Shown here piece after piece: positions 1 through 64,000 of a stretch of DNA of 64,000 nt. Source of the stretch: a virus; the IMG/VR virus record IMGVR_UViG_3300038424_000251, positions 1-64,000 of that record. The stretch is one strand, 5' to 3'. Within the stretch, counting starts at the first letter, position 1. Every line of letters begins with the position of its first letter. The notes under the pieces were generated by a model, which searched no databases, was not told where the DNA came from, and worked only from the letters and a program-made list of their open reading frames with translations. Position numbers and translations under genes: made by a program.

Positions 1-1
1 A

Positions 2-487
2 TATGTTTCTAAAATAATTACTCCACAAAATCAGGGACAATATGGTTATACTGCTCAATCTTCTGATGCTCGCTTTGCTCCTATCGGGGATAGTGCAAGA
101 AGTGCTTCGTGGGCATCAAGTTCATTGGGAGATGTTCCTGTTGGTTGTGTAGTGGCTTGGTTGCAAAATTTGAGTGGAACACCTGCTTTACCAAGTAATT
201 TTGTTCAATGTAATGGTCAAACAATTACCGACCCACAAAGTCCTTATAGTGGATCAACAATATCAAACTTAAATGGTTCTGGTGCTCAAACCCAAAGATT
301 TTTAAGAGGTTCAACAACTTCGGGTGGAACGGGTGGAAGTGATACCAATACACACTATCATAATATAACATTTAATCAGAATGCCGCAGGGTCAAGTCCT
401 TGCAGTGCAAACGGTTCAACAGATAATACAACCATAAGCATACTTCCATCTTATTATGAAGTTGTTTGGGTACTCCGCATAAAATAA
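2..487 (+). CDS. Tail-tip / short-fibre protein with collar domain (5' partial)
   Basis: The reading frame is open from the first bases of the window, so the gene starts upstream; a TTG at 125 is only an internal codon. The last 120 residues form a phage tail-collar-type tip: PVGCVVAWL, then VQCNGQ, PNLNG-like and RFLRGST motifs, a Gly/Thr/His-rich loop, and a final LPSYYEVVWVLRIK strand. Such domains sit at the distal ends of fibres and commonly contact the host. Upstream lies one SASWASSS unit, the same repeat that fills the two large fibre genes at 14.4-19.3 kb. The tip is closely similar to that of the gene at 2013-2537. The structural role is well supported; the receptor is unknown. Confidence 0.8.
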   Translation, partial: YVSKIITPQNQGQYGYTAQSSDARFAPIGDSARSASWASSSLGDVPVGCVVAWLQNLSGTPALPSNFVQCNGQTITDPQSPYSGSTISNLNGSGAQTQRFLRGSTTSGGTGGSDTNTHYHNITFNQNAAGSSPCSANGSTDNTTISILPSYYEVVWVLRIK

Positions 488-490
488 GAT

Positions 491-1711
491 ATGAATGAAG
501 ATTTTATCAAAGAAGATTACTACAAAAATCGAAAAAAGTTACATTACTATCAACATGCTATTGATTTAGCCAATAGATACGGTGGTAAATCTGTCGTTGA
601 TATTGGACCTGCTAATGTGCCATTACTTGACAATCTTAAAAAATTCAAAAGAAAAGTAGCCATTGATATCAATCAATTACCTGAATTGAAAAAGAAAGCA
701 GATTGTATTAAGGATGATTTCTTGGCACATAAATTTGAAGAAAAATTTGATATGGGTATTTGCCTTCAAGTGTTAGAACATTTGGAAGACCCAAAAATTT
801 TTGTTAAAAAGATATTTGATTTATGCAATACCGTCATTATTTCAGTCCCGTATAAATGGCCGGAAGATAGCTGTGAACATCATATTCACGATGAAATTGA
901 TGAGAAAAAATTATTTGAATGGACAAGTAAAATACCGATTGAGGCGAATATAGTGGATAATAGACTTATTGTATTATATAAACAACCAAAAAAAGTTTTA
1001 ATAGTTGTAATCAGCGATACAGAAATTGGTAGTGAATGTATGGATGCTATTCTCAATCAGGATTATCCGAACTTCACGACATTGACTTCAATTGTCAAGC
1101 CTGACCCAAACAAGTTAAGGGAAGAAAACATCATTATCAATAGAAATATTGTAAGAAAAAAAGCATTAAAAACTGATGCTAATTATTTTTTCTTGGTAGA
1201 TTCAGATGTGATTTTACCAAAGAATGCTTTATCCAATCTGATGATACAACTTGAGCAGCCAATTTTGGATACAAGAAGATTTCAACACCTTGAAAAAATG
1301 TTCGGTAAGATTGAAAATAAAAAGAAACATATAATTGGTGGATGGTATAAACTCACCGAAGATACTTGGAGTCCTTCACGATGGGTTGCTGATAATACAT
1401 TAGTTTCATTAAAAGCAGTTGAACCAAGTGTAGTGGTTGTGGACAAAATAGCTTTGGGTTGTATAGTTATGTCAAAAGAAGTATTGAAGAAAATAAAATT
1501 CAGAACCGGACACGATTTAGTAATTAATGGTGACACTCACCCCTGTATGTGTGCAACTTTCGGAATTGATGCTCAAGATGCAGGATATACTTTGTATATG
1601 GATGGTTCAGTAATATGCCAACATCTAAAACAATTAAAAAATGATTATGTGGAATGCTTTCCAGATAATATTCAAAATTTAAATCCAGAAAAGATTGAAA
1701 TGTTTGTTTAA
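491..1711 (+). CDS. Methyltransferase-glycosyltransferase fusion protein
   Basis: Residues about 1-165 look like a class I SAM-dependent methyltransferase: VVDIGPANVPLL as the SAM-binding loop, VAIDIN as the acidic strand end, then LQVLEHLEDP. Residues about 170-406 look like a GT-A glycosyltransferase: KVLIVVISDTEIG start, NRNIVRKKAL, then FFLVDSDVIL with a DxD-type DSD near residue 236. The ATG follows the preceding tail-tip gene by 3 bases, so the two are probably co-expressed. Being between two tail-tip genes suggests a sugar substrate on the virion fibre or the host surface, but this is inference. Neither acceptor nor donor can be read from the sequence. Confidence 0.65.
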   Translation: MNEDFIKEDYYKNRKKLHYYQHAIDLANRYGGKSVVDIGPANVPLLDNLKKFKRKVAIDINQLPELKKKADCIKDDFLAHKFEEKFDMGICLQVLEHLEDPKIFVKKIFDLCNTVIISVPYKWPEDSCEHHIHDEIDEKKLFEWTSKIPIEANIVDNRLIVLYKQPKKVLIVVISDTEIGSECMDAILNQDYPNFTTLTSIVKPDPNKLREENIIINRNIVRKKALKTDANYFFLVDSDVILPKNALSNLMIQLEQPILDTRRFQHLEKMFGKIENKKKHIIGGWYKLTEDTWSPSRWVADNTLVSLKAVEPSVVVVDKIALGCIVMSKEVLKKIKFRTGHDLVINGDTHPCMCATFGIDAQDAGYTLYMDGSVICQHLKQLKNDYVECFPDNIQNLNPEKIEMFV

Positions 1712-1732
1712 TATATTTATTAATTTAAGGTT

Positions 1733-1996
1733 ATGATACGAAAGATAATAAAAAAAATAGATAATAAGAAGGTTATAATTAATATTCCTGTTATTGATAT
1801 CAATGATTATCAGGCTGTAGATAATAGTGGAGTTGGTAGTGGAATTGGCGGACTATATGGACCTACTACCACTAATTTTATAAATTTAATCGATGCTCCT
1901 AAACAAATAATATCAGAAGTTTTTATAATAACTGAAGATAATAATAATATTTTTAGAATTACAGAAGATGGACTACTATGTAGAGTATTGGAGTAA
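1733..1996 (+). CDS. Small hypothetical protein between tail-tip genes
   Basis: An 87-residue product beginning MIRKIIKKID, with a central GVGSGIGGLYGPTT Gly-rich segment and a hydrophobic C-terminal half (EVFIITEDNNNIFRITEDG). The ATG is preceded by AAGG and by an AT-rich ATATTTATT sequence. I do not recognise the family. Its place between the fusion enzyme and a tail-tip gene suggests a small virion or fibre-assembly role, which is inference. Confidence 0.55.
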   Translation: MIRKIIKKIDNKKVIINIPVIDINDYQAVDNSGVGSGIGGLYGPTTTNFINLIDAPKQIISEVFIITEDNNNIFRITEDGLLCRVLE

Positions 1997-2012
1997 ATGA
2001 TAAAAATTGGTT

Positions 2013-2537
2013 ATGGCACAGTCGGTTGTTAAAATTTCTCAATTACAAAGTATTTCTGGGTCTCTTGGTAATAATGATTTGGTTGAAGTTTCTCAAAATA
2101 TTGGGATAAATTTATATACAAGTTCAAAAGCTACAATGGCACAAGTAGCTGATTTCATTACAATTCCCGTTGGTGGTGTCATTGCTTGGATGTTATCGCT
2201 GGTAGGCACACCAGCATTGCCAAATAGATATGTACAGTGTAACGGACAAGTATTGACAGACCCTCAAAGTCCTTATAGTGGTTCGATAATTCCTAATCTT
2301 AACGGAACAAATAATAGAACTCAAAGATTTTTACGTGGTTCTACTACTTCAGGTGCTACAGGAGGAAGTGATACAAATATACATTCTCATAGTTCTACTT
2401 TAACTTCTGCATGTTTCTATGCAGGCAGTGGAACAATGTTTATAAATACTTGGGATTATAATGAACGTAGTGGTGATGAAACTATATCCGTTCTTCCGAG
2501 TTATTATGAGATTGTCTGGATAATGAGAATAAAATAA
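2013..2537 (+). CDS. Tail-tip / short-fibre protein with collar domain
   Basis: The product is about 174 residues from the ATG at 2013; a TTG two codons upstream is less likely. The N-terminal 50 residues (MAQSVVKISQLQ start) probably attach it to the virion. The rest is a collar-type tip nearly matching the first gene of the window: IPVGGVIAWM, VQCNGQVLTDPQSPYSGS, RTQRFLRGSTTSG, GGSDTN and a LPSYYEIVWIMRIK end. The centre of the His/Thr loop differs most, as expected for a host-contacting surface. It ends 3 bases before the convergent gene at 2541-3068. The pair probably arose by tip duplication. Confidence 0.78.
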   Translation: MAQSVVKISQLQSISGSLGNNDLVEVSQNIGINLYTSSKATMAQVADFITIPVGGVIAWMLSLVGTPALPNRYVQCNGQVLTDPQSPYSGSIIPNLNGTNNRTQRFLRGSTTSGATGGSDTNIHSHSSTLTSACFYAGSGTMFINTWDYNERSGDETISVLPSYYEIVWIMRIK

Positions 2538-2540
2538 AAA

Positions 2541-3068
2541 TTATTTTCTTGGAGTAAAATTTACTGGGTCTAATAAAGGAGCTATTTCCTGTTCGCCACA
2601 GTCGGCCAAATATGATTTTACTTTTGGATTTTTTAATGCTTCACGGAATGATTGTTTCCATGTTATAGGAACGGGATTACCTGCTTCGTTGATATCTGGA
2701 TTATTATGAATTCTCTTTGCTTCTGACATCCAAGAACGAGTTACTTTATTAGTATGCTTGCGAATTCTCTCTCTATGTGATTCATTTGTATCATTAGGTT
2801 TTCGCAAACCGTTAGTTTTTATCTTAATCCAGATTTTATGTGGTTTTTCATCTTCATTGATATAAATAGAAGCACCTGAACGGTGTGTTTGCCAATCATT
2901 TCCTTCCATGTAACAGAACCAGTTTTTTCCTTCTACAATACCATCCCAATTTGGCGAACCGTCATTAAATCCTCCGGGCGTAGGGTATAGTTTAGGGTCA
3001 GGCGACCTATTAACGGCAGGAGCATGGCTAATCCATTCGATTATTTGAAGTAAAGTTTTTAGTTTCAT
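2541..3068 (-). CDS. Putative head-targeted internal protein, unknown function
   Basis: A 175-residue product beginning MKLKTLLQIIEW, a variant of the tag shared by neighbouring genes. The body is Trp- and charge-rich (SPNWDG, NWFCYMEGNDW, KIWIKIKTNGLR) and I do not recognise a family. It is the last gene of the leftward tagged block, yet has its own TATTTATA motif 4 bases before the ATG, so it may be separately transcribed. The packaging role is inferred from the tag only. Confidence 0.6.
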   Translation of the reverse strand: MKLKTLLQIIEWISHAPAVNRSPDPKLYPTPGGFNDGSPNWDGIVEGKNWFCYMEGNDWQTHRSGASIYINEDEKPHKIWIKIKTNGLRKPNDTNESHRERIRKHTNKVTRSWMSEAKRIHNNPDINEAGNPVPITWKQSFREALKNPKVKSYLADCGEQEIAPLLDPVNFTPRK

Positions 3069-3072
3069 TGAA

Positions 3073-3080
3073 TATAAATA
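3073..3080 (-). promoter_or_regulatory. TATTTATA motif, candidate late promoter
   Basis: TATTTATA on the minus strand, 4 bases before the ATG at 3068. The same motif precedes many structural and tagged genes in this window. Confidence 0.4.
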
Positions 3081-3087
3081 TGATGTA

Positions 3088-3981
3088 TTACTTGTAAGAT
3101 TCCCTTAATAAATTTAACTTTGAATCTCTTTGTGTGATTGTTATTCCCTGTTTCTTAAAAAAGTTTTCAACAGTATTCATATCATCTTCGGTAAGCATAC
3201 CTACATCCCAATATACCATACCTGTCTTTTTACCTTCTTCTGAAAAATGAAAACGAAAACGAACATTTGACCAATTGTGTGAAAATTCAGGTTCCCCACT
3301 ATGTTCTACACCATGATATCTTGATGATGGCAACCATTTATAGACAACTTCTCCATATTTACCTATCAAACCCAATCCCCATCGCCTTTCCTCTTTAGAT
3401 TCTTTTAAGTCATGATATTTAGCAATCCATTTTTTCCTTGTTTCAGACCTATCAGATGAGTACCGATTCATCATATCTTCTGCTTGTTTTCTACTAAATC
3501 CTAAATGACCGATGAGAAAATCTTTTAGTTCTGAGGTATAAGCTCTTATTTCTTCTGGGTCACCATAATATTTGTCACCCATCATTAGTGCATCATAAGT
3601 TATCTTATTGAATAGTTTTTTATGATAATTTATTGCATGAACTAATTCGTGATAAATAACACTGTCCACATATGCAGCATATTTACTTGAAGAATTATAG
3701 CGACCATGATAGACTCCCCCTATGGTTATAGTATCATCCTTAAAATTATATTCACCATATGGTAGAGTATCTTCTGAATAATATGTGTAACGAATTCTTA
3801 TGGATAGAATTTTATTTAGAAAGACATCAATTAAATCGTTCATAGAAAGACCAAACATTAAAAGTTGTTTAGAATCATATTCTTTTGGGAATGTTTTCTG
3901 CATATAAGTTCGCAAAGGTTCTCTAAATCTTTCCAAATCTCCAAAAAGATTTTCTAATAACAATATTTTTAATTTAATCAT
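3088..3981 (-). CDS. Tagged zinc metalloprotease-like protein (HExxH)
   Basis: A 297-residue product. Residues 1-10 (MIKLKILLLE) form the tag. HELVH at 111-115 is a zincin zinc-binding and catalytic motif in a helix (VIYHELVHAINYH); glutamates 143-144 in GDPEEIRAYT are good candidates for the third zinc ligand. The C-terminal 100 residues are rich in aromatic and charged residues and unassigned. The gene overlaps the 3974-4441 gene by 8 bases. Known biology: many zincins are peptidases. Inference: a protease carried in the head and either acting in head maturation or injected to cut a host protein. The substrate is unknown. Confidence 0.65.
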   Translation of the reverse strand: MIKLKILLLENLFGDLERFREPLRTYMQKTFPKEYDSKQLLMFGLSMNDLIDVFLNKILSIRIRYTYYSEDTLPYGEYNFKDDTITIGGVYHGRYNSSSKYAAYVDSVIYHELVHAINYHKKLFNKITYDALMMGDKYYGDPEEIRAYTSELKDFLIGHLGFSRKQAEDMMNRYSSDRSETRKKWIAKYHDLKESKEERRWGLGLIGKYGEVVYKWLPSSRYHGVEHSGEPEFSHNWSNVRFRFHFSEEGKKTGMVYWDVGMLTEDDMNTVENFFKKQGITITQRDSKLNLLRESYK

Positions 3982-4441
3982 TTATTTTAGGCTTCTGTGC
4001 ATTACAACAACCATACTCATTCACTTTTTCTTCAAGTTGAAATAGGTCTGGATTGGATTTATTCAGAGATTGAAATAACATACAAATTGATGTTTTTTGG
4101 TCAAAAGAACGACAATTTTCACATCTAACTTGACGATTTACCAACCCTGCTTCTTTTGGTGTATATGAGGCAACTTCCTTTCCTTTTAAATTTGGTGACG
4201 GTTTACCATAGACATAGAAATTACAACTCATTTCACAAGTTACTTTAATTTTTCCAAGAATGGAACATGTCAATCCATCTTCACCTGTCCACATTCTACA
4301 TGTAGCGCATTGAGCAAACTTTTCCTTTGGACCTTTTGGTTCTAAATATATAAAAACTTCTCTTGTAAGTTTGTTTTTTTGTTGTTTTACTTCGGAAAAT
4401 ACTTCCAATATCAACTTTTTTATATCATTTTTATTCATCAT
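3974..4441 (-). CDS. Tagged Cys-rich, probably metal-binding protein
   Basis: A 155-residue product. The N-terminus MMNKNDIKKLILEVFSEV is a longer form of the amphipathic tag with LxE. The body has two Cys clusters: CATCRMW with following C and CEMSC around residues 43-72, and CENCRSF with SICML and a C-terminal GCC at about 107-146. This suggests two zinc- or iron-sulfur-binding lobes, but I cannot name a family. It overlaps the genes on both sides by a few bases, so translation is probably coupled. Confidence 0.6.
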   Translation of the reverse strand: MMNKNDIKKLILEVFSEVKQQKNKLTREVFIYLEPKGPKEKFAQCATCRMWTGEDGLTCSILGKIKVTCEMSCNFYVYGKPSPNLKGKEVASYTPKEAGLVNRQVRCENCRSFDQKTSICMLFQSLNKSNPDLFQLEEKVNEYGCCNAQKPKIND

Positions 4442-5310
4442 AATTGTACAAAGAAATAGTGAACATCTTCATCTAAATCATAGGCCCAAACTATAAAGTG
4501 TCTAGTATAAGGAGATATATTTCTAGCAAATTCAAATTGATGCCTATCTATTTTTTTTCTTAAAAAATCTGGAACATCGCATCTTGATAAAAATAAATGT
4601 TTATTAACTATTTGTTTTTGACTATTAGGAATATCTTTTGGATCACCAACAAGATGTTCCATTTCTGTGGCATCCGATGCTATATAGTTTCTAAATGATG
4701 GGTCATTAAGACCTGTTTTACAATTTCCTACATAACCATACCTTTTCCCACCTTCTGTTAATACAGTTTCATTATTTTCTAATCTAAAATAAGATTTACC
4801 GCCTTGTATTGGAGAGTAACAAATTTCTCTGATTGAAACTTTTAATTTCAATCCTTCTTTTATATGAGAAAATTTTCCTTTTTGGACATAAGCTAATGTT
4901 AAATGTGGGTTATATTCCGGGTAATCATTTTCATTCAGATAAATTCCTGAAAGTTCGTTTAATTTTTTTAAAACTGGACTGTTTACTTTAAACATTGCTA
5001 CATCATATTGGGGCGATGAAACAAATTTATCTAATCCTGTAAGTTCAACAACAAAAGGTTTTTGTCCTTTAAGAAGTTGACGAACTTCCAATTCATTTAA
5101 ATCCTTCAAAAATCCATAACGAATAGTGACATGACTTTCCGTTTCTCTGCCATATTCCCCGTTTTCTACATATAAATCATTGTTATTGATTAGTTGTTTA
5201 CTAAATTTTAAAATAGAATCAGATGATTCTTTTGGAATCATAGCCATCAAACAACCTTTTTTAGCCGTTGCGTCTCTATTTTCATTTACCATTTCTTTTA
5301 GATTTATCAT
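4438..5310 (-). CDS. Tagged 2H phosphoesterase-like protein
   Basis: A 290-residue product. Residues 1-10 (MINLKEMVNE) form the tag. Two HxT motifs, HVT at 60-62 and HLT at 136-138, lie in matching strand contexts (SHVTIRYGF and PHLTLAYV), the signature of the 2H phosphoesterase fold (2'-5' RNA ligase, cyclic phosphodiesterase). These enzymes act on 2'-5' or 2',3'-cyclic phosphates, and phage 2H enzymes such as T4 Acb1 destroy CBASS cyclic nucleotides. The C-terminal 110 residues (RYGYVGNCKTG to HYFFVQL) form a separate unassigned domain. Enzyme class is well supported; the natural substrate and an anti-defence role are inference. Confidence 0.7.
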   Translation of the reverse strand: MINLKEMVNENRDATAKKGCLMAMIPKESSDSILKFSKQLINNNDLYVENGEYGRETESHVTIRYGFLKDLNELEVRQLLKGQKPFVVELTGLDKFVSSPQYDVAMFKVNSPVLKKLNELSGIYLNENDYPEYNPHLTLAYVQKGKFSHIKEGLKLKVSIREICYSPIQGGKSYFRLENNETVLTEGGKRYGYVGNCKTGLNDPSFRNYIASDATEMEHLVGDPKDIPNSQKQIVNKHLFLSRCDVPDFLRKKIDRHQFEFARNISPYTRHFIVWAYDLDEDVHYFFVQL

Positions 5311-5321
5311 AATTTTTATTA

Positions 5322-7064
5322 TTATATATGTCTAACATACGTTTTATAATCATTAAGACCTATATGTTGAGGTTTATATATTCCTTTTTTTACTAACCAA
5401 TCTTCTGCTTTATGTCTATCTTCGTCAGTTGGTGGAAATTCATTCCACAAAATTGTATTTTTTGGGGTTTCTACAAAATATCTCCATCTTGTTCCTAATG
5501 ATGTGGAACCTATTCTCCCATGTGGTAATTCAGAATGATCTACTGCCATAACATCAGGAACCATTTCATCATAAGCTTCTATATTTCCATGATAAACTAC
5601 TCCTATGTAACCACGCCTTTTATTTATATCTTTTGCTTGTTCGTATGGACTCATTATTTCACTCATAGGCTTCTTAATATTACCAAAAATCAATTTATAT
5701 AATTCTTTAACATACTGAATAAATTTTGGTTTATCCAATTCGTAAATTCTTTTAAGTTTTTTTCGAGTATCGGAATGTGCCCAATATAACATAGCTACAC
5801 TATGAGGATGAATTGATTGATGGCCAGCAATATCATCTATCAAAGCTCTGAATCCTTCTTTTTTATTTGTAGGCCAAAATTTGCTAATTATAATTTCAAT
5901 ATTATTTTTATAATCATAAAGATTGGTTTTGAATTCTATATCTCTTAATTCATGTTCTATTCTATTAAATTTGTCTCCCGGTTCTTTAACAGTTCCAAAA
6001 ACATCTACACCTCTAATAGATGGATTTCTAAACCATCTTAATGATTTTTTGGATAATCCATATTTTTTAGGAAATTTTTTACGAAATTTTTTAAGAGTAT
6101 GTCCTAAAATATCTTGCAATAAATGTCTAACTTCATGTTTAACGTCGCGTAGTTTTCTTTCCATTGATGTGTTAAATTGTTCAATTAATTCTTCTACACA
6201 AAATGTTATATAAATAGCATTTTTTCCTGAGTCATAATAATCAGTACCTCCTAATGTTTTAGGGAGGGAATTATATTCTTCGTATGTTTCTACTGCTTTA
6301 AAATAAATCCAAAATGTTTTAAAATAACCTTCTCCTTCAATACTTGGTGTTCTGTAAAAGAACATATTTTGTTTAATTTTTATTGGAAATGCCATAATAA
6401 CCATCTCACCATTAGGAGATTTAAAAGGTTTAAGAGTTTCTCCTGATTTTATTTCTTGATATTTATTACCCACAATTTTATATGGATGGGCTAATGTTCC
6501 AAAAGACCTTGCCACATACGATTGAAGCATATCAGGAGATTTAGTTTGATACTTCTTTGATTTAAGGAAGGCTTCTATAATATAACCAGCAGCAGATTTG
6601 GTGATATCTATTACTTGTTTTTCAATTTCTAATGGAATCTCAAATGCTTCATTTAATTTTTTTATTTCAGGTCTTCTAAACATCGTAGGTCCAAAAAAAC
6701 TTGAAAGACTATAATCTTTTTTTCTTCCTCTATTATGTATGAATCCTAACGATTTATAAAATTTATCTAATTTCTTTTTGTACCGTTTTTCTGCTTCAGG
6801 AGAAAGAGTAATAATTAATCCGTGTTTATCAGCAAATGATTTAATGGCTTCTATAACTTTTCTTCCTATTCCTTGTTTACGAAACTCTTTCTTTATTTTT
6901 ATATCACGTAGATGAAATATATCTTGCCTGTAGCTTATATTAAAAAATAAACTTTCTAATTGAGGATACTGATGGATTAAGGACTGACGAAAATCTTCTG
7001 TCTCTTTATCAAGGTCAGTCTTATCTCCAAATCCTTCTATTATTAATGGTTTGAGTTTTATCAT
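5322..7064 (-). CDS. Tagged acetyltransferase-metalloprotease fusion
   Basis: A 580-residue product. Residues 1-10 (MIKLKPLIIE) form the tag. Residues about 40-125 look like a GNAT acetyltransferase, with acetyl-CoA loop RKQGIGRKV at 62-70 and FYKSLGFIHNRG at 102-112. A second domain holds HEVRH at 310-314, an HExxH zinc motif; acidic residues at 370-377 in IEHELRDIEF could supply the third ligand. The last 110 residues (RGYIGVVYHGN onward) are a further unassigned unit. Such multi-domain make-up suits an injected effector. Catalysis and targets are inferred from motifs only. Confidence 0.62.
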   Translation of the reverse strand: MIKLKPLIIEGFGDKTDLDKETEDFRQSLIHQYPQLESLFFNISYRQDIFHLRDIKIKKEFRKQGIGRKVIEAIKSFADKHGLIITLSPEAEKRYKKKLDKFYKSLGFIHNRGRKKDYSLSSFFGPTMFRRPEIKKLNEAFEIPLEIEKQVIDITKSAAGYIIEAFLKSKKYQTKSPDMLQSYVARSFGTLAHPYKIVGNKYQEIKSGETLKPFKSPNGEMVIMAFPIKIKQNMFFYRTPSIEGEGYFKTFWIYFKAVETYEEYNSLPKTLGGTDYYDSGKNAIYITFCVEELIEQFNTSMERKLRDVKHEVRHLLQDILGHTLKKFRKKFPKKYGLSKKSLRWFRNPSIRGVDVFGTVKEPGDKFNRIEHELRDIEFKTNLYDYKNNIEIIISKFWPTNKKEGFRALIDDIAGHQSIHPHSVAMLYWAHSDTRKKLKRIYELDKPKFIQYVKELYKLIFGNIKKPMSEIMSPYEQAKDINKRRGYIGVVYHGNIEAYDEMVPDVMAVDHSELPHGRIGSTSLGTRWRYFVETPKNTILWNEFPPTDEDRHKAEDWLVKKGIYKPQHIGLNDYKTYVRHI

Positions 7065-7065
7065 A

Positions 7066-7668
7066 TTATTTTTGTTTCATTCTTTCAAACCAATCATCTC
7101 CATAAATCTTTGCTAGTTTATCATATATTTTTTTGGTAAGATGAATTCCTGCATCGGTCATCTGACCTAATTTGTCTTTTCCTTGCAAAATGCGTTGCCT
7201 TTGTTTTATATGAAAAACTCCTAAATCTGAACCTATTCCCAGTCTTTGATATGGTTTTTCTACCCATACACCCACTGCTCCAAATTCATTTGCAGCAAAC
7301 CCTACAGGTTTGTCTTCTATAAATGCTACTACCGTTTGATTCATAACAGGCAAATTTTCTTGTCTCATCTCATTATCCGACATATAAACAGGTTCATTAT
7401 TTTTATCACGTAATATGTCACCATTTTTATCAAATTTTACATATTTCACCTTTTCATTTCTTTGTCTATATTCTACAGTATAAGGACCATGTTGTTGACT
7501 AGCTATTAATTTAGGATATTCACTTTTATTGCCAAGCCAAGACAAACCACCTTCTGATTCATATCGGGTATATGCGTTAGAAGGAATGTGTCCTGTATAA
7601 TGATACTTAAGAAAATCTTCTTTATCAGACTCTATGATATTCTCAATAATGTCTCTTAATTTAATCAT
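7066..7668 (-). CDS. Tagged GNAT-family acetyltransferase
   Basis: A 200-residue product. The tag is MIKLRDIIENIIE. A GNAT core lies at about 110-185: VVAFIEDKPVGFAA as the central strands, VWVEKPYQRLGIGSDLG at 134-150 as the acetyl-CoA-binding loop, and a C-terminal helix-rich end (IYDKLAKIYGDDW). The region between tag and core (about 20-105) is polar and unassigned. It overlaps the next small GNAT gene by 4 bases, so the two are probably co-translated. The substrate is unknown. Confidence 0.65.
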   Translation of the reverse strand: MIKLRDIIENIIESDKEDFLKYHYTGHIPSNAYTRYESEGGLSWLGNKSEYPKLIASQQHGPYTVEYRQRNEKVKYVKFDKNGDILRDKNNEPVYMSDNEMRQENLPVMNQTVVAFIEDKPVGFAANEFGAVGVWVEKPYQRLGIGSDLGVFHIKQRQRILQGKDKLGQMTDAGIHLTKKIYDKLAKIYGDDWFERMKQK

Positions 7669-7994
7669 GGTTGTCGTAATGTTTTAATAAATGCTGCACC
7701 TTCTGGTGTAGTAATTCCCCATACAATTTTCCATCGAGGGTGTTCTCTATGTAAATCCCTAATCATTGCGGTTGCTATACCTTTTCTTCTTTCTGATTCA
7801 ACCGTTTCCATTCCGTCAATGTAAATTACATTTTCATATGTGGAATAATCAATTTTTCCAACTTTAATTCCCCTTTTGTCGTATGCAATAAGAGTGCAAT
7901 AATTCTGACCTTTATAATTATCTCTACAATCGTGTGTAAATTCTAAAGGCTCTCCTTTTACATATTCTGGTATAAGGTGTTTTAATTTTATCAT
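7665..7994 (-). CDS. Tagged small GNAT-like acetyltransferase
   Basis: A 109-residue product, short for the family. Residues 1-10 (MIKLKHLIPE) form the tag. VIYIDGMETVESERRKGIATAMIRDL at about 57-81 contains the acetyl-CoA loop RRKGIA, and WKIVWGITTPEGAAFIKTL matches the distal strand-helix. The N-terminal GNAT strands are reduced, so it may be a minimal or partly degenerate enzyme. It overlaps both neighbours by 4 bases. Confidence 0.6.
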   Translation of the reverse strand: MIKLKHLIPEYVKGEPLEFTHDCRDNYKGQNYCTLIAYDKRGIKVGKIDYSTYENVIYIDGMETVESERRKGIATAMIRDLHREHPRWKIVWGITTPEGAAFIKTLRQP

Positions 7995-9442
7995 ATTCCA
8001 GCCACTTTCTTAGCAATTGCTAATGCTTCATCTTTGGTCAATCCGGGATTACTATACCATGCATCAGCTACAGCATTTATAATTTCTTTGAATAATGGAC
8101 CCGGTTTCAAACCAAGGTCTTGTAAATCATATCCTGTTATAGGCATTTTTGGTTTAAGAGGGACGGTTTTTAATTTTTCCAATCTTTGTCTGATATTAGT
8201 AATTTGATTAGGCATTGACGATGCTTCAGAATGAGAAATATTATCTGCATGAATTAAATTTAATATATTTTCTAACTGTTCTCCTATTTCATTACGAAAT
8301 TTCAGTAGAGTTTTATCTTTGAATTTAACTCCAGCATCACCAGCTTGTTTTAATCTCATATGATTACGAACACCCAATTTAACTGCATCAATCAATTCTC
8401 TTGGATATTTTAATCTGTTCATTACATCTTCAACAATTTTTTCACCAGCTTCCTCATGTCCATAAAAATGAACACCTTTAGTCTCGGGGTCAACTGTTTT
8501 TGTGACAGTTTTTCCTATATCATGAAATAATGCCATTAACCGTTGAACTAGTATTGGTTCGGTTTTGCTTAATACATCAAGAGTATGTTGGAATACATCA
8601 TGTTTATGATGAATATTTTGAGCCATCTTTATTGCTGGTACTAATTCAGGAATTACAAATGGTAATAGTTCTGTAATTTTTAATAATTTAATTCCTTTGG
8701 ATGGAGAGCCAGTGATAAGAATTTTATTCAATTCGTCACGAATTCTTTCTTGGGAAATATTTTTAAGTTGAGAAGCATTTTTCTTTAAGCCTCTTATCAT
8801 AAATAAAGGAAGTGTCCAATCATATTTAACCGCAAAACGAACTGCTCTTAGCATACGGAGTGGGTCATCAGTAAAGATTTTATCGGGATTTAAAGGTGTT
8901 CTTATGATACCAGCTTTAATATCATCTTTGCCTTTACCTGTTAAATCAAGAATTTCTCCTGTGGATAAATCTTTTAATAAACTATTTACAGTAAAATCTC
9001 TTCTTTCAACATCATCTTTGAGTTCGCCGCCGGTAACTATTGGTTTTCTTGAACCCGGAATATATTTTTCTTTTCTTGGCATTACAGCTTCGATATCTAT
9101 ATCACTCAAATCTATACCATCATGAACAACACCACGAAGATTAAATTTAGCTGTTCCAAATCTTGGAAAAATTACAGGGTTTGAACTTGGGTCTTCTTCA
9201 GTTTCTCCACCTTTATAAGCTCCAACTTTTTTAGTAATCCATTTAGCAAATTCAATTCCACCATTTGGAGAATTAACAAGTAAATCCAAATCTTTCGGGT
9301 CTTTACCCATAAATTCATCGCGGACATATCCACCTGCTATGAATACTTTACCTTCCCATTCTGTTTCTTGGATGGTCTTTTTAATAAAGTCTTCTACAGC
9401 TTTTTCTTTTACACCTTCTAAAATAAGTTGTTTTATGCTCAT
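7991..9442 (-). CDS. Tagged CCA-adding tRNA nucleotidyltransferase with HD domain
   Basis: I chose the ATG at 9442, which gives MSIKQLILEG, a tag variant; the upstream in-frame ATG at 9478 would add 12 AT-rich-coded residues. The poly(A)-polymerase/CCA-enzyme head is clear: FIAGGYVRDEF with GGYVRD at 37-42 and DLD at 51-53, then RRDFTVNSLL and DPLRMLRAVRFA. An HD phosphohydrolase domain follows (HDVFQHTLDVL, ALFHDIGK, GHEEAG), as in bacterial enzymes that repair or add the tRNA 3' CCA. Length (483 residues) is normal. The packaging tag on a tRNA-repair enzyme is unusual and suggests delivery with the genome. Confidence 0.82.
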   Translation of the reverse strand: MSIKQLILEGVKEKAVEDFIKKTIQETEWEGKVFIAGGYVRDEFMGKDPKDLDLLVNSPNGGIEFAKWITKKVGAYKGGETEEDPSSNPVIFPRFGTAKFNLRGVVHDGIDLSDIDIEAVMPRKEKYIPGSRKPIVTGGELKDDVERRDFTVNSLLKDLSTGEILDLTGKGKDDIKAGIIRTPLNPDKIFTDDPLRMLRAVRFAVKYDWTLPLFMIRGLKKNASQLKNISQERIRDELNKILITGSPSKGIKLLKITELLPFVIPELVPAIKMAQNIHHKHDVFQHTLDVLSKTEPILVQRLMALFHDIGKTVTKTVDPETKGVHFYGHEEAGEKIVEDVMNRLKYPRELIDAVKLGVRNHMRLKQAGDAGVKFKDKTLLKFRNEIGEQLENILNLIHADNISHSEASSMPNQITNIRQRLEKLKTVPLKPKMPITGYDLQDLGLKPGPLFKEIINAVADAWYSNPGLTKDEALAIAKKVAGI

Positions 9443-9481
9443 TAAAATATAATTTTTTATTATACCATTATTTTTCATATT

Positions 9482-10033
9482 TTACAATAAAAATCTATTA
9501 AAGAACGCTTCATTTCTACCAGTCAATTTTTTTCCAGCAGAACTTCTAATATACTCTTTTTTTGCTGTATTCCAATTATTTCTCAATACTGCATCCGTAA
9601 ATTTTGGAAATTTTTCAAGACCGCCTAAACTGAAAGAAAAATCCATCAACATTTCCTCTTGTTTTTTGGATAACATAATATTTACATTATATGTTTTTTT
9701 GATATAATTGCGCATTCTTTGTTTTGCTATTTGTAAATCTTGAATAAGAATTTTTTCAGCAGTTTTTTGGTCTATACCATTTTTGAAATTGATAATTTCG
9801 TCATCTTCCAATTTATGACCATAAGCTATGTTCCATCCGGCTATATCTTTGTAAGGAAACCACAATTTTTTTTGCTTATCAAATCCAGCATATATTGAAT
9901 TTTCAACGGTTTTAATATATTTTATGAAATCGGGAGAAAATTCCTGATGCTGAATATGAATAGCAGGTGGTTGTGTTGCTGGTGACAAAGCTTCAATCAT
10001 AAATTCTTCAATAATTTCCCTTAGTTTAATCAT
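9482..10033 (-). CDS. Tagged T4-type lysozyme (GH24-like)
   Basis: A 183-residue product. The tag is MIKLREIIEEFMIEA. Residues about 40-75 resemble the T4 lysozyme active-site region: a Glu in TVENSIYAGF, then PYKDIAGWNIAYGHKL aligning with the YKDTEGYYTIGIGHLL segment of T4 lysozyme. Later helices include LSKKQEEMLMDFSFSLG and the C-terminal GRNEAFFNRFLL. Expected reaction is cleavage of peptidoglycan. The head-type tag raises the possibility that it is packaged rather than, or as well as, used for lysis. First gene of the leftward block, with a TATTTATA motif 3 bases before the ATG. Confidence 0.72.
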   Translation of the reverse strand: MIKLREIIEEFMIEALSPATQPPAIHIQHQEFSPDFIKYIKTVENSIYAGFDKQKKLWFPYKDIAGWNIAYGHKLEDDEIINFKNGIDQKTAEKILIQDLQIAKQRMRNYIKKTYNVNIMLSKKQEEMLMDFSFSLGGLEKFPKFTDAVLRNNWNTAKKEYIRSSAGKKLTGRNEAFFNRFLL

Positions 10034-10036
10034 ATC

Positions 10037-10044
10037 TATAAATA
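10037..10044 (-). promoter_or_regulatory. TATTTATA motif before the leftward tagged block
   Basis: Minus-strand TATTTATA, then GAT and the ATG at 10033. It probably drives the leftward run of tagged genes that starts with the lysozyme. Confidence 0.45.
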
Positions 10045-10056
10045 GGTGTGACTTTA

Positions 10057-10086
10057 GATGAAATATTCATATTTATAAGAGATATG
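10057..10086 (+). promoter_or_regulatory. 30-base promoter-like element, duplicated at 57195
   Basis: The 30 bases ending in the gp13 start codon match those ending in the start codon at 57222 with one mismatch. The core is ATATTTATAAGAGATATG (TATTTATA at 10070-10077). Conservation across unrelated coding sequences points to a promoter or translation-start module. Confidence 0.55.
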
Positions 10087-11295
10087 AACGATGTACTACA
10101 ACCTTTAACGAATCCAACAACATTAGTTGACCAAGACCGAGTAAGATGGCCGGGAAGTGGCTCATCGGTTGTTGGAAGAACTCCATTTGGTTTTTACGAC
10201 AGTGATACTTCATTTCAAGTTGATGCACCATCAGCTGCTGTATGGGCAGCTTACCGTCTTGGTTATCCCATCGTTGATATTGAAATGCTTGATGTAAATT
10301 TTTATGCGGCTTTTGAAGAAGCTGTTAACGAATATTCTGCTCAGGTAAATCAATGGAATATACGCAACTATATGCAGGTATTTCAAGGACAAAAAGTTAC
10401 TGATTTGGGTAATCTTACAGGAAGAGCAGTTACAGGAACACCGTTACCTTACATAATTGAGCTTTCTAAAGAATATGGAAGAGAAGTTGGTGTTGGTGGT
10501 TATGCTGATTGGAAGAAGGGGTTTATTGTTACAAAACCTATGAAGCAGGTTTATGATTTACAAGAATTGTGGGGAGATAAAGTTGAAGATTGTAATAGAA
10601 TTGAAGTTATGAGAGTTTTTCATGATTTTCCACCGGCTTTTGCTCGTATTTATGACCCATTCTCTATGACGGGAATGAGTTATTCTAATGTATTAAATGA
10701 ATTGGGGTTTGGTGCATACTCTCCAGCAGTTCAGTTCTTGATGACTCCAATTTTTGAAGATTTACTTCGTGGTCAGGCTATTCAGTTTAATGATATGGTT
10801 CGTAAATCTGCTTTTTCTTTCGAGTTAACAAATAATAAACTGAGATTGTTTCCTATTCCAACATATGGATTTAAAGTATATTTTCATTATATGGTTCGCA
10901 ATGATAGATTAAAGGGAGAATTTGCTAACGCTCCAAATTATACAGGTAGTTATGTTGCAGATTATGCTAACATTCCTTATAATAATATAACATATAATAC
11001 AATTAATTCTGTTGGGAGACAGTGGGTTCGTAAGTATTTTCTGGCTCTTTGCAAGGAGCTACTTGGATGTATTCGTCAAAAATATCAAACACTTCCTATT
11101 CCGGGTGGTGATGTTACTTTGGATGGTGCAGAGTTGCGTAATGAAGCTCAACAAGAGAAAACAGACTTGATAACACAACTAAGAGAGTCTCTTGATGCAG
11201 CAAGTCAAAAATCACAAACTGAAAATCAAGCTTTGCAAGCTGAACAAATGCAAGAAACTCTAAAACGAGTTCCATTATTCATTTACATTGGATAA
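10084..11295 (+). CDS. 13: Neck protein, T4 gp13-like
   Basis: I place the start at the ATG at 10084 (MNDVLQPL), since an upstream GTG frame only reads through the conserved promoter element. The 403-residue product matches T4 gp13 in two places: GYPIVDIEMLDVNFYAAFEE near the N-terminal third (T4 GAPIINVELTPDQIYDCI), and near the C-terminus RKYFLALCKELLG with PIPGGDVTLDGAELRNEA (T4 ATALAKELNG, MLPGGVTIDGQRLIEEA). gp13 is part of the neck closing the packaged head and joining it to the tail. It is about 90 residues longer than T4 gp13. It heads the rightward late region. Confidence 0.85.
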   Translation: MNDVLQPLTNPTTLVDQDRVRWPGSGSSVVGRTPFGFYDSDTSFQVDAPSAAVWAAYRLGYPIVDIEMLDVNFYAAFEEAVNEYSAQVNQWNIRNYMQVFQGQKVTDLGNLTGRAVTGTPLPYIIELSKEYGREVGVGGYADWKKGFIVTKPMKQVYDLQELWGDKVEDCNRIEVMRVFHDFPPAFARIYDPFSMTGMSYSNVLNELGFGAYSPAVQFLMTPIFEDLLRGQAIQFNDMVRKSAFSFELTNNKLRLFPIPTYGFKVYFHYMVRNDRLKGEFANAPNYTGSYVADYANIPYNNITYNTINSVGRQWVRKYFLALCKELLGCIRQKYQTLPIPGGDVTLDGAELRNEAQQEKTDLITQLRESLDAASQKSQTENQALQAEQMQETLKRVPLFIYIG

Positions 11296-11296
11296 T

Positions 11297-11734
11297 ATGA
11301 AAAAAGAACAATTAAAAATATTGGTAAGAGAAGTCTTGAAGGAAATGGTTTATAGTAGAAGAAGCAGCTCTTCGGACACTTACGAAGGATATGACATTGA
11401 ATTTGAATCGTTGATTATACCCGGCATTTCTACAGAAAATGATACAGTATCGGTATTGGTGAGTATTGAATATGATTTTGACCCCGGATATGAGCCAAAA
11501 GGTATGTTCGGTCCTCCAGAATGTTCAGACCCCGGAGAAGGAGCTTCTATAAATGTAACGGATTATTGGCCTACAAGCTTGAGAGTATCCAATGAAGCTG
11601 GCAAAGAAACCGAATATGAACCAGATAAATTAACTGTTGACCAGCAAGAAATTCTTAAAAAGGCTATAGAAGACCACATGTATCAAAATGAAAATAAAAT
11701 TGATGATATGATTTTAAATACTTTAGGATTTTAG
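11297..11734 (+). CDS. Tagged protein of unknown function
   Basis: Start taken at the ATG at 11297, just after the gp13-like stop, giving MKKEQLKILVREVLKEM, a clear tag with amphipathic helix and RxVLKE ending. The remaining 125 residues are acidic, with beta-strand-like segments (IEFESLIIPGI, VSVLVSIEYDF) and a C-terminal helix. No family is recognised. Inserted between two neck genes, it shares their expression. Confidence 0.6.
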   Translation: MKKEQLKILVREVLKEMVYSRRSSSSDTYEGYDIEFESLIIPGISTENDTVSVLVSIEYDFDPGYEPKGMFGPPECSDPGEGASINVTDYWPTSLRVSNEAGKETEYEPDKLTVDQQEILKKAIEDHMYQNENKIDDMILNTLGF

Positions 11735-11762
11735 TTATAAATCTGATTAATGAGTAAATAAT

Positions 11763-11984
11763 ATGAAAACAAGACTATTTGAGAATGTAAACGGCAATCA
11801 ATTCAAGCTGTCGGAAGACGGACACGGTGAAACTGATATGTCTAATCCAGCAGAAAAAAGAGAAGTTCAAATTGGTAAAGAAATATTTAAACTAACCAAA
11901 TTTCTTCAATATGAAAGTGATGCTCATATTGTACGAGAAATACAAAAATTAGCATTAGAACTTATGCAAATGCATGAAGGATAA
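11763..11984 (+). CDS. Small hypothetical protein
   Basis: A 73-residue product beginning MKTRLFENVNG, with a charged middle and helical C-terminus (IVREIQKLALELMQM). The first residues loosely resemble the tags of neighbours, but the (L/I)xE end is imperfect. It lies 2 bases before the gp14-like gene. Unknown function; perhaps a small packaged or assembly protein. Confidence 0.5.
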   Translation: MKTRLFENVNGNQFKLSEDGHGETDMSNPAEKREVQIGKEIFKLTKFLQYESDAHIVREIQKLALELMQMHEG

Positions 11985-11986
11985 TT

Positions 11987-12460
11987 ATGGGATTATTAGG
12001 AAGATTTTTTTCAGCTAGAGACTTGAAATTTATCAATTCGGTCAACGCACAGTTGCTCGGGGATATAATTCAAACTGAAGTCTTTATTTATAAAGTATGT
12101 GCCGACCAAACTACAACCAATATATACGGTGAATCGGACCCCCAATCTGGTAAAATGTTTTATCCGGGTGTTGAATGTACTTGTTTTATTGACCGTGCAG
12201 ATATTGATACAACCTATGACCAATTTGGTCCAGATAGAAATCAAGATGTCGTATTTAAATTTAGAGAAGATAATCTTAAGATTGTCAATTTATATCCAGA
12301 AATTGGTGATATAATTGAATTTAATAACCGTTATCATGAAATTGATAATGTAGTTCAGGAACAGTTTCTTGGTGGTGTACCAGATAAAAGTTTTAGTATA
12401 ATTGTCAATACTCATTATTCTCGCCTCAGTAAGTTGTCATTGGTTAAAAGACAGGTATAA
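11987..12460 (+). CDS. 14: Neck protein, T4 gp14-like
   Basis: A 157-residue product. GLLGRFFSARDLKFINSVNAQLLGDIIQTEVFIYK resembles the T4 gp14 N-terminal part, and the C-terminal half (DIIEFNNRYHEIDNVVQEQFLGG, then SFSIIVNTHYSRLSKL) resembles the gp14 core where it packs in the neck ring (T4 DLIYFPMDNSLFEINWVEP). It is shorter than T4 gp14 (256). GAAGGATAATT before the ATG gives a ribosome-binding site. The order gp13, gp14, gp15 is as in T4, which supports the call. Confidence 0.65.
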   Translation: MGLLGRFFSARDLKFINSVNAQLLGDIIQTEVFIYKVCADQTTTNIYGESDPQSGKMFYPGVECTCFIDRADIDTTYDQFGPDRNQDVVFKFREDNLKIVNLYPEIGDIIEFNNRYHEIDNVVQEQFLGGVPDKSFSIIVNTHYSRLSKLSLVKRQV

Positions 12461-12465
12461 ACAAA

Positions 12466-12804
12466 ATGATTAAGTTAAAACAATTAGTAAAAGAGATAAT
12501 AGACCGACTTGTATGGAAAATTCCAGAAAATGCGCCTGTGCCAGTAGTAGATGTATTACATAAACTTGTAAAAGTATCCTTTTCCAGACATAAATCTCAC
12601 ATTGAAAAGTATATTAGGTTAGACAACCCAAAAGGTGGTTCTGAATGGATTATTACTAATCCAAACAATCCAAAAGTCACTTTAGCTTATGATACAGATA
12701 CTAATAAGTGGTGGGCTATGGCTGACCATCCTTCTTTTGGACCAAGTATAGGAATAATAAAAGATATTCAACATTTATTTCAAATAATAGATAACTGGGT
12801 GTAA
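12466..12804 (+). CDS. Tagged small protein of unknown function
   Basis: A 112-residue product beginning MIKLKQLVKEIIDRLVW, one of the clearest tags (LVKE). The body contains KVSFSRHKSHIEKYIRL and a strand-rich WIITNPNNPKVTLAYDTDTNKWWAM segment. No family recognised. It lies 5 bases after the gp14-like gene and 2 bases before another tagged gene. Confidence 0.6.
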   Translation: MIKLKQLVKEIIDRLVWKIPENAPVPVVDVLHKLVKVSFSRHKSHIEKYIRLDNPKGGSEWIITNPNNPKVTLAYDTDTNKWWAMADHPSFGPSIGIIKDIQHLFQIIDNWV

Positions 12805-12806
12805 TA

Positions 12807-13199
12807 ATGATTAAATTGAAACAACTACTTTATGAAGCAATTGATGAAAATGATCTTATTGTGGTTTCAACCCCAACTAATGTTTCTATATCATATCGTA
12901 TTAGTCTTATGAAAGGTGCTACAGCTAGTATAGATAGAATAGATAATAATGAATGGTGGGTATCAAGAGTATTGGTTAGTGATGAATCTTCAAGAAGACA
13001 AGGAATTGGTTCAATTCTATTGACAAGAGCTGTTCAGGAAGTGTTAAAGCATGAACCTAATGCTAAAATAATTGTTGCACCGGGTGGATATGAAAGTAAA
13101 ACAAGACAACAAACTAGATTTTATAAGAAAAATGGGTTTATTCCAGTAAAAGGGCAACTCGGAGTTTTAATGTATAACAATCCAAATATAAGTAAATAA
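12807..13199 (+). CDS. Tagged GNAT-family acetyltransferase
   Basis: A 130-residue product. The tag is MIKLKQLLYEAIDE. A compact GNAT domain follows: WVSRVLVSDESSRRQGIGSILL with the acetyl-CoA loop SRRQGIGS near residue 70, then AKIIVAPGGYESK and RFYKKNGFIPVKG as the distal core. It ends one base before the gp15-like gene. The fourth GNAT-like domain among tagged genes in this window. Acceptor unknown. Confidence 0.7.
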   Translation: MIKLKQLLYEAIDENDLIVVSTPTNVSISYRISLMKGATASIDRIDNNEWWVSRVLVSDESSRRQGIGSILLTRAVQEVLKHEPNAKIIVAPGGYESKTRQQTRFYKKNGFIPVKGQLGVLMYNNPNISK

Positions 13200-13200
13200 T

Positions 13201-14364
13201 ATGGCATGGCAAGGTGATAAATCAAATCCTGTTCCGAATATTGGAAATGTAAAATCTGATATAAGCCAGAAAATTGCCCAAGACTCAGATGTATTGAGTG
13301 AAAAACTTCACGATGTTAATCGCGCTAAACAAGTTCGTCGTGACACCGATAAACAGAAAGATAATACAGTTAAACTGATTGATATTGACAATGCTATAAT
13401 GAGACAACTTGATAAATTCCAACTTACCGTTGCAGGTACAGGAAGACAAATTAAAGTTCCTGTTTATTATGCAACTCCAGAAAAATGGAAATCAATACAA
13501 TATGATGGTATAATTCGTGATTATAATGGAAAAATAATCTTGCCTGCTTTAGTATTTCAAAGAGTTACCTCTGCGAAAGATGATGCAATGATGATGTTTA
13601 ATCGTTATTTAAATTATCCGGTAATGAGAATATATTCTGAAAAAAATCGTTATACTCGATTTGCAGCCCTTGCTGGTCAAAATGTCCCTGTTCACGAAGT
13701 TTATGATATTATAATGCCTGACCATATGGTGTTTACTTATCATTTTATTATTTGGACGGAATATGTTGAACAAATGAATACCATTGTGGAGCGACTTAAT
13801 TTTGAAACCGAAGATTATTGGGGAGATTTAAGAGGATTGAGATTCAGAACAAGAATAGATTCTTTTTCTCATGCATTGGAACTTCAAGTTGACCAAGATA
13901 GAATGATAAAGACAGAATTTGATTTATTGGTAAATGGATATTTATTGCCTGATATTATTGATAGATTTCAAGGTGAAAGAGATACAACACAAAAATGGTT
14001 TACTCCAAAGAAAGTAATCATAACAGCAGAAGTTGTTGATACAGGATTTAAAATACATTCTATGAATAAAAATAAAGAAAAATGGAGAAATCAAAATTAT
14101 CCAAACTTGCCTGCAGATGTTGTTATAAATAAACCACCTATGGAGTGGAGTGGCGATATATCTATTGAGTTATTAAGCCATCTTAAGGCAGTTGTAAATG
14201 TTTCGGGTGGAACAACACCATCGGAAGCGAATGAAATTTATTGGCAAACACCACCTCCTTTCCAAAATAGTCCGGGAGTAGAAGGAAACATTGCTCGTGA
14301 CAAGAATTATCTTTATGTTTACACAAATGGAATTTGGAAGAGAATGCCCTTAGATTTATTTTAA
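13201..14364 (+). CDS. 15: Tail terminator / proximal sheath stabiliser, T4 gp15-like
   Basis: A 387-residue product. Similar segments in the same order as T4 gp15: RQIKVPVYYATPEKW (T4 FIRVPITYASKEHF), IILPALVFQRVTSAKD (ILPRINLHLVDF), MVFTYHFIIWTEYVEQMNTIVERL (PIKMIYELSIFTRYEDDMFQIVEQIL) and TEFDLLVNGYLLPD (WSLTFEVNGWMYPP). gp15 caps the tail tube and sheath and joins tail to neck. The extra N-terminal 75 residues are charged and helical, and the C-terminal 60 are Pro-rich. Confidence 0.82.
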   Translation: MAWQGDKSNPVPNIGNVKSDISQKIAQDSDVLSEKLHDVNRAKQVRRDTDKQKDNTVKLIDIDNAIMRQLDKFQLTVAGTGRQIKVPVYYATPEKWKSIQYDGIIRDYNGKIILPALVFQRVTSAKDDAMMMFNRYLNYPVMRIYSEKNRYTRFAALAGQNVPVHEVYDIIMPDHMVFTYHFIIWTEYVEQMNTIVERLNFETEDYWGDLRGLRFRTRIDSFSHALELQVDQDRMIKTEFDLLVNGYLLPDIIDRFQGERDTTQKWFTPKKVIITAEVVDTGFKIHSMNKNKEKWRNQNYPNLPADVVINKPPMEWSGDISIELLSHLKAVVNVSGGTTPSEANEIYWQTPPPFQNSPGVEGNIARDKNYLYVYTNGIWKRMPLDLF

Positions 14365-14385
14365 TAATATTTAGAAAATCACAAT

Positions 14386-16989
14386 ATGCCTACAATTTAT
14401 CATCCTAATGATGTTTTAATTACACAGATGAATTCAGATAGTTCATCTTTTCAGGAGGAAGTTTTAACATCTTCGCCAAATTCGGTGGTATTATTTGATT
14501 CTACATCACATTTAATAGCTATTCCGACTCAGAGTTTTATCCCGTCTCAAGTTATTAGTTCATCATACTCCTTATCATCTTCGTATGCTGTTAGTGCTTC
14601 ATGGGCACCGGGTGGTGGTATATCTGTAAGTGCATCATGGGCATCTTCATCAATTAGTTCAAGTTATGCTATAAGTTCAAGTTGGGCACCCCTTCCTATT
14701 TCTGCTTCGTGGGCTTCATCATCAGTAAGTGCGTCTTGGGCAAATTTTTCTATTTCTGCTAGTTATTCTACAAGTGCATCTTGGGCACCTGACAATCCAA
14801 ATGCAGTATCCGCTAGTTGGGCAAGTTCGTCAATTTCAGCTAGTTATTCTATCAGCTCATCATGGGCACCTATGCCTACTGTAAGTAATTCATCTTCATG
14901 GGCAAGTTCAAGTATATCTTCGAGCTATGCACTAAGTTCATCTTATTCATTGAGTGGAAGTTATTCTTTAAGCTCAAGTTGGGCAAATACTGCAAGTTAT
15001 TCCATTACGAATTTTGTAACACAAAGTACCAATATTGTTTCTTCTTCATTTGCATCACAATCGTTAAGCTCCTCAACTACTACTTTTACACCAAATTTAC
15101 CTGTTGTGACCGTTTCTCCAAAAGGCATCAAAAATCATCTTTCAACCATTATAAATGACGGTAAAGATTTTGGACCGGATACAATAGGAACCTTAACTTG
15201 CGGATTACAGGAAGCTTTTAATTATTTTCCACAAAACAATTCAAGAACAGGTTCTTATGGCGGAACTGTTCAACTTGCACCGGGAGTTTATTATTGTTCA
15301 AGTTCTATTCAGGTTGTTTCTCAAGAAATCATGGAAATGAAAGTTATTGGTAATGGTTTAACTAATACTGCTATTGTTTTTTCATGTTCGCTTAATTCAC
15401 CTAGTCAAAGTTATTTAAGTTTTTATTCCAATAACTCTAGACAGGGAGATTATTGTTCTCTTATAACAAATGATGTGTCTTTGTTTTTACAAGATTTTAC
15501 TGTAGCAGCTTATTATGATACCACAAATTACTTAATAATGTGGGCTGCAGGATCAAGAGGTTATCTAAAAAATATTGGTTTTACATATTGGCCATCAGCA
15601 TTGAATAATAATGGATGGGGTCTTGTCACTGGTACAACAGGCCCCTCTGCTTCACCAACCGGTTTAAGTGGTTTGAATTTAGCTCCACAATACACAGATT
15701 TAGTTGTGTTAGAAAATTGCATGTTCTGGTATCTTTGTAATGGAATAAGTATTTGGCAAGACCACGTTTCAATGATGAATTGCAATTTTAATTTTATTGG
15801 AATGAGTGGTAACAGTTGGCCAACTTCACCTTGCCGACCAACTAACACCAATTGGCCTGAAATTTCTGCTGCTTCATCTTTGGGAGCATGTATTTTACAT
15901 CTTGGCGGTTTAGGTAATTTGTCAATATGGAATCCAATTTTTTACAAATGTAATCTCTGTATTGCATCATTGATTGGTTTTGGTGGTGGTCATTGTGTTA
16001 TTAAAGATGGAAGAATAGAATCTTGTAATGCTTGGTTTACGAATATGTCCCCAAATACTTTAACCGGCGGTTCAACTGTAAATGCAACTGAATGGTATGA
16101 ACCTTTTTCTCCTAGTAATATAGGTTTTATTGGTGTAAATTATGATTATGGTTCTGATACTTTATCAACAACAGGATTTACATCAAAACCTGATTATTTG
16201 CATTTTGTTGGCCATATGGGAAGTGATACTTTTCAAGTTGGTAAATTTTCATCAGATATTGGAAGGATAGTTACCGATGGAAGTGGTAGTTTATTAATAT
16301 CAAATGGTAACTTATTTATGACGGGTAGTTTGTCAATAGACAGTAATTACTTAACAATAAACGGTCCTATAAATTCTGCTAATATAACTGATTTAGGTAT
16401 AACAAGAATAACTGGCAGTGGTGATTTTAATGATATTAATGGTAATTCATTTGCTTTTTATGCATATGGTTATAAAACCATGTATGGTAAAACATACTAT
16501 TCACCACAATCAAATGTAGCAGGATATAATGAAGCAGGACCTAGTGATCAATACTATTTGCAAATGTCTTGGTCAGCAATTCCAAATGTTGATGGTTATA
16601 AAATCCAAATTTGGGAAGATGATTATAATCAGTATTTTAATGGAAATTGGTATTTGATTTCTTCTGTTCCTTCTTTAGAATATGGTAAAGGATTAGAACA
16701 TTCAGCTAGTTATCAAGACCCGTTAGTGGTAGGTCCTAATATTACCGTTACTAATCTTTATTTTGAATCTTCAAGTGGAGATATGGTATTAAATAGTAAT
16801 ATCACTTCATCTAATTTTTATGGAACAGCAAGTCAGGCTATTACTACAAATAAAATACTTTATTCCAGTTCACTTGTTTCCTTGATGCCGTTGGCACAAA
16901 CAGGTAGCGCTTATTTTCAGATTTCATCTTCAACAATGTTATTATTTGGTTATGATGGAACTAAATGGCGAAGTTGTTCACTTGCTTAA
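14386..16989 (+). CDS. Large tail fibre/spike with Ser-Trp repeats and beta-helix-like domain
   Basis: An 867-residue product. Residues about 1-55 (PTIYHPNDVLITQ) are a probable attachment domain shared in style with the next gene. Residues about 58-225 are tandem units of the form SASWASSSISSSYA and SSSWAP. From about 255 the sequence resembles a right-handed beta-helix as in tail spikes: GTVQLAPGVYYCSSSIQ, MKVIGNGLTNT, LENCMFWYLCNGISIW, MMNCNFNFIGMSG. The C-terminal 200 residues contain DGYKIQIWEDD, like a fibronectin-type module, and a further SASQ-type tail. No catalytic triad could be assigned. Probable host recognition or surface-glycan binding. Confidence 0.72.
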   Translation: MPTIYHPNDVLITQMNSDSSSFQEEVLTSSPNSVVLFDSTSHLIAIPTQSFIPSQVISSSYSLSSSYAVSASWAPGGGISVSASWASSSISSSYAISSSWAPLPISASWASSSVSASWANFSISASYSTSASWAPDNPNAVSASWASSSISASYSISSSWAPMPTVSNSSSWASSSISSSYALSSSYSLSGSYSLSSSWANTASYSITNFVTQSTNIVSSSFASQSLSSSTTTFTPNLPVVTVSPKGIKNHLSTIINDGKDFGPDTIGTLTCGLQEAFNYFPQNNSRTGSYGGTVQLAPGVYYCSSSIQVVSQEIMEMKVIGNGLTNTAIVFSCSLNSPSQSYLSFYSNNSRQGDYCSLITNDVSLFLQDFTVAAYYDTTNYLIMWAAGSRGYLKNIGFTYWPSALNNNGWGLVTGTTGPSASPTGLSGLNLAPQYTDLVVLENCMFWYLCNGISIWQDHVSMMNCNFNFIGMSGNSWPTSPCRPTNTNWPEISAASSLGACILHLGGLGNLSIWNPIFYKCNLCIASLIGFGGGHCVIKDGRIESCNAWFTNMSPNTLTGGSTVNATEWYEPFSPSNIGFIGVNYDYGSDTLSTTGFTSKPDYLHFVGHMGSDTFQVGKFSSDIGRIVTDGSGSLLISNGNLFMTGSLSIDSNYLTINGPINSANITDLGITRITGSGDFNDINGNSFAFYAYGYKTMYGKTYYSPQSNVAGYNEAGPSDQYYLQMSWSAIPNVDGYKIQIWEDDYNQYFNGNWYLISSVPSLEYGKGLEHSASYQDPLVVGPNITVTNLYFESSSGDMVLNSNITSSNFYGTASQAITTNKILYSSSLVSLMPLAQTGSAYFQISSSTMLLFGYDGTKWRSCSLA
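14548..15075 (+). repeat. Tandem SASWASSS / SSYAISSS coding repeats
   Basis: About 20 degenerate short units rich in Ser, Ala and Trp, encoded in frame within the first fibre gene. The unit alternates SASWA and SSSYA. Likely a regular beta-structured shaft. Confidence 0.75.
14629..14674 (+). repeat. 46-base direct repeat, copy 1 (other copy 17998-18043)
   Basis: These 46 bases, coding for SASWASSSISSSYAI, are identical at the nucleotide level to 17998-18043 in the next fibre gene, so synonymous positions are identical too. That suggests recent gene conversion or recombination between the fibres. Confidence 0.85.
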
Positions 16990-17034
16990 TAAATTAAATC
17001 CGTCAGTCTCCGTAATCTAATTTAAATTTTCACA

Positions 17035-17042
17035 TATTTATA
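17035..17042 (+). promoter_or_regulatory. TATTTATA motif before second fibre gene
   Basis: ATATTTATAAGG lies 11 bases before the ATG at 17053; the AAGG may also serve as ribosome-binding site. Confidence 0.45.
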
Positions 17043-17052
17043 AGGTAAACCG

Positions 17053-19287
17053 ATGCCTATAAGTAATACAAATCCACAACCAAATGATGTTGTTATTTTA
17101 CAACGTAATGCTGCTAACACGTATTATGGTGAAACACATATTTCTGGTTCCAGTTTAATTTTATATATTGACTCAACAGGTTCTCTTAATGCTGACAAGT
17201 CTGCATCGTTTTATTCAATTTTTATACCAACTTTTGCTTATAGCTCAAGCTATGTAAGTGGAAGTCATGGAGTAATAACTAATTTACTTACAAGCACTAT
17301 CAGTGGTAGTGATGTTATAATTTCATCCAGTATCGGAAAGACAGATTTAAACAGCAGTACGGTAAATATTTTTGGTAATGGACAAAATTTAGATTTTATT
17401 GAGACCAGTATTTATGGTAGTCTTACCACTCATTCAATAAATTTCTACACTTTCGGAACAAATATAGATTCTCAATGGCCATATACTAATCAAATGCCGT
17501 GTGGTACAATGAGATTTTTTGATAATGGCAATGCTACGGGTTTATATATGTTTAATGTGGGCCCCGGAGGTAATACTCTTTTTTCAACACAACAAGTAGG
17601 AGTTATGTCTGTTGGTTGTGTAAATGGAATAATCCCATGGCAACCCGGATTTAAACCAAATAAAGGGGTTGTAATTGGTATAGATTACACAACGGGTAGT
17701 TTTACCATACCTAACAATGGTTTAATAGTTCAAGGTAAAGTTGGTATAGGATTAATAAATACAACAAATTCTCTTGATGTTTCAGGTAATATTTCCTGTT
17801 CTGTCATAACCGCTTCATTATTTGGAACATCAAGTTATACAGTAAGTGCATCCTATTCATCTTACGCTAATTCCTCTTTAAGTGCTTCGTGGGCATCTTC
17901 ATCTCTTGTTTTGACCGCATCAGTTGCTTTGCAAGCAATTAGTTCAAGTTATGCTTTAAGTGCTTCTTGGGCTTCAAATGGAGGTGGTTCGTCTGTGAGT
18001 GCATCATGGGCATCTTCATCAATTAGTTCAAGTTATGCTATAACTGCTTCTTATTCTCTTTCATCTTCTATTGTAAATATTTCATTTATTAGTTCATCAT
18101 TATCTTCATCTTGGGCTAGTCAATCGTTGAGTGCATCTTGGGCGCCTGCTTTACCACCTGTATTCAATTATCAAACCGGGTCATACACATTACAAAATAA
18201 TGATATGAGTTATGAAATTGTAGTTAATTCACCAGTTTTTTCCATATTAACAATACCATCAGGATTATCTTCTTCATTTTATTGTAGTATTTATCAAAGC
18301 GGGTCAGGAAGAGTATTTTTTACAGGTTCATTGGGAGTAAATATTAGAAGTATAAATAATATATATTCATCCGCCGGGCAAGGTTCTCTTGTTAATATTT
18401 CTACGGGTCAAAGTGGAGAATATATCTTATCAGGAGAATTGGACTATTTTGATGCTCAATTGGTTGGTTGGGAAGATTTTTCAACATTTCCTGTTGGATA
18501 TTATGCAAATACAACATCCAGTGCAACATTATGGGCAAGTCCTCCTACAATTAGTGGGTCATTTTATATTGGTTCTATATTTCCAATTCGTTTTTCACAA
18601 TCTGCAAATTATTTACGGATGACGGCATCCAATTTTTACATGGGTAAAATGTATAATGGAAATAATTACAATGTTGTTAGAGTTGGTATGTTATGTTCTT
18701 TAACACCGAATGGGACAGGTAATATAGCTGGAGCTTTATACTGTGGAGTACAAACGGGTTCAATAAAAGGAGACTCGACAACAGGACAACTTCAAAATTC
18801 TTTCTATACATATATGTCAAATGCTGCACCCGATTTTGCATATGTTAATGCACCTGATGCATATTATACCGACGCACCCGGTGGTGGACACAATTATTCC
18901 ACGGGTAGTTATATAGCTGCAAGTAACAACATTGGTATGGGTTGGGGAACTTCCTTATCAGGTATACCTGCGTTTTTGTCATTTCCTTATCGTAGAGGAT
19001 TTCTTGGGATACAGTTTAATAAATCAGGAAGTTCGGTTTGGGCTTTATATGCTTATCAAGGATGTGGTGATATTGATTATACTTATAGTGATTTAAGAAA
19101 TTGGTTGGAAACAGGCAAAATGGGGAAACAATTTTCACGGTCAACTTCACCGCTTTATTGGACTACTACCATCACAGAATCTTATGGAGCTTTGGACAGC
19201 GCTATGTTCTTTTGGGATAGAACTAATTCAGCACCAGCTTCGCCATTTATTGTATATGCTGTTGGTGCTAGTAATTACATATATTAA
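17053..19287 (+). CDS. Second large tail fibre with Ser-Trp repeats
   Basis: A 744-residue product. Residues 1-40 (PISNTNPQPNDVVILQRN) match the attachment style of the previous fibre. GNISCSVITASLFGTSSYTV at about 250-265 leads into SASWASSS-type repeats up to about 370. After that a distinct receptor-type domain: a strand-rich region (SYTLQNNDMSYEIVV), then LVGWEDFSTFPVGYY and a globular C-terminus rich in Gly, Ser and Tyr (GGGHNYSTGSYIAASNN, YRRGFLGIQFNK) resembling lectin-like tips. Host-surface binding is likely; the ligand is unknown. Confidence 0.7.
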   Translation: MPISNTNPQPNDVVILQRNAANTYYGETHISGSSLILYIDSTGSLNADKSASFYSIFIPTFAYSSSYVSGSHGVITNLLTSTISGSDVIISSSIGKTDLNSSTVNIFGNGQNLDFIETSIYGSLTTHSINFYTFGTNIDSQWPYTNQMPCGTMRFFDNGNATGLYMFNVGPGGNTLFSTQQVGVMSVGCVNGIIPWQPGFKPNKGVVIGIDYTTGSFTIPNNGLIVQGKVGIGLINTTNSLDVSGNISCSVITASLFGTSSYTVSASYSSYANSSLSASWASSSLVLTASVALQAISSSYALSASWASNGGGSSVSASWASSSISSSYAITASYSLSSSIVNISFISSSLSSSWASQSLSASWAPALPPVFNYQTGSYTLQNNDMSYEIVVNSPVFSILTIPSGLSSSFYCSIYQSGSGRVFFTGSLGVNIRSINNIYSSAGQGSLVNISTGQSGEYILSGELDYFDAQLVGWEDFSTFPVGYYANTTSSATLWASPPTISGSFYIGSIFPIRFSQSANYLRMTASNFYMGKMYNGNNYNVVRVGMLCSLTPNGTGNIAGALYCGVQTGSIKGDSTTGQLQNSFYTYMSNAAPDFAYVNAPDAYYTDAPGGGHNYSTGSYIAASNNIGMGWGTSLSGIPAFLSFPYRRGFLGIQFNKSGSSVWALYAYQGCGDIDYTYSDLRNWLETGKMGKQFSRSTSPLYWTTTITESYGALDSAMFFWDRTNSAPASPFIVYAVGASNYIY
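17827..18150 (+). repeat. SASWASSS coding repeats in second fibre
   Basis: In-frame tandem units such as SASWASSS, SSSYALSASWAS and SSSWASQS, the same class as in the preceding gene and, as a single unit, in the tail-tip gene at the window start. Confidence 0.72.
17998..18043 (+). repeat. 46-base direct repeat, copy 2 (other copy 14629-14674)
   Basis: Identical over 46 bases to 14629-14674; sequence diverges immediately on the downstream side. Confidence 0.85.
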
Positions 19288-19358
19288 AAATAAATACATA
19301 TTGCATATGTCATATATGTATTGTATTGAGAATAAAAATCTTTAACAGTAAAAAAGTT

Positions 19359-19652
19359 ATGAATGAAAAAATAAAAATGAGTGATAATGAACTTGCAGAA
19401 GTAAAAATGTTACAAGAAAAATTTCATCAAAAAGTTTTTCAATTAGGACAATGGTGTTTGCAAAAATGGGATACAGAAAATAGAACTAAATCTATCAGTG
19501 AGCAAGAAATAAAGTTGAAGGATGAATGGAATAGTTTACAAAAAATGGAAAACGAATTGATAGAAAAATTGTTAAATAAATATGGTGAAGGTTCATTAGA
19601 TTTGAGGGCAGGCACATTCACCACTGAAAAAGAACCTACACCAAAACCTTAA
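19359..19652 (+). CDS. Small helical (coiled-coil) protein upstream of sheath
   Basis: I place the start at the ATG at 19359 (MNEKIKMSDNELAEVK), preceded by GTT as at other starts here; a TTG at 19326 would add 11 residues. The 97-residue product is almost wholly charged helix (LAEVKMLQEKFHQKVFQLG, LKDEWNSLQKMENELIEKLLN) with a short Pro-containing end. Function unknown. It could be an assembly factor for the neighbouring fibre or sheath genes. Confidence 0.55.
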   Translation: MNEKIKMSDNELAEVKMLQEKFHQKVFQLGQWCLQKWDTENRTKSISEQEIKLKDEWNSLQKMENELIEKLLNKYGEGSLDLRAGTFTTEKEPTPKP

Positions 19653-19705
19653 AAAGACTTGTGTTTTCAAAAACACAAATAATATACGTTTCAAAAAATT
19701 GACAA

Positions 19706-19713
19706 TATTTATA
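19706..19713 (+). promoter_or_regulatory. TATTTATA motif upstream of sheath gene
   Basis: TATTTATA, overlapped just upstream by TTGACA at 19699-19704. The sheath ATG lies about 50 bases downstream behind an AAGAGGAAAT ribosome-binding site. A longer leader and strong ribosome-binding site fit a very abundant protein. Confidence 0.5.
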
Positions 19714-19764
19714 TTTAGGTCATTTAAGATGACTATAACCTATAAAAAATAAGAGGAAATAGAT

Positions 19765-22700
19765 ATGCCAATTACAGAAGGTGGAACATTTAGTCCGGAC
19801 CGAAATATTGTGTCACCCGGAGTTTTCACAAGAGAAAATGACGTGTCAGGTGTAGCAGCAGGAGTTGCTAATATTGGTGGTGCCATTGTAGCCCCGTTTG
19901 CAAAAGGTCCAGCCTATTCGCCTGTAATTTTAACGGATGCAAATACGTTAGCTAATGAATTTGGAAACCCTGATGGAATTTATTATGGTCCATATACTGC
20001 TGCTCAATATTTACAAGAGCAAGGAATTGTAACCATTTGTAGAGTTGGTGGATTGACAGGATATCAGCAAAATTATCCATTTGCTATATGGGCTGTCAAA
20101 GGTCAATATACAAGAAGTAGTTCATTTGGTGCATTAAATAGTGGTAGTTCTTATGTTTATTTTTATGGTAGTGCATCAAATCAATACAGTGAAAGTATTA
20201 GTTGGGCATCACCTACAAGTAAATCCATGACAATTAATACTGCTAGTGTTACCATCACTTTTGTTGGTGGTGCTGCAGATGATATTACTCTTAGCCCAAC
20301 TGCAAATAGTGGTAGTTTGCTATATTATGGACAAACTATTACTTTGGGAACGGCCACTTTAATTAATGCTACGGCTAGTGTTTCACAATCACAATTTTCA
20401 TCGTCAATTGCTGCTGGAACATTTTCAGCATCAATCGTTGGTCCTGTTCCAATCAGTTTTCCAAATGCAAGTTATCAATTTCAAAGTTTAGCTTTGATTA
20501 GTGCTTCATTGAGTGTTAATTTGGGTACTTGTGGATTCCCATTAATTTTACTTAGTGGTGTGATTACTGGTGCTTTTGGTCAATATGTTGGTTTTACTTC
20601 TGCTGGTTCAGCATCGTTTAATCCATGTATCCTACCAAACGGTGCATGGACAAGTCAATCAAATGCTGATATGAGATTACTTGCTGTATTAGCAGATACG
20701 CAAGCAGGTGGTATTCAAAATCTTGTAGCGCCGGGATTCTTGGGTTCCTCATTAAGTTCGACTAACCCAATTACTCCAAGTAATCCTTCAACAACTATAC
20801 CATTGGATTTCAATCTTACTCTCATGAATAGTAACAGTACAACGCCTTACGGAGTGTACCAATTTTCATTGAATAGCGAAGACCCAAGTTATATTATTAA
20901 CGTTTTTGGTAATGACCCAACTGCTGGTAATCCGGTCAAGCAAGTTGCTGGTCAGAAAATTGAAGCGGCTTATTTGTATTCAATTTATGAGGATGTTATT
21001 GCCGATGTGGTAGCTTCAAGTAGTTATTGGGCTATATATGGTTCGGCTCTTCCATCAGGTTCACAAACGGGTCAATCACTTAATTTTACAGACCAATATT
21101 CTCGTAATTTGAATGAAGGTGATAGTGTATTTTCAATTCAAGAAGCAATCACTCCTTGGGTTCTTTCTCAAGCTATTGCTCCTTATCAGAGTGGCTCTGC
21201 TCCACATCGTTATGAATTGTTTAGAATTCATACTATAGCTGATGGAACTTATACCAATACTCAATTCAAAGTTCAAATAAGTAATATTAAGTTAGCAGGC
21301 ACCGTTGCTGGTAGTAATTGGGGTTCATTCACTCTTACACTTCGCAAATATAGTGATACTGATAAGCGTCCTATTATTGTTGAACAATACAACAATTTGA
21401 ATCTTAATCCTGATGATGCTAACTTTATTGCTCGTGTAATTGGTGACATGTATAGTTATATCAATTTTAACGGTAAAGTAATAGAATTTGGAACTTACTC
21501 AAATAATAGTAATAATATTAGGGTAGAAATGTCAACTAACAATTATCCAGTAAGTGCTATTCCTTATGGATTTGAAGCATATATTACACCAACAAATGGA
21601 GAAATGGGTTTCTGGACTCCTAGAATGAAATATACAAAAGCTTCTGTTTATGGATTAAGTCCGGGCAAATATCCATCAGGAATTACTTTCAATGATGCTC
21701 CTACAGGTGCGGATGCTGAATTATTCAATCTATATCCACAGCTTTCGTCAGGCGTCGGCGCTGCTGATGATAATTTACAATATTTTGCTCCGATTCCATC
21801 ATTTGCCTCAAGCGGTGGAAGTTATAGTAGTATTGGAAGAAATACTATATTTGCTTTAGACCTTGATTATGAGTTGTATGGAGTTAGTACAGGTTTTTTC
21901 CTTAGTGGAAGTAATATTGTTCCTACAGTTTATGACCCTGTAAATGAACCAACTTATATTAAAATGAGAAACTTTGTATTTGGGTTCCAAGGTGGATTTG
22001 ATGGTCAAAGCCCATCAATTCCAATTAACGTAGGTGGAGATATTATCGCAGGAAATACTCAAGGGTTGGACTGCACGAATGTAAATTCTGCTGGTTCAAT
22101 TGGCTATGCTCAAGCAATTGCAGCTCTTGGTAATGCTGACCAATATGATATTAATCTTATTGTGACACCGGGTATAGTATATGAAGAACACCCATACGTC
22201 ACTAATTTGGTTGTTGATATGTGTGAAGCTCGTGGTGATTGCTTCTATATTATGGACACGTATGTTGACAGTGGTAATCCATCAACAGGTCAAATTACTC
22301 AGGTTGTATCTTATGCTTCCGAATTTGATACAAACTATGCTGCTACTTATTATCCTTGGATTAAAATCCTTGACACGTATAATAATCTTATAGTCACCGT
22401 TCCACCATCTGTTATATTACCATCAGTTTATGCAGCCAGCGACAAAGTAGCCGCAGAATGGTTTGCACCTGCTGGATTAAATCGTGGTGGTATTTCAATC
22501 GCTACACAAGTAACGGATAGAACTACACACGAAGAACGTGATACCCTATATGAAGGTAAAGTCAATCCGATTGCATCATTTCCGGGTTCAGGTATTGTTG
22601 TATGGGGTCAAAAGACTTTGCAAAACGCGAATACAGCATTGAATAGAATTAATGTTCGCAGGTTATTAATTAATATCAAGAAATTCTTTGCTTCAACAGC

Positions 22701-22962
22701 TAAATATTTGGTATTTGAACAAAATGTAGCTTCTACACGCAACAAATTTTTGAGTATTGTTAATCCATATTTGGAATCAGTTCAACAAAGGTCAGGTCTA
22801 TATGCTTTCTTTGTGAAAATGGATGACGCTAATAATACACCTGATATTATTGATCGAAATATCCTTTATGGGCAAATTTATCTACAACCAACCAAGACGG
22901 CAGAATTTATTGTTCTTGATTTCAATATTTTGCCGACAGGTGCAAGTTTTCCTAACGCTTAA
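19765..22962 (+). CDS. 18: Tail sheath protein, T4 gp18-like
   Basis: A 1065-residue product. The N-terminus (NIVSPGVFTRENDVSG, GVANIGGAIVAPFAKGPAYSPV, LANEFGNP) and C-terminus (NRINVRRLLINIKKFFA, LVFEQNVASTRNKFLS, VQQRSGLYAFFVKMDDANN, LQPTKTAEFIVLDFNI) are typical of contractile sheath subunits. T4 gp18 has 659 residues, so about 400 extra residues lie in the middle, mostly at residues 110-310 and 440-620, and probably form surface domains exposed on the tail. It has the strongest ribosome-binding site of the window (AAGAGGAAAT) and is followed by a terminator. Confidence 0.93.
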   Translation: MPITEGGTFSPDRNIVSPGVFTRENDVSGVAAGVANIGGAIVAPFAKGPAYSPVILTDANTLANEFGNPDGIYYGPYTAAQYLQEQGIVTICRVGGLTGYQQNYPFAIWAVKGQYTRSSSFGALNSGSSYVYFYGSASNQYSESISWASPTSKSMTINTASVTITFVGGAADDITLSPTANSGSLLYYGQTITLGTATLINATASVSQSQFSSSIAAGTFSASIVGPVPISFPNASYQFQSLALISASLSVNLGTCGFPLILLSGVITGAFGQYVGFTSAGSASFNPCILPNGAWTSQSNADMRLLAVLADTQAGGIQNLVAPGFLGSSLSSTNPITPSNPSTTIPLDFNLTLMNSNSTTPYGVYQFSLNSEDPSYIINVFGNDPTAGNPVKQVAGQKIEAAYLYSIYEDVIADVVASSSYWAIYGSALPSGSQTGQSLNFTDQYSRNLNEGDSVFSIQEAITPWVLSQAIAPYQSGSAPHRYELFRIHTIADGTYTNTQFKVQISNIKLAGTVAGSNWGSFTLTLRKYSDTDKRPIIVEQYNNLNLNPDDANFIARVIGDMYSYINFNGKVIEFGTYSNNSNNIRVEMSTNNYPVSAIPYGFEAYITPTNGEMGFWTPRMKYTKASVYGLSPGKYPSGITFNDAPTGADAELFNLYPQLSSGVGAADDNLQYFAPIPSFASSGGSYSSIGRNTIFALDLDYELYGVSTGFFLSGSNIVPTVYDPVNEPTYIKMRNFVFGFQGGFDGQSPSIPINVGGDIIAGNTQGLDCTNVNSAGSIGYAQAIAALGNADQYDINLIVTPGIVYEEHPYVTNLVVDMCEARGDCFYIMDTYVDSGNPSTGQITQVVSYASEFDTNYAATYYPWIKILDTYNNLIVTVPPSVILPSVYAASDKVAAEWFAPAGLNRGGISIATQVTDRTTHEERDTLYEGKVNPIASFPGSGIVVWGQKTLQNANTALNRINVRRLLINIKKFFASTAKYLVFEQNVASTRNKFLSIVNPYLESVQQRSGLYAFFVKMDDANNTPDIIDRNILYGQIYLQPTKTAEFIVLDFNILPTGASFPNA

Positions 22963-22989
22963 AACTAACATACACTGATTAATATACAG

Positions 22990-23022
22990 AAAGCCTCAAT
23001 CCGTAAGGTTTGGGGCTTTTTT
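22990..23022 (+). terminator. Rho-independent terminator after sheath gene
   Basis: A stem of 13 positions with a single mismatch and one G-T pair (AAAGCCTCAATCC with GGTTTGGGGCTTT, loop GTAA) followed by a T run. Confidence 0.85.
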
Positions 23023-23050
23023 ACTAAGTAAATGTCTATTTATTATTAAT

Positions 23051-23635
23051 ATGAATCCTGAAACAAATTTACCTAGTTCTAATATTCCAAAAGGGGTGGG
23101 AGGTTTAGATGTTAGAGGCCAAATTATTAGAATGAACGTGAGAGCTGCATCAGCTCTGGTAATGGCTAAAGATACAGGTCGATTATTGCTTGCTTTTCGT
23201 TCCACTTCTGCCCTTGGACATATTAAAGAACAAAAATGGAATCTATGGGGTGGAAAAGTAGATTTAGAGGAAAGTCCAGAAATGAGTGCGGTTAAATGGA
23301 CAAAAAGACAAACGAGTTATACTGGACATTTTACCGATTCAATACCATTATATACATTTTTTAGTACTACTACAAATTTTAGATATTATATTTTTTTATT
23401 AGTGGTAGAAAAAGAATTTACACCAACTATAGAAGAAGGCGGTTCAATATTGAATTATAAATGGGTAGAATATGGTGAATGGCCTGAACTTTTGCATCCT
23501 ATAGTTAAAGAATTATTTATTAAAGTAAGTTCTAAGTTAAAAGGAATAATAGAAAAAATCATTATCAAAGAAAGTTTAGCAAAAGAATATATTACAATTA
23601 AGCTTAAAGAATTAATAAAAGAATTGTGGCAATAG
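23051..23635 (+). CDS. NUDIX-fold protein with degenerate catalytic box and C-terminal tag copy
   Basis: A 194-residue product. SALVMAKDTGRLLLAFRS and WNLWGGKVDLEESP match the start of a NUDIX hydrolase and its Gly-rich box, but the segment that should read REUxEExG is KWTKRQTS, so the metal-binding glutamates are missing. The core closes with NYKWVEYGEWPELLHP. The last 12 residues, IKLKELIKELWQ, match the tag found at the N-terminus of many neighbours. It may be a non-catalytic nucleotide-binding protein. Preceded by CTATTTATTATTAATATG. Confidence 0.6.
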   Translation: MNPETNLPSSNIPKGVGGLDVRGQIIRMNVRAASALVMAKDTGRLLLAFRSTSALGHIKEQKWNLWGGKVDLEESPEMSAVKWTKRQTSYTGHFTDSIPLYTFFSTTTNFRYYIFLLVVEKEFTPTIEEGGSILNYKWVEYGEWPELLHPIVKELFIKVSSKLKGIIEKIIIKESLAKEYITIKLKELIKELWQ

Positions 23636-23639
23636 TGGT

Positions 23640-23972
23640 ATGATTAAGTTAAAAGACATGATACCTAAAAAGTATTTTTATCATATTACACCAAGGAAAA
23701 ATATTCCAAATATGAAAATACATGGTATAGTTCCCAAACCAGATAATCCTGCTCCTTTTTGTGATAAAGTAGTTTGTTTATTTGATAATAGGACATCAAT
23801 AGAAACTGCATTTACGAGTTGGTTGTTAGGTAAATTTAATAAAAATGAGCCAATGGTTCTTTTAACTATAGACCCTACGGGGTTAGACATACATTCATCT
23901 GAAATAGCATATGAATTTAGAGTTTTTAAACCCATACCTTGGAAAAATGTTGTAAAAGTTGAAAATATATGA
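23640..23972 (+). CDS. Tagged ADP-ribosyltransferase-like small protein
   Basis: A 110-residue product. The tag is MIKLKDMIPKK, here lacking the usual Glu. FYHITPRKNIPNMKIHGIVPK at 13-33 is the opening of several ADP-ribosyltransferase-fold families (DarT/DUF4433, Tpt1-like): YHIT strand followed by a helix ending in GI.P. VVCLFDNRTSIETAF and AYEFRVFKPIPWKNVVKV match later strands. It is short for the fold, so NAD binding is only a suggestion. T4 also packages an ADP-ribosyltransferase (Alt) with a cleaved tag, an instructive parallel. Confidence 0.5.
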   Translation: MIKLKDMIPKKYFYHITPRKNIPNMKIHGIVPKPDNPAPFCDKVVCLFDNRTSIETAFTSWLLGKFNKNEPMVLLTIDPTGLDIHSSEIAYEFRVFKPIPWKNVVKVENI

Positions 23973-24880
23973 TTAAACTAAAAAACATTTTAACTGAAGT
24001 AGCTGCAGATAGGTCATGGAATTCTCAATTATGGAACTCTGATTTATGGCAATCAAATTTATGGAACTCTGATATATGGAAATCTCATATATGGAACACA
24101 GATTTGTGGAAATCTGATTTATGGAAGTCTGATATATGGAATCCTAGTTCAACTACTACTGCTGCTACATCAAAAGAACTGACTGAAATTGAACAACATA
24201 AACCTAATGAAGTAGAAGCTTTGCCGGGTATTTTTGTGGACCCTTCAATTATAAAACATATTCAAATATTAAATAAACTTGGATTTCACACAGTTTTTTC
24301 TTGTTCTGGAATTTCATATGACCATCCCAATTTGAAGGCTGGTTCTCGTAGTGGTTATGTAATGTTTAGACATGGTTTAACTCCTAATCAAATAACGAGA
24401 ATATACAAAGCTACACTTGGTATAAAGGGGGTAAATTATGATCCGATTCATCTTAGGTCAGTTCCTTATGTTAGTTTTAGGGGTAGTGATTCTGAAAGAT
24501 TGAATGGTTGGAACCAATTTGTGAAGAATTTAATGAAGCGTAGAGTATATTATAAAAAATTAGGTAAAATCAAGGAATCAGAAGAAAAACATTCACGTAA
24601 AGGGAAATGTTATGAGCTTACCGGTAGATATGTTTCTACTCACCCCGATTCCATTCTTGTTCATGGTAAATTAGTAAATCCGTTTGTGAAAGGATTACCA
24701 GAAATAGAGCATGCATGGGTGGAAATTGGTGATAAAATTTTTGACCCCATAATGGATATAACTTGGCCAAAACAAGCATATGAGTCTTTATTTCATGCTA
24801 AACCATATAAAAAATATACTCAGGAGGAAGTTCTTAAAATTACTCTTAGAACAGAGCATTGGGGGCCTTGGGATGTATGA
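23969..24880 (+). CDS. Tagged protein with WNSDL repeats and papain-like C-terminal domain
   Basis: A 303-residue product. The tag is MIKLKNILTEVA. Residues 17-61 are nine five-residue repeats of type WNSDL/WKSDI. Residues about 85-190 form a globular domain (FVDPSIIKHIQILNKLGFHTVFSCSG). The C-terminal domain has C214 (KGKCYELTGRY), H248 (IEHAWVEIGDKIFDP) and D259, the order and spacing seen in transglutaminase/papain-like cysteine enzymes. The start overlaps the preceding stop and the end overlaps the next start. Enzyme class is tentative; the repeat is certain. Confidence 0.6.
   Translation: MIKLKNILTEVAADRSWNSQLWNSDLWQSNLWNSDIWKSHIWNTDLWKSDLWKSDIWNPSSTTTAATSKELTEIEQHKPNEVEALPGIFVDPSIIKHIQILNKLGFHTVFSCSGISYDHPNLKAGSRSGYVMFRHGLTPNQITRIYKATLGIKGVNYDPIHLRSVPYVSFRGSDSERLNGWNQFVKNLMKRRVYYKKLGKIKESEEKHSRKGKCYELTGRYVSTHPDSILVHGKLVNPFVKGLPEIEHAWVEIGDKIFDPIMDITWPKQAYESLFHAKPYKKYTQEEVLKITLRTEHWGPWDV
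24017..24151 (+). repeat. Nine tandem 15-base repeats coding W(N/K)SD(L/I)
   Basis: In-frame 15-base units (consensus TGGAANTCTGATNTA) coding for WNSQL, WNSDL, WQSNL, WNSDI, WKSHI, WNTDL, WKSDL, WKSDI and WNPSS. Confidence 0.9.
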
Positions 24881-25497
24881 GAAAATTTGTAAAAGAAGTC
24901 ACAAATGTATCAGGTCAAACGCTTATAAATGTTGATATTCAACCAGAATATAAATCATCATTTTCTTTTTCTCTTGAAAAATGGATTGATTTTTTAAATA
25001 AAAATTATGATAATGTAAATAATATAGTTTTTCTTTATAATGGAAAAGAAACGTTAGGAATGATTGGTGAGACGGATTACAAAATGTGGTTATTTGAAAA
25101 CGGATTAAATGATGATGTTTTAGATGGTTCTACATTTTATGATAAAGGATATGCTTTTTTTAGATACTGCATGGATAACTATATTGATGAAGATGATATT
25201 GTTGATTTTGTTAAATTCATGGTTAGAAATAACATTAATGATAGTCGTGATATGACAAAAGAATTGTGGAAGGAATATGCAAAAGGACAACATCATCCGT
25301 GGACGAAAGAAGAATTAATCGCTTTATTGAATGGAGCAGATGATATGATTAATATTCCTGATTTAATGGATTTTCTGAAACATTATAATGGAATTGTTCT
25401 TACCGGTGGAAGTATCAATGAGTGTTTAAAAGAAGTAGAAATTTCCCTAAAAGCATTGGAAAAAAATTATACTGTATTGTCTGAATTTACTTATTAA
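24877..25497 (+). CDS. Hypothetical protein, translationally coupled
   Basis: Start taken at the ATG at 24877, which overlaps the previous stop (ATGA); a TTG six codons upstream is less likely. The 206-residue acidic product begins MRKFVKEVTN, loosely tag-like. It has a strand-helix region (FSFSLEKWIDFLNKNYDNVNNIVFLYNG) and helical C-terminal segments (WTKEELIALLNGADDM). No family recognised. It ends the transcription unit starting at the NUDIX-like gene. Confidence 0.5.
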   Translation: MRKFVKEVTNVSGQTLINVDIQPEYKSSFSFSLEKWIDFLNKNYDNVNNIVFLYNGKETLGMIGETDYKMWLFENGLNDDVLDGSTFYDKGYAFFRYCMDNYIDEDDIVDFVKFMVRNNINDSRDMTKELWKEYAKGQHHPWTKEELIALLNGADDMINIPDLMDFLKHYNGIVLTGGSINECLKEVEISLKALEKNYTVLSEFTY

Positions 25498-25563
25498 GTC
25501 TCCTTATAAATTTATTTCAAAACATCCTTTTCAAAGTATTATTATTGCCTAATTTTTGGATCT

Positions 25564-25628
25564 CTTGTACACTATTATAGTTATTTATAGTACATTTTTA
25601 AATTGTACTTTAATAAAAGCAGTACAAG
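25564..25628. promoter_or_regulatory. Nested GTAC inverted repeats in an intergenic region
   Basis: The 185-base gap at 25498-25682 contains CTTGTAC (25564-25570) paired with GTACAAG (25622-25628), and inside it AGTACA paired with TGTACT (25589-25609). A TATTTATA (25582-25589) lies within. It could be a repressor operator cluster or form a cruciform. Function is not evident. Confidence 0.4.
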
Positions 25629-25669
25629 TATGTGCTTAATATAATGACTTGTCAAGTTATTTTAATTTA

Positions 25670-25677
25670 TATTTATA
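25670..25677 (+). promoter_or_regulatory. TATTTATA motif before the nucleotidase gene
   Basis: TATATTTATATTAATATG leads straight into the ATG at 25683. Confidence 0.45.
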
Positions 25678-25682
25678 TTAAT

Positions 25683-26189
25683 ATGGAAGATACGAATTAT
25701 AGAAGAACTGTATATTGTGATATGGATGGAGTATTATCTGACTTTGGGGGTGGTTTTTACAAGCTCACGAATATTCGCCCAGAAAATGTTTCAGACCCAG
25801 AAATGTGGGCCAGAATAGATGCTTATGGAAAAGCTAGATTCTTTTCAGAGTTGGAATGGATGGCTGGTGGTAAAGAGTTATGGAACTTCATCACAAATAA
25901 TTTTCTTAAAGCAAAAATTCTAAGTGCATTAGGAAAATCAGATAAAATAGATAAACAAACTACACAAGGAAAATTGATGTGGATTCGCCACAATATTCCA
26001 TCATTACAATTGGATGATATAATTTTGGTTGATAATAAGCATAAAAAACGCCACTATTCCAAATCGGGCGACATAATTATAGATGATACATTAATAGTGA
26101 TACAGGAATGGATTAAGAAAGATGGTATTGGCATTCTTCATAAAACCGCTTCTGATACTATTTCTCAATTAAAACAATATTTATTATGA
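25683..26189 (+). CDS. HAD-family 5'(3')-deoxyribonucleotidase-like
   Basis: Start at the ATG at 25683; an upstream in-frame ATG codon at 25644 and the stretch before it read through promoter-like AT-rich DNA. The 168-residue product has HAD motif I VYCDMDGVLSDFGGGF (nucleophile and acid/base Asp), a C-terminal KAKILSALGKS segment, and motif IV as DIILVDNKHKKRHY and IIIDDTL. This matches the small NT5C-type 5'-nucleotidases that dephosphorylate deoxynucleoside monophosphates. A role in nucleotide salvage during infection is likely. No tag. The stop overlaps the next ATG. Confidence 0.72.
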   Translation: MEDTNYRRTVYCDMDGVLSDFGGGFYKLTNIRPENVSDPEMWARIDAYGKARFFSELEWMAGGKELWNFITNNFLKAKILSALGKSDKIDKQTTQGKLMWIRHNIPSLQLDDIILVDNKHKKRHYSKSGDIIIDDTLIVIQEWIKKDGIGILHKTASDTISQLKQYLL

Positions 26190-26833
26190 GCATGAAATTA
26201 GAACAGCAAAGAGAACCACTAGAGAAAAGGTGGAGAAACTACTTTGTTAATGTAGAAAAAGAAAAACAGTCTAGGCAGCCCAGTCAATCTAGACAAGTTG
26301 GAACTAAAATTGTTCAACCATCTCCCGAAATAGCAAAAAAGATTATTAAACAAATATGGCAAGCTATATTCCAAAAAAGTAGAGAACGTGGTGGTGAGGA
26401 AGACCCAGACCAATTAAAATTGCCTTTGACAATGCTTGAACCAAAGCGTGGTGAGTTAAAGAAAATACAGCCATATGTATCGGGATTGACATCTAAACAG
26501 CGACGTAAAAAATATCTTGCAGATTTTGGAAGAAAACCGTTTTACATAGATATAAGAAAATGGTTAGATGATAATTTTACAGGAGATGTTTATACTGGTC
26601 CTGATTTAGTTAAATGGGGGTTTTGCTTAGCAGACCAAAGTAATCTTCCTATCCAAAGAATAAAACCTTGGGAACGAGTCAAATATCCTTGGATATTTCA
26701 AGATACTTTGGAGAGCACTATGAGGTCATGGAATTATTCTATGGCAAGAAAACTTGGTCTGGTAGACCCTACAATGACAAATAAAGAGATAGCAAAAGCT
26801 GAAAAAGAGCGGCAGCAAAGACCCGTATATTAA
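26186..26833 (+). CDS. Hypothetical protein
   Basis: A 215-residue basic product, coupled to the nucleotidase by a 4-base overlap. The first 70 residues are polar with repeated Gln/Ser; PEIAKKIIKQIWQAIFQKS at about 49-67 is amphipathic and tag-like in pattern but internal. The rest (YVSGLTSKQRRKKYLADFGR, FYIDIRKWLDDNF, MRSWNYSMARKLGL) is probably helical. I do not recognise it. Confidence 0.5.
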   Translation: MSMKLEQQREPLEKRWRNYFVNVEKEKQSRQPSQSRQVGTKIVQPSPEIAKKIIKQIWQAIFQKSRERGGEEDPDQLKLPLTMLEPKRGELKKIQPYVSGLTSKQRRKKYLADFGRKPFYIDIRKWLDDNFTGDVYTGPDLVKWGFCLADQSNLPIQRIKPWERVKYPWIFQDTLESTMRSWNYSMARKLGLVDPTMTNKEIAKAEKERQQRPVY

Positions 26834-26857
26834 ACCCATCATTAGCTAGCATAATTT

Positions 26858-27976
26858 ATGAAAATATCCAAAATTAAAGAAATAATTGATGAAGTTATAT
26901 CTGAAGAAATGGGGGAGGGATTTGGTTATGTCTATGCGAAAGACAGAGCTAAAGACCCAAAATCCATTCCCGGAGAACACTGGCGAATTAAATTTCAAAG
27001 CGCTCACGATTTAAAGAAACATGGTAATACGGAAAAATCAAAAGTGTCAGAAATTATCTATGAAATTCCTCGAAAGATTGGAATAAATGCAATGGGTGAC
27101 GAAATAGGTAGAACTTCCACTGACGAAGGAGAACTCAGGAATATGATTGGTAATATGAAACCCGGCCAATCTATTCTTTTTCATGGTAAAGAAGGTATAA
27201 AAGGACCTTTAATTTATATTGTTAAACGTGAGGGTATTGGATATGAAGTTGAGAATCATAGAAAACAAAAGCAAGAAATCACCAATGCTGACCAACTCGA
27301 TTTAATTATCAGTGGTATTGCAAAACAAGCAAACATTTTATTTAGATTTTGGAAACAAAATAAACCATCCACATATTCAGCTCCGAAATTACCAGTTGTA
27401 TCTAAAGAACAAATTAGGGAAATAATTAAAGAATTGATTGATGAAATGTGGATTGCATGGGAAGAAGATAAAAATGACAACAAAGATATAACAGAAAGTA
27501 AATATATGAATAATAAAAAAGAATTCTTAAGAGATATAATTCGTGAAGCTATTCAAGAAGTAGAATTTGAAGATGCTCCTGATGAAAAATATCAAGAAGA
27601 ACAAGAAATACTGTCTATGAAGAGAATACAATCATATGCTCATTGGATAAAAGAAAATCTTAAAGATGCTGCTAGTGAAATTGGTGGAGTAATTCAGAAA
27701 ATAGTAACCGAAATTGATGGTCTTGTTTCGGCTCATGAAAAAGGGAAGGAAATTTCACCAGTCAATGTTCACGAAGTAGCTCCTCCGGGGTGGGAAGGAA
27801 CAGTAAAAGCTATGAAGAAACATTCTGTTGGTGGGGCTAAAAGGTGGGCTCCAAAAAAGAAAAAAGAAGAAACCGTGGATGTGGAAGAAGCCAAAAAGAA
27901 GAAAAAGATTACTAATCCATATAAATTAGCATGGTGGATGAAAGGTAAAGGTTATAAATCACATAAACAAGATTAA
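26858..27976 (+). CDS. Putative packaged polyprotein with three tag copies and basic tail
   Basis: A 372-residue product. Tag-like helices occur at residues 1-17 (MKISKIKEIIDEVISEE), about 183-197 (KEQIREIIKELIDEM) and about 217-236 (MNNKKEFLRDIIREAIQEV). Between the first two lies a globular domain (HWRIKFQSAHDLKKHG to IYIVKREGIGYEVENH). After the third comes a helical stretch and a Lys-rich tail (KRWAPKKKKEE, EAKKKKKITNPYKLAWWMKG) fit for DNA binding. The layout suggests cleavage in the head into separate internal proteins. The Met at 217 could also be an internal start. Confidence 0.6.
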   Translation: MKISKIKEIIDEVISEEMGEGFGYVYAKDRAKDPKSIPGEHWRIKFQSAHDLKKHGNTEKSKVSEIIYEIPRKIGINAMGDEIGRTSTDEGELRNMIGNMKPGQSILFHGKEGIKGPLIYIVKREGIGYEVENHRKQKQEITNADQLDLIISGIAKQANILFRFWKQNKPSTYSAPKLPVVSKEQIREIIKELIDEMWIAWEEDKNDNKDITESKYMNNKKEFLRDIIREAIQEVEFEDAPDEKYQEEQEILSMKRIQSYAHWIKENLKDAASEIGGVIQKIVTEIDGLVSAHEKGKEISPVNVHEVAPPGWEGTVKAMKKHSVGGAKRWAPKKKKEETVDVEEAKKKKKITNPYKLAWWMKGKGYKSHKQD

Positions 27977-29086
27977 GTGAAATTTCGTGTTTACAATAAA
28001 ATATTGGACCCGAACTTATGGAAAGGCAAAAAGCTTAAACCTGAAGTTAGAGAATCACTGTTGAAAGTTGCCGAAGATTTTTATAACTCCACAGATTTAA
28101 AAGGTGAAATTCATAACATATTGTTATTAGGTTCATCAGCTAATTATAATTGGACCCCCGTAAGTGATATAGATGTGCACGTTGTCATAGATATTGCTGA
28201 AGAAAAAATCAACGAAGAATATGCTCGGAAATTCATGGATGGATTAGCATTCAAGTGGAATACCGAACATGATATTGAAGTAAAAGGTCATCCTGTTGAA
28301 ATGTATATTCAGGACATAAGAGAACCAAACAGTTCTCCACAACAAGCAAGACCGGGAGCTTCAATTTATTCATTATATGATGGTAAATGGTTGTTAGAGC
28401 CAAATCCACAAAATATCAAATTGGATTCTGATAAAATTCGTAAGAAATTTCAACTTATAAATAAGAAAATTGAAACTCTAATTCAAACTGAAAATATTGA
28501 ACAATTAAAATCGTTGATGAAATCTATAAGAAATTATCGTAATGCTGGATTAGCAAAAAGTGGAGAATTCAGTGTTGAAAATATTGTATTTAAAGCTCTA
28601 CGACATAGTGGCGACCTTAAAAAAATGAAGGATACCATCAATACTATATATGATAGAAAAACAAGTTTACCTGAAATGGGCAATATTATCCCCAACAAGA
28701 AAACACCATCAAACAATTTAAACGAACAAAAAATAGATAAACCATTTATTGTTGTTGGTGTAGCTTTTGGGGATTTAAGTGTGAAAAGTGATATAAGTTA
28801 TGAGGTTGGGTCTGTATCTCACCCTGATATAGATGATGAACGGGGTGATATCAAATGGAGATATAAATCAAATACTAACACAATATATTGGTCAACTTAT
28901 AGATTAGAACCGACAAGGGACCAAAGAGCAGAAGTTATAGCTCATCTTCGTAATAAATACAATGTGATTAATCCAAAGGAAACAATTGACCCCGACAAGT
29001 ATTTTTTTGATGCTCATACTATAGATGAATGGATTGATTCTTTTTCGTTTGATTCTTTTCTGTTAAAAAAGTGTGAAAAATCATAA
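27977..29086 (+). CDS. Nucleotidyltransferase-like protein (Pol beta superfamily)
   Basis: Begins at a GTG directly after the previous stop. Residues about 45-115 hold a minimal nucleotidyltransferase motif: ILLLGSSANYNWTPVSDIDVHVVID, with GSS and the metal-binding DID (SDIDVHV), then HPVEMYIQD as the third Asp strand. The rest of the first 250 residues is helical. Residues about 255-369 (DKPFIVVGVAFGDLS onward) form a separate domain of unknown type. The substrate could be a nucleotide, an RNA or a small molecule; it is not determined here. No tag seen. Confidence 0.65.
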   Translation: MKFRVYNKILDPNLWKGKKLKPEVRESLLKVAEDFYNSTDLKGEIHNILLLGSSANYNWTPVSDIDVHVVIDIAEEKINEEYARKFMDGLAFKWNTEHDIEVKGHPVEMYIQDIREPNSSPQQARPGASIYSLYDGKWLLEPNPQNIKLDSDKIRKKFQLINKKIETLIQTENIEQLKSLMKSIRNYRNAGLAKSGEFSVENIVFKALRHSGDLKKMKDTINTIYDRKTSLPEMGNIIPNKKTPSNNLNEQKIDKPFIVVGVAFGDLSVKSDISYEVGSVSHPDIDDERGDIKWRYKSNTNTIYWSTYRLEPTRDQRAEVIAHLRNKYNVINPKETIDPDKYFFDAHTIDEWIDSFSFDSFLLKKCEKS

Positions 29087-29094
29087 TTTGATAC

Positions 29095-29102
29095 TATTTA
29101 TA
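29095..29102 (+). promoter_or_regulatory. TATTTATA motif upstream of tail tube gene
   Basis: TATTTATA 30 bases before the tube ATG; an AAGGATG ribosome-binding site lies between. Confidence 0.5.
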
Positions 29103-29132
29103 TTCAACATCACAACATAAGGATGATTTTTT

Positions 29133-29624
29133 ATGGCAGACTTACTAAATTCAAATGAGATTTTTTGGACAGCTTATGAACCAAAAACTCAGAATCGTTT
29201 TATTTTGTATATTGATGGTATTCCATCTTTTTTACTAAGAAAGACAGATAGACCACACATCGTACAAGAACGCAAAGCATTAGACCACATCAACCTTCAG
29301 AGATATTACAAGGGTAAATCTATTTGGCAGGAAGTTACGATGGAATTGTATGATGCAATCGTTCCTTCTGGTGCACAAGCAGTTATGGAATGGATTCGTT
29401 TGTCTCACGAATCTGTAACAGGTCGTGATGGTTATCAAGATTTCTATAAGAAAAATATTACCGTAAACGTCCTTGGTCCTGTAGGTGACAAGGTGGAAGA
29501 ATGGACGATGGTTGGTGCTTGGGTTTCTGATGGCAATTTTCAAGCAGTTGATTGGACTAATACGGGTGACCCATTATCAATTACTATTACAGTTAGTTAC
29601 GATTACGCTATTTTACAGTATTAA
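29133..29624 (+). CDS. 19: Tail tube protein, T4 gp19-like
   Basis: A 163-residue product, exactly the T4 gp19 length. Typical tube features are present: NRFILYIDGIPSFLLRKTDRP, a central KSIWQEVTMELYDAIVPSGAQAVMEWIR and the C-terminal strand PLSITITVSYDYAILQY. It polymerises as hexameric rings inside the sheath. It has its own promoter-like motif, good ribosome-binding site and following terminator, as expected for high expression. Unlike in T4, six other genes separate it from the sheath gene. Confidence 0.9.
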   Translation: MADLLNSNEIFWTAYEPKTQNRFILYIDGIPSFLLRKTDRPHIVQERKALDHINLQRYYKGKSIWQEVTMELYDAIVPSGAQAVMEWIRLSHESVTGRDGYQDFYKKNITVNVLGPVGDKVEEWTMVGAWVSDGNFQAVDWTNTGDPLSITITVSYDYAILQY

Positions 29625-29667
29625 TTATACTTACCGAATTAAAACAAATTACTTTCATTTAATTTTA

Positions 29668-29696
29668 AACCCCAGTCATGAGGCTGGGGTTTTTTG
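29668..29696 (+). terminator. Rho-independent terminator after tube gene
   Basis: AACCCCAG and CTGGGGTT form an 8-bp GC-rich stem with loop TCATGAGG, followed by a T run. Confidence 0.9.
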
Positions 29697-29729
29697 TTTG
29701 TTATAAAGAATTTATCAATATTTATGTTT

Positions 29730-30191
29730 ATGAGAACATCACAATTAAAAGGACTTATAAAAGAGATTATAAGAGAATATTTTAATGAAGGACGATATGG
29801 GAAGTATGAAAAAATAAAGGGTATCGGAGGAGTAAGAGGAGTTCGTTCAGCTCAGAGAGGATTATTAAAGCATGTACCTCTTAATATTGACCCAAGTTCT
29901 CCAAAAATGGGAACTCGTATTAAAGTCCCCTCTACTATGATTAAAAGAAAGTATTATTCAGATAAAGTAATCAGAATAAAAATTCCTGCTGGTACTGAAG
30001 GATTTGTGAAAGAACTTGTTGTAGGATTTAATGTTGGTGCTATAAGTCCAAAGAATTTTAGAATTGTTGGTCCAACGGGTAAAAAAAATGTACCTCAACC
30101 ATTAACATCTCATCAATTAAGATATATCGTAAATCTTGGTAAATACGGTTATGTGTCTTTAACAAGAGATGAATTTGAAGTAATTAAGTAA
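29730..30191 (+). CDS. Tagged basic protein of unknown function
   Basis: Start placed at 29730, giving MRTSQLKGLIKEIIREYFNEG, a strong tag; the ATG at 29724 (two residues more) is possible. ATATTTATG directly precedes. The 153-residue product is basic: GVRGVRSAQRGLLKHV, MIKRKYYSDKVIRIKIPAG, then LRYIVNLGKYGYVSLTRDEFEV. No family recognised. Its charge suits an internal, DNA-associated protein. Confidence 0.6.
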   Translation: MRTSQLKGLIKEIIREYFNEGRYGKYEKIKGIGGVRGVRSAQRGLLKHVPLNIDPSSPKMGTRIKVPSTMIKRKYYSDKVIRIKIPAGTEGFVKELVVGFNVGAISPKNFRIVGPTGKKNVPQPLTSHQLRYIVNLGKYGYVSLTRDEFEVIK

Positions 30192-30952
30192 TGATGAAAA
30201 AATCAATTCTAAAACGTCTTATTAAAGAAATAATAACTACATCTAGGTGGGATACTCCTAAAGGAACTCCTGATACAGTTATCAATGTAATGCATATTAT
30301 AATTGCATCATTGCAAAAAAGAAATATAGAAAACCCTACTGATTATGTTAAAATTGGAAAACTTAAAATGTCTAAACCTTCAGATTTAGGATGGAGTATA
30401 TTTTCGTCAAAAGGAAATGAACGTAATTATATTTATTATGTTAATACAAATAATACGTGGTATATAAGTACTGTATCAAAAAATAAAATAGGTTTTAAAA
30501 TAAGAAATGCTAAAAATTTGGGAGATGTTTTTTTACATTCAATAATGGAAGATTGGGTAAATTTTACAGAAAGGGGAATTGATAATTTAATTAGTGAAGA
30601 TTTCACATTAGGATATAGTCATGGTATTGTTATTGATGACCCGACATTTTTAGTTCGTGACCCATTAAATGACCCTGAATTGACAGGTAAAATGAATGAA
30701 CAATATAGATTTCATGATTTTGATTGGTTGTCAGATATGAGTGGTTTTGGTAAACCTACAGATGTTTATTATGGTTCTATACTGTTGGGTGTAATTGAAT
30801 CAAAGCCTGATGGATATATAATAAGAATAGTAATGGGACCAAAACGAGCTGAACTTATCAGGTCCTCACCAAAAAATAAATTTAAAACTAAGGAAGTAGC
30901 AGCCAAAGTTCTTCATGCAACATGGAAACAATTTAGAAATATAAATATATGA
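30191..30952 (+). CDS. Tagged protein of unknown function
   Basis: A 253-residue product beginning MMKKSILKRLIKEIITTSRW, a clear tag. The body mixes strands and helices (WSIFSSKGNERNYIYYVNTNNTWYIST, VFLHSIMEDWVNFTERGIDNLIS) and ends with a basic helix (KEVAAKVLHATWKQFRNI). Its start overlaps the previous stop codon and its end overlaps the next start, so three genes are coupled. No family assigned. Confidence 0.58.
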   Translation: MMKKSILKRLIKEIITTSRWDTPKGTPDTVINVMHIIIASLQKRNIENPTDYVKIGKLKMSKPSDLGWSIFSSKGNERNYIYYVNTNNTWYISTVSKNKIGFKIRNAKNLGDVFLHSIMEDWVNFTERGIDNLISEDFTLGYSHGIVIDDPTFLVRDPLNDPELTGKMNEQYRFHDFDWLSDMSGFGKPTDVYYGSILLGVIESKPDGYIIRIVMGPKRAELIRSSPKNKFKTKEVAAKVLHATWKQFRNINI

Positions 30953-32235
30953 AAAAAATAGGTATTTATCCGGGAAATTTTCAACCAGCTACTAGAGCTC
31001 ACTTGGAAGTTTATAAAAGATTAAAATCGTTGGTAGGGCCTGATAGTTTTATAGCTACTACAGATAGAGAGCCTACGCCTGATGCGCCATTGAATTTTGG
31101 AGATAAACAGCAGATTTGGGTAAGACATGGAGTTTCGGCAGGTCAAGTAGTTAAGATTTCTATGTTACCATCTGATAATATAGAAAGAGCTATGGAGTGG
31201 AGGCCAGTAGAAATTTTCAATAATTTTTCAGCAGAACATATAGCAGCTATCTGTGTTTTTAATGAGAAAGAAGTTGCATTGTTTTCCAAGAGGAAGGGAA
31301 AAATAGGTCCAAGTGTTGATGGTATGGTTGCTGGAACAACAGGAAAAATTCAAAGGGTGGTGGAAGCTTTATTAAAAAAGAAAAAAAAGGCAAAAAAGGA
31401 ACGTTCTCCGATGATTTATAAACCGACAGGTTTTAATGTAATAAGTAAAAGTACTGTTGATATTAAAAAACAAACAGAACCACGAGAAACAGAAAGTAGA
31501 GAAACATGGTTAAAACCAGATGGTTCTCTTCAATATTTTCAACCATATAAAGGAAATGAAAATATTTTGAAACCATTTAGAGAACACGCCTATATTATAG
31601 TGTTAGATGATTCAAGAATTCAAGGAAATCCTGTATCTACGGCTAATATTCGTAGTGTTTTGGGTTCTACGAAATATACTGATGACCAGAAGAAAAAATT
31701 CTTTAGATGGATATTTGGCTGGTTTGATATAGGGTTATATCAATTAATAACATTAAAATTTAAAATGGCACATCAAGTTATGTCACCAGAAGAGGAACCA
31801 TCACAACCAGCTATGACGGATGTAGGCGCAGAAACTCAAATATATCCATCAAAATCTTTTTCTTCTTCTGAAATTTATAATTCAAGAAGAAAACTAAAAG
31901 AGATGGTTTATGAAATTCTTGAAGAAATAATGGATGAAGATTATTCTACTACTATCAATGAGCCTGATTCTTCTACTACTGATAAGGGAACGTCTGGTAC
32001 TTCGAATGGGGAAAAAAGTTCATCACAACAAAGAGCAGATGCAACTAAACAGAAGCAGGATTTGGTTGCACAAAAACGACAGGCTGAAAGAAGTTTAAAG
32101 GGCATGACAGCAGATTTGGCATGGAAAAAGGCAGATGTTGATAGAAAAAGAAAAGACGAGCTTCCGGGTAAAAGAAAAGAAATAGATGATTTGAATAGAC
32201 AAATTGCTGCATCTTCGGGTGCTATTAATGTATAA
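30949..32235 (+). CDS. Cytidylyltransferase-fold protein with internal tag and coiled coil
   Basis: A 428-residue product. MKKIGIYPGNFQPATRAHLEVYKRL is the opening of HxGH-type nucleotidylyltransferases (GxFxPxxxxH with RAHL), and PVSTANIRSVLGS at about 228-240 matches their ISxTxIR phosphate-binding motif. These transfer nucleotides to NMN, pantetheine phosphate or similar. From about 312, RRKLKEMVYEILEEIMDE is an internal tag copy, followed by a polar linker and an Arg/Lys/Glu coiled coil (about 355-420). The fusion suggests either an attached packaged tail piece or a polyprotein. Confidence 0.6.
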   Translation: MKKIGIYPGNFQPATRAHLEVYKRLKSLVGPDSFIATTDREPTPDAPLNFGDKQQIWVRHGVSAGQVVKISMLPSDNIERAMEWRPVEIFNNFSAEHIAAICVFNEKEVALFSKRKGKIGPSVDGMVAGTTGKIQRVVEALLKKKKKAKKERSPMIYKPTGFNVISKSTVDIKKQTEPRETESRETWLKPDGSLQYFQPYKGNENILKPFREHAYIIVLDDSRIQGNPVSTANIRSVLGSTKYTDDQKKKFFRWIFGWFDIGLYQLITLKFKMAHQVMSPEEEPSQPAMTDVGAETQIYPSKSFSSSEIYNSRRKLKEMVYEILEEIMDEDYSTTINEPDSSTTDKGTSGTSNGEKSSSQQRADATKQKQDLVAQKRQAERSLKGMTADLAWKKADVDRKRKDELPGKRKEIDDLNRQIAASSGAINV

Positions 32236-32546
32236 TGATACTATTTCTTTTAATTATAGCTGGTATTTTATTGGAATTAATAGTTCTTGCAGCTATTGTA
32301 TATCTTATTCTAAAATACTTTTTCAAATCAAAACGTTTATCATTTTCCAGTAAAAATACAATGCCAGAAATAATGGTAATACATAATAATATAAAAGAAA
32401 AACTACATGAGAAGAATATAGAATCTCCAAGTTGTGTGTATAGTACGTTACAACAGGATGAACTTGTCAAATCTGATGGTGATTTAATTCCTTATAACCT
32501 TACAGAAAAAGAAAAGGATACATTAAAAATGTTTTACAATAGATAA
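32235..32546 (+). CDS. Small membrane protein
   Basis: A 103-residue product. Residues 1-27 (MILFLLIIAGILLELIVLAAIVYL) form one transmembrane helix followed by a basic KYFFKSKR stop-transfer segment, so the polar C-terminal 70 residues are probably cytoplasmic. It overlaps the previous stop by one base. Might take part in lysis or membrane anchoring during assembly; there is no specific motif. Confidence 0.55.
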   Translation: MILFLLIIAGILLELIVLAAIVYLILKYFFKSKRLSFSSKNTMPEIMVIHNNIKEKLHEKNIESPSCVYSTLQQDELVKSDGDLIPYNLTEKEKDTLKMFYNR

Positions 32547-32607
32547 TAATAAAATTCTAAAAATTTAGTTGTTTGTCTATATATCTTTATGAAAGGCAAA
32601 GATAGTT

Positions 32608-33468
32608 ATGGCAGATAATAATCAAACAATTCCAATTAGGCGTCAAGTAATTAATGTTCCAGACTTTGTTACTAAAGCAGTTACCGATATTCCACAATCA
32701 AGGGATATAATAAAATATCCAACTGAAATAATTCCACTTCCAACAAAAGGGTGGTTTTATCCAGAAGGTCATATATTGTCGTCAGGTGAAATAGAAATTA
32801 AACAAATGACAGCAAAAGAAGAAGATCTTCTTGCTAATCAAGAACTCATCAGAAAAGGTAAAGTACTGGATAAATTGTTGGAATCTGTTATAGTAAATAA
32901 AGCAATTAAGCTTGATGAAATCTTGATTCCTGACACAAATGCTATTTTTATTGCTATGCGAAGACTTGCATACGGAGATGAATATGACGTTTTAATTGAA
33001 TGCCCTAGATGCTCAGCACAAAATAAAGTAAAAATAGACCTTTCAAAACTTTCATACAAACCTTTTAATTTTGACGAATATCCGAAGGGCCAAAATAATT
33101 TTACGTTTAAATTACCGAGTTCGGGTGTCACTATAACATATAAACTAATGAGTAAAATTGATGAACAATCAATAGATGCTGAATTAGCTCAAATTAAAAA
33201 AATTTCTAAAGAGAATACTGGAGAACTTACAACTCGATTGAAATATTTATTTACTTCTATAGACGGTAACATGGATAGAGTTGGTATTAGAAGGTTTATA
33301 GAGGAAAAAATGGTTGCTAAAGACAGTTTAGCACTTAGAAAGCACATGAGGGAATATAATCCAGATGTAGATATGACATTTGATTTTAAATGTTCTGAAT
33401 GTGATCTTGAAAGGAGATTGGATATGCCTTTAGGCTCATCCTTTCTATTCCCTGACGCTAACTCCTGA
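32608..33468 (+). CDS. 26: Baseplate hub assembly protein, T4 gp26-like
   Basis: A 286-residue product. IIPLPTKGWFYPEGHILSSGEIEIKQMTAKEEDLL at about 41-75 is the hallmark opening of the T4 baseplate gp26-like family. A zinc-ribbon pair follows: ECPRCSAQNKVKIDL near residue 132 and FKCSECDLERRLDMPLG near 264. The family aids hub assembly. GAAAGG precedes the ATG. The 3' end overlaps an out-of-phase frame leading to the tape-measure gene. Confidence 0.7.
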   Translation: MADNNQTIPIRRQVINVPDFVTKAVTDIPQSRDIIKYPTEIIPLPTKGWFYPEGHILSSGEIEIKQMTAKEEDLLANQELIRKGKVLDKLLESVIVNKAIKLDEILIPDTNAIFIAMRRLAYGDEYDVLIECPRCSAQNKVKIDLSKLSYKPFNFDEYPKGQNNFTFKLPSSGVTITYKLMSKIDEQSIDAELAQIKKISKENTGELTTRLKYLFTSIDGNMDRVGIRRFIEEKMVAKDSLALRKHMREYNPDVDMTFDFKCSECDLERRLDMPLGSSFLFPDANS

Positions 33469-33694
33469 AGATAAAGTAAGGATTCATCAAGAAATTTTTT
33501 ATTTGATTTATCACAGTAATGGTGGCTTTACACACGATGAAGTTTATACTATGCCTGTGTTTCTTAGATATTTTTATTTAAGAATGCTATTTGACCAAAA
33601 AGAAAAAGAATCTAATGAAATGAAAAATCAAGATTCTGATATGACTCCAAAATCTAAATTTGTTTCCCATCCCAATATAAGGAAACCTGCATAA
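33452..33694 (+). CDS. Small conserved-looking ORF overlapping gp26-like end; start unclear
   Basis: The frame is open from 33434, in the +1 phase relative to the gp26-like gene, and reads TLTPEDKVRIHQEIFYLIYH into GGFTHDEVYTMPVFLRYFYLRML. Protein-like sequence continues well upstream of the first usual start, a TTG at 33503 with no ribosome-binding site. The only upstream options are CTG at 33452, ATT at 33482, or a +1 ribosomal shift near the gp26-like stop. I list from 33452, with low confidence in the start. It lies directly before the tape-measure gene, where many phages encode a frameshifted tail-assembly chaperone. Confidence 0.55.
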   Translation: MTLTPEDKVRIHQEIFYLIYHSNGGFTHDEVYTMPVFLRYFYLRMLFDQKEKESNEMKNQDSDMTPKSKFVSHPNIRKPA

Positions 33695-33711
33695 TTCTTT
33701 TGGTTTTTCAC

Positions 33712-33719
33712 TATTTATA
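33712..33719 (+). promoter_or_regulatory. TATTTATA motif upstream of tape-measure gene
   Basis: TATTTATA 26 bases before the ATG at 33746. Confidence 0.42.
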
Positions 33720-33745
33720 GTTTATAACACCAGAAGTGTATCCAT

Positions 33746-36232
33746 ATGGCAGAACAACCAAAAAGGTCAAAACAAGAATTAAAAGAAGAAGCTCAGCTTG
33801 TTGAAAGTATTAATGAGAAACTTAGATATCTTTTGGAACTTAAAAAAGAGGGTATAAGGTTAGAAAAACATCTTCTAAAACTAGAAGAGGACCGGTTACA
33901 AGAAAGTCTGGATAGAGGGGAAATAAGTGAGAAGGAATACGAGACTAAGACAAATCTTGTTAAGGCTGAAGAAAAAATATTGTATTCTATAGGAAGAGGA
34001 AGAGTTCCAAATGCTGAAAAAATTAAAGGATTAATATCTGCTAATAAAGAATTAAATACACAAACAAAACTTCAAGAAAAAGCTGTAACATTAGAAAAAG
34101 TATTGGATAAACTAGGATTTAGTTCGTCAGCTAGGATGATAGAAATGATGAAAGGAATGACAACTAAAACAGCATTAGGTTATGTTACGCTTATATCTAT
34201 GGGAATTTATGCAATAAAATTGTTTAAAGATTTTCAACAAATAGATAAAGCTGCTGCAGAATTCAGAAAAACTATGGGATTGGTAAGAATGGATTCTGAA
34301 AGGTTAGAAAAAGTAGCAAGAATTATAACATATGATTATGCTCATATCGGTATAATGGCTGAAGATGTTTATAAATCAATGTTAGCTATAACTGCCACTA
34401 TAGGAACTTCTCAAATTATTACAAGGGAGATGGTCGAAGATATGACTTTCCTATCAGTTCAACTTGGTGTTGCAGAAACAACATCTGCTGAATTTTTAAG
34501 AGTTATGGGGCAGGTATCACAAGCTACTATGAACTCTCAAACGAGTATAGCCTTGTTTACTGCCAAATTGTCTGCTGCCGCAGGTACAAATTTGAATGAA
34601 GTAATGGGTGATGTTGCAACAGCTACAAAATCGAGTTACCAATTTTTAACGAGAGATTCATTAGCCCTTGCTAAAGCAGCAGTGGAAGCAAGAAGAATGG
34701 GTACAAGTTTAGACTCAGCAGTTAGAACTTCAAGTTTTTTGTTGGATTTCACAAGAAGCGTAAATGCTGAAATGAATATGAGTGTTTTGGTTGGAAAAGC
34801 TATAAATCTTCAGAAAGCTCGTGAATTAGCATATCATAGGGATATTGCTGGATTAAACAAAGAAATCTTAAATATATTAAGACAAACTAATTTTGAAAAT
34901 CTTGACCCATTCCAGCAGAATGCTGTAGCAGAAGCGTTGGGTAAATCTGCTGACGAGTTGGCAAAAATGGCACAATCAGATAGGGAAATGAGGTTACTTA
35001 GGGGTGATGACACACTTAGAAAGCAAGTAGCAGAGTATGATAAATTAAGAGCAGCTAATAAAGCAATGGCAGATGATGCAGCAAAAAGTTATAAAACAAA
35101 ATTGGAAGAATTATCAAATGCAGAATCATTAAAAACTATAACATTAGCTATACATGCTGTTGTGCAAAAAATGCTTTATTTTCTTCTACCGCCTATAGTT
35201 TGGATTTTAACAGGTGCAGCATGGGTTTTAAATCAAATAAATATGGGTATGGCTAGATGGGCATTTATATTAGGATTGGTTATTGATTATCTTGATGATG
35301 TTGCTTTATGGTTTTTTGGTATTAAAAAACCAAGTATTATAATGAATTTAGCAAAAGGATTATATACAGCAATCACTTATCCTTTTAAATATGCTAGGGA
35401 TTTATTTTTAAAAACTAATACGGTATTACAAATGATAGGTAAAAGCGTTGAAACTTTGGGGTTGAGATTTAAATATATCAATGTTTTTTTCCGTTCTTTC
35501 GGTTCTTTTTTTAAAACAATTGGAAAGGTATTTGGTGAAATTCTTCTTCCGTTAATGTTTATTTATCATTTAAGTGTAAATTTATGGAAACTTTGGCACG
35601 ATCCCAAAGCAGCAACAGGTTGGATGTCGGTTGCTCGCGCTTTTGGATTGGTTTTTAAATCACTATTACAAGCACTTAATGATTTAACTTTTGGATTAGC
35701 AGGAAAAATCCTTAGTTTTCTGGATTGGCTTGCTACTAAAATATTTGGGTCATTACTTGACCCCTTTAAAAGGGCTTGGCATATAATTAAAAAGTTTTGG
35801 GTTGGGGAATCTCCATCCCAATTGGGACTATTAATTCTTGAAGGAATAGTTGCAGTTGAAGGTTTGATACTTAGAGCTTTGATTTCACCATTTAAAAAAG
35901 CTTGGGAATTTATTAAAAAGCTTCCTATTATATCAAAACTAATGGGAAGCACCAGCATAGGTGGTAACATTTCCCCTGAGGCTAAAACCGCAATGACTGT
36001 AGAAAGAGGTAAGCCATCTGTGGATATTAAAAAATCATCGGATGCTTTAACTACCACAGTTGGTGGTATGAGTGATGAACTTGTGAAGAGATTATCATCA
36101 ATTGTAGATGCTATTAACGATTTAAGAACTGATTTTAAAAATGGTAGTTTAACCGCCAATGTTTACATCGATTCCCAGAAGCTAGATGCTTTGATGGGAA
36201 GAAGATTAGCTTATACAGGTCAATTGGTGTAA
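33746..36232 (+). CDS. 29: Tail tape-measure protein
   Basis: An 828-residue product. Residues 1-130 are charged coiled coil (KQELKEEAQLVESINEKLRYLLELKK). A hydrophobic segment at about 145-165 (TALGYVTLISMGIYAIKLF) and a cluster at about 470-540 (MLYFLLPPIVWILTGAAWVL, WAFILGLVIDYLDDVALWFFG) are typical of tape measures that can enter membranes on infection. The C-terminus is helical with GLMSDELVKRLSSIVDAIND-like repeats. Its length sets tail length; T4 gp29 has 590 residues, so a longer tail is expected. Position between gp26-like and gp48/54-like genes agrees. Confidence 0.78.
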   Translation: MAEQPKRSKQELKEEAQLVESINEKLRYLLELKKEGIRLEKHLLKLEEDRLQESLDRGEISEKEYETKTNLVKAEEKILYSIGRGRVPNAEKIKGLISANKELNTQTKLQEKAVTLEKVLDKLGFSSSARMIEMMKGMTTKTALGYVTLISMGIYAIKLFKDFQQIDKAAAEFRKTMGLVRMDSERLEKVARIITYDYAHIGIMAEDVYKSMLAITATIGTSQIITREMVEDMTFLSVQLGVAETTSAEFLRVMGQVSQATMNSQTSIALFTAKLSAAAGTNLNEVMGDVATATKSSYQFLTRDSLALAKAAVEARRMGTSLDSAVRTSSFLLDFTRSVNAEMNMSVLVGKAINLQKARELAYHRDIAGLNKEILNILRQTNFENLDPFQQNAVAEALGKSADELAKMAQSDREMRLLRGDDTLRKQVAEYDKLRAANKAMADDAAKSYKTKLEELSNAESLKTITLAIHAVVQKMLYFLLPPIVWILTGAAWVLNQINMGMARWAFILGLVIDYLDDVALWFFGIKKPSIIMNLAKGLYTAITYPFKYARDLFLKTNTVLQMIGKSVETLGLRFKYINVFFRSFGSFFKTIGKVFGEILLPLMFIYHLSVNLWKLWHDPKAATGWMSVARAFGLVFKSLLQALNDLTFGLAGKILSFLDWLATKIFGSLLDPFKRAWHIIKKFWVGESPSQLGLLILEGIVAVEGLILRALISPFKKAWEFIKKLPIISKLMGSTSIGGNISPEAKTAMTVERGKPSVDIKKSSDALTTTVGGMSDELVKRLSSIVDAINDLRTDFKNGSLTANVYIDSQKLDALMGRRLAYTGQLV

Positions 36233-36247
36233 TATACTTATTAATAT

Positions 36248-38608
36248 ATGCCTAACAGAACAACAACAGTAATTAAGCTTTCAGATTTTCCACCAACACT
36301 TCCTGTAGTTCCGCCGAATTATCCTTCTGGTCCAGCACCCGGCAAAATACAGCTTTTGTTGGATTATAATAGTAGCTATCTTTATCATAAATTTAGTCCT
36401 TATACTAATTATCATGATAGTGTTTTGGCTAGTGTTCTTTCTAATAGACAACCATTTATTTACACATTTATAGATGATGCTCAAAATTCTGTTTTTGCTA
36501 AATTACCACAATCCGTTCAATCATTAACTGATTTGGTAAATATCAATCAAGATTCTATAAATGATGTAGTTAGAGTTTCCAATTTTCTTATATCATCATG
36601 GGGAGTTCAATTTCTAGTTTCTCAAACTGCTATTCAAAGGTTGGCATCATTTGATGAAACTAGAGTTTACAATCCTTTATCACCTATTCTCTCCACTATT
36701 GCTCCTTTGACTTTGGGAATAGGAAATATGCCAACAAGACATATTGAAGGTGGTTTGCTTGGTCTTGCTAATTCAGTAACATCGGTGGTAGGTATAAATT
36801 TGGAAAGTGGATTTCAAACACCCAAAAGCACAGTGGGTAATGATGCTTTACCAACAGGCAATACAGGTCAGGGAAAAGGATTGATTCGTGGTTCTGATGC
36901 AGCAAAAGGAATATCATCATTTCAATCTAAATGGGCACCATCTACTACACAAAATAGTTCTCTGTTAGGTTCAGCATTGAATAATTTTGCAACATCTATT
37001 AAAAATTCATTTACTGCATTTTTTGGTGGTGCTCCTCAATCACCGGGTATTTTTAGAGCAGATGAAGAAGGCTATAAAGTTATGGCTTTAGGTTCTATGA
37101 ATTTGTCTCAACCGTGGTTTGCTTCTGCTATAGGTCAAATTAGTCAACCTGTTACTCAAAATAAATCTGTATTCGGAATTATAGGTTCTGCTGCAGTAAC
37201 AGGTAATGCTCAGACAGTTTTCATAAAACAAAAGCTTATATCACTTCCTGACAGATTTACATATGTCACAACAACCAATGGATTGACGGGGTATAATATA
37301 AATGAGTCTGATGGAGTTAAATCGACGGGTTATTCTGCAGGAAATAAATATACTGATGTAATAGGTCAGCAACCTTTATCTAGTGATACTGATAGAACTA
37401 ATTCTGATATGCTGATTCAATATAGTTATTACACTCAGGAAGCTAATAATTATCCATCCAAATTTTCTGATAATTCTTCAACTGGAGTAGCTGAAATTGA
37501 GAAAGAATTGCAAAAAGTTATTGATAATATAAATATAAGAGCAAAAGCTACCTATAATATTTTTAAAAATAATGCATCATATTTGTTACCTTATGGTTCT
37601 GATGTTAATTATATTGAATATGATAGTTGGTCTAAAAAGAAGGGAAAAGTTGCTTTTAGAGCTGGTGCTGCTGGAGAGTATATTAGTGGACCTTCTAGTA
37701 ATACAGACACAACTCAACCAAGAACAATTGATGCTTCGGTTTCACTAGGTCATAGTTTAAGAATGGCTACAACTTTTCTATCTGATGGTATAAATATGTT
37801 GGGTGTTCTTCCAAATGATAGAAGTATCACGGGTAATTCCGTTTATACTGGTTGGACTGTATGGGAACCATATGATGATGATTTAATTGCGTTCTTTTTT
37901 TATGACGTGGTAAATGACAAATATATTCCATTTCGTGCTACGGTAAAAGCTATATCAGAAGGTAATACAGCATTTTGGGATGAACTTCGTTTTATAGGAA
38001 GAGCAGACCAATTGTATTCATATAATGGATTTAGTAGAACTCTTTCATTCACATTTAATGTTGTAATTAATAGTGTTAATGAATTATTACCATCGTGGAA
38101 GAAAATCAATTATATTGCAAGTGCAGTAAAACCATCAAATTATACGACAGGTCAAGTTATAAATAATGTTTATAATCGATTTATTGTTCCCCCTATGATG
38201 ATGTTAACAATTGGTGATTTGTATAAATTTCAACCTATAGTTATTACATCATTAAATGTTAATATTCCTGATGATGCTTCTTGGGAAACATTAAATGAAA
38301 ATAATTCAAAATTAGGTTGGAGTTATTTAAATGGTTTAATCACCGCTCCAAATTTAGGTAAAAATTATGGACAACTTCCTAGAGAAGCTGAAATAGCCGT
38401 TACTTGTAATATACTTGAAAAAGAAAGAGCTATTATGGGCGGCTCTCATTTTGGTCATGAACCAAGAATTGATAATTGGGAAAACAAAGTTATTGCTGAA
38501 AGATTTTTGACTGGAAGTGTTCCATATTTGCCTGTTCCTACTGTTTTACATCAGAACTTTGTAGAATGGAATGACCCCGGACAACCTGACCCACATCAAA
38601 CAGCTTAA
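36248..38608 (+). CDS. Baseplate tube-initiator-like protein (gp48/gp54-type)
   Basis: A 786-residue product. The C-terminal 250 residues resemble gp48/gp54-type and related baseplate proteins: RTLSFTFNVVINSVNELLPSW, then VPPMMMLTIGDLYKFQPIVITSLNV and DDASWETLNENN. The first 400 residues (N-terminal Pro-rich MPNRTTTVIKLSDFPP) are mostly Ser/Asn/Gly-rich and could be a decoration or hub-contact part. It is much larger than T4 gp48 (364). It lies directly after the tape measure as in T4. The exact T4 equivalent is uncertain. Confidence 0.6.
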   Translation: MPNRTTTVIKLSDFPPTLPVVPPNYPSGPAPGKIQLLLDYNSSYLYHKFSPYTNYHDSVLASVLSNRQPFIYTFIDDAQNSVFAKLPQSVQSLTDLVNINQDSINDVVRVSNFLISSWGVQFLVSQTAIQRLASFDETRVYNPLSPILSTIAPLTLGIGNMPTRHIEGGLLGLANSVTSVVGINLESGFQTPKSTVGNDALPTGNTGQGKGLIRGSDAAKGISSFQSKWAPSTTQNSSLLGSALNNFATSIKNSFTAFFGGAPQSPGIFRADEEGYKVMALGSMNLSQPWFASAIGQISQPVTQNKSVFGIIGSAAVTGNAQTVFIKQKLISLPDRFTYVTTTNGLTGYNINESDGVKSTGYSAGNKYTDVIGQQPLSSDTDRTNSDMLIQYSYYTQEANNYPSKFSDNSSTGVAEIEKELQKVIDNINIRAKATYNIFKNNASYLLPYGSDVNYIEYDSWSKKKGKVAFRAGAAGEYISGPSSNTDTTQPRTIDASVSLGHSLRMATTFLSDGINMLGVLPNDRSITGNSVYTGWTVWEPYDDDLIAFFFYDVVNDKYIPFRATVKAISEGNTAFWDELRFIGRADQLYSYNGFSRTLSFTFNVVINSVNELLPSWKKINYIASAVKPSNYTTGQVINNVYNRFIVPPMMMLTIGDLYKFQPIVITSLNVNIPDDASWETLNENNSKLGWSYLNGLITAPNLGKNYGQLPREAEIAVTCNILEKERAIMGGSHFGHEPRIDNWENKVIAERFLTGSVPYLPVPTVLHQNFVEWNDPGQPDPHQTA

Positions 38609-38615
38609 TATATTT

Positions 38616-38921
38616 ATGAAAAGATATGATTCAACATCAATGATGCAAAGGTGGGATGGTAAAAGGGTTTATGTTACAACTCAATACCCAATTATACAAC
38701 CTCAAGATAGTGATGCTATTGTTATATCTAATGAAGCAGATTATTTAGATAACCTTGCTTACAAGTATTATAATGACCCCACATTATGGTGGATTATAGC
38801 ATTGGTCAATAATATTGGTAAAGGGAGAATGAGTGTTCCACCGGGTATGCAACTTAGAATACCAACTAATATTAATGATATTCTAGTACAATTTAATACG
38901 TTAAATTATAATTCACAATAA
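38616..38921 (+). CDS. 53: Baseplate wedge protein, T4 gp53-like
   Basis: Start taken at the ATG at 38616 inside ATATTTATG. The 101-residue product matches the core of T4 gp53: DYLDNLAYKYYNDPTLWWIIALVNNI aligns with the T4 segment ELANAIYGNPQLYWVLLMCND, followed by VPPGMQLRIP, which is LysM-like. It lacks the C-terminal half of T4 gp53 (196). Baseplate wedges carry the fibres and initiate sheath contraction. Confidence 0.72.
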   Translation: MKRYDSTSMMQRWDGKRVYVTTQYPIIQPQDSDAIVISNEADYLDNLAYKYYNDPTLWWIIALVNNIGKGRMSVPPGMQLRIPTNINDILVQFNTLNYNSQ

Positions 38922-38924
38922 GTT

Positions 38925-41630
38925 ATGCCAGCACCAATTATTCCATGGCAGCCAAGCAATATACCCGGCGAAATTCAAGCAGAATTGAATCGAAGGAAGA
39001 TTAATCGAAGTTTCAGATATATCCAAAATGCGCAAGCAAATTGGAATAGTAATGATGGAGATTGGAATACTTACAGAGGACCAATGGTTTCTTGGATTCG
39101 TATGTGTTCCAATAGTGCTGGCCATCCTCTTGTAACCGGGTCTTATGGAACCAATAAAGAGAGATTTGTATTATATAGTGGCAAAGGATTTTATCAAAGT
39201 TATGGATTTCAGCTACCATCAGCACCCGGTTCAAATTATCAAATTATTGGATATACTCCCGGAGATTATGAAAATGCCAATTTTGGTGAACCGCACATTA
39301 TTGAAAATTCTTTAATACAACCGTCTGATGAACCTATAAATTATCCGATTCATGTTCCACCACCTGAAATTTCAAGAGCAGAGATTACTGTTCAAAAGGA
39401 ACTTTATAGACGTATTCAAATTGAATGGGTTTGTTTTTCTTGGAAACAATTGGTATATATGACACCATATTTTCTTGTTCCGGGTATAACTTGTATGGTG
39501 GAATGGGGATGGAATCATTACAATATCCAATCATTAGTGAATCTTGGTGACAAGTTCCAAATGAGACGATTATGGGATAACGCTTATCCTCTTTATATTA
39601 ACAATATTCTTTTATCTCATGGCAACTATGATGTGGTATATGGTATTATTACAAATTTTAATTGGAGTATTGAAGGTAATAAGATAATTTGCATGACAGA
39701 AATAACTTCTAAAGATAGACTATATTCAGGTATAGCTAAAGATTATGGATTGTCAGTTGATAGTAAAACAGATGAAACCAAGAATGGTTTATTCCAATCT
39801 CTCAAAAGTTTTATAGACAATAAAGATACAATAAAGAATTTAAGAGCTCTTGTAACATTGTCACCTGTCGTGAATACAGGTCTTTTATCAAGAAATAATC
39901 AAGACCCAAATAATGGAATGTGGTATGATATTCTGAATCCTTTACTAACAGAAGGAACACCTGAACAGCAGGCTATGAGGTCGCCATGGATATTTGGTGT
40001 TTTTTCAGGAAGACAATCTGACTCTTATACCAATAATGAAGCATTTGGAACTCCTAAACAGGGGGACTTTGATTTTGGTGTCAAAGATACTGATAGTGCT
40101 GATAAATTTTGGATAAATATGGGATTGGTTGTTTCAATTTTAAATTATTTTTCTGCCTTAGATAGTGGCGCTAAAAACGGTGAAAATATGTTTGAAGTTG
40201 ATATTCAAAATTCTGTAATAGGTGGTCATGTGAATTTAATTTCTTGTGACCCAAGAGTATTAATACCAAATTATAAAGCACCAAAATTTTTATATGGTTT
40301 AGTTGGTAAACAAGCTAATGTTGAAGGAGATACACCCAATCCTAAATATCCATATTCATATCAAGTAGTGAATCCAAAACCATATGCGAATTCTATCCAA
40401 GATAAGAGATTAAACCAAATATGCCTTCAACCCGGTAAAGACTGTTATCGTGATAATTTGGACCCTATCATAAATTATAATAGATATAGATGGGCTAAAA
40501 TAGCTAATAACATATTCCAAAAATCACCTTTAGTTTCTTATAGTTTTCCATCACACGGGCTTGATAATGTGGTTCTACCTGTAAGTCCAAGGGGGCTTGC
40601 AGGCAACCAACTGGAGACGGATGTTTCTGGATTGCTTTCAAATATTTACATTTCTTTTAGTTTATTAAAAGAAGCTGTAGATGATGAAGCCAATGTTTCT
40701 TACACAGATATATACAAGCATATTCTGCAAGTTTTAATGAGTGCTTCTGATGGATTTTGGGATTTAGTTTTGGTTGATGTCGATGGAATTATTACTATAA
40801 CAGACAAAAAATTTATAGGAAAATATGCTCTAAATAATACTATAGATTCACGGGGTAATATGCAAGGACCTGAAACTGTATATTCATTTGATTATTATGA
40901 TACAGACAGTATTATTAAAGCTATAAAATTCAGACCTGTTTTATCAGATGCACAAGCTACAAGAACTATATATGGGGAAGTTAATAATGCAAATTCAAAG
41001 TATAAATACTTGGATAAAAATGACGTTCTTGATTACAGGTTTAAGGATGCGGTAATAGGAATAGAACAAGACAAAATACAAGGAGATGCACAAGGGGATT
41101 TGAATAGACGCCAAACGGCTAGGGGACAACTTATGGATTTATTGAGTAATGTTCAAGTTATTAATTCTCAAAATGATAACGGTACACTGCAAATGTCATT
41201 AAATCCATTCAGACATACAGCCAGTCCGCCAACTCCACCAGCAAATATATCACCGGGCACAGATAGGGTTGAAGTTGTTAAATTAGCATGTCTTGACCCA
41301 CAGATTCTTAGATTGTTATTGAATGATGGAGATTTTGATAATAATCCAAGATATTGTGCTGTTCAGCCGGGAATAATTCTTGAATTGACATTACAAGGTA
41401 TAGGTGGTCTAAGAACTTTTCAATATTTTACAATAAAAAATCTTCCTGAACCGTATAGTGATAGAAATATTATTTTCCGCACAACGGATGTTATTCAAAC
41501 TCTTGAAGCTGGAAATTGGGAAACTACTATTCGTGCACAACCATTGCCTCTCCGTGCATATATTAAAACCAGACTTAGAGGCCCATATACTAATACTACT
41601 ACCGGATGGCTTCCTGACCCACCAATGTAA
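38925..41630 (+). CDS. Large baseplate structural protein
   Basis: A 901-residue product. SWKQLVYMTPYFLVPGITCMVEWGWNHYN near residue 170 and a C-terminal LRTFQYFTIKNLPEPYSDRNIIFRTTDVIQTLEAGNWETTIRAQP segment look like hub or wedge proteins of contractile phages, but I cannot map it to one T4 gene (gp27/hub is a candidate). The ATG lies 4 bases after the gp53-like stop. It ends the structural block; the next gene starts an early-type unit. Confidence 0.55.
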   Translation: MPAPIIPWQPSNIPGEIQAELNRRKINRSFRYIQNAQANWNSNDGDWNTYRGPMVSWIRMCSNSAGHPLVTGSYGTNKERFVLYSGKGFYQSYGFQLPSAPGSNYQIIGYTPGDYENANFGEPHIIENSLIQPSDEPINYPIHVPPPEISRAEITVQKELYRRIQIEWVCFSWKQLVYMTPYFLVPGITCMVEWGWNHYNIQSLVNLGDKFQMRRLWDNAYPLYINNILLSHGNYDVVYGIITNFNWSIEGNKIICMTEITSKDRLYSGIAKDYGLSVDSKTDETKNGLFQSLKSFIDNKDTIKNLRALVTLSPVVNTGLLSRNNQDPNNGMWYDILNPLLTEGTPEQQAMRSPWIFGVFSGRQSDSYTNNEAFGTPKQGDFDFGVKDTDSADKFWINMGLVVSILNYFSALDSGAKNGENMFEVDIQNSVIGGHVNLISCDPRVLIPNYKAPKFLYGLVGKQANVEGDTPNPKYPYSYQVVNPKPYANSIQDKRLNQICLQPGKDCYRDNLDPIINYNRYRWAKIANNIFQKSPLVSYSFPSHGLDNVVLPVSPRGLAGNQLETDVSGLLSNIYISFSLLKEAVDDEANVSYTDIYKHILQVLMSASDGFWDLVLVDVDGIITITDKKFIGKYALNNTIDSRGNMQGPETVYSFDYYDTDSIIKAIKFRPVLSDAQATRTIYGEVNNANSKYKYLDKNDVLDYRFKDAVIGIEQDKIQGDAQGDLNRRQTARGQLMDLLSNVQVINSQNDNGTLQMSLNPFRHTASPPTPPANISPGTDRVEVVKLACLDPQILRLLLNDGDFDNNPRYCAVQPGIILELTLQGIGGLRTFQYFTIKNLPEPYSDRNIIFRTTDVIQTLEAGNWETTIRAQPLPLRAYIKTRLRGPYTNTTTGWLPDPPM

Positions 41631-41642
41631 AAATTAAGCGGA

Positions 41643-41671
41643 TTGACATTTTGGCATAAAACTCTTATTAT
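41643..41671 (+). promoter_or_regulatory. Sigma-70-like promoter of the polymerase gene
   Basis: TTGACA (41643-41648), 17 bases, TATTAT (41666-41671). The start codon at 41679 lies 7 bases after the -10 box, at the expected transcription start, so the mRNA is probably leaderless. Confidence 0.75.
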
Positions 41672-41678
41672 GTTTAAG

Positions 41679-43025
41679 ATGCTAACAATTGAAGGTTATA
41701 AAAAATTGATAAATCATTTAAAGTCTTCACCTATTATTTTATGGGCGATTCCTTCTGATGAATTTCTTCATCCATGCGCTACTGATATTTCCATTGTGTT
41801 TATAAAAGATATAAATGATAAAAACATATATTGTTTATCATTTAATCATTCTGATGCATCTTTAACTATAGACAAAAAAACATTTGTTGATGACTTAAAT
41901 AATTTGGATGGAATAAAATGGGTGTTTGATAAAAAGTCATTTATTCAACTTCTACCTTTTACTAAGGATTTGTTGGATATTAATTTATTTAATCATCTTC
42001 AAAAAGGGAAATTGATTGATAAACAATATTTTGAAACTCAAGCACATAAATTTATTTATCAAACTAAAAAGAATTGTGGAGATTTGAATAAAGTAGTTCC
42101 TTTGTTAAAGCATAAGGAAATGTTTGAGAAAATGTGTGATAAGTCCATTTTACTGGATATAAATTTGATTGATGAAGGTTATAGAAAGGAGAATGAAATT
42201 GTAATTGAAACGTTATCTGAATTGGAATCAAATGGTATTTATGTGAACGCTAATTGTTTTGGAAAACATTTTAATGCAAAAATACAACCTAACGGATTGG
42301 TATATAGTCAATATAACGTTTATACGAGCACGGGCAGACCTAGTAATCATTTTGATGGAGTCAATTATGCAGCATTAAGTAAAGATAGTGGTGTAAGAAA
42401 ATGTTTTATATCCCGTTACGGAAATGATGGAATGATGATACTAATTGATTATTCTGCTTTTCATCCAAGAATTATTTGTAACATAGTTAATTTTCCTATG
42501 GGAGCTAATGAAGATATTTACAAATATTTAGGAGAAATATATTTTAATAGAAAAATTACAGAGTATGATTTGGAAGAAATCAAACGAATAACAATGCGGC
42601 AATTATATGGTGGTGTGGAAGAAAAATATGAACATATTAAATATTTTAGAAGCTTGAAGGAATTTATTGATGATAATTGGAAATGTTTTAGAGAAAATGG
42701 ATATGTGACAACTCCTATATTTAGGCGAATGATTACCACTGACCATTTGAAAGATGCAAATCCTGCTAAGCTATTCAATTATATTCTTCAAGCTACGGAA
42801 ACTGAAATTGCTTTGACAGCAATAAATTGTGTGAACAAATATCTTAGAGATAAGAAAACAAAGGCAATATTATATACATATGATTCGTTGTTATTTGATT
42901 TTTATAAAGCTGATGGCACGGTTGTTCTAAATGATATTATAAATATCATGATGATGTGTAATCGATTTCCAATTAAAGTGTACAAGGGTGAATCTTATGA
43001 TTCGGTTATTCAAATCTATCCTTGA
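41679..43025 (+). CDS. polA: Compact family A DNA polymerase
   Basis: Start at 41679 (MLTIEGYKKL), since the upstream ATG at 41670 overlaps the promoter -10 box. The 448-residue product has family A palm motifs: YTSTGRPSNHFDGVNYAAL, motif A LIDYSAFHPRII, motif B KRITMRQLYGG (Lys and Tyr-Gly kept, the usual Phe is Met), and motif C YTYDSLLFDF, where HDE is replaced by YDS but the catalytic Asp remains. The first 150 residues may be a reduced 3'-5' exonuclease domain without recognisable catalytic acids. Typical family A enzymes exceed 600 residues. T4 itself uses family B, so this differs from T4. Confidence 0.8.
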   Translation: MLTIEGYKKLINHLKSSPIILWAIPSDEFLHPCATDISIVFIKDINDKNIYCLSFNHSDASLTIDKKTFVDDLNNLDGIKWVFDKKSFIQLLPFTKDLLDINLFNHLQKGKLIDKQYFETQAHKFIYQTKKNCGDLNKVVPLLKHKEMFEKMCDKSILLDINLIDEGYRKENEIVIETLSELESNGIYVNANCFGKHFNAKIQPNGLVYSQYNVYTSTGRPSNHFDGVNYAALSKDSGVRKCFISRYGNDGMMILIDYSAFHPRIICNIVNFPMGANEDIYKYLGEIYFNRKITEYDLEEIKRITMRQLYGGVEEKYEHIKYFRSLKEFIDDNWKCFRENGYVTTPIFRRMITTDHLKDANPAKLFNYILQATETEIALTAINCVNKYLRDKKTKAILYTYDSLLFDFYKADGTVVLNDIINIMMMCNRFPIKVYKGESYDSVIQIYP

Positions 43026-43044
43026 TTTTCAGAATTTATAGGAA

Positions 43045-43052
43045 TATTTATA
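43045..43052 (+). promoter_or_regulatory. TATTTATA motif before tagged gene
   Basis: TATTTATA 14 bases before the ATG at 43067, a late-type motif inside the replication region. Confidence 0.45.
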
Positions 43053-43066
43053 CTTACGGTGATTAT

Positions 43067-43756
43067 ATGAATAAAAAATTGCTTGAAAAAATTCTAAATG
43101 AAGTTTCGTTGGATAAAAGGGTAAAGGATGGTATGTTTAATATTGAGGAAAACGACCATATGGGAGCTTTGCGTGATTATCTTATGAAAAAAGGTATCGA
43201 CGAAGAATCTGTTAACTCATTCTCCAACAAAGTATTGGAAGGAAAATATCCTGAACGACAAGCTTATAATACCAAAGGTATTTTAGTTACATTCCCTACA
43301 CCTGAATATAAACAAGCAGCCATTAAACGTGGAACTCATTTTGAGAAAGACCCCACAAAGAAAGCTGCGAATATTTTTGGAACACAACCACCAACTGCAC
43401 CAGCAGAAAAGCCCACTGCAGAACCAGAAAAATCAAAAACCGAGCCAAAGACCAATCTCCCTGTTTCTCAAGCTGCACCACCCACATCAGATGATACTAC
43501 TGAAACTGAACCCGTTCAAGCTAAGACTACTGCAGCTCCACAACAAACACCTGTTTCTACACCAACGGCTGAACCAACAAAAGAACCAACCGATTTACCT
43601 TTACCACCACCAAAAACCCCAGCGGAAAAGGAAGCTGATAAAGCAGCCATTAAAACTATGTTGAAAGGTGACGATTATATGTTGGATGAAGTTATTCAAT
43701 ATATAATGTTCAATGCACCACATATAATGAATGAAATCAAGAAGAAATTATTATGA
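43067..43756 (+). CDS. Tagged protein with Pro-rich linker
   Basis: Start at 43067, giving MNKKLLEKILNEVSLDKRV, a tag variant with LNE; the in-frame extension upstream covers the promoter motif. The 229-residue product has a compact N-terminal domain (ALRDYLMKKGIDEESVNSFSNK) and an about 90-residue Pro/Thr/Glu/Ala linker, then a short helical C-terminus (EVIQYIMFNAPHIMNEIKKKLL) that is also tag-like. No family recognised. Late-type motif and tag suggest a packaged internal protein. Confidence 0.58.
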   Translation: MNKKLLEKILNEVSLDKRVKDGMFNIEENDHMGALRDYLMKKGIDEESVNSFSNKVLEGKYPERQAYNTKGILVTFPTPEYKQAAIKRGTHFEKDPTKKAANIFGTQPPTAPAEKPTAEPEKSKTEPKTNLPVSQAAPPTSDDTTETEPVQAKTTAAPQQTPVSTPTAEPTKEPTDLPLPPPKTPAEKEADKAAIKTMLKGDDYMLDEVIQYIMFNAPHIMNEIKKKLL

Positions 43757-44163
43757 ACGACAAGAGACAATTATTGTGTACGTTCTCTTCGGTAATATCT
43801 TTCAAAACAACAATAGAAGAAATAAAAAAATTTTATACTGTTTATAACAATCGTTTTTTTGTTTTCTCTAACGTTAATGTTCCTAAAGAAGTGTTCGTCA
43901 CTTATAATATATTAAGTGAGGGAAAAGAATTTCCAAAATTTCCTAACACAATTTCCATTCATAGAAAAAAGCAAACAAATACTCTTTATACATTGAATGC
44001 TATGAATCAAATTATTAAAGATGAAAACGGTGGTGTTTTTGATAGGGATTTTTCCGTAGATTGGAGTCTTTATACTAATTCTTTAATTATTGTTGATACA
44101 TCTTTAGCTGATACAACTTCTATTAAAATAATTCCAATTAAACTTCTGGAAATAGTAAATTAA
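43753..44163 (+). CDS. Hypothetical protein
   Basis: A 136-residue product, coupled by a 4-base overlap. KRQLLCTFSSVISFKTTIEEIKKFYTVYNNRFFVFSNVN and ELFVTYNILSEG-like segments suggest a small alpha/beta fold. I have an impression that similar proteins occur in other T4-like marine phages, but no function is known to me. Confidence 0.5.
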   Translation: MNDKRQLLCTFSSVISFKTTIEEIKKFYTVYNNRFFVFSNVNVPKEVFVTYNILSEGKEFPKFPNTISIHRKKQTNTLYTLNAMNQIIKDENGGVFDRDFSVDWSLYTNSLIIVDTSLADTTSIKIIPIKLLEIVN

Positions 44164-44279
44164 AATTCACTAAAATAAAATAATTTTTTCGCTTTTTATA
44201 GGTTGATTTTTGAACGATTTCAGTGTATCTTTCATATTTATTAGTAACAAGACAAGACTTAACAAATTGTAGTTAACGA

Positions 44280-44320
44280 TTGACTTATAAACTAATTAAA
44301 CTAATTAAAAAAATAATTAT
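44280..44320 (+). promoter_or_regulatory. AU-rich leader of gp32-like gene with TTAAA repeats
   Basis: TTGACT at 44280 is a possible -35 with a poor -10. Downstream are direct repeats of TAATTAAAC up to the ATG. T4 gp32 binds UUAAA-type repeats in its own leader to repress translation, so this may be an equivalent operator. Confidence 0.4.
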
Positions 44321-45313
44321 ATGTTAAACATGGATAAAGTCCGCAATAAACTAGCGTCGTTCGACAAGACGAAAAAAGGCGGCAGAAAACTTACCGAAGA
44401 ACAACAAGCAAAAGTCGAAAAAATCAAAAAATACATTTGGAAGCCCGAACCAGGCAAACAAGTAGTTAGAATTGTTCCTTATCAATATCAACCCGATTTT
44501 CCATTCATTGAATTGAAATGGCATTATGACTTTAATGGAGATAAGGTGAGTTATTTAAGCCCATCAAGTGTTAATCAACCAGACCCTATTGTGGAATTGG
44601 CAAATAGACTTGAAAAGGTAAAAGAAACTTGGGGTAAGGGTAGAAAAATGCAACCAAAACTAAGAACCTACGTTCCTATCATAGTTCGTGGTAAGGAAGA
44701 AGAAGGTGTAAAGTTTTGGGGATTTGGCGCACGTGTCTGTGAGCAATTGATGTCAGCTATCAATGAACCAGATTACGGCGACATTACAGATTTGAATAAC
44801 GGATATGATATCACGGTTGACTTCAAGACTGCTGAAGAATTGAAAGCAGATTTCCCTGATACCAAGATTCTTATCAAACCAAAACCACGTCCAGTAATTG
44901 ACCCTGACCATCCAAAGGCCAAGGAAATTATGGAACTTATTACTAAGAAACAAATAAATATCTATGATATTTATAAGACTTCTTCTTATGAGGAATTAGT
45001 GACGGCGCTTGAAATTAAGTTGGAAAGTGAACGTAGAGGAATAGTCTCTGCTTCAGCTCTACGTGGAGCAGAAAGAACTGCAAAAACTCCAGTTGTTACT
45101 TCCACTCCTGAACCAGTAGAACCTGAAGATGATACTGTTGAAATTCCAACCGAAGAGGAAATTGCTGCAGCTACAGGTCCTGCTACAATAGCGGAAGTGA
45201 TTGCTGTTCCAGCAACTCCTGCCGTTTCTCCTTCTGCTCAAAAATCAAAGAAGATAAGTGTGCAGGATTTTGATGCAGCATTCAAAAATATCTTCCCTGA
45301 CAATAAGAAGTAA
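44321..45313 (+). CDS. 32: Single-stranded DNA-binding protein, T4 gp32-like
   Basis: A 330-residue product. The N-terminal basic region (KVRNKLASFDKTKKGG) serves cooperativity in gp32. KQVVRIVPYQYQPDFPFIELKWHYDF and VPIIVRGKEEEGVKFWGFG match the gp32 OB-fold core. The zinc-binding Cys/His of T4 gp32 is not evident. The C-terminal 110 residues are acidic (PVEPEDDTVEIPTEEEIAA) and end QDFDAAFKNIFPDNKK, as for partner-binding tails. It coats ssDNA during replication and recombination, next to UvsX. Confidence 0.85.
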   Translation: MLNMDKVRNKLASFDKTKKGGRKLTEEQQAKVEKIKKYIWKPEPGKQVVRIVPYQYQPDFPFIELKWHYDFNGDKVSYLSPSSVNQPDPIVELANRLEKVKETWGKGRKMQPKLRTYVPIIVRGKEEEGVKFWGFGARVCEQLMSAINEPDYGDITDLNNGYDITVDFKTAEELKADFPDTKILIKPKPRPVIDPDHPKAKEIMELITKKQINIYDIYKTSSYEELVTALEIKLESERRGIVSASALRGAERTAKTPVVTSTPEPVEPEDDTVEIPTEEEIAAATGPATIAEVIAVPATPAVSPSAQKSKKISVQDFDAAFKNIFPDNKK

Positions 45314-45337
45314 TTTTGAAATTAAAAATAAAATAAC

Positions 45338-45371
45338 TTGGAATGCTGCATCGAAAGGTGTAGCATTTCAA
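45338..45371 (+). promoter_or_regulatory. Strong hairpin abutting the next start codon
   Basis: TTGGAATGCTGCA pairs with TGTAGCATTTCAA (13 bp, two G-T pairs), loop TCGAAAGG. It ends 2 bases before the ATG at 45374 and lacks a T run, so it is unlikely to be a terminator. The loop carries the only ribosome-binding-like GAAAGG. Confidence 0.55.
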
Positions 45372-45373
45372 TT

Positions 45374-45604
45374 ATGAATATATTCAAAAACTGGTGGTTT
45401 TCGGAAGAAAAAGAAGTTGATAAAAGATTAATGGTATATTCCCCTAAAGAAGATATCACATCATATGAAGTTGCAAAATGTTTAGAAATATCTATATTTT
45501 GTCATCAATGCCGTTATTTTTTAACATTTGATAGTTTAAAATCGAAAATAGAATCTTATCCATCGAATGTTCGAAGACATTTTAAAATAGAAAAAATAAA
45601 ATAA
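45374..45604 (+). CDS. Small protein with HQCRYF motif
   Basis: Start at the ATG at 45374 (MNIFKNWWFSEE). The 76-residue product holds CLEISIFCHQCRYF and a basic C-terminal end (SNVRRHFKIEKIK). Three Cys in the middle could bind metal. Unknown. It lies between the gp32-like and UvsX genes and may be an accessory replication protein. Confidence 0.55.
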   Translation: MNIFKNWWFSEEKEVDKRLMVYSPKEDITSYEVAKCLEISIFCHQCRYFLTFDSLKSKIESYPSNVRRHFKIEKIK

Positions 45605-45608
45605 ATTT

Positions 45609-46760
45609 ATGTCAAAAGGAAAGTCTGTTCACGTAGAAGGTGAAGTTGACAAAGTTCAAAAAGTTGAAAGAAGTGAACTTGCCGAACTTATTGTAAAAAC
45701 AATGAATAAGTCACAAACGGATGGTAGTAAAGTGGCTTATTTTTTGGATGAACAGGAAGACCCATCAATGGTGTCTGATTGGATTTCTACAGGTTCAACT
45801 CTTCTTGACTTGGCTATTTCGAACAGAAAAAATGGTGGTTTACCTGTTGGAAGAATTGTTGAATTACATGGATTAGAAAGTACAGGTAAATCTCTTATCT
45901 GTGCGCATATCGTTGCTAATACTCAGAAAAAAGGTGGTAAAGCTGTGTTTATTGACACTGAAAACGCTGCTGCCCCTGAATTTTGGAAAGCAGTTGGTGT
46001 AGATATAAAGGAAATGGGTTATGCTACTTTGTTTACTGTGGAAGAAATTTTTTCCAAAATCGAAGAAATTGTTGGTGTGGTTAGAAAAACAAATGGTGAT
46101 GTGTTATTAACTATTGTGGTTGACTCCTTATCTCAAGCTTCATGTGAAACTGAAATGGAATCTGCGCATGGTAAAGATGGTTATAATACTTCAAAAGCTA
46201 TCATCATAAGCAAAGCCTGTCGAAAAATCATAGGTCTTATTGGAAGACAGAGGGTTCTTATTGTATTCACCAACCAACTTCGTATGAACTTAAATGCTGT
46301 AAAATTTGGAGATAAATGGGTGGTTCCGGGTGGTAAAGCAATGGGATTTGCAGCGTCCGTTCGTGTTCGATTGGGTAATACGGGCGCCTTAAAGAAAGGT
46401 AATAAAATTATTGGTAATAACTGTAAAGCGGTTGTAACCAAAAATCGCATTGGACCACCGAAACGAAGTGCTTTGTTTGAAATTCATTTTGATTCAGGTA
46501 TTCAAGATTTGAAAAGTTGGTTGGATTTTTTGAAAGAAAATGGGTTTGCTAAAAAAGTTGATGACAAATATAACATAAAACTTTCATTAGATACAGTAAA
46601 ATTAACTGTGCCTGAATTTGTTGAAAAAATAAATACCGACCAGAAATTCAAGGATGAAGTTTATGATGTTATTGCCAGTGAATATGTTATGAAATACAGA
46701 GATCCTAATAGTGTAATTTCAGAAGATATTGAAGTTGATGAAAATGCAGAAGAGGATTAA
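45609..46760 (+). CDS. uvsX: RecA-like recombinase, T4 UvsX-like
   Basis: A 383-residue product, like T4 UvsX (391). GRIVELHGLESTGKSLICAH holds Walker A (88-95); KAVFIDTENAAAPEF and LLTIVVDSLSQAS give the catalytic Glu strand and Walker B; GLIGRQRVLIVFTNQLR and the following WVVPGGKAMGFAASVR match loop L2 of RecA proteins. It catalyses strand exchange for recombination-dependent replication. The C-terminal acidic tail (EDIEVDENAEED) is also usual. Next to the gp32-like gene, its functional partner. Confidence 0.93.
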   Translation: MSKGKSVHVEGEVDKVQKVERSELAELIVKTMNKSQTDGSKVAYFLDEQEDPSMVSDWISTGSTLLDLAISNRKNGGLPVGRIVELHGLESTGKSLICAHIVANTQKKGGKAVFIDTENAAAPEFWKAVGVDIKEMGYATLFTVEEIFSKIEEIVGVVRKTNGDVLLTIVVDSLSQASCETEMESAHGKDGYNTSKAIIISKACRKIIGLIGRQRVLIVFTNQLRMNLNAVKFGDKWVVPGGKAMGFAASVRVRLGNTGALKKGNKIIGNNCKAVVTKNRIGPPKRSALFEIHFDSGIQDLKSWLDFLKENGFAKKVDDKYNIKLSLDTVKLTVPEFVEKINTDQKFKDEVYDVIASEYVMKYRDPNSVISEDIEVDENAEED

Positions 46761-46762
46761 TT

Positions 46763-46972
46763 ATGAAAAATAAATATTTGAATAATCATAAAGTAGAAAT
46801 TTGTAGTAATATTGATACTGATGCTATCAGATACGCACTACAAAATGATTTGAATACAAAAGAATTGGTAAATTTTTCTCTAAGTTTAGCAAATAATTTA
46901 ACCGAAGAAGATGTTTTTTGGAAATTGCTTTTTAAGGAAGTTGAGTCACTTAAAAAGTATTTTAAAGATTAA
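46763..46972 (+). CDS. Small hypothetical protein
   Basis: A 69-residue acidic, helical product (IDTDAIRYALQNDLNTKELVNFSLSLANNL) starting 2 bases after the UvsX-like stop. Unknown; possibly a regulator of the recombination proteins by position only. Confidence 0.5.
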   Translation: MKNKYLNNHKVEICSNIDTDAIRYALQNDLNTKELVNFSLSLANNLTEEDVFWKLLFKEVESLKKYFKD

Positions 46973-46979
46973 TTATGTT

Positions 46980-48038
46980 ATGACAAATAAACCTGATATT
47001 TTTTCAATTTGGGAAAATATAAAAGAGGAAAAGAAAAAAGCCCAAGAACTAGGACTGTCGAGTATTACTAAAAGAGAAGTTTTAATAGTAGATGGATATA
47101 ATACTTTCTGCCGAGCCTTTATGGCTATCCCGACTCTTAATGAAGACGGACTACATACAGGTGGAATGACTGGCTTTCTAAAAAGTGTTGGTTATGTTCT
47201 TAAACAATTTCAACCAGATAGGTGTGTTATTGTTTTTGATGGTGTCGGCGGCTCAATGAAACGCAGAGCCATATACTCTGAATATAAGGAACATAGAAAG
47301 ACCAAAGTTCGCTTGAACAGAATTTATGAAAATACTTCTCTTAACGATGAAGAAATTTCTATGAAAAAACAACTCCAAAGATTGGTTATTTATTTAGGTA
47401 GTCTTCCTGTAAATGTAATTTCTTTGGATAATGTTGAAGCCGATGATACAATAGCTTATTTGGCCTTGGATTCTTTCAAAGATTGGAATTCAATTATTAT
47501 GTCATCAGACAAAGATTTCTTACAGATTGTAAATGACCATATTAGAGTCTGGAGTCCAACAAAAAAAAGGCTATATGGGCCTCAAGATGTATTGAATGAA
47601 TATGGGATTAGTTCACAGAATTTTGTTTATTTCCGAGCATTGTGTGGGGATGACTCCGATAACATCCCCGGTGTGCGTGGGTGCGGCCTAAAGACAGTTG
47701 TAAAGGCGTTTCCTATGTTGAGTGGGGCCAGTATGGATGTTGGTGATTTATACGTTACTTCGGTAGCAAATAGTGGTAAATTGAAGGTCTATGATACAAT
47801 TGTCCAAAATTGGCAGGATGTAGAAAGAAATTATGCTCTTATGCAGTTAACGGATACTGCGTTAACAACTATGGCCCAATTACATGTAAAGGAAATCCTT
47901 GATAATCCCATTCCAAAACTTAATAGATTTGAGTTAGCCAAGTTGATTGGTGAGGATAAAGTTACGAATAATATACCTAATTTCCCAAATTGGGTCAATG
48001 AGTGCTTCAGCAAATTGAATAACTTTATAAAAGATTAA
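46980..48038 (+). CDS. rnh: 5'-3' exonuclease, T4 RNase H-like
   Basis: Start at the ATG at 46980, preceded by GTT; upstream in-frame codons lie over the previous gene. The 352-residue product has FEN/PIN nuclease motifs: VLIVDGYNTFCRAF, CVIVFDGVGGSMKRRAIYSEYKEHRK, NVEADDTIAYLAL, IIMSSDKDFLQIV and ALCGDDSDNIPGVRGCGLKTV (helix-hairpin-helix). It should remove RNA primers and 5' flaps in lagging-strand synthesis, which the compact polymerase could not do itself. Confidence 0.9.
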   Translation: MTNKPDIFSIWENIKEEKKKAQELGLSSITKREVLIVDGYNTFCRAFMAIPTLNEDGLHTGGMTGFLKSVGYVLKQFQPDRCVIVFDGVGGSMKRRAIYSEYKEHRKTKVRLNRIYENTSLNDEEISMKKQLQRLVIYLGSLPVNVISLDNVEADDTIAYLALDSFKDWNSIIMSSDKDFLQIVNDHIRVWSPTKKRLYGPQDVLNEYGISSQNFVYFRALCGDDSDNIPGVRGCGLKTVVKAFPMLSGASMDVGDLYVTSVANSGKLKVYDTIVQNWQDVERNYALMQLTDTALTTMAQLHVKEILDNPIPKLNRFELAKLIGEDKVTNNIPNFPNWVNECFSKLNNFIKD

Positions 48039-48039
48039 A

Positions 48040-48771
48040 ATGGAAAATATTTTTTGTGGTGATTGTTTTGATTATATGGTAAAATTAGATGCTAATTCTA
48101 TCGATATGATTTTGTGTGACCTTCCATTTTCCATTACCGATTGTAAGTGGGACCAAGAAATTGACTTAAATAGATTGTGGGTAGAATACAAAAGAATTCT
48201 AAAACTTCGTGGAGTAGTAGCATTACATTCTGTTCAACCTTTTACTACTGATTTAATTAACAGTAATAGAAAGTGGTTTAAATATAGTTATATTTGGATA
48301 AAATCTCAAGCAGCAAATTTTCAGTTGGCAAAGAAAATGCCTCTTAAAAAACATGAAGATGTTTGTATTTTTTATGAAGGTCGGCCTACTTACAACCCCC
48401 AAATGTGGAAAGGAAAATTGAAAGGAAAGAGAATAGGTAAAACAGTATATCAAAATAGAAAATCTGATATGTATTTATCTTCCAAACCTGCCAATTTATC
48501 TATTGTTAAAAATGACATTTACTATCCTACAACTATATTGAACTATCCTAATGTGTCCAGAAATAAATCAATCCATCCTACTCAAAAACCTGTTGAGTTA
48601 GAAGAATTTTTAATAAAGACATATACAAACGAAGGTGATACGGTTTTAGATAATTGTGCAGGAAGTGGAACTACAGGTATAGCAGCTAGAAATTGTAATA
48701 GAAAATTTATCTTAATTGAGAAGGAAGAAAAGTACTACGATAAAATAATAGGAAGATTAAATCAAAAATAA
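48040..48771 (+). CDS. DNA methyltransferase (N4/N6 beta type)
   Basis: A 243-residue product. Motif IV comes first (DMILCDLPFSITDCKWD; DLPF in place of DPPY), and the SAM-binding motif I comes last (TVLDNCAGSGTTGIAARN), the beta-class order. Such phage enzymes methylate adenine N6 or cytosine N4; the variant DLPF occurs in adenine enzymes similar to this. NKSIHPTQKPVELEEFLI is the usual segment before motif I. No restriction partner is near, so it is an orphan methylase likely to protect phage DNA. Confidence 0.85.
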   Translation: MENIFCGDCFDYMVKLDANSIDMILCDLPFSITDCKWDQEIDLNRLWVEYKRILKLRGVVALHSVQPFTTDLINSNRKWFKYSYIWIKSQAANFQLAKKMPLKKHEDVCIFYEGRPTYNPQMWKGKLKGKRIGKTVYQNRKSDMYLSSKPANLSIVKNDIYYPTTILNYPNVSRNKSIHPTQKPVELEEFLIKTYTNEGDTVLDNCAGSGTTGIAARNCNRKFILIEKEEKYYDKIIGRLNQK

Positions 48772-48801
48772 AAGCGCTAGATTTTGCTCTAGCGCTTTTT
48801 G
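48770..48801. terminator. Bidirectional terminator
   Basis: A perfect 12-bp stem (AAAAGCGCTAGA with TCTAGCGCTTTT, loop TTTTGC) with T runs on both strands, between the convergent genes ending at 48771 and 48817. Confidence 0.9.
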
Positions 48802-48816
48802 TAATAAATTTTCTAT

Positions 48817-49743
48817 TTAACCATTCCAATTTTTAGGTGGTTGGGCATATCCACCGGGGAAACTTTGTGGTAAATTCACAGATAATCCTTTATTAAGAGG
48901 AATACCCATATTGAGTAAAGCTTCTCTAGAAGCATAATAGATGTCAAATGCTTGAGCTAAATATCCTCTTTCAAATGAAACACTATGAACTTTACTATAT
49001 TCTTTTCTCCCCCATTCGGTTCCCATATCGAATTTCTGTTTTGGTTGTTCTACTTCAATGTTTCCATGATAAGCAAATAAATCTTGTTCATTACCTGCTG
49101 AACAACAATAATTAGCAGAAACATTGGATAACGATGGTATATTACCGGCTAATAATCCTGTTCCACTACCATTATTACAAGTGTAAGTGGCGTTATTCAA
49201 AGCAGCACCCGTAACGGAATAGTTTGTATTAATATTACCTGCTGATAATCCTGTTCCACTATATCCTTGATACCACCAAGTAGGCCATGTATAATATGGC
49301 CACCACGGATAGACAGCTACAGGCGGATAGGTATTAATGGTATAAGTTATAGATGGTTCTAGTTCCTTTTCATAAAAAAGTTTTATACCAATTATACCAC
49401 AATTCTTCTCAGAACCATCTTCCTTGGATTGAGCATAAGTGTTTCCGTAAAATTTGTAACCAAATTTAAATATTGCCCACTCACTATCTGAAAACCTAAA
49501 TCCCTTGATTTTTTCAGAAGAGTAAGGCCCAATAATATAACCTGTATCTGTCTCTGATGCAGTTTTGCCTGTTAAAACATTTAATCCGTCCACAGAACAT
49601 ACTGCAAGAACTCTCTTGTAATGATTATTTTTAATTTCTATGACATATTCACTGCCATTTTTGGCTTCAATGTATGTTTTTCCTTCATGTTGATGTTGTT
49701 TACAGCGGTTGCCGTTAACTAAAATATTGAGGTCGAAACTCAT
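48817..49743 (-). CDS. Probable virion-associated protein
   Basis: A 308-residue product. KRVLAVCSVDGLNVLTGKTA and GYIIGPYSSEKIKGFRFSDSEWAIFKFG resemble conserved segments of proteins found in many phages and some bacteria, of unknown role. The middle (about 145-215) is rich in Pro, Trp, Tyr, Gly and Asn (VAVYPWWPYYTWPTWWYQG) with two GTGL(S/L)AGNI units. The Tyr/Trp-rich low-complexity part suggests a surface or spike-like protein. Convergent with the methyltransferase gene. Confidence 0.5.
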   Translation of the reverse strand: MSFDLNILVNGNRCKQHQHEGKTYIEAKNGSEYVIEIKNNHYKRVLAVCSVDGLNVLTGKTASETDTGYIIGPYSSEKIKGFRFSDSEWAIFKFGYKFYGNTYAQSKEDGSEKNCGIIGIKLFYEKELEPSITYTINTYPPVAVYPWWPYYTWPTWWYQGYSGTGLSAGNINTNYSVTGAALNNATYTCNNGSGTGLLAGNIPSLSNVSANYCCSAGNEQDLFAYHGNIEVEQPKQKFDMGTEWGRKEYSKVHSVSFERGYLAQAFDIYYASREALLNMGIPLNKGLSVNLPQSFPGGYAQPPKNWNG

Positions 49744-49848
49744 ATTATATCCTTATCTTTTAATTGTTGTAGTTTTACTTAAAAGCGCCTCATACAGGCG
49801 ATTTCATATAATACATATTATGATTACCAAAAAAAATAATATTTTATT

Positions 49849-51195
49849 TTAGAATCCATGAAGAGCTTCTTTTTCACGTTTCTGTTCAATTTTTCTTTCA
49901 ACTTCTATTTCAATTTCTTTCGTTAATTTTGCTAAATCAGCTAATGCCTTTAGTCTATATGTTAAACTACCACCATGTCTTTCTATATTACCCAATCTAC
50001 GTCTTTGACGTTCTCTAGAAGCAATGGCATGTTTTAAGCAGTATTCTCTGATGGTAGCAGGTTGTCCACAATCTATACAACGCTTTGCTTTTTTCATTCT
50101 TAATCGCCATTTATGTTGATTTGAAATGGGTAAATCAGAAAATTCGTCTTTAATTGGAGGACGACCTATTTCATTAATTATTTCAATTACATAATCATTA
50201 AAAGAAGGTTGTTGCTGTTGTTTTTTACGCTCTTTTTGGATTGCATCGTCAACTGCTTTATCAAATGCTAATTGCAATTTATATGTTTTGCTACCAAATC
50301 TTCTTGTTTTATAACCTAATGCACGTCTTTGAGCTTCTCTATAAATAATAGCATGTTTTAAGCAATATCTTGCTACAACAGCAGGTTCTCCACATATTAT
50401 ACATTTATTTTCTTTTTCTCTTCTTAGTTGATATTTTCTTTGTCTTGAGATAGGTAAATCAGAAAATTCATCATGGTATGGTTTTCCAGTTACTTCATCA
50501 ATTACTTCTTTAATAAGTTGTTTGAAATCATTTTTTGTGATAAATGTTTGTTCTTCTAACTCATAACCAATTTTTGCGCCTCTCATCATATCTCGCCTAT
50601 ATTTTTCTCTAGCTCTCATTGCGGGTTTAAGAATATTTTTGAATCTATCGGTTTCTCTTCGCAGTTCTTCTTTGTCTTTTTTAAGTTTTGCACAATCTCT
50701 GCAAACCTGCATTTGATTTCCTTTGTCGTCTTTTTCTGCTTTTTTCTTAAAACACTTAATACAAATACCTTGTTTCAATGCTTGAAGTCGTCTAGCTTTA
50801 AGTTCATCTTCACATTTTTGACAAAGTTTTTTACCCGGCAGGGGTGGATTTGGACATCTCGCACAAGAACCACGTTTCTTTATTAATTTTTCTCTAGCTG
50901 CTCTAAATTGTTTAAGACAATCTTCACAATATATTCCTCTTTTTCCATTTGGTTTTATAATTGCTGGATTTTTACCACATTGAATACACAATCCTTTATT
51001 TCTTCTGGCTTGTTTAAGTTTCATTGAGGCAAATTTTTGTCTTTGTTTTGTAGTCATGCCTTTCAAGGCAAATTGTTCTTCCGGTGTTAATTCATACTCG
51101 GTGCTTGTACGAAAATCAGGACCATATTGCCTGTTATAAATTCTAACCTCTTTTATAACTTCCCAAATTAATTTATGGAATTCCATTGGTGTCAT
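49849..51195 (-). CDS. Tagged multi-zinc-finger putative polyprotein
   Basis: A 448-residue, strongly basic product. Tag-like helices occur at 1-18 (MTPMEFHKLIWEVIKEV), about 220-235 (TKNDFKQLIKEVIDEV) and 332-343 (FNDYVIEIINEI). The first module has several CxxC knuckles (CIQC...CEDC, CARC...CQKC, CIKC...CRDC). Modules two and three are clear duplicates: both read DEFSDLPIS, then a CxxC, then YCLKHA and a basic RxRRxLG helix. These look like DNA-binding units, each led by a cleavage tag. TATTTATA precedes the start. Confidence 0.65.
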   Translation of the reverse strand: MTPMEFHKLIWEVIKEVRIYNRQYGPDFRTSTEYELTPEEQFALKGMTTKQRQKFASMKLKQARRNKGLCIQCGKNPAIIKPNGKRGIYCEDCLKQFRAAREKLIKKRGSCARCPNPPLPGKKLCQKCEDELKARRLQALKQGICIKCFKKKAEKDDKGNQMQVCRDCAKLKKDKEELRRETDRFKNILKPAMRAREKYRRDMMRGAKIGYELEEQTFITKNDFKQLIKEVIDEVTGKPYHDEFSDLPISRQRKYQLRREKENKCIICGEPAVVARYCLKHAIIYREAQRRALGYKTRRFGSKTYKLQLAFDKAVDDAIQKERKKQQQQPSFNDYVIEIINEIGRPPIKDEFSDLPISNQHKWRLRMKKAKRCIDCGQPATIREYCLKHAIASRERQRRRLGNIERHGGSLTYRLKALADLAKLTKEIEIEVERKIEQKREKEALHGF

Positions 51196-51199
51196 ATTT

Positions 51200-51207
51200 T
51201 ATAAATA
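51200..51207 (-). promoter_or_regulatory. TATTTATA motif before zinc-finger gene
   Basis: Minus-strand ATATTTATAAAATATG leads into the start at 51195. Confidence 0.45.
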
Positions 51208-51241
51208 TAATCAGTATTTTAGTAGATGAATTAAAAAAGGA

Positions 51242-51270
51242 TTGAAATGGTATAAAAAGTTTACTATTTA
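51242..51270 (+). promoter_or_regulatory. Candidate sigma-70-like promoter of helicase
   Basis: TTGAAA (51242-51247), 17 bases, TATTTA (51265-51270). The ATG at 51307 is 36 bases downstream. Confidence 0.45.
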
Positions 51271-51306
51271 GGTTTATGGTGTAAAGTACACTAACAAATA
51301 AAATAT

Positions 51307-52701
51307 ATGGAAAATATAGACAATCTTAAAAAATATGGAAGTGAATTTCAATCAAAGTGTATAGCATCATTAGTAACAGACAAATTATTTATAGAACGGA
51401 TTCTTGATATTCTTACTCCTGATTACTTCGAGTCAGATGCAAATAAATGGATAGTTCAACAAATAATGGATTATTTTCTAAAATATAAATCATGCCCAAC
51501 TCTTCAAGTATTTGGAATTGAGTCAGAAAAAATTAGAAGTGATGTGTTAAAAGCTGCTGTAGTTGAACAACTAAAGAACGTTTATACTCACCATATAGAT
51601 TCACCAGATTTAAAATTTATTATGGAACAATTTTTGGAGTTCTGTAAAAATCAAAAAATGAAAAACGCTATTGTATCATCCACAGATTTTCTAAAATTAG
51701 GTCAATATGACCAGATTAGACGGGTGGTTGATGAAGCTCTAAAAGCCGGTATGGAAAGAAATCTTGGTCATGAATATCTTGTGGATATTGAAAAACGTAT
51801 GTCAGAACTGTGTCGTGATACTGTTAAGACCAATTGGGAAGAAATTGATAAGCTATTGGATGGTGGTTTAGCAAAAGGCGAACTGGGATTTGTTGTAGCT
51901 CCAGCAGGTTCCGGTAAATCTTGGTTATTGACTAGATTGGGTTCAGAAGCTATGAAAGATGGAAAAAATGTTGTTCATATTACTTTGGAATTAAACGAAA
52001 ATTATGTTGGTTTAAGATATGATAGTTGTTTTACGGGCATTAATTTTCAGGACATTAGAAAAAATGTTGATATAGTTAAGAATAAAATTGATTCAATTAA
52101 AGGTAAATTATTTATCAAATATTTTCCAATCAAGACCATTGCTTCGCATACGATTAAAACACATGTGGAACGTATTCAAATGTTAACGGGGAATAAAATC
52201 GATTTAATTATAGTAGATTATGCTGACCTTTTAAGGCCTGCCACGGCAGATAAAAATGCAAATTCTTATAGTGAAGCTGGTTCGGTTTATGAAGAATTAA
52301 GGTCAGTTGCGGGTGAACTTCAAATTCCCATTTGGTCTGCTTCACAAGCCCACAGAGGAGCGCATGAAGAAGAAGTTATTCAGGCTCAGAATGTTGCAGA
52401 CTCTTATAGAAAAATTATGACTGGAGATTTTGTTATTAGTCTTTCAAGAAAAATGGAAGATAAAGCATTAGGCACAGCCAGAATACACGTTATTAAAAAT
52501 CGTTTTGGAGCTGACGGTATGACTTTTCCAGCATATTTTGATGCAAGTAATGGAAATGTCAAAGTTCTTGACCCAAATACTGCTGCGGGAAGAGAATGTA
52601 TGGAAAAGATGAAAGACAATGAAGATAAACTCCAAAATTTAGTTAGAGATAATTGGAATCAAATTAAGAAAAACCGACAACAAATTACAGATGATGATTA
52701 A
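51307..52701 (+). CDS. 41: Replicative DNA helicase, T4 gp41/DnaB-like
   Basis: A 464-residue product, similar in length to T4 gp41 (475). The N-terminal 160 residues are helical as in DnaB. The RecA-type motor holds GELGFVVAPAGSGKSWLLT (Walker A near residue 200), VVHITLELNENYVGLRYD, IDLIIVDYADLLRP (Walker B), IPIWSASQAHRGAHEEE and the arginine-finger region. It would unwind the replication fork on the lagging strand. No primase domain is fused, and none is recognised in this window. Confidence 0.88.
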   Translation: MENIDNLKKYGSEFQSKCIASLVTDKLFIERILDILTPDYFESDANKWIVQQIMDYFLKYKSCPTLQVFGIESEKIRSDVLKAAVVEQLKNVYTHHIDSPDLKFIMEQFLEFCKNQKMKNAIVSSTDFLKLGQYDQIRRVVDEALKAGMERNLGHEYLVDIEKRMSELCRDTVKTNWEEIDKLLDGGLAKGELGFVVAPAGSGKSWLLTRLGSEAMKDGKNVVHITLELNENYVGLRYDSCFTGINFQDIRKNVDIVKNKIDSIKGKLFIKYFPIKTIASHTIKTHVERIQMLTGNKIDLIIVDYADLLRPATADKNANSYSEAGSVYEELRSVAGELQIPIWSASQAHRGAHEEEVIQAQNVADSYRKIMTGDFVISLSRKMEDKALGTARIHVIKNRFGADGMTFPAYFDASNGNVKVLDPNTAAGRECMEKMKDNEDKLQNLVRDNWNQIKKNRQQITDDD

Positions 52702-52833
52702 TTAGATAGCGCTATTTTCTCGTACCTGAAAAAAATCCAAACGCGAAAAAACATCAAAAAATAATTTCGTTCTAATCTCTGTTTTGGAAAAAGGAAATGC
52801 TAATTATTCTTCACGTAAAGACTTTTAGGATAT

Positions 52834-53295
52834 ATGAATAATGGTTTATTAAAAGTGGTTGAAATTCAATCGCACAATTCTGATTTTGTATTTGACACAA
52901 TAAAACGAAGATGGGAAGTTTCCGAAGAAGAGTCATTAAGTTTCGTAGAAAGATATCTCACAAAAAGAAATAACGCAAATTGCTTTGTCTCAATTTATGA
53001 TGATGTGCCTATGGGTATGGAAGCATTTAACATAAATAATGACATAGGAGTAGATTTACATCCTTGGTGCGTAGGATTGTGGGTTCATCCAAAATACAGA
53101 GGTCGTGGAGTTGGAAATAAACTTACATTACATATATTCAATTGGGCTAAAAAGCTAGGTTATGAAAAAATTTACTTGGACACTGTTGGTGCTGAATTAT
53201 ATCATTTGAAATTTGGATGGAAAAAAACAGGAATAATTGGCATGTACAGAAATGAGCCAACTGTGGTGATGGAGCACGATTTGATGAATATATGA
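52834..53295 (+). CDS. GNAT-family acetyltransferase (untagged)
   Basis: A 153-residue product with a full GNAT fold: HPWCVGLWVHPKYRGRGVGNKLTLHIF carries the acetyl-CoA loop, followed by YEKIYLDTVGAELYHLKFGWKKTG. The N-terminus (MNNGLLKVVEIQ) lacks the tag, unlike the other acetyltransferases here. It overlaps the ribonucleotide reductase start by 4 bases, so the two are probably translated together. The substrate is unknown. Confidence 0.75.
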   Translation: MNNGLLKVVEIQSHNSDFVFDTIKRRWEVSEEESLSFVERYLTKRNNANCFVSIYDDVPMGMEAFNINNDIGVDLHPWCVGLWVHPKYRGRGVGNKLTLHIFNWAKKLGYEKIYLDTVGAELYHLKFGWKKTGIIGMYRNEPTVVMEHDLMNI

Positions 53296-55952
53296 AAATA
53301 GAAGAAAAAGAACAGAAGGATTTTCTGACAACAATTACAACTAAATATCAAGATGTTAAAAAATTGACTACTGAAGAGTATTTCAATAATAATCAGTTTT
53401 CCATAGATGCTTTCAGAAAAAAATATGCTATAGATGATACTGAATCATATGTGGATGCTTTAAAACGAGTTTGTGATTATGTTGCATCGGTAGAAAAAAC
53501 AGAAGAACTTAAAAAGTTTTGGAGCGAGCGATGGTTTGATGAAATTTACAATGATTGGTGGCATCCAGCAGGCTCCATTATGCAGGGTGCTGGAACAGGA
53601 AGAAAAATTTCTCTTGCTAATTGCACAACTATTTCTCTTGGTGCTCTTCGTGATGATGAAGAATGGGATAGTCTTGAATCGATTATGAAAAATGCTGCTT
53701 ATACTGTTGCAAAATGTGCAGCATATCGTCAAGGGCTAGGTGTAGATTTTAGCCGACTTCGCCCTAATGGGTCAAAACTTCTAAATAGTGCTAATAAATC
53801 TACTGGCGCTGTTCATTGGATGAAACATATAGATACAATTGGTTATTCAGTTGGCCAAAAAGGTCGTATTCCTGCTATGTTATTTTCTTTAAATATTAGT
53901 CATCCTGATATAGAAGAGTTTATTACGGTCAAAAGCGATTACACAAAAATTCAGAATGCAAATATTTCAGTCCAACTTACGGAAAAATTTTATAAAGCTG
54001 TAGAAGATGATAAAGATTGGGAATTATCATTTGAAGTTCCTTCTGTTAAGAAAGGTGATAAAGTTTATATTGATGTTCATAGTGCGGATATGGATACAAA
54101 TCAGGAAAAAGATGGAAGATTTTATAAGATTGCTACTCACGATAAGAAAAAGGAAATTATTTCCAAAGTAGTTAAAGCCCGTAAATTAATGGAATTGATT
54201 GCAAAAAACATGTATCAAAATGCTGAACCGGGCATCCAAAATATTGATATTGCTAGAAAATATTCCAATTCAGATTACATGTATGACCCAAAAGATGAAT
54301 ATGACAGTCGTATCATTGGAACAAATGCTTGTTCTGAACAATATCTTAGTCGGGAATCTCTTTGCGTTTTAGCTTCACTCAACGTTGGTAAATTTTCAAC
54401 TCTCCCAGAAGTTTATGTTAGACAACTTGAAAGAATTGGGATATCGATAAATCGATTTTTAGATAATGTTAATGAATGTGAATTAGTATATGAAACTTAT
54501 GCAACACCGCACCAAAGATTGGCTATTCAAAAACTTAGAAGAACAGGTGCTGGAGTAACTAATATAGTAGGTTGGTTATTCAAAAAAAATCTTGTTTATG
54601 CTACCAAAGAAGCTAATGATGCATTTGAAGAATTCATGAAACTGTTTAATTATTGGTTATATTACAGTTCTGAAATAAATGGGAAAGAAAAAGGTGATTT
54701 TGGTTTGTTTGATAAAGAAAAATGGAAATCTTCCCTTTTTGTAAAAAGAGTTCTTGAAGAATCAATAAAACTTAATGAAAAATATAATGTTCCAACCCTT
54801 AATGGAAATTATGCTAGAAATGTAACCAACAGTTCTATTGCTCCAACTGGTACGTTAAGTTTGATGTTTAGAGATTTGGTTATGAGTTATGGTATTGAAT
54901 CTGCCTTCTTTCTTTATTTTTGGAAACGAACAAGAATGGAAGGTTCATATAGATATTATTTCAATGTTCCAAAAGTTGTTAGAGATACGTTTGAAGAAGC
55001 TGGATTTCCAATTTCAATGAAATCGGATACTATTCGCGATGAATGGGATGGACGTAATGGAAAATCTATAGCTGAATTTATAGAAAAAAATCTTAATAAA
55101 GTGGGTATTAAATTTAAATCTTCAACAGAAATTGACCCAATGGAAAAACTTGAATTTATGTCACAAGTTATGAAATGGGTAGATTCTTCTATTTCAACCA
55201 CTTATCTTCTTCCAATAGAATCGGACTGGAAATCTGTTTATAAGTTTATTTTAGCTTCACATGATAAAGAAGTGAAATCTATAGCAGCTTTCCCAGATAA
55301 AAAAATGTATGGCATTGTATCCAATATTGCTTTCAAAGATTTAGCATTTAAATTAAAATCAGAAAATATAGAAATGCACCATCAGAATTTTTCTGATGAT
55401 GAACTAAAAGAACTTAATTTGTCCCGTCAGAAAATTAACACAGATTGTATAGATGCTCCTAAAAGACTACCGACATTAGATGCTGATATTTATGTTGTTA
55501 ATGTAAAAGGAGAAAAATTTTGTATTGCTGTTGGCCTTCAAAATGGACAACCGTATGAAATTTTTGGTGGTCAATTAAACGGTCTTGGTTTGAAATCTAA
55601 CTTCAAGAAAGGTAAAATATCCAAGGTAAAACATCGCCAGTATGCTTTGGAAATTGATGATATTCTGATTGAAGATTTTAGTAAACAATTTACTCCAACG
55701 GAACAAATAATGTTCAGGCTTGCATCCACAAGTTTGCGTCATGGCGTTCCTATTCAGTTTATTGTTGACCAACTTCAAAAAGCGACAGAAGATATTACTT
55801 CAATGGGTGCAGCTGCAGCTAGAGTATTGAAAAAATATATCAAGAATGGTGAAGTAGCGAAGGGTCAAGTATGTCCAGAGTGTGGTAATGGATTGGTTTA
55901 TCTTGAAGGATGTGTATCATGCACAACGTGTGGATGGTCTAAATGTTCTTAA
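53292..55952 (+). CDS. nrdJ: Class II (B12-dependent) ribonucleoside-triphosphate reductase-like
   Basis: An 886-residue product. NCTTISLGALRD carries the first redox Cys, GTNACSEQYLSRESLCVLASLNVG has the NxCxE active-site signature, and NSSIAPTGTLSLMFRDLVMSYGIESAFF the phosphate-binding region. Size, the lack of a small subunit gene nearby and the resemblance to adenosylcobalamin-dependent enzymes point to class II. The C-terminus is a zinc ribbon (CPECGNGLVY, CTTCGWSKCS) that usually carries electrons. It supplies dNTPs. It would need host or scavenged B12. Confidence 0.82.
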   Translation: MKIEEKEQKDFLTTITTKYQDVKKLTTEEYFNNNQFSIDAFRKKYAIDDTESYVDALKRVCDYVASVEKTEELKKFWSERWFDEIYNDWWHPAGSIMQGAGTGRKISLANCTTISLGALRDDEEWDSLESIMKNAAYTVAKCAAYRQGLGVDFSRLRPNGSKLLNSANKSTGAVHWMKHIDTIGYSVGQKGRIPAMLFSLNISHPDIEEFITVKSDYTKIQNANISVQLTEKFYKAVEDDKDWELSFEVPSVKKGDKVYIDVHSADMDTNQEKDGRFYKIATHDKKKEIISKVVKARKLMELIAKNMYQNAEPGIQNIDIARKYSNSDYMYDPKDEYDSRIIGTNACSEQYLSRESLCVLASLNVGKFSTLPEVYVRQLERIGISINRFLDNVNECELVYETYATPHQRLAIQKLRRTGAGVTNIVGWLFKKNLVYATKEANDAFEEFMKLFNYWLYYSSEINGKEKGDFGLFDKEKWKSSLFVKRVLEESIKLNEKYNVPTLNGNYARNVTNSSIAPTGTLSLMFRDLVMSYGIESAFFLYFWKRTRMEGSYRYYFNVPKVVRDTFEEAGFPISMKSDTIRDEWDGRNGKSIAEFIEKNLNKVGIKFKSSTEIDPMEKLEFMSQVMKWVDSSISTTYLLPIESDWKSVYKFILASHDKEVKSIAAFPDKKMYGIVSNIAFKDLAFKLKSENIEMHHQNFSDDELKELNLSRQKINTDCIDAPKRLPTLDADIYVVNVKGEKFCIAVGLQNGQPYEIFGGQLNGLGLKSNFKKGKISKVKHRQYALEIDDILIEDFSKQFTPTEQIMFRLASTSLRHGVPIQFIVDQLQKATEDITSMGAAAARVLKKYIKNGEVAKGQVCPECGNGLVYLEGCVSCTTCGWSKCS

Positions 55953-55977
55953 TTTTTGTTTTAGGTAAATATTTTTA

Positions 55978-55985
55978 TATTTATA
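55978..55985 (+). promoter_or_regulatory. TATTTATA motif
   Basis: In ATATTTTTATATTTATAAATG, about 75 bases before the ATG at 56061. Confidence 0.35.
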
Positions 55986-56060
55986 AATGAGATATTATTA
56001 TAGAAACAAGTAAATTTAAATAAATTTGCTTTTTAGATTGGAGTTATACATAATAGAAAT

Positions 56061-56378
56061 ATGAAGAATATTAAATGGGCTCATTTAGGAATTGCAGCCG
56101 GCGTTATTGCCGTGTTACCAATTTGTTGGCAAGTCATAACAACTGCGGTTGCCATCCAGCAAACACCACAAACAATAATTGCACTTCATCAAGATATGAC
56201 CAATAGCTTTTCTGAACTTTCAACCCAAATTAAAAATGTAGATGATGCATCTATTCGAAGAGATAATCAAATTGTAAATGAATTCCACAAAGAAATTGCA
56301 GATAATCGAAATGTCGCCAAAACTAATTTTGATAAAATTCTGAAACGCATCGATGGTGATATTAAAATTGACCCCTAA
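56061..56378 (+). CDS. Small membrane-anchored helical protein
   Basis: A 105-residue product. Residues about 8-32 (LGIAAGVIAVLPICWQVITTAVA) form one transmembrane segment after a short basic start (MKNIKW), so the C-terminal helix (SFSELSTQIKNVDDASIRRDN) is probably outside the cytoplasm or N-in. Size and layout would suit a holin, a spanin-like or an immunity protein, but there is no decisive motif. Confidence 0.5.
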   Translation: MKNIKWAHLGIAAGVIAVLPICWQVITTAVAIQQTPQTIIALHQDMTNSFSELSTQIKNVDDASIRRDNQIVNEFHKEIADNRNVAKTNFDKILKRIDGDIKIDP

Positions 56379-56385
56379 ATTAAAG

Positions 56386-56414
56386 TTGACACAAATATTA
56401 TATTAGGTTATAAT
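56386..56414 (+). promoter_or_regulatory. Consensus sigma-70 promoter of Mom-like gene
   Basis: TTGACA (56386-56391), exactly 17 bases, TATAAT (56409-56414): perfect consensus. The ATG at 56423 lies 8 bases after the -10 box, so the mRNA should have a leader of at most about 2 bases. Confidence 0.85.
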
Positions 56415-56422
56415 CTATCCAT

Positions 56423-57199
56423 ATGCTGGAAGAAAAATATTTTGATGCTAAAAGAGTTATCATCAAGAAAATAGATAAGGCTGTAGCTGAAGAAATAATT
56501 ATAAAATATCATTATTCACATAAATGGTCTTTATGTCAGATTGCGTATGGAATTTTTTATATTACCGACAAGCAATGTCAATTTTTTAATGCTGTAGAGG
56601 AAACTCTTATTGGTTGTATTGTATATGGTCAGCCCGTTGGTCGTTCTGCTGCCGAATCTATTTCAAAGTTAGTTGGTGTTTACGAAGTATTTGAACTTAC
56701 TAGATTATTCATTCATGATGGATACGGTAAAAATATAGAAAGTTATTCAATATCAAAATCTCTAGAACTTGTTAAAAGAGATTTCCCACATATTAAAGCA
56801 ATAATTTCTTATGCAGATGGTGAGCAGGGACATAAAGGAACTATTTATCAGGCTTGTAATTTTCATTATCAAGGTAATTCTTCTTTAGCTTTGATGCCCA
56901 ATTACTCTGTTTCTTTAGTTGGACCTCCTTATAAATGGATTCACTCAAGAACTATTTCATCAACATATGGTTCGCATAACGTTGAATATTTGAAAAAAAA
57001 GATAGGTCATACATTCTGGAGAAAAAAAGAATCTTCAAAACACAGATATGTTTACTTACTTGGAAATAAAAAAGAAAAAAGAAAAATACTGTTAAATCTT
57101 AAACATCCATTTCAATCTTACCCAAAGAGTACAAATCATACCGATGAAATTGAACAAATCATAGTAAATCCTCTTACAGAAAATCAATTCTTTGGATGA
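56423..57199 (+). CDS. Mom-like DNA-modification protein
   Basis: A 258-residue product. EETLIGCIVYGQPVGRSAA, VYEVFELTRLFIHDGYGKN, then IKAIISYADGEQGHKGTIYQACNFHYQGNS match the phage Mu Mom family, a GNAT-like fold that makes acetamido/methylcarbamoyl-type adenine in DNA and so blocks restriction. The conserved SYADxxQGHxGTIYQ segment is near residues 129-145. The perfect early promoter suggests expression at once on infection, unlike Mu, where mom is late. The modified base has not been shown here. Confidence 0.7.
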   Translation: MLEEKYFDAKRVIIKKIDKAVAEEIIIKYHYSHKWSLCQIAYGIFYITDKQCQFFNAVEETLIGCIVYGQPVGRSAAESISKLVGVYEVFELTRLFIHDGYGKNIESYSISKSLELVKRDFPHIKAIISYADGEQGHKGTIYQACNFHYQGNSSLALMPNYSVSLVGPPYKWIHSRTISSTYGSHNVEYLKKKIGHTFWRKKESSKHRYVYLLGNKKEKRKILLNLKHPFQSYPKSTNHTDEIEQIIVNPLTENQFFG

Positions 57200-57224
57200 A
57201 ATATTGATATTTATAAGAGATATG
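57195..57224 (+). promoter_or_regulatory. 30-base promoter-like element, second copy
   Basis: Matches 10057-10086 with one mismatch; TATTTATA at 57208-57215, ATG at 57222. It overlaps the end of the Mom-like gene. Confidence 0.55.
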
Positions 57225-58817
57225 ATAATGTCTTTTATTACAGATATGGGTGAGAAACTCAAATTGGTTGACCAAAAAACTGGTAATATTATTGAATTGC
57301 CTCAACATGCTTATTGGGATGATTTAGGTAAAGGTAAACCAGAAGTTAAGGAAACAGGTGACAATTTAGAACATCTTAAAAAAAAATATAATGTACCGGA
57401 CAATCGCATAATTAGAGCAAAGGAACTTACACAAAGTATGAAAGAAGCTGTATCTAGTGAAAATATCAATATTATTGTTGACAGAGAATCGGAACTTGGT
57501 TATAGAGTTGTAAATGCTGTTTATATTAGAGGCGGATTTGAAAAAGGAATTGAAAAAATAAAGAAATTATCCAGTTATAAAGGAGTAGTTCAGTTTGTAA
57601 ATCCAGAAACAGGAGAAACGGTAAAAGGGCCTAAATATGATACAGCAACACAAATTATGAAGGGAAGAAAAATTAGTGATGTATTACCCCGTGGAATAAA
57701 ACAACAACCACCAACTGAACCAACACAATATGAACCAAGAGATAGAGTTGATGAATTAGAATGGGGAAAAAAACCACAACAATATAAAAGTCAAATTATA
57801 GTTAGCAAAAAATGGTTAGGAAAATATAAAGTTACTGCTTATGATGAAAATGGTAATATAGCAGGAAATGGAACAGAACAATATGAATTTGCGTCACCTG
57901 ACCATGTTGTAGTAACAGTCAGATATTTACAGAAAAAACATCCTGAATGGTCCGTTATAGATTTAACTAAAGAAATATTTATGAATGAAATCACTAAATT
58001 TAGAAACATAATCAGAGAGTGTATCTCTGAAATAAAAAAAGAGAACGACCCAAGAACACTTCTTAAAGAGTCACTTCGTAATGTAGTTAAAGAAGTTTTA
58101 AAAGAAATAGCGACTGTTTCTAAACCAGAACCAACCGAAGAGGAAAAAACAGACACTTCCAAGGGATATTTCAAAAAATTGAATCAACGTGTGGATAAAA
58201 CTAATGATAAATTACAGGCTGAACTTGAAACGATTGTTCATGGTATTGACCCTACTTGGGAAGTCTATTGGGATGACCACAATCAGTTGATTGTTCGTGC
58301 TCATAATCTTTTATATGTTAGAATTGTGCCAAAATTTGAAAATAATTATGATATTGATGCTATGGTGAAATTGGTTGATAGAGTCCGTGCTATAGCTCAA
58401 ACATGGGACCAAGTTAAGGCATTTGTCAAAGCTAACTTTAATGATTTGAAAAATCAGACTATTCCTGATAAATTACATAAAAAATCTGTTGATAACTATG
58501 AAGATAGAGAAGTAATTAAAAAGGATGCTGGCCCGGAGAAAGCTAAAGTTAATTTTAGATATCAAGACCCAAAACATAGTAGTGTTAAAGATACTAAGAA
58601 AGATGATAAAAATTATAATGAACCTCAAACCAAGAGGGCAGAAGATATGCCTGACCAACCAATGAAGCAGGTGACAGAGCCCGGTAAAGACCCGGAATCT
58701 AAAAATAAAAACATTACAAAAACTCCTCAGGTTAAACCACCAAAACACAAACTTGACAAAAAATTGAGAGTGAAAGACAAGAAAACTTCCAAATTTACTT
58801 TTAAGAAGACAACCTAA
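57222..58817 (+). CDS. Putative late polyprotein with central tag copies
   Basis: Start at 57222 (MIMSFITDMG); the TTG at 57192 only reads through the promoter element. The 531-residue product has an N-terminal half with an ELGYRVVNAVYIRGGFEKGIEK domain and a strand-rich SQIIVSKKWLGKYKVTAYDENG module. Two tag-like helices lie at about 254-271 (MNEITKFRNIIRECISEI) and 276-291 (LLKESLRNVVKEVLKEI). A folded domain follows (LETIVHGIDPTWEVYWDDHN), then a long Lys-rich disordered tail (KHKLDKKLRVKDKKTSK). The design resembles the polyprotein at 26858-27976. Confidence 0.6.
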   Translation: MIMSFITDMGEKLKLVDQKTGNIIELPQHAYWDDLGKGKPEVKETGDNLEHLKKKYNVPDNRIIRAKELTQSMKEAVSSENINIIVDRESELGYRVVNAVYIRGGFEKGIEKIKKLSSYKGVVQFVNPETGETVKGPKYDTATQIMKGRKISDVLPRGIKQQPPTEPTQYEPRDRVDELEWGKKPQQYKSQIIVSKKWLGKYKVTAYDENGNIAGNGTEQYEFASPDHVVVTVRYLQKKHPEWSVIDLTKEIFMNEITKFRNIIRECISEIKKENDPRTLLKESLRNVVKEVLKEIATVSKPEPTEEEKTDTSKGYFKKLNQRVDKTNDKLQAELETIVHGIDPTWEVYWDDHNQLIVRAHNLLYVRIVPKFENNYDIDAMVKLVDRVRAIAQTWDQVKAFVKANFNDLKNQTIPDKLHKKSVDNYEDREVIKKDAGPEKAKVNFRYQDPKHSSVKDTKKDDKNYNEPQTKRAEDMPDQPMKQVTEPGKDPESKNKNITKTPQVKPPKHKLDKKLRVKDKKTSKFTFKKTT

Positions 58818-58843
58818 TAAAACTGCTTAATTATCGCTATAAT

Positions 58844-58872
58844 AAAAACCGTGTAAAAGCACGGTTTTTATT
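58844..58872 (+). terminator. Rho-independent terminator
   Basis: AAAAACCGTG and CACGGTTTTT form a 10-bp stem with loop TAAAAG, followed by T-rich sequence. Confidence 0.9.
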
Positions 58873-58877
58873 TGCGC

Positions 58878-58906
58878 TTGACTTTTTATATGGTTGATGG
58901 TAAACT
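58878..58906 (+). promoter_or_regulatory. Sigma-70-like promoter of the ATPase gene
   Basis: TTGACT (58878-58883), 17 bases, TAAACT (58901-58906). The ATG at 58918 is 11 bases after the -10 box, so the leader is very short. Confidence 0.65.
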
Positions 58907-58917
58907 GTTGTATATAA

Positions 58918-59889
58918 ATGGAAAATATATTTTCTATGACAAACGATGAAGTAACCAATTACCTGTTGGAATGTGTAAACTTAAAACCTAATGATTTGAT
59001 TATTGATGACATTCAATGGAAATACTTGGTTTGGGCAGTCATACGGGGGAAAAATATTCTTTTTGTCGGACCAACAAGGTCTGGTAAAACCAAAGCTGCA
59101 AAATCGGTTGCAAAAATTTATGCAGATACCAGACAATTTTTTTACTTTAATCTTGGTTCAACTCAAGATGCAAGAGCTACTCTTATTGGTAATACAACAT
59201 TTAAGAAAGATGAAGGAACAATTTTCTACCCTTCAGAATTTGTCAAAGCAATTAGCACTCCCAATGCAATAATTCTTTTGGATGAATTATCAAGAGGTCA
59301 TCATGATGCATGGAATATTTTAATGCCTGTTTTGGATAGTACTCAAAAATATCTCAGATTGGATGAAACCGAAAATTCTGCCATAGTGCCTGTTGCGGAG
59401 GGCGTATCATTCATTGCAACAGCAAATATAGGCAATGAATATACAGCAACAAGAGTTATGGATAAAGCTCTGACTTCACGTTTCCCTGTCATTGTTGAAA
59501 TGAAAATTCTTAATGCAAAACAGGAAGAACATCTTTTGGAAGTTCTTTTCCCCACAACTACAGAAAAACAAAAAGAAAATTTTCATTTAATCACAAAAAT
59601 ATCAGAAGAAACAAAATTAGCCTGTAAAACAGAAAATCCAAAAATCAATACTTTTATTACAACGGATTCAGTAATTGAAATGGCAAATTTGGTATTGGAT
59701 GGATTTTCATTAAATGAAATTGCTGAAATGACAATTTATCCTCTTTATAGTGAAGATGGTGGTCAAGATTGTGAACGATTATTTGTAAAACAACTTACTC
59801 AAAAATACATTGATGTAAGTGCTTCAAAAACAACTACGCCAATAAATGACCCAAGACGAGGGGGTAAAATAAGAATTCCTTTTAAATGA
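58918..59889 (+). CDS. MoxR/CobS-like AAA+ ATPase
   Basis: A 323-residue product. ILFVGPTRSGKTKAAKS is Walker A (51-58); AIILLDELSRGHHDAWNILMPVLD holds Walker B; SFIATANIGNEYTATRVMDKALTSRFPVIVEM has sensor 1 and the arginine finger. MoxR-class ATPases pair with VWA proteins; CobS is the ATPase of aerobic cobaltochelatase, and cobS-like genes are known from T4-like cyanophages. The start of the next gene overlaps by 4 bases, so the pair forms one complex. Confidence 0.78.
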   Translation: MENIFSMTNDEVTNYLLECVNLKPNDLIIDDIQWKYLVWAVIRGKNILFVGPTRSGKTKAAKSVAKIYADTRQFFYFNLGSTQDARATLIGNTTFKKDEGTIFYPSEFVKAISTPNAIILLDELSRGHHDAWNILMPVLDSTQKYLRLDETENSAIVPVAEGVSFIATANIGNEYTATRVMDKALTSRFPVIVEMKILNAKQEEHLLEVLFPTTTEKQKENFHLITKISEETKLACKTENPKINTFITTDSVIEMANLVLDGFSLNEIAEMTIYPLYSEDGGQDCERLFVKQLTQKYIDVSASKTTTPINDPRRGGKIRIPFK

Positions 59890-62153
59890 GTGAAAATATC
59901 ATAAAATCGCAAGAAAAATCATATTCCGATTTCTGGTTAAATAAGGAATTATTGTATCAGTATATTCCAAATGGGGGTGATAAATTCTCAATGGATTTGA
60001 TACAACTTGCAGCTTATCGTAGAATTGTGTCTAATTTTGTATTTATTTTAACTCACTTGGATATTCCTGTTCAATTTTGTTCTAAAGAAAAATCTACACT
60101 TAATTTTACAGATGGGAATGTAGTATATTTATCAGCATCTATCCGAAGAAAATCGGATTTTGATTGGTCTGTTGGTGTTGCTTTGCATGAAGCATCACAT
60201 ATTTTATTGACAGATTTCGATGTCGCTAAATCTATATTTGCTAGAATTCCTATTCCCATCTCCCTTTCTTTAAAGAAAAAAGCTAAAGACAAAAACTTAT
60301 CAGAAGAATATATAGCAAATTTATGTAAATGGGTATGGAATTATGTGGAAGATAGATACATAGATAGTTATATTTTTAAAGAAGCACCGGGATATAGAGG
60401 ATATTATAAAGCAATGTATGAAAAATTTTGGAACAACGAACCAAATTCAAAGGCTCTAAAATCAGAAGCATTCAGAATTCCAAATCTTTTATCCTATGAA
60501 TTTCGTGTAATAAATTTAACTAATTTTGATACTGATTTGGATGCATTGCCGGGTTTAAGAGAAATTGCTGAATTAATTGATATTCAGAATATTTTTAGAT
60601 TAAAAACAACCGTTCAAAGAATTGACCTAAGTTATAAAATAGTTGAAATTATAATTGATAATTTGGAAAAACAAAAAGATGAAGCTAATCCTCATTCTGA
60701 TAATGCTACTGTTCAAAAAATTCACGACAAACTTTCAACAAAAAATGGTAATAATAGTCATAAAAAATGTAATGAAGAAAAAATCGAACAGTCAAAGAAT
60801 GAATTAAATACTGTAGAGAAAAACGAAACTTCTGAACAAAATAATAAAAACATTAAAAAAGATTTTAGTGAAAAAGAATTGGAAGGTTATATTAAACGAA
60901 TTAAAAATGGAGACATACAAATAGAATATTCTCCAGAAGATGCCGGTAATGTAAAAGATTTTTCTCAGGAAGAATTAGAAGAATTTAACAAAAATTTTAA
61001 TCAACAACGTGATATTCTTAATCACAATTATGATGGTATTAAGGAAAAAGTAACCAGACAACAAGAAGCTATTTTGGATGCTATTGAGAAAGCTGGTATT
61101 ATTTTAGTACCTGTTGGATTTGGTTTGAATGGTGATTATACTCAAGCTGCGGTGGATTGTATCGTTGTTAAAAAGTTAACAAAACAATTGATTGATTCAG
61201 GTCCATCTACTTTTCCATTAGCAGCAAAAGATAGTTCTGCGGCTGGGAGTACAAATGCTCCCCCCAAACTTTATGATAATGCGGTTGCTAAGGGATTTGT
61301 GTTAGGAAAACTTCTTGGGAAGAAACTTCAAATAAGGAATGAAGAAATTTTGACAAAATATATTAGAAAACGTTCTGGTAAAATTGAAAGAAGACTACTT
61401 TCAGATATAGGTGTTGGTTTTGAAAACATTTTTAACAAGATACAAAATGAAAAGTATAATAAAGCTAAACTTCATATTTCTGTTGATTCCAGTGGTTCAA
61501 TGCAATCTGAAAGTAAATGGTGCCCAACCATCACATGTGTTGTTGCTATTTGTGTTGCTACCTCAATGGTTGAAAATTTGGAAGTATCTGTGTCATTTAG
61601 AAGTACCATGAACACTTCAAATAATGTAGAAGTACCTTACGTTGTTTTGGCTTATGATTCAAAAACTGATAAAATTTCTAAAATAAGACGATTATTTCCA
61701 TACCTTTATGCTAGAGGTTCGACACCAGAAGGATTAGCTTTTGAATCAATTGCGGAAGAATTTATAATCGGTAAAAAAACAACTGAGAAAGACCATTATT
61801 TTCTTAATATTTCTGATGGTGAACCGTGTTATATGATTAGTCCACGAACTAACAAATATGGTGTGGGATTTAATTATACAGGCGAAACCGGTGCTCTTCA
61901 TACTAAGGCGCAAGTAGATAAACTTCGTTCTCATGGTGTAAAAATTCTTAGTTATTTTATTCAGGAAGATAATATACCAACGATTTTAACAGGACTAAAT
62001 TTCAACACCATTACAACCGATAAGAAAAGACAGTTGACGTTAAGAGAACTATTTTATATAATGTATGGAAAAGATGCACAATTTATTGATGTTGAGAATG
62101 TTATGGAGATTGCTAGAACCATCAATAAACTTTTTTTATTGAGAGAAGTATAA
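59886..62153 (+). CDS. VWA-domain partner of the ATPase with HExxH motif
   Basis: A 755-residue product. VALHEASHILLTDFD has HEASH at 101-105, with E155 in NYVEDRYIDSYI as a possible third zinc ligand. The middle (about 265-350) is an acidic, Lys/Asn-rich linker. The C-terminal 220 residues are a VWA domain with MIDAS motif DSSGSMQSES near 533, a central Thr and SDGEPCY. It resembles the predicted metallopeptidase-VWA family next to MoxR ATPases and, more loosely, CobT. Inference: an ATPase-driven remodelling or chelatase complex. Confidence 0.72.
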   Translation: MSENIIKSQEKSYSDFWLNKELLYQYIPNGGDKFSMDLIQLAAYRRIVSNFVFILTHLDIPVQFCSKEKSTLNFTDGNVVYLSASIRRKSDFDWSVGVALHEASHILLTDFDVAKSIFARIPIPISLSLKKKAKDKNLSEEYIANLCKWVWNYVEDRYIDSYIFKEAPGYRGYYKAMYEKFWNNEPNSKALKSEAFRIPNLLSYEFRVINLTNFDTDLDALPGLREIAELIDIQNIFRLKTTVQRIDLSYKIVEIIIDNLEKQKDEANPHSDNATVQKIHDKLSTKNGNNSHKKCNEEKIEQSKNELNTVEKNETSEQNNKNIKKDFSEKELEGYIKRIKNGDIQIEYSPEDAGNVKDFSQEELEEFNKNFNQQRDILNHNYDGIKEKVTRQQEAILDAIEKAGIILVPVGFGLNGDYTQAAVDCIVVKKLTKQLIDSGPSTFPLAAKDSSAAGSTNAPPKLYDNAVAKGFVLGKLLGKKLQIRNEEILTKYIRKRSGKIERRLLSDIGVGFENIFNKIQNEKYNKAKLHISVDSSGSMQSESKWCPTITCVVAICVATSMVENLEVSVSFRSTMNTSNNVEVPYVVLAYDSKTDKISKIRRLFPYLYARGSTPEGLAFESIAEEFIIGKKTTEKDHYFLNISDGEPCYMISPRTNKYGVGFNYTGETGALHTKAQVDKLRSHGVKILSYFIQEDNIPTILTGLNFNTITTDKKRQLTLRELFYIMYGKDAQFIDVENVMEIARTINKLFLLREV

Positions 62154-62160
62154 ATAGATG

Positions 62161-62189
62161 TTGACAAAACAAAGAATTTATGATATAGT
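62161..62189 (+). promoter_or_regulatory. Sigma-70 promoter of small gene
   Basis: TTGACA (62161-62166), 17 bases, TATAGT (62184-62189). About 50 bases of leader with an AGAAGG ribosome-binding site before the ATG at 62241. Confidence 0.75.
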
Positions 62190-62240
62190 GATTATAATAT
62201 AAGTTCTATATTTAATAGAGCACAACAAGAAGGTATAGTT

Positions 62241-62642
62241 ATGAGTATTAGAAAAACACAACGTAAAAATAAAACAAAGCAAGTTATTTCTTGGCCACCA
62301 CACGATTCATATTTTACTATTGATAGTTTGGTAGAAATAAATCCTCATATGCTTACATCATCAGGTTCAGATATCACTCTGAGAGTTCGATTGAACAAAG
62401 CAACAGATGAAGAAGGATTGGTAGCAGTAATAGGCCAAAAAAATTGTGGTAAAGGAAGACCGCAAAAAGTTTGGGCTATGCGACCTGTTAAACAATCTGC
62501 TATTGACAAAGCAAAAGCTGATGGCATTTCTTTAGATATACCAAAAATTATGACCGTTATGGAAATTTCCACACAAACAGCTACTCCTGCCGTAACACCC
62601 GTTACAAATATAGCGTCAACCGCCAAGACAGTAAATGCTTAA
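62241..62642 (+). CDS. Small protein, possible winged-helix DNA-binding
   Basis: A 133-residue product. PHDSYFTIDSLVEINPHML, DITLRVRLNKATDEEGLVAVIGQKNCGKGRPQKVWAM reads like a winged helix-turn-helix with a wing ending in GKGRPxKVW. The C-terminus is a Thr/Ala/Val-rich tail. With its own consensus promoter and ribosome-binding site, it may be an early regulator. Function is inferred from pattern only. Confidence 0.5.
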   Translation: MSIRKTQRKNKTKQVISWPPHDSYFTIDSLVEINPHMLTSSGSDITLRVRLNKATDEEGLVAVIGQKNCGKGRPQKVWAMRPVKQSAIDKAKADGISLDIPKIMTVMEISTQTATPAVTPVTNIASTAKTVNA

Positions 62643-62665
62643 TCATATTAAAAAATATCATACAT

Positions 62666-62860
62666 ATGAAAAGAAAAAAGATTGCGAAAAAGAAATCGCA
62701 TTTGATTGACTTACATATGTATGGTATTTTTGATGTCAAGAGAAATACAATAATCAAAATTAGCCTTGACCCAACAGAAATACAAATGGAAATAGCCCTT
62801 TCAGGTGGGTTAAATGAAAATCTTACAGAATGTGAATTTAACGTTAAACTAGCTATTTAA
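62666..62860 (+). CDS. Small basic protein
   Basis: A 64-residue product beginning MKRKKIAKKKSHLID and continuing as short strands (MYGIFDVKRNTIIKISLD). Unknown. Its stop overlaps the convergent gene by 4 bases. Confidence 0.45.
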   Translation: MKRKKIAKKKSHLIDLHMYGIFDVKRNTIIKISLDPTEIQMEIALSGGLNENLTECEFNVKLAI

Positions 62861-63369
62861 CTTTTTCCTTTGTAAGTCATAAAAAGTTTGAAGGAATTTT
62901 TAACTGCAATGTCTTCTTTATAGTAAAAAATAGTTGATGTTTTACTAATTTTATTTATTACTGCTTGAATTCTTTGATTAGACCCATAGGCCAAAGGCAT
63001 ACCAAATTCATCGTCAAATATCACCGATAAAACAGGACTGATTTTGAAATGATGATAGAAGAATTTATTAGGGTCCAGATAATGATATCTTAATGGTGGT
63101 TTTTGATGTAAGCCTTCTCCTTTGATTTCTATATATTTATTTGGTCCTTTTTCAAAAAACATTTGAGAATTCAATTCATAGTAAAACACAAAAGAATTTG
63201 GAGGAAGTTTGGTAGATTTTATAATAGCTATTGAACCTATCACAATAGGCATATCCATTTTAGCATCAAACAAAGCATCATTAGTCTCACTAAGTTTAAA
63301 ACAATGATAATATTTTGGTTTCGGTTGTTTTTTTATAACTTCTTTATCATTGACTTTATTTGTTGGCAT
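62857..63369 (-). CDS. Hypothetical protein with internal duplication
   Basis: A 170-residue product of two similar halves. Residues about 18-80 (YYHCFKLSETNDALFDAKMDMPIVIGS, then FVFYYELNSQMFF) and about 97-165 (FYHHFKISPVLSVIFDDEFGMPLAYGS, then TIFYYKEDIAVKNSFK) align end to end. It is divergent from the next gene, with 14 bases between start codons. I do not recognise it. Confidence 0.55.
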   Translation of the reverse strand: MPTNKVNDKEVIKKQPKPKYYHCFKLSETNDALFDAKMDMPIVIGSIAIIKSTKLPPNSFVFYYELNSQMFFEKGPNKYIEIKGEGLHQKPPLRYHYLDPNKFFYHHFKISPVLSVIFDDEFGMPLAYGSNQRIQAVINKISKTSTIFYYKEDIAVKNSFKLFMTYKGKS

Positions 63370-63383
63370 AATACAATATAAGT

Positions 63384-64000
63384 ATGAGTGAAGAATCTTT
63401 TTTCAATTTTGAACCACGGTCTGATGATATCAAGAAGAAAATATCAGAAGAAAGAAAAAAGATGAATGAGCCATTGGGGAAATATGCAAACAATGACATC
63501 GTTAAATCTACAACGGGAGAAGATATTTTTAATTTTGAAAAAAATAAGCAGAAACTTATAGATGATTTGAATTGGTTAAAATCTCTCAAAGTTGAAGAAT
63601 TTACATTTCGTAAAAAATTTGAAGAAATTCAATTGGTAAATGATTTTATTAAAAAATATGATACTAGAGCAAAAGCTAGAATATGGGAACCGACAAATAT
63701 CAATGATGAAGAACTTACCATTAAGGAAATCAACATTCTTCAACCGAAAGTAATTGTTGTTGTTGATGAATTTCAAGAACGGCTTTGGACTACTTTGAGA
63801 ATTTATTGCAGCACAGCAGAATATAACCAAGCACCCGGACGATTCATAAAATTCCTAATGATAGATAATATATCAAATCAAGTGTTGGGTATAGCTTCTA
63901 TTGCTAGTGATGTTATTTCTATATCTGCCAGAGATAAATTTATTGGTTGGACATCAGAAGATAAATTACAACACAAAATGTTGAAATATTCTGCTATAGG
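63384..64000 (+). CDS. DUF4338-like protein (3' partial)
   Basis: Open to the end of the window, at least 205 codons from the ATG at 63384 (MSEESFFNFEPRSDD). The N-terminal 100 residues are charged helices. Near 152-190, APGRFIKFLMIDN, LGIASIASDVISISARDKFIGW and HKMLKYSAI resemble DUF4338, found in Druantia DruA and in some phage and mobile-element proteins. Function in phages is unknown. The 3' end lies outside the window. Confidence 0.6.
   Translation, partial: MSEESFFNFEPRSDDIKKKISEERKKMNEPLGKYANNDIVKSTTGEDIFNFEKNKQKLIDDLNWLKSLKVEEFTFRKKFEEIQLVNDFIKKYDTRAKARIWEPTNINDEELTIKEINILQPKVIVVVDEFQERLWTTLRIYCSTAEYNQAPGRFIKFLMIDNISNQVLGIASIASDVISISARDKFIGWTSEDKLQHKMLKYSAI

Follow-up and report, generated by a model that had tools for sequence, protein, structure and literature searches.

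Which proteins a phage injects together with its DNA is usually learned only through mass spectrometry of purified virions. In T4, the genetics of the internal protein IPIII assigns residues 4 and 7 to head targeting and residues 8 and 10 to processing by gp21 (PMC9026906). In phiKZ and SPN3US, the propeptides often exceed 100 residues and carry an S/A-X-E motif (PMC5694885, PMC9026906). The DNA analysed here, a stretch of 64,000 nucleotides termed the window, is part of the 365-kb record of a giant uncultured phage and encodes many otherwise unrelated proteins that begin with short related tags. Very likely, these tags act as T4 internal-protein-type capsid targeting sequences on a large cargo set, with removal of the tag by the prohead protease and injection of the cargo.

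N-terminal tags of the window proteins

The earlier note on this DNA had described one family-wide tag on about 19 proteins. All 19 listed start codons are present in the sequence. [LIV]-X-E occurs within the first 9–15 residues of 18 of the 19 encoded proteins; the exception is the product of the gene starting at 23640, where position 10 is Lys. Its L227 homologue (69% identity) also carries Lys there, and the homologue in L174 has E. The tag family is thus real, yet it consists of two classes and not one: class A, the 10-residue MIKLKxLIxE, and class B, a longer helix of the type MKKSxLKxLIKEIIxE (Table 1). Second ATGs are located at 30194 for the start at 30191 and at 4438 for the start at 4441, and 9442 is an internal ATG within an ORF opening at 9478.

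Table 1 Genes of the window with tagged products
Position	Strand	Length (aa)	N-terminal tag	Body and remarks
2541..3068	-	175	MKLKTLLQIIE, shifted by one	Unknown; tag and body kept in L104 (85% identity)
3088..3981	-	297	MIKLKILLLE	HELVH zinc-protease-like motif; Peptidase_M91 only at E 0.096
3974..4438	-	154	Class B, MNKNDIKKLILEVFSE	Cys-rich, treble-clef-like
4438..5310	-	290	MINLKEMVNE	2H phosphoesterase, two HxT motifs
5322..7064	-	580	MIKLKPLIIE	GNAT acetyltransferase and additional domains
7066..7668	-	200	MIKLRDIIE, E at 9	GNAT-like (weak)
7665..7994	-	109	MIKLKHLIPE	GNAT
7991..9442	-	483	MSIKQLILE	CCA-adding/poly(A) polymerase-HD enzyme
9482..10033	-	183	MIKLREIIEE	Phage lysozyme; tagged homologues in L103, L104, L170, L211
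11297..11734	+	145	Class B, MKKEQLKILVREVLKE	
11763..11984	+	73	MKTRLFENV	Possible extra member, weak; start kept as MKTKLFEN in L104, L226
12466..12804	+	112	MIKLKQLVKE	W-x-P...VINVLH family
12807..13199	+	130	MIKLKQLLYE	GNAT
23640..23972	+	110	MIKLKDMIPK, Lys at 10	ADP-ribosyltransferase (ART)/KptA-like (YHIT)
23969..24880	+	303	MIKLKNILTE	WNSDLW repeats and C-terminal domain
26858..27976	+	372	Class B	Two internal class B copies (residues ~183-200, 221-240)
29730..30191	+	153	Class B, MRTSQLKGLIKEIIREYFNE	
30194..30952	+	252	Class B, MKKSILKRLIKE	
43067..43756	+	229	Class B, MNKKLLEKILNE	
49849..51195	-	448	Class B, MTPMEFHKLIWEVIKE, and internal copies	Zinc-ribbon repeats

The nearest Pfam families of the 2H phosphoesterase are 2_5_RNA_ligase2 and Acb1, both slightly under the cut-off. 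Three orthologues of this protein share L4, M7 and E10 of the tag without exception and vary at residues 5, 6, 8 and 9. Its predicted structure was of low confidence (pLDDT 48), as was that of the HELVH protein (pLDDT 51), and a fold search with the latter model returned nothing informative. A tblastn search of cultured phages with the ART gave no match. The tag status of the CCA enzyme, counted as cargo by the earlier note, looked doubtful because the enzyme sits inside a fusion protein (GNAT-CCA) in two close relatives (L103 and L104), but a 56%-identical orthologue from another phage (L154) starts MIKLKQLIKEG.

Tags are exchanged between unrelated bodies. In L227, the C-terminal domain of 23969..24880 follows the tag immediately, and in L139 and L202 it has no tag; the body of the class B protein 30194..30952 is homologous to that of the class A protein 12466..12804 (E 1e-4). 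Homologous ART bodies carry different tags, MRWxQLTE in Agrobacterium phage Atu_ph07 and MxLKxLLxE in LR756508.

The motif [LIVMFY][KRQEH]x[LIMF][ILVM]xE, searched in the first 20 residues, occurred in 17 of the 66 window proteins, against an expectation of 0.75 from shuffled N-termini or 0.89 from the internal rate. Beyond the window, about 175 kb of the same genome were sampled in nine stretches. Of six 20-kb control loci, those at 64–84, 290–310 and 310–330 kb had no motif match and those at 100–120, 150–170 and 200–220 kb had one each. A test that made no use of the motif found 27 N-terminal pairs with a BLOSUM62 score of at least 28, against 1–4 in shuffles; on the control loci it gave no excess. 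The motif is not fully specific, since it also matches the large terminase (L010:4736) in its N-terminal helix; this match was set aside as a false positive.

Residue conservation and the prohead protease

In 133 MIK-starting phage proteins that the search pattern had not caught, residues 4, 7, 8 and 10 are the most conserved, and conservation breaks down beyond residue 10. Judged from sequence conservation, the tag fits the T4 targeting sequence position by position, which supports the T4-type reading of the earlier note. Glu occupies position 10 in 44/66, 15/17 and 9/10 of the proteins from three phage sets, compared with 1/10 in bacteria. The tag codons vary freely, hence it is the protein and not the DNA that is conserved. 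A matrix trained on the window and applied to 214 T4 proteins ranked the known substrates gp24 3rd, gp68 8th, Alt 17th and gp22 20th; this success was only moderate and counts against the preferred explanation.

A gp21-like protease had been suggested as a gene to look for outside the window, and an S77 (gp21-family) protease is indeed encoded at 342.9 kb (PF03420, E 1.7e-27). It lies in a T4-type head operon, with a T4-type portal gene nearby and a T4-type major head protein gene downstream, and shares the GELxHP and SSRG motifs with T4 gp21. As in T4 gp23, an L/I-X-E↓A site is retained around residue 60 of the major head protein. Class B tags also occur on proteins adjoining the protease gene. 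Some of the tagged proteins at this place occupy the position of the T4 core genes 67 and 68 and, like several class B proteins nearby, may be prohead core proteins rather than effectors.

Distribution among phages

Viral contigs contained at least 120 matches to the DNA pattern of the tag and 11 to the reversed pattern. The pattern stood at an ORF start in 90 of 120 viral matches versus 6 of 119 in bacterial genomes. A search in related phages, likewise proposed earlier, found the same tag of roughly 10 residues at the starts of dozens of unrelated proteins in this phage and many relatives from public metagenomes. The 260 tagged proteins fall into about 147 body families, and their domains include ART, GNAT, 2H, CCA and kinase-like. 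Among 15 large tagged contigs, ten encode S77 and eleven the T4 portal; the five without an S77 match are fragments.

In Atu_ph07, eleven consecutive tagged genes are part of the cluster CDS 31–76, within which the ART copies are also located. Of the 46 products of this cluster, 29 were detected in virions by mass spectrometry (PMC6102473), which bears on the tagged proteins only indirectly. The tag is not obligatory, because RM378 and Microcystis phage Mel-JY01 possess the S77 protease and have few or no such tags. Flavobacterium phage immuto, which also encodes an S77 protease, and Mel-JY01 are cultured phages in which tags of this kind are present. No match to the strict expression was found in the examined genome parts of HTVC008M and Melnitz.

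Proposed mechanism and alternatives

Late in infection, the tagged proteins would bind the prohead core via hydrophobic residues 4 and 7. Cleavage behind Glu10 (L/I-X-E) by the phage's own S77 prohead protease would follow, and mature cargo would remain in the head. When the virion infects its next cell, this cargo would be delivered alongside the DNA and act on the host, the putative host-acting proteins being the ADP-ribosyl- and acetyltransferases, the 2H phosphoesterase, the protease, the CCA enzyme and the lysozyme. The class B tag would represent the same address, and its internal copies may let the same protease split proteins into parts. Targeting, cleavage, packaging, presence in the virion, injection and effector action are all inferred; this phage is without virion proteomics.

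The tags could instead be helices that stay in place and dock proteins to the prohead core or elsewhere in the virion, the proteins acting in assembly and not being injected. Cleavage is unobserved, and the class B tags inside proteins and next to the protease gene would suit such a role; against it, E10 is specifically conserved with residue 9 free and L/I at position 8, as expected for a gp21 site, and ART, GNAT, 2H, CCA and kinase-like cargo fits host take-over better than assembly. We consider this alternative unlikely. It is still less credible that the tag directs proteins to the tail or baseplate, or to a phage nucleus or similar replication compartment. Such compartments exist in some jumbo phages and the tagged genes sit among late genes, but the tail and baseplate loci at 290–330 kb have 0 of 40 proteins tagged (1 of 40 by a looser expression), the head genes are T4-type, and in T4 a tag of this kind serves the head (PMC9026906). 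A compositional artefact of AT-rich, Lys-rich starts and amphipathic N-terminal helices might be suspected, as Lys-rich starts are common and the terminase N-terminus matches the motif. Yet composition-preserving shuffles yield about one match, the sampled control regions none or one, and the reversed pattern far fewer than the tag pattern; by these three measures chance and composition are effectively ruled out.

Capsid targeting with cleavage and injection remains the preferred explanation. Its extension to a general, sequence-readable head-loading address in an extensive group of uncultured phages from the T4 superfamily falls a little short of being probable; this would entail swappable class A and B tags, hundreds of cargo families, and internal tags marking polyproteins that are cut into separate effectors inside the head.

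Significance and comparison with known systems

The principle is known from T4; new are the scale, the consensus, the breadth and the probable polyproteins. A literature search that included the literal tag sequences, without preprints and with few subscription papers, found no description of the tags. As the tag matches the T4 head address cut by the phage protease, head-loaded, injected proteins are probably readable from sequence. Should the tags serve as head addresses, one could predict what a very common environmental phage group injects, including about 150 mostly uncharacterised families, among them ARTs, acetyltransferases, an Acb1-like 2H enzyme, kinases, proteases and lysozymes, with a probable role during the first minutes of infection. 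A long-standing question would become testable, and the families would be a source of candidate anti-defence proteins.

By the criteria that sequence can address, the genome fits a T4-type capsid targeting (CTS) system, whereas presence in virions without the segment rests only indirectly on the Atu_ph07 cluster and ejection into the host is purely inferred. The fitting features are a short segment (10–20 residues) common to otherwise unrelated N-termini, its ending in the gp21 motif L/I-X-E (as [LIV]-X-E, in 18 of 19), an S77/gp21-family prohead protease, a T4-type portal and a major head protein with a gp21-like site, and, by conservation only, the determinants for targeting (4, 7) and processing (8, 10). 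Like T4 IPI-III and Alt, the tagged proteins combine a 10-residue N-terminal tag (hydrophobic 4, 7 and 8, Glu10, L/I-X-E) with highly diverse bodies, a gp21-family protease and a T4-type head; ARTs, the class to which T4 Alt belongs, recur among the cargo of the studied phages. The differences from T4 are a consensus of MIKLKxLIxE instead of MKTYQEFIAE, the number of tagged genes (about 20 within 64 kb, compared with three internal proteins and Alt), enzymes with many different folds, an additional, longer class of tag, and internal tags. The inner-body and ejection proteins of phiKZ and SPN3US resemble the proposed cargo in that giant phages package many proteins in the head, process them by a protease and eject them; the long propeptides and the S/A-X-E motif are not shared, the tags being 9–18 residues long with L/I-X-E. 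Polyvalent proteins (e.g. P1 DarB) are likewise enzymatic effectors, presumed to be delivered together with the DNA of a phage or plasmid. Whereas these unite many domains in one giant protein, the tagged genes encode products of 73–580 aa with mostly one domain each and a few short polyproteins such as the GNAT-CCA-ART protein of L103.

Distribution of the tags in the window and the genome

All 19 start codons named in the earlier note for proteins with a shared N-terminal tag are present in the sequence. Their products lack overall similarity, except for a few paralogues, and have a short amphipathic N-terminal stretch in common, within which 18 of the 19 carry [LIV]-X-E. Within the first 20 residues, a simple motif occurs in 17 window proteins out of 66, where shuffled N-termini predict 0.75 and the internal rate 0.89, and a motif-free comparison of N-termini agrees with this count, control regions of the same genome showing no excess. 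The tags form two classes, the 10-residue class A (MIKLKxLIxE) and the longer class B (MKKSxLKxLIKEIIxE). Cargo functions were named from Pfam and PHROGs matches, several of them weak. Where the class B helix recurs inside a protein, it may mark a polyprotein that is cleaved within the head, or it may serve a second purpose; the choice between these readings is not settled by sequence alone.

The 64-kb window lies at the very start of a 365,299-bp virus record, which encodes outside the window the gp21-like (S77) prohead protease that the earlier note had proposed to look for, together with a T4-type portal and major head protein. The genes flanking the protease, at the position of genes 67, 68 and 22 in T4, begin with the tag-like stretches MKKSQFQSLIKNVVEE, MSKKIKLRNLLNLTE and MKKSQLKLIISE. 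Tags are absent at loci between 290 and 330 kb and in most other sampled regions of the genome. If the record closed on itself, head operon and window cargo cluster would form one late region, a reading that remains an inference because the record has no end repeats. The tag-like N-terminal helix of the large terminase (TLRDIIKEE) was treated as a false positive.

Coordinates of features in the record and in other viral contigs
Feature	Location	Remarks
Internal class B copies	within the gene at window 26858-27976	
Internal class B copies	within the gene at window 49849-51195	
Internal class B copy	L010:13723	
Tandem repeats WNSDLW/LWKSDIW	window 24014-24149	directly behind the tag of a 303 aa protein (start 23969)
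Three further tags	record 257-262 kb	
Head operon	record 330-356 kb	
T4-type portal	record 336.9 kb	E 3.5e-69
S77 prohead protease	record 342.9 kb	PF03420, E 1.7e-27
Large terminase, tag-like helix	L010:4736-6349	also in many relatives
GNAT domain, tag-like linker EIKQLIVEG, CCA/HD enzyme, ART/KptA-like domain	L103:9158-11866	one 902 aa ORF; GNAT, CCA/HD and ART/KptA-like parts are separate tagged genes in the window
Split family match	LR756508:156507-158102	

Breadth across viral contigs

A DNA pattern for MIKLKx[LF][LIM]xE, scanned over IMG/VR, matched at least 120 stretches, against 11 for the reversed pattern used as control. Of the 120 viral matches listed, 90 coincide with an ORF start, compared with 6 of 119 in bacterial genomes. 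At these viral loci, again among the matches listed, 60 of 937 other ORFs are tagged (1.1 expected); no other ORF is tagged at bacterial loci with an ORF-start match. Of 15 large tagged contigs, 10 have a match to S77 and 11 one to the T4 portal; in five reversed-pattern control contigs, S77 gave one weak match and none above the cut-off. The 260 tagged proteins fall into about 147 families (106 singletons), and in the 484-kb phage LR756508 tags reach 27% of the ORFs in one 100-kb stretch. An S77 protease does not always go with such tags, as the S77 phages RM378 and Mel-JY01 carry few of them or none.

Tags have changed places between protein bodies. The window family W-x-P...VINV carries a class A tag in the gene starting at 12466 and a class B tag in that at 30194. 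The C-terminal domain of the 23969 protein stands directly behind the tag in contig L227 and is untagged in L139 and L202; the CCA-adding enzyme is tagged in the window and L154, and internal to GNAT-CCA fusions in L103 and L104. Homologous ADP-ribosyltransferase (ART) bodies (E down to 3e-24) bear MxLKxLLxE-type tags in LR756508 and M[RK]WxQL[TN]E in Agrobacterium phage Atu_ph07.

Other recurring elements were noted. One is RKFGEPLPTL, placed behind the tag of many small viral-contig proteins (L113, L123, L147, L161, L165, L166, L188, L192). The F-variant MIKFKKFITE occurs on P-loop kinase-like proteins (AGGPGSGKS) of L134, L136, L140 and Pelagibacter phage HTVC008M, with homologues in cultured Pelagibacter, Methylophilales and Agrobacterium phages. 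Family matches split in two pieces within 367-1440 aa open frames (portal or S77 ORFs of contigs G003, G005, G010 and G015, and LR756508) probably reflect inteins that interrupt head genes in several of the phages with tags.

Comparison with known systems

Atu_ph07 encodes an S77 protease and eleven consecutive tagged genes, gp53-gp63, inside CDS 31-76. Of the products of CDS 31-76, 29 were detected in virions by ESI-MS/MS, only two of them predicted structural (PMC6102473). This result for the cluster supports the tags as a head address only indirectly.

T4 gp21 cleaves after the Glu of L/I-X-E, and the first 10 residues of IPIII are enough for packaging, residues 4 and 7 being needed for targeting and 8 and 10 for processing; Asp at position 10 blocks processing, not targeting (PMC9026906). 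In 133 phage proteins starting MIK that the search pattern had missed, information content has its peaks at positions 4 (L), 7 (I/L), 8 (L/I) and 10 (E); positions 6 and 9 carry less, and past 10 it drops off. L4, M7 and E10 are invariant in the tags of three 2H phosphoesterase orthologues, and 5, 6, 8 and 9 vary. T4 gp24, which starts with MAKINELLRE, comes third among 214 T4 ORFs when these are scored with a matrix derived solely from the window. The phage's major head protein retains QLIEE|A near residue 60, the counterpart in T4 gp23 being FLTE|A. In the tag of the ART at 23640, position 10 is Lys; by analogy with the compatible Asp10 result, this protein may be targeted but remain uncut.

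Every sequence-level feature tested for membership in the T4-type capsid targeting sequences is met. Cleavage of the tags and injection of the cargo are inferred, and virion data for this phage are lacking. The tag system is real and widespread and probably acts as the capsid targeting sequence does in T4; its consensus, scale and breadth are new.

Follow-up and report, generated by a model that had tools for sequence, protein, structure and literature searches.

A predicted polyprotein of head-cargo modules with repeated capsid-targeting-like tags in an uncultured T4-type giant phage

The ORF at 26858-27976 on the plus strand of a T4-type giant phage encodes a 372-residue product. This is probably a polyprotein that joins several small head-cargo (ejection) proteins and is predicted to be packaged, cut at hydrophobic-x-Glu (PhixE) sites and ejected. 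It lies in a window of 64 kb, the whole stretch of DNA analyzed here, which belongs to a virus record of 365,299 bases. Its frame and coordinates were verified. The same protein was found with 100% amino acid identity in four other IMG/VR contigs, so the ORF is not an assembly slip. Its features are as follows.

26858..27976, + strand: predicted head-cargo polyprotein, 372 aa (ORF; identical over the full length in the four other contigs)
26858..26908, + strand: tag 1, residues 1-17, N-terminal, MKISKIKEIIDEVISEE; candidate cuts after E12 and E16 (16.3 bits; both Glu invariant in 10/10 relatives)
26909..27052, + strand: module D, residues 18-65, GxGYVYxKDRxKDPKSIPGEHWRIKFQS..KHGxTEKSxVxE, ending in the PhixE site SKVSE65 (alignment; 14 viral-contig loci)
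27053..27397, + strand: module F, residues 66-180, predicted alpha/beta, missing in L006 (comparison of relatives)
27398..27448, + strand: tag 2, residues 181-197, VSKEQIREIIKELIDEM; candidate cut after E196 (19.1 bits; E196 invariant in 10/10 relatives)
27449..27505, + strand: acidic spacer, residues 198-216, with candidate site ITE213 (sequence)
27506..27562, + strand: tag 3, residues 217-235, MNNKKEFLRDIIREAIQEV; candidate cut after E234 (10.7 bits; L048 3396-3818 and L042 6095-6625)
27563..27775, + strand: YAHW module, residues 236-306, acidic, predicted helical hairpin, ending in the PhixE site NVHE306
27776..27973, + strand: basic mobile GWEG module, residues 307-372, pI 10.1, net charge +12 (at least 340 viral-contig loci)
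26186..26833, + strand: upstream gene, separate here; in L005 a weakly similar counterpart precedes tag 1 within one fused protein

Three tags as module boundaries

The preliminary description of this DNA had proposed three tag-like helices in one protein, at residues 1-17, about 183-197 and about 217-236, and all three were recovered at close to these positions. The bit scores listed above come from a 14-column position matrix trained on the N-terminal tags of other ORFs of the same genome (those of the window and of 40 kb around the head genes), with ORF 26858-27976 held out. Compared with shuffled copies of the 372-residue protein, the best-window probabilities were 0.001, 0.0005 and 0.025 for tags 1, 2 and 3, respectively. 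Tag 3 by itself is only marginally above chance within the protein; it is kept in relatives, and two of these, L048 and L042, have a real gene that starts with it. The propeptide of tag 1 is short, 12-17 residues, with an (L/I)-x-E ending (MKISKIKEIIDE / VISE). Two further candidate sites, SKVSE65 and ITE213, had not been listed in the preliminary description; module D ends in TEKSxVxE or near variants across relatives.

The earlier division into a globular part, a short spacer and a Lys-rich tail held as far as the tags are boundaries, but the sequence directly after tag 3 is not Lys-rich. Residues 235-306 (72 aa) are acidic, with a pI of 4.8 and a net charge of -8, and the 66-residue basic tail starts only behind NVHE306. 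The predicted pieces upstream have pI values of 9.1 for D (49 aa) and 8.8 for F with tag 2 (131 aa). AlphaFold models of the full protein and of residues 217-372 placed helices at 3-19, 183-206 and 219-234, with a low-confidence break after E234, where the helix of tag 3 terminates (pLDDT 50); with a mean pLDDT of 50, burial of the tags cannot be judged from them.

ORF 26858-27976 contains no Pfam domain and has only a chance-level match in PHROGs. A tblastn search against phage isolates returned nothing for the whole protein or for module D, no Rfam match reached the gathering score near the ORF, and no tRNA was found in the window. Scanning of genome contigs gave one matching gammaproteobacterial MAG contig, a single contig being too few for a host call. 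The starts of the window ORFs have no obvious Shine-Dalgarno motif and lie in an A/T-rich context, for example aaatatATG.

Comparison with relatives supports the reading of the tags as module boundaries, as the same modules are found there as separate tagged genes. The equivalent of residues 217-371 is a separate gene of 140 aa in L048 (3396-3818), which starts at the Met of tag 3 (Met217), overlaps the preceding gene by ATGA and aligns over its residues 1-139 with 48% identity (BLAST, E 1e-44). The separate gene at L042 6095-6625 is likewise begun by tag 3, with the GWEG module directly behind. At the other end of the protein, the reading frame of L005 runs from a counterpart of the upstream gene on into tag 1, giving a fused protein of 880 aa, and L042 carries a similar fusion, judged by its N-terminal PPFYT..KW motif. 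The upstream ORF and the N-terminus of L005 match weakly, at 27% identity and with E 9e-6 without composition correction; the two are linked because the syntenic ORF of L006 (5337-5789) shares the motif. Within the phage's own genome, a 129-aa gene at 357613-358002 aligns from its residue 1 onward with the tag-2 module of L005 (E 5e-5).

All three tags were also recovered by the hold-out matrix in L033, L006, L005 and L050, with different pieces between them. The piece immediately behind tag 2 has been exchanged in the close pair L009/L011, and in L006, where module F is absent, SKVDE leads almost straight to tag 2. BLAST HSP ends fell at tags 28 times, compared with 16.7 expected at random positions (P 0.0045). 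The excess of HSP ends at PhixE sites was modest (48 against 33, inside the maximum of random draws), and PhixE motifs inside modules occur at background frequency. One module of the relatives (L005 about 357-450, L009 27-115) has the motif LQLALDVAGI.P.IGT...ISLLRAA...IDAGISAISLVPF and no Pfam match; it presumably resembles the pre-toxin TG-type domain of polymorphic toxins.

A second, unrelated modular polyprotein at genome positions 358024-359352 (L028:12725-14053), close to the capsid gene, shows the same fused-or-standalone pattern. Its SWIM-like C-terminal domain is a standalone gene right after a tag in L164, follows a tag and a short segment in L163, and stands after internal tags and other modules in the phage's own genome, L160 and L162. 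The first module of L160 is a separate gene in L159, with its own MIKLKSLISE start.

The basic GWEG module and its junctions

The GWEG module has the consensus PxGWEGTVKAMKKH...NPxALAWWMKxKGYKSH. Searching 50,697 phage records by tblastn gave one weak match, Virus Rctr197k, which was set aside because the module in its ORF has diverged and lacks the PxGW start. Three positions ahead of the module, Glu is present in 34 of 36 distinct contexts. Among the 27 contexts whose upstream sequence is unrelated, Glu is kept in 26 and hydrophobic-x-Glu in 24. P3 of the junction is I, V, L, M or F at 29 of the 34 Glu sites and Ala at none.

The 56-aa gene of L077, MKSFIQYLNE followed by VSPPGFEG..., consists of a T4-like CTS and the GWEG module, and in L012, L015 and L017 a GWEG-bearing gene lies between a protease-like ORF and scaffold- and capsid-like ORFs. 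The only contexts without Glu are L019 and L020, with KVA and KEA before VAPPGW; they represent one lineage, the L019 record being only 32 kb, and their records have neither S77 nor Gp23, whereas nine other large GWEG-bearing records carry both. The candidate cut site ahead of the module may track the type of protease.

Predicted processing and competing explanations

The genome encodes the protease and capsid protein that such processing would call for. A Peptidase_S77 of the T4 gp21 family is found at 342.9 kb (342792-343421, E 1.7e-27) and a Gp23 capsid protein at 354-356 kb (E 1.3e-59), whose N-terminus reads LENQAKQLIEE, then ATATG, at the cut position of T4-type capsid proteins. The scaffold-like ORF just before Gp23 (352431-354023) contains KLITE followed directly by GNEMALRFKKLAGI. 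Genes with several tags adjoin the protease and capsid genes. T4 gp21 cuts after L/I-x-E, T4 internal proteins bear CTS propeptides of 10-19 residues, and T4 gp22, gp67 and gp68 are each cut into several fragments (PMC9026906; PMC5694885).

We propose that each tag would be a capsid-targeting/propeptide helix as on T4 internal proteins, with one or two hydrophobic-x-Glu sites at its end, and that the tags would recruit the chain to the prohead core. The gp21-type protease would then cut after the Glu of the tags (E12/E16, E196 and E234), and the same S77 enzyme would cut the other module ends at E65, E213 and E306. Such cuts would free the tags and leave D (about 49 aa), F (about 115-130 aa), the acidic YAHW module (72 aa) and the basic GWEG module (66 aa) as separate pieces, each with a putative function of its own. 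With its own signal and site on every module, fusion, fission and swapping at the tags would be nearly neutral, which would explain why the same parts occur as one, two or three genes in relatives.

The idea that one product is cut by a protease into several internal proteins had been put forward in the preliminary description. It gains support from the module boundaries, the separate tagged genes of relatives, the encoded S77 protease and the PhixE sites conserved at junctions with variable flanks, while cutting itself is a prediction from these sequences. A basic DNA-condensing peptide had been foreseen too. The basic tail exists, and its charge suggests that it binds or condenses DNA, but release at tag 3 did not hold: because an acidic helical module separates tag 3 from the tail, release of the basic peptide would need a cut at E306.

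The main competing explanation, which we regard as rather unlikely, is that the chain is packaged and stays uncut, with the tags as scaffold- or core-binding helices, present in several copies to raise avidity, and the modules kept together in a single multidomain protein that is ejected. The predicted amphipathic helices of the tags would suit it, as would the T4 CTS, whose targeting residues are separable from its processing residues (PMC9026906). Conservation of the Glu is also not proof of cutting, because amphipathic helices ending in E could be protein-protein contact helices. However, the last Glu (retained in 27 of 28 tag copies) and the hydrophobic P3 are among the most conserved positions, PhixE is found at the tagless junctions E65 and E306 as well, and in relatives these modules function as proteins of their own. 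A non-proteolytic origin of the C-terminal piece is also conceivable, if the Met of tag 3 (27506) is still a start codon from which this piece is translated separately. Since that Met is kept in the fused L005, L006, L033 and L037 and its context, aaatatATG, is like the usual start context of the phage, whose starts do without Shine-Dalgarno motifs, internal initiation could add to cleavage or replace it at this tag. As the explanation of the gene it is improbable: tag 2 has Val or Ile instead of Met in nine of 10 relatives, L050 lacks the Met at tag 3, and E65 and E306 would be left unexplained.

The gene sits between tail sheath-like and tail tube-like genes, outside the head cluster, as would be expected if the protein were not a head protein and the tags were a general domain or host-interaction motif. 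We consider this quite improbable given the resemblance of the tags to the T4-type CTS, the S77 and Gp23 encoded by this genome, the location of GWEG polyproteins next to protease-like and capsid-like ORFs in relatives, and the multi-tag genes beside the phage's own protease and capsid genes. Genes of these phages often fuse and split, and recent fusions might have stranded former N-terminal tags inside the protein as residues with no present function; this is highly improbable, because the tags are kept in place in relatives that are only about 35-60% identical while the modules between them are replaced, and internal tags occur in several unrelated genes of the phage.

Tags across the genome and known packaging systems

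A census of tags covered 104 ORFs, those of the window and of 40 kb around the head genes of the record. N-terminal tags were found in 19 of them, compared with 0.8 expected from shuffles. Seven internal tags exceeded 15 bits; the controls gave 0.2 when shuffled, 0.07 when locally shuffled and one when reversed. Besides the ORF under study, candidates with multiple or internal tags are 49849-51195 (minus strand), 30949-32235 and 57192-58817 in the window, and 343723-344988 and 358024-359352 in genome positions. The MIKLK starts of tagged ORFs differ in their synonymous codons, which argues for selection on the tag peptide rather than for copied DNA; duplication of DNA as the source of the tags was rejected on these grounds.

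Some tagged ORFs of the window carry enzyme domains (GNAT, CCA-adding enzyme, lysozyme and 2'-5' ligase/Acb1-like), and such proteins would make sense as head-delivered cargo. The ORF at 4438-5310 (minus strand) has the tag MINLKEMVNE and a likeness to 2'-5' RNA ligase and anti-CBASS Acb1 just under the Pfam cut-offs; its product is possibly a head-delivered counter-defence enzyme. The tagged CCA-adding enzyme at 7991-9478 (minus strand; tRNA nucleotidyltransferase-like) is an unusual candidate for injected cargo. The tag of 23969-24880 is followed at once by a run of about nine W-N/K-S-D/H-L/I-W repeats. The 448-aa protein of 49849-51195, with N-terminal and internal tags, has two repeats DEFSDLPIS..C..C..ARYC/REYC, each behind a tag-like helix (KQLIKEVIDE and DYVIEIINE). 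Between portal-like and protease-like ORFs, genome positions 339607-341658 (L027) encode a 683-aa protein that is tagged at its N-terminus and contains one domain in about three copies, the second of which is preceded by the tag-like KNMVEKAILNE.

The closest likeness is to the CTS-bearing, gp21-cut T4 proteins IPI, IPII, IPIII and Alt, with which the tags share a short N-terminal helix-like form ending in hydrophobic-x-Glu. Further points of agreement are protease and capsid genes of T4 type, a cargo that is small and basic, and one tag common to unrelated cargo. The (L/I)-x-E propeptide, S77 with Gp23 and the tag on unrelated cargo were all found here; the restriction of the CTS to one N-terminal copy was not. 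T4 proteins have one N-terminal CTS each (Alt is also processed C-terminally), whereas three tags stand in this chain (P0001), and some of the modules between them are separate genes in relatives. The earlier remark that in-frame internal tags fall outside the T4 scheme agrees with this. Like T4 gp22, gp67 and gp68, the protein would be one precursor from which a gp21-type protease makes several fragments. Those three are scaffold parts whose fragments mostly leave the head, whereas the modules here are swappable, separately encoded and equipped with their own tags. Neither a location in the gp20-21-22-23 cluster nor a scaffold role was found; the scaffold-like ORF is elsewhere.

The head ejection proteins of phiKZ and SPN3US also come from giant phages with a diverged gp21-type protease (gp175 and gp245, respectively), which cuts them after Glu several times per precursor. 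The cut motif of SPN3US gp245 is A-x-E, with repeated cuts within propeptides (PMC10052503), unlike the hydrophobic-x-Glu described here. The cuts in phiKZ and SPN3US lie within N-terminal propeptides, mostly of more than 100 residues, whereas here the tag has 12-17 residues and the predicted cuts lie between mature modules. Phage P1 DarB shares an N-terminal targeting signal on an ejected protein, but this signal is single, has no consensus among Dar proteins and has no described internal copies.

Polyproteins are a hallmark of viruses of animals and plants. No precedent for phage polyproteins or for a repeated CTS between exchangeable modules was found in the open-access literature. On balance, we lean towards the view that in this uncultured T4-type phage lineage in-frame repeated CTS/PhixE tags build swappable polyproteins of head-ejected modules, so that one gene would give several independent effectors and the tags would be shuffling joints between genes and phages. 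If true, this would be a different way for a tailed phage to load and deliver many effectors, and the tag would offer a way to find the injected proteins of uncultured phages by their sequence.
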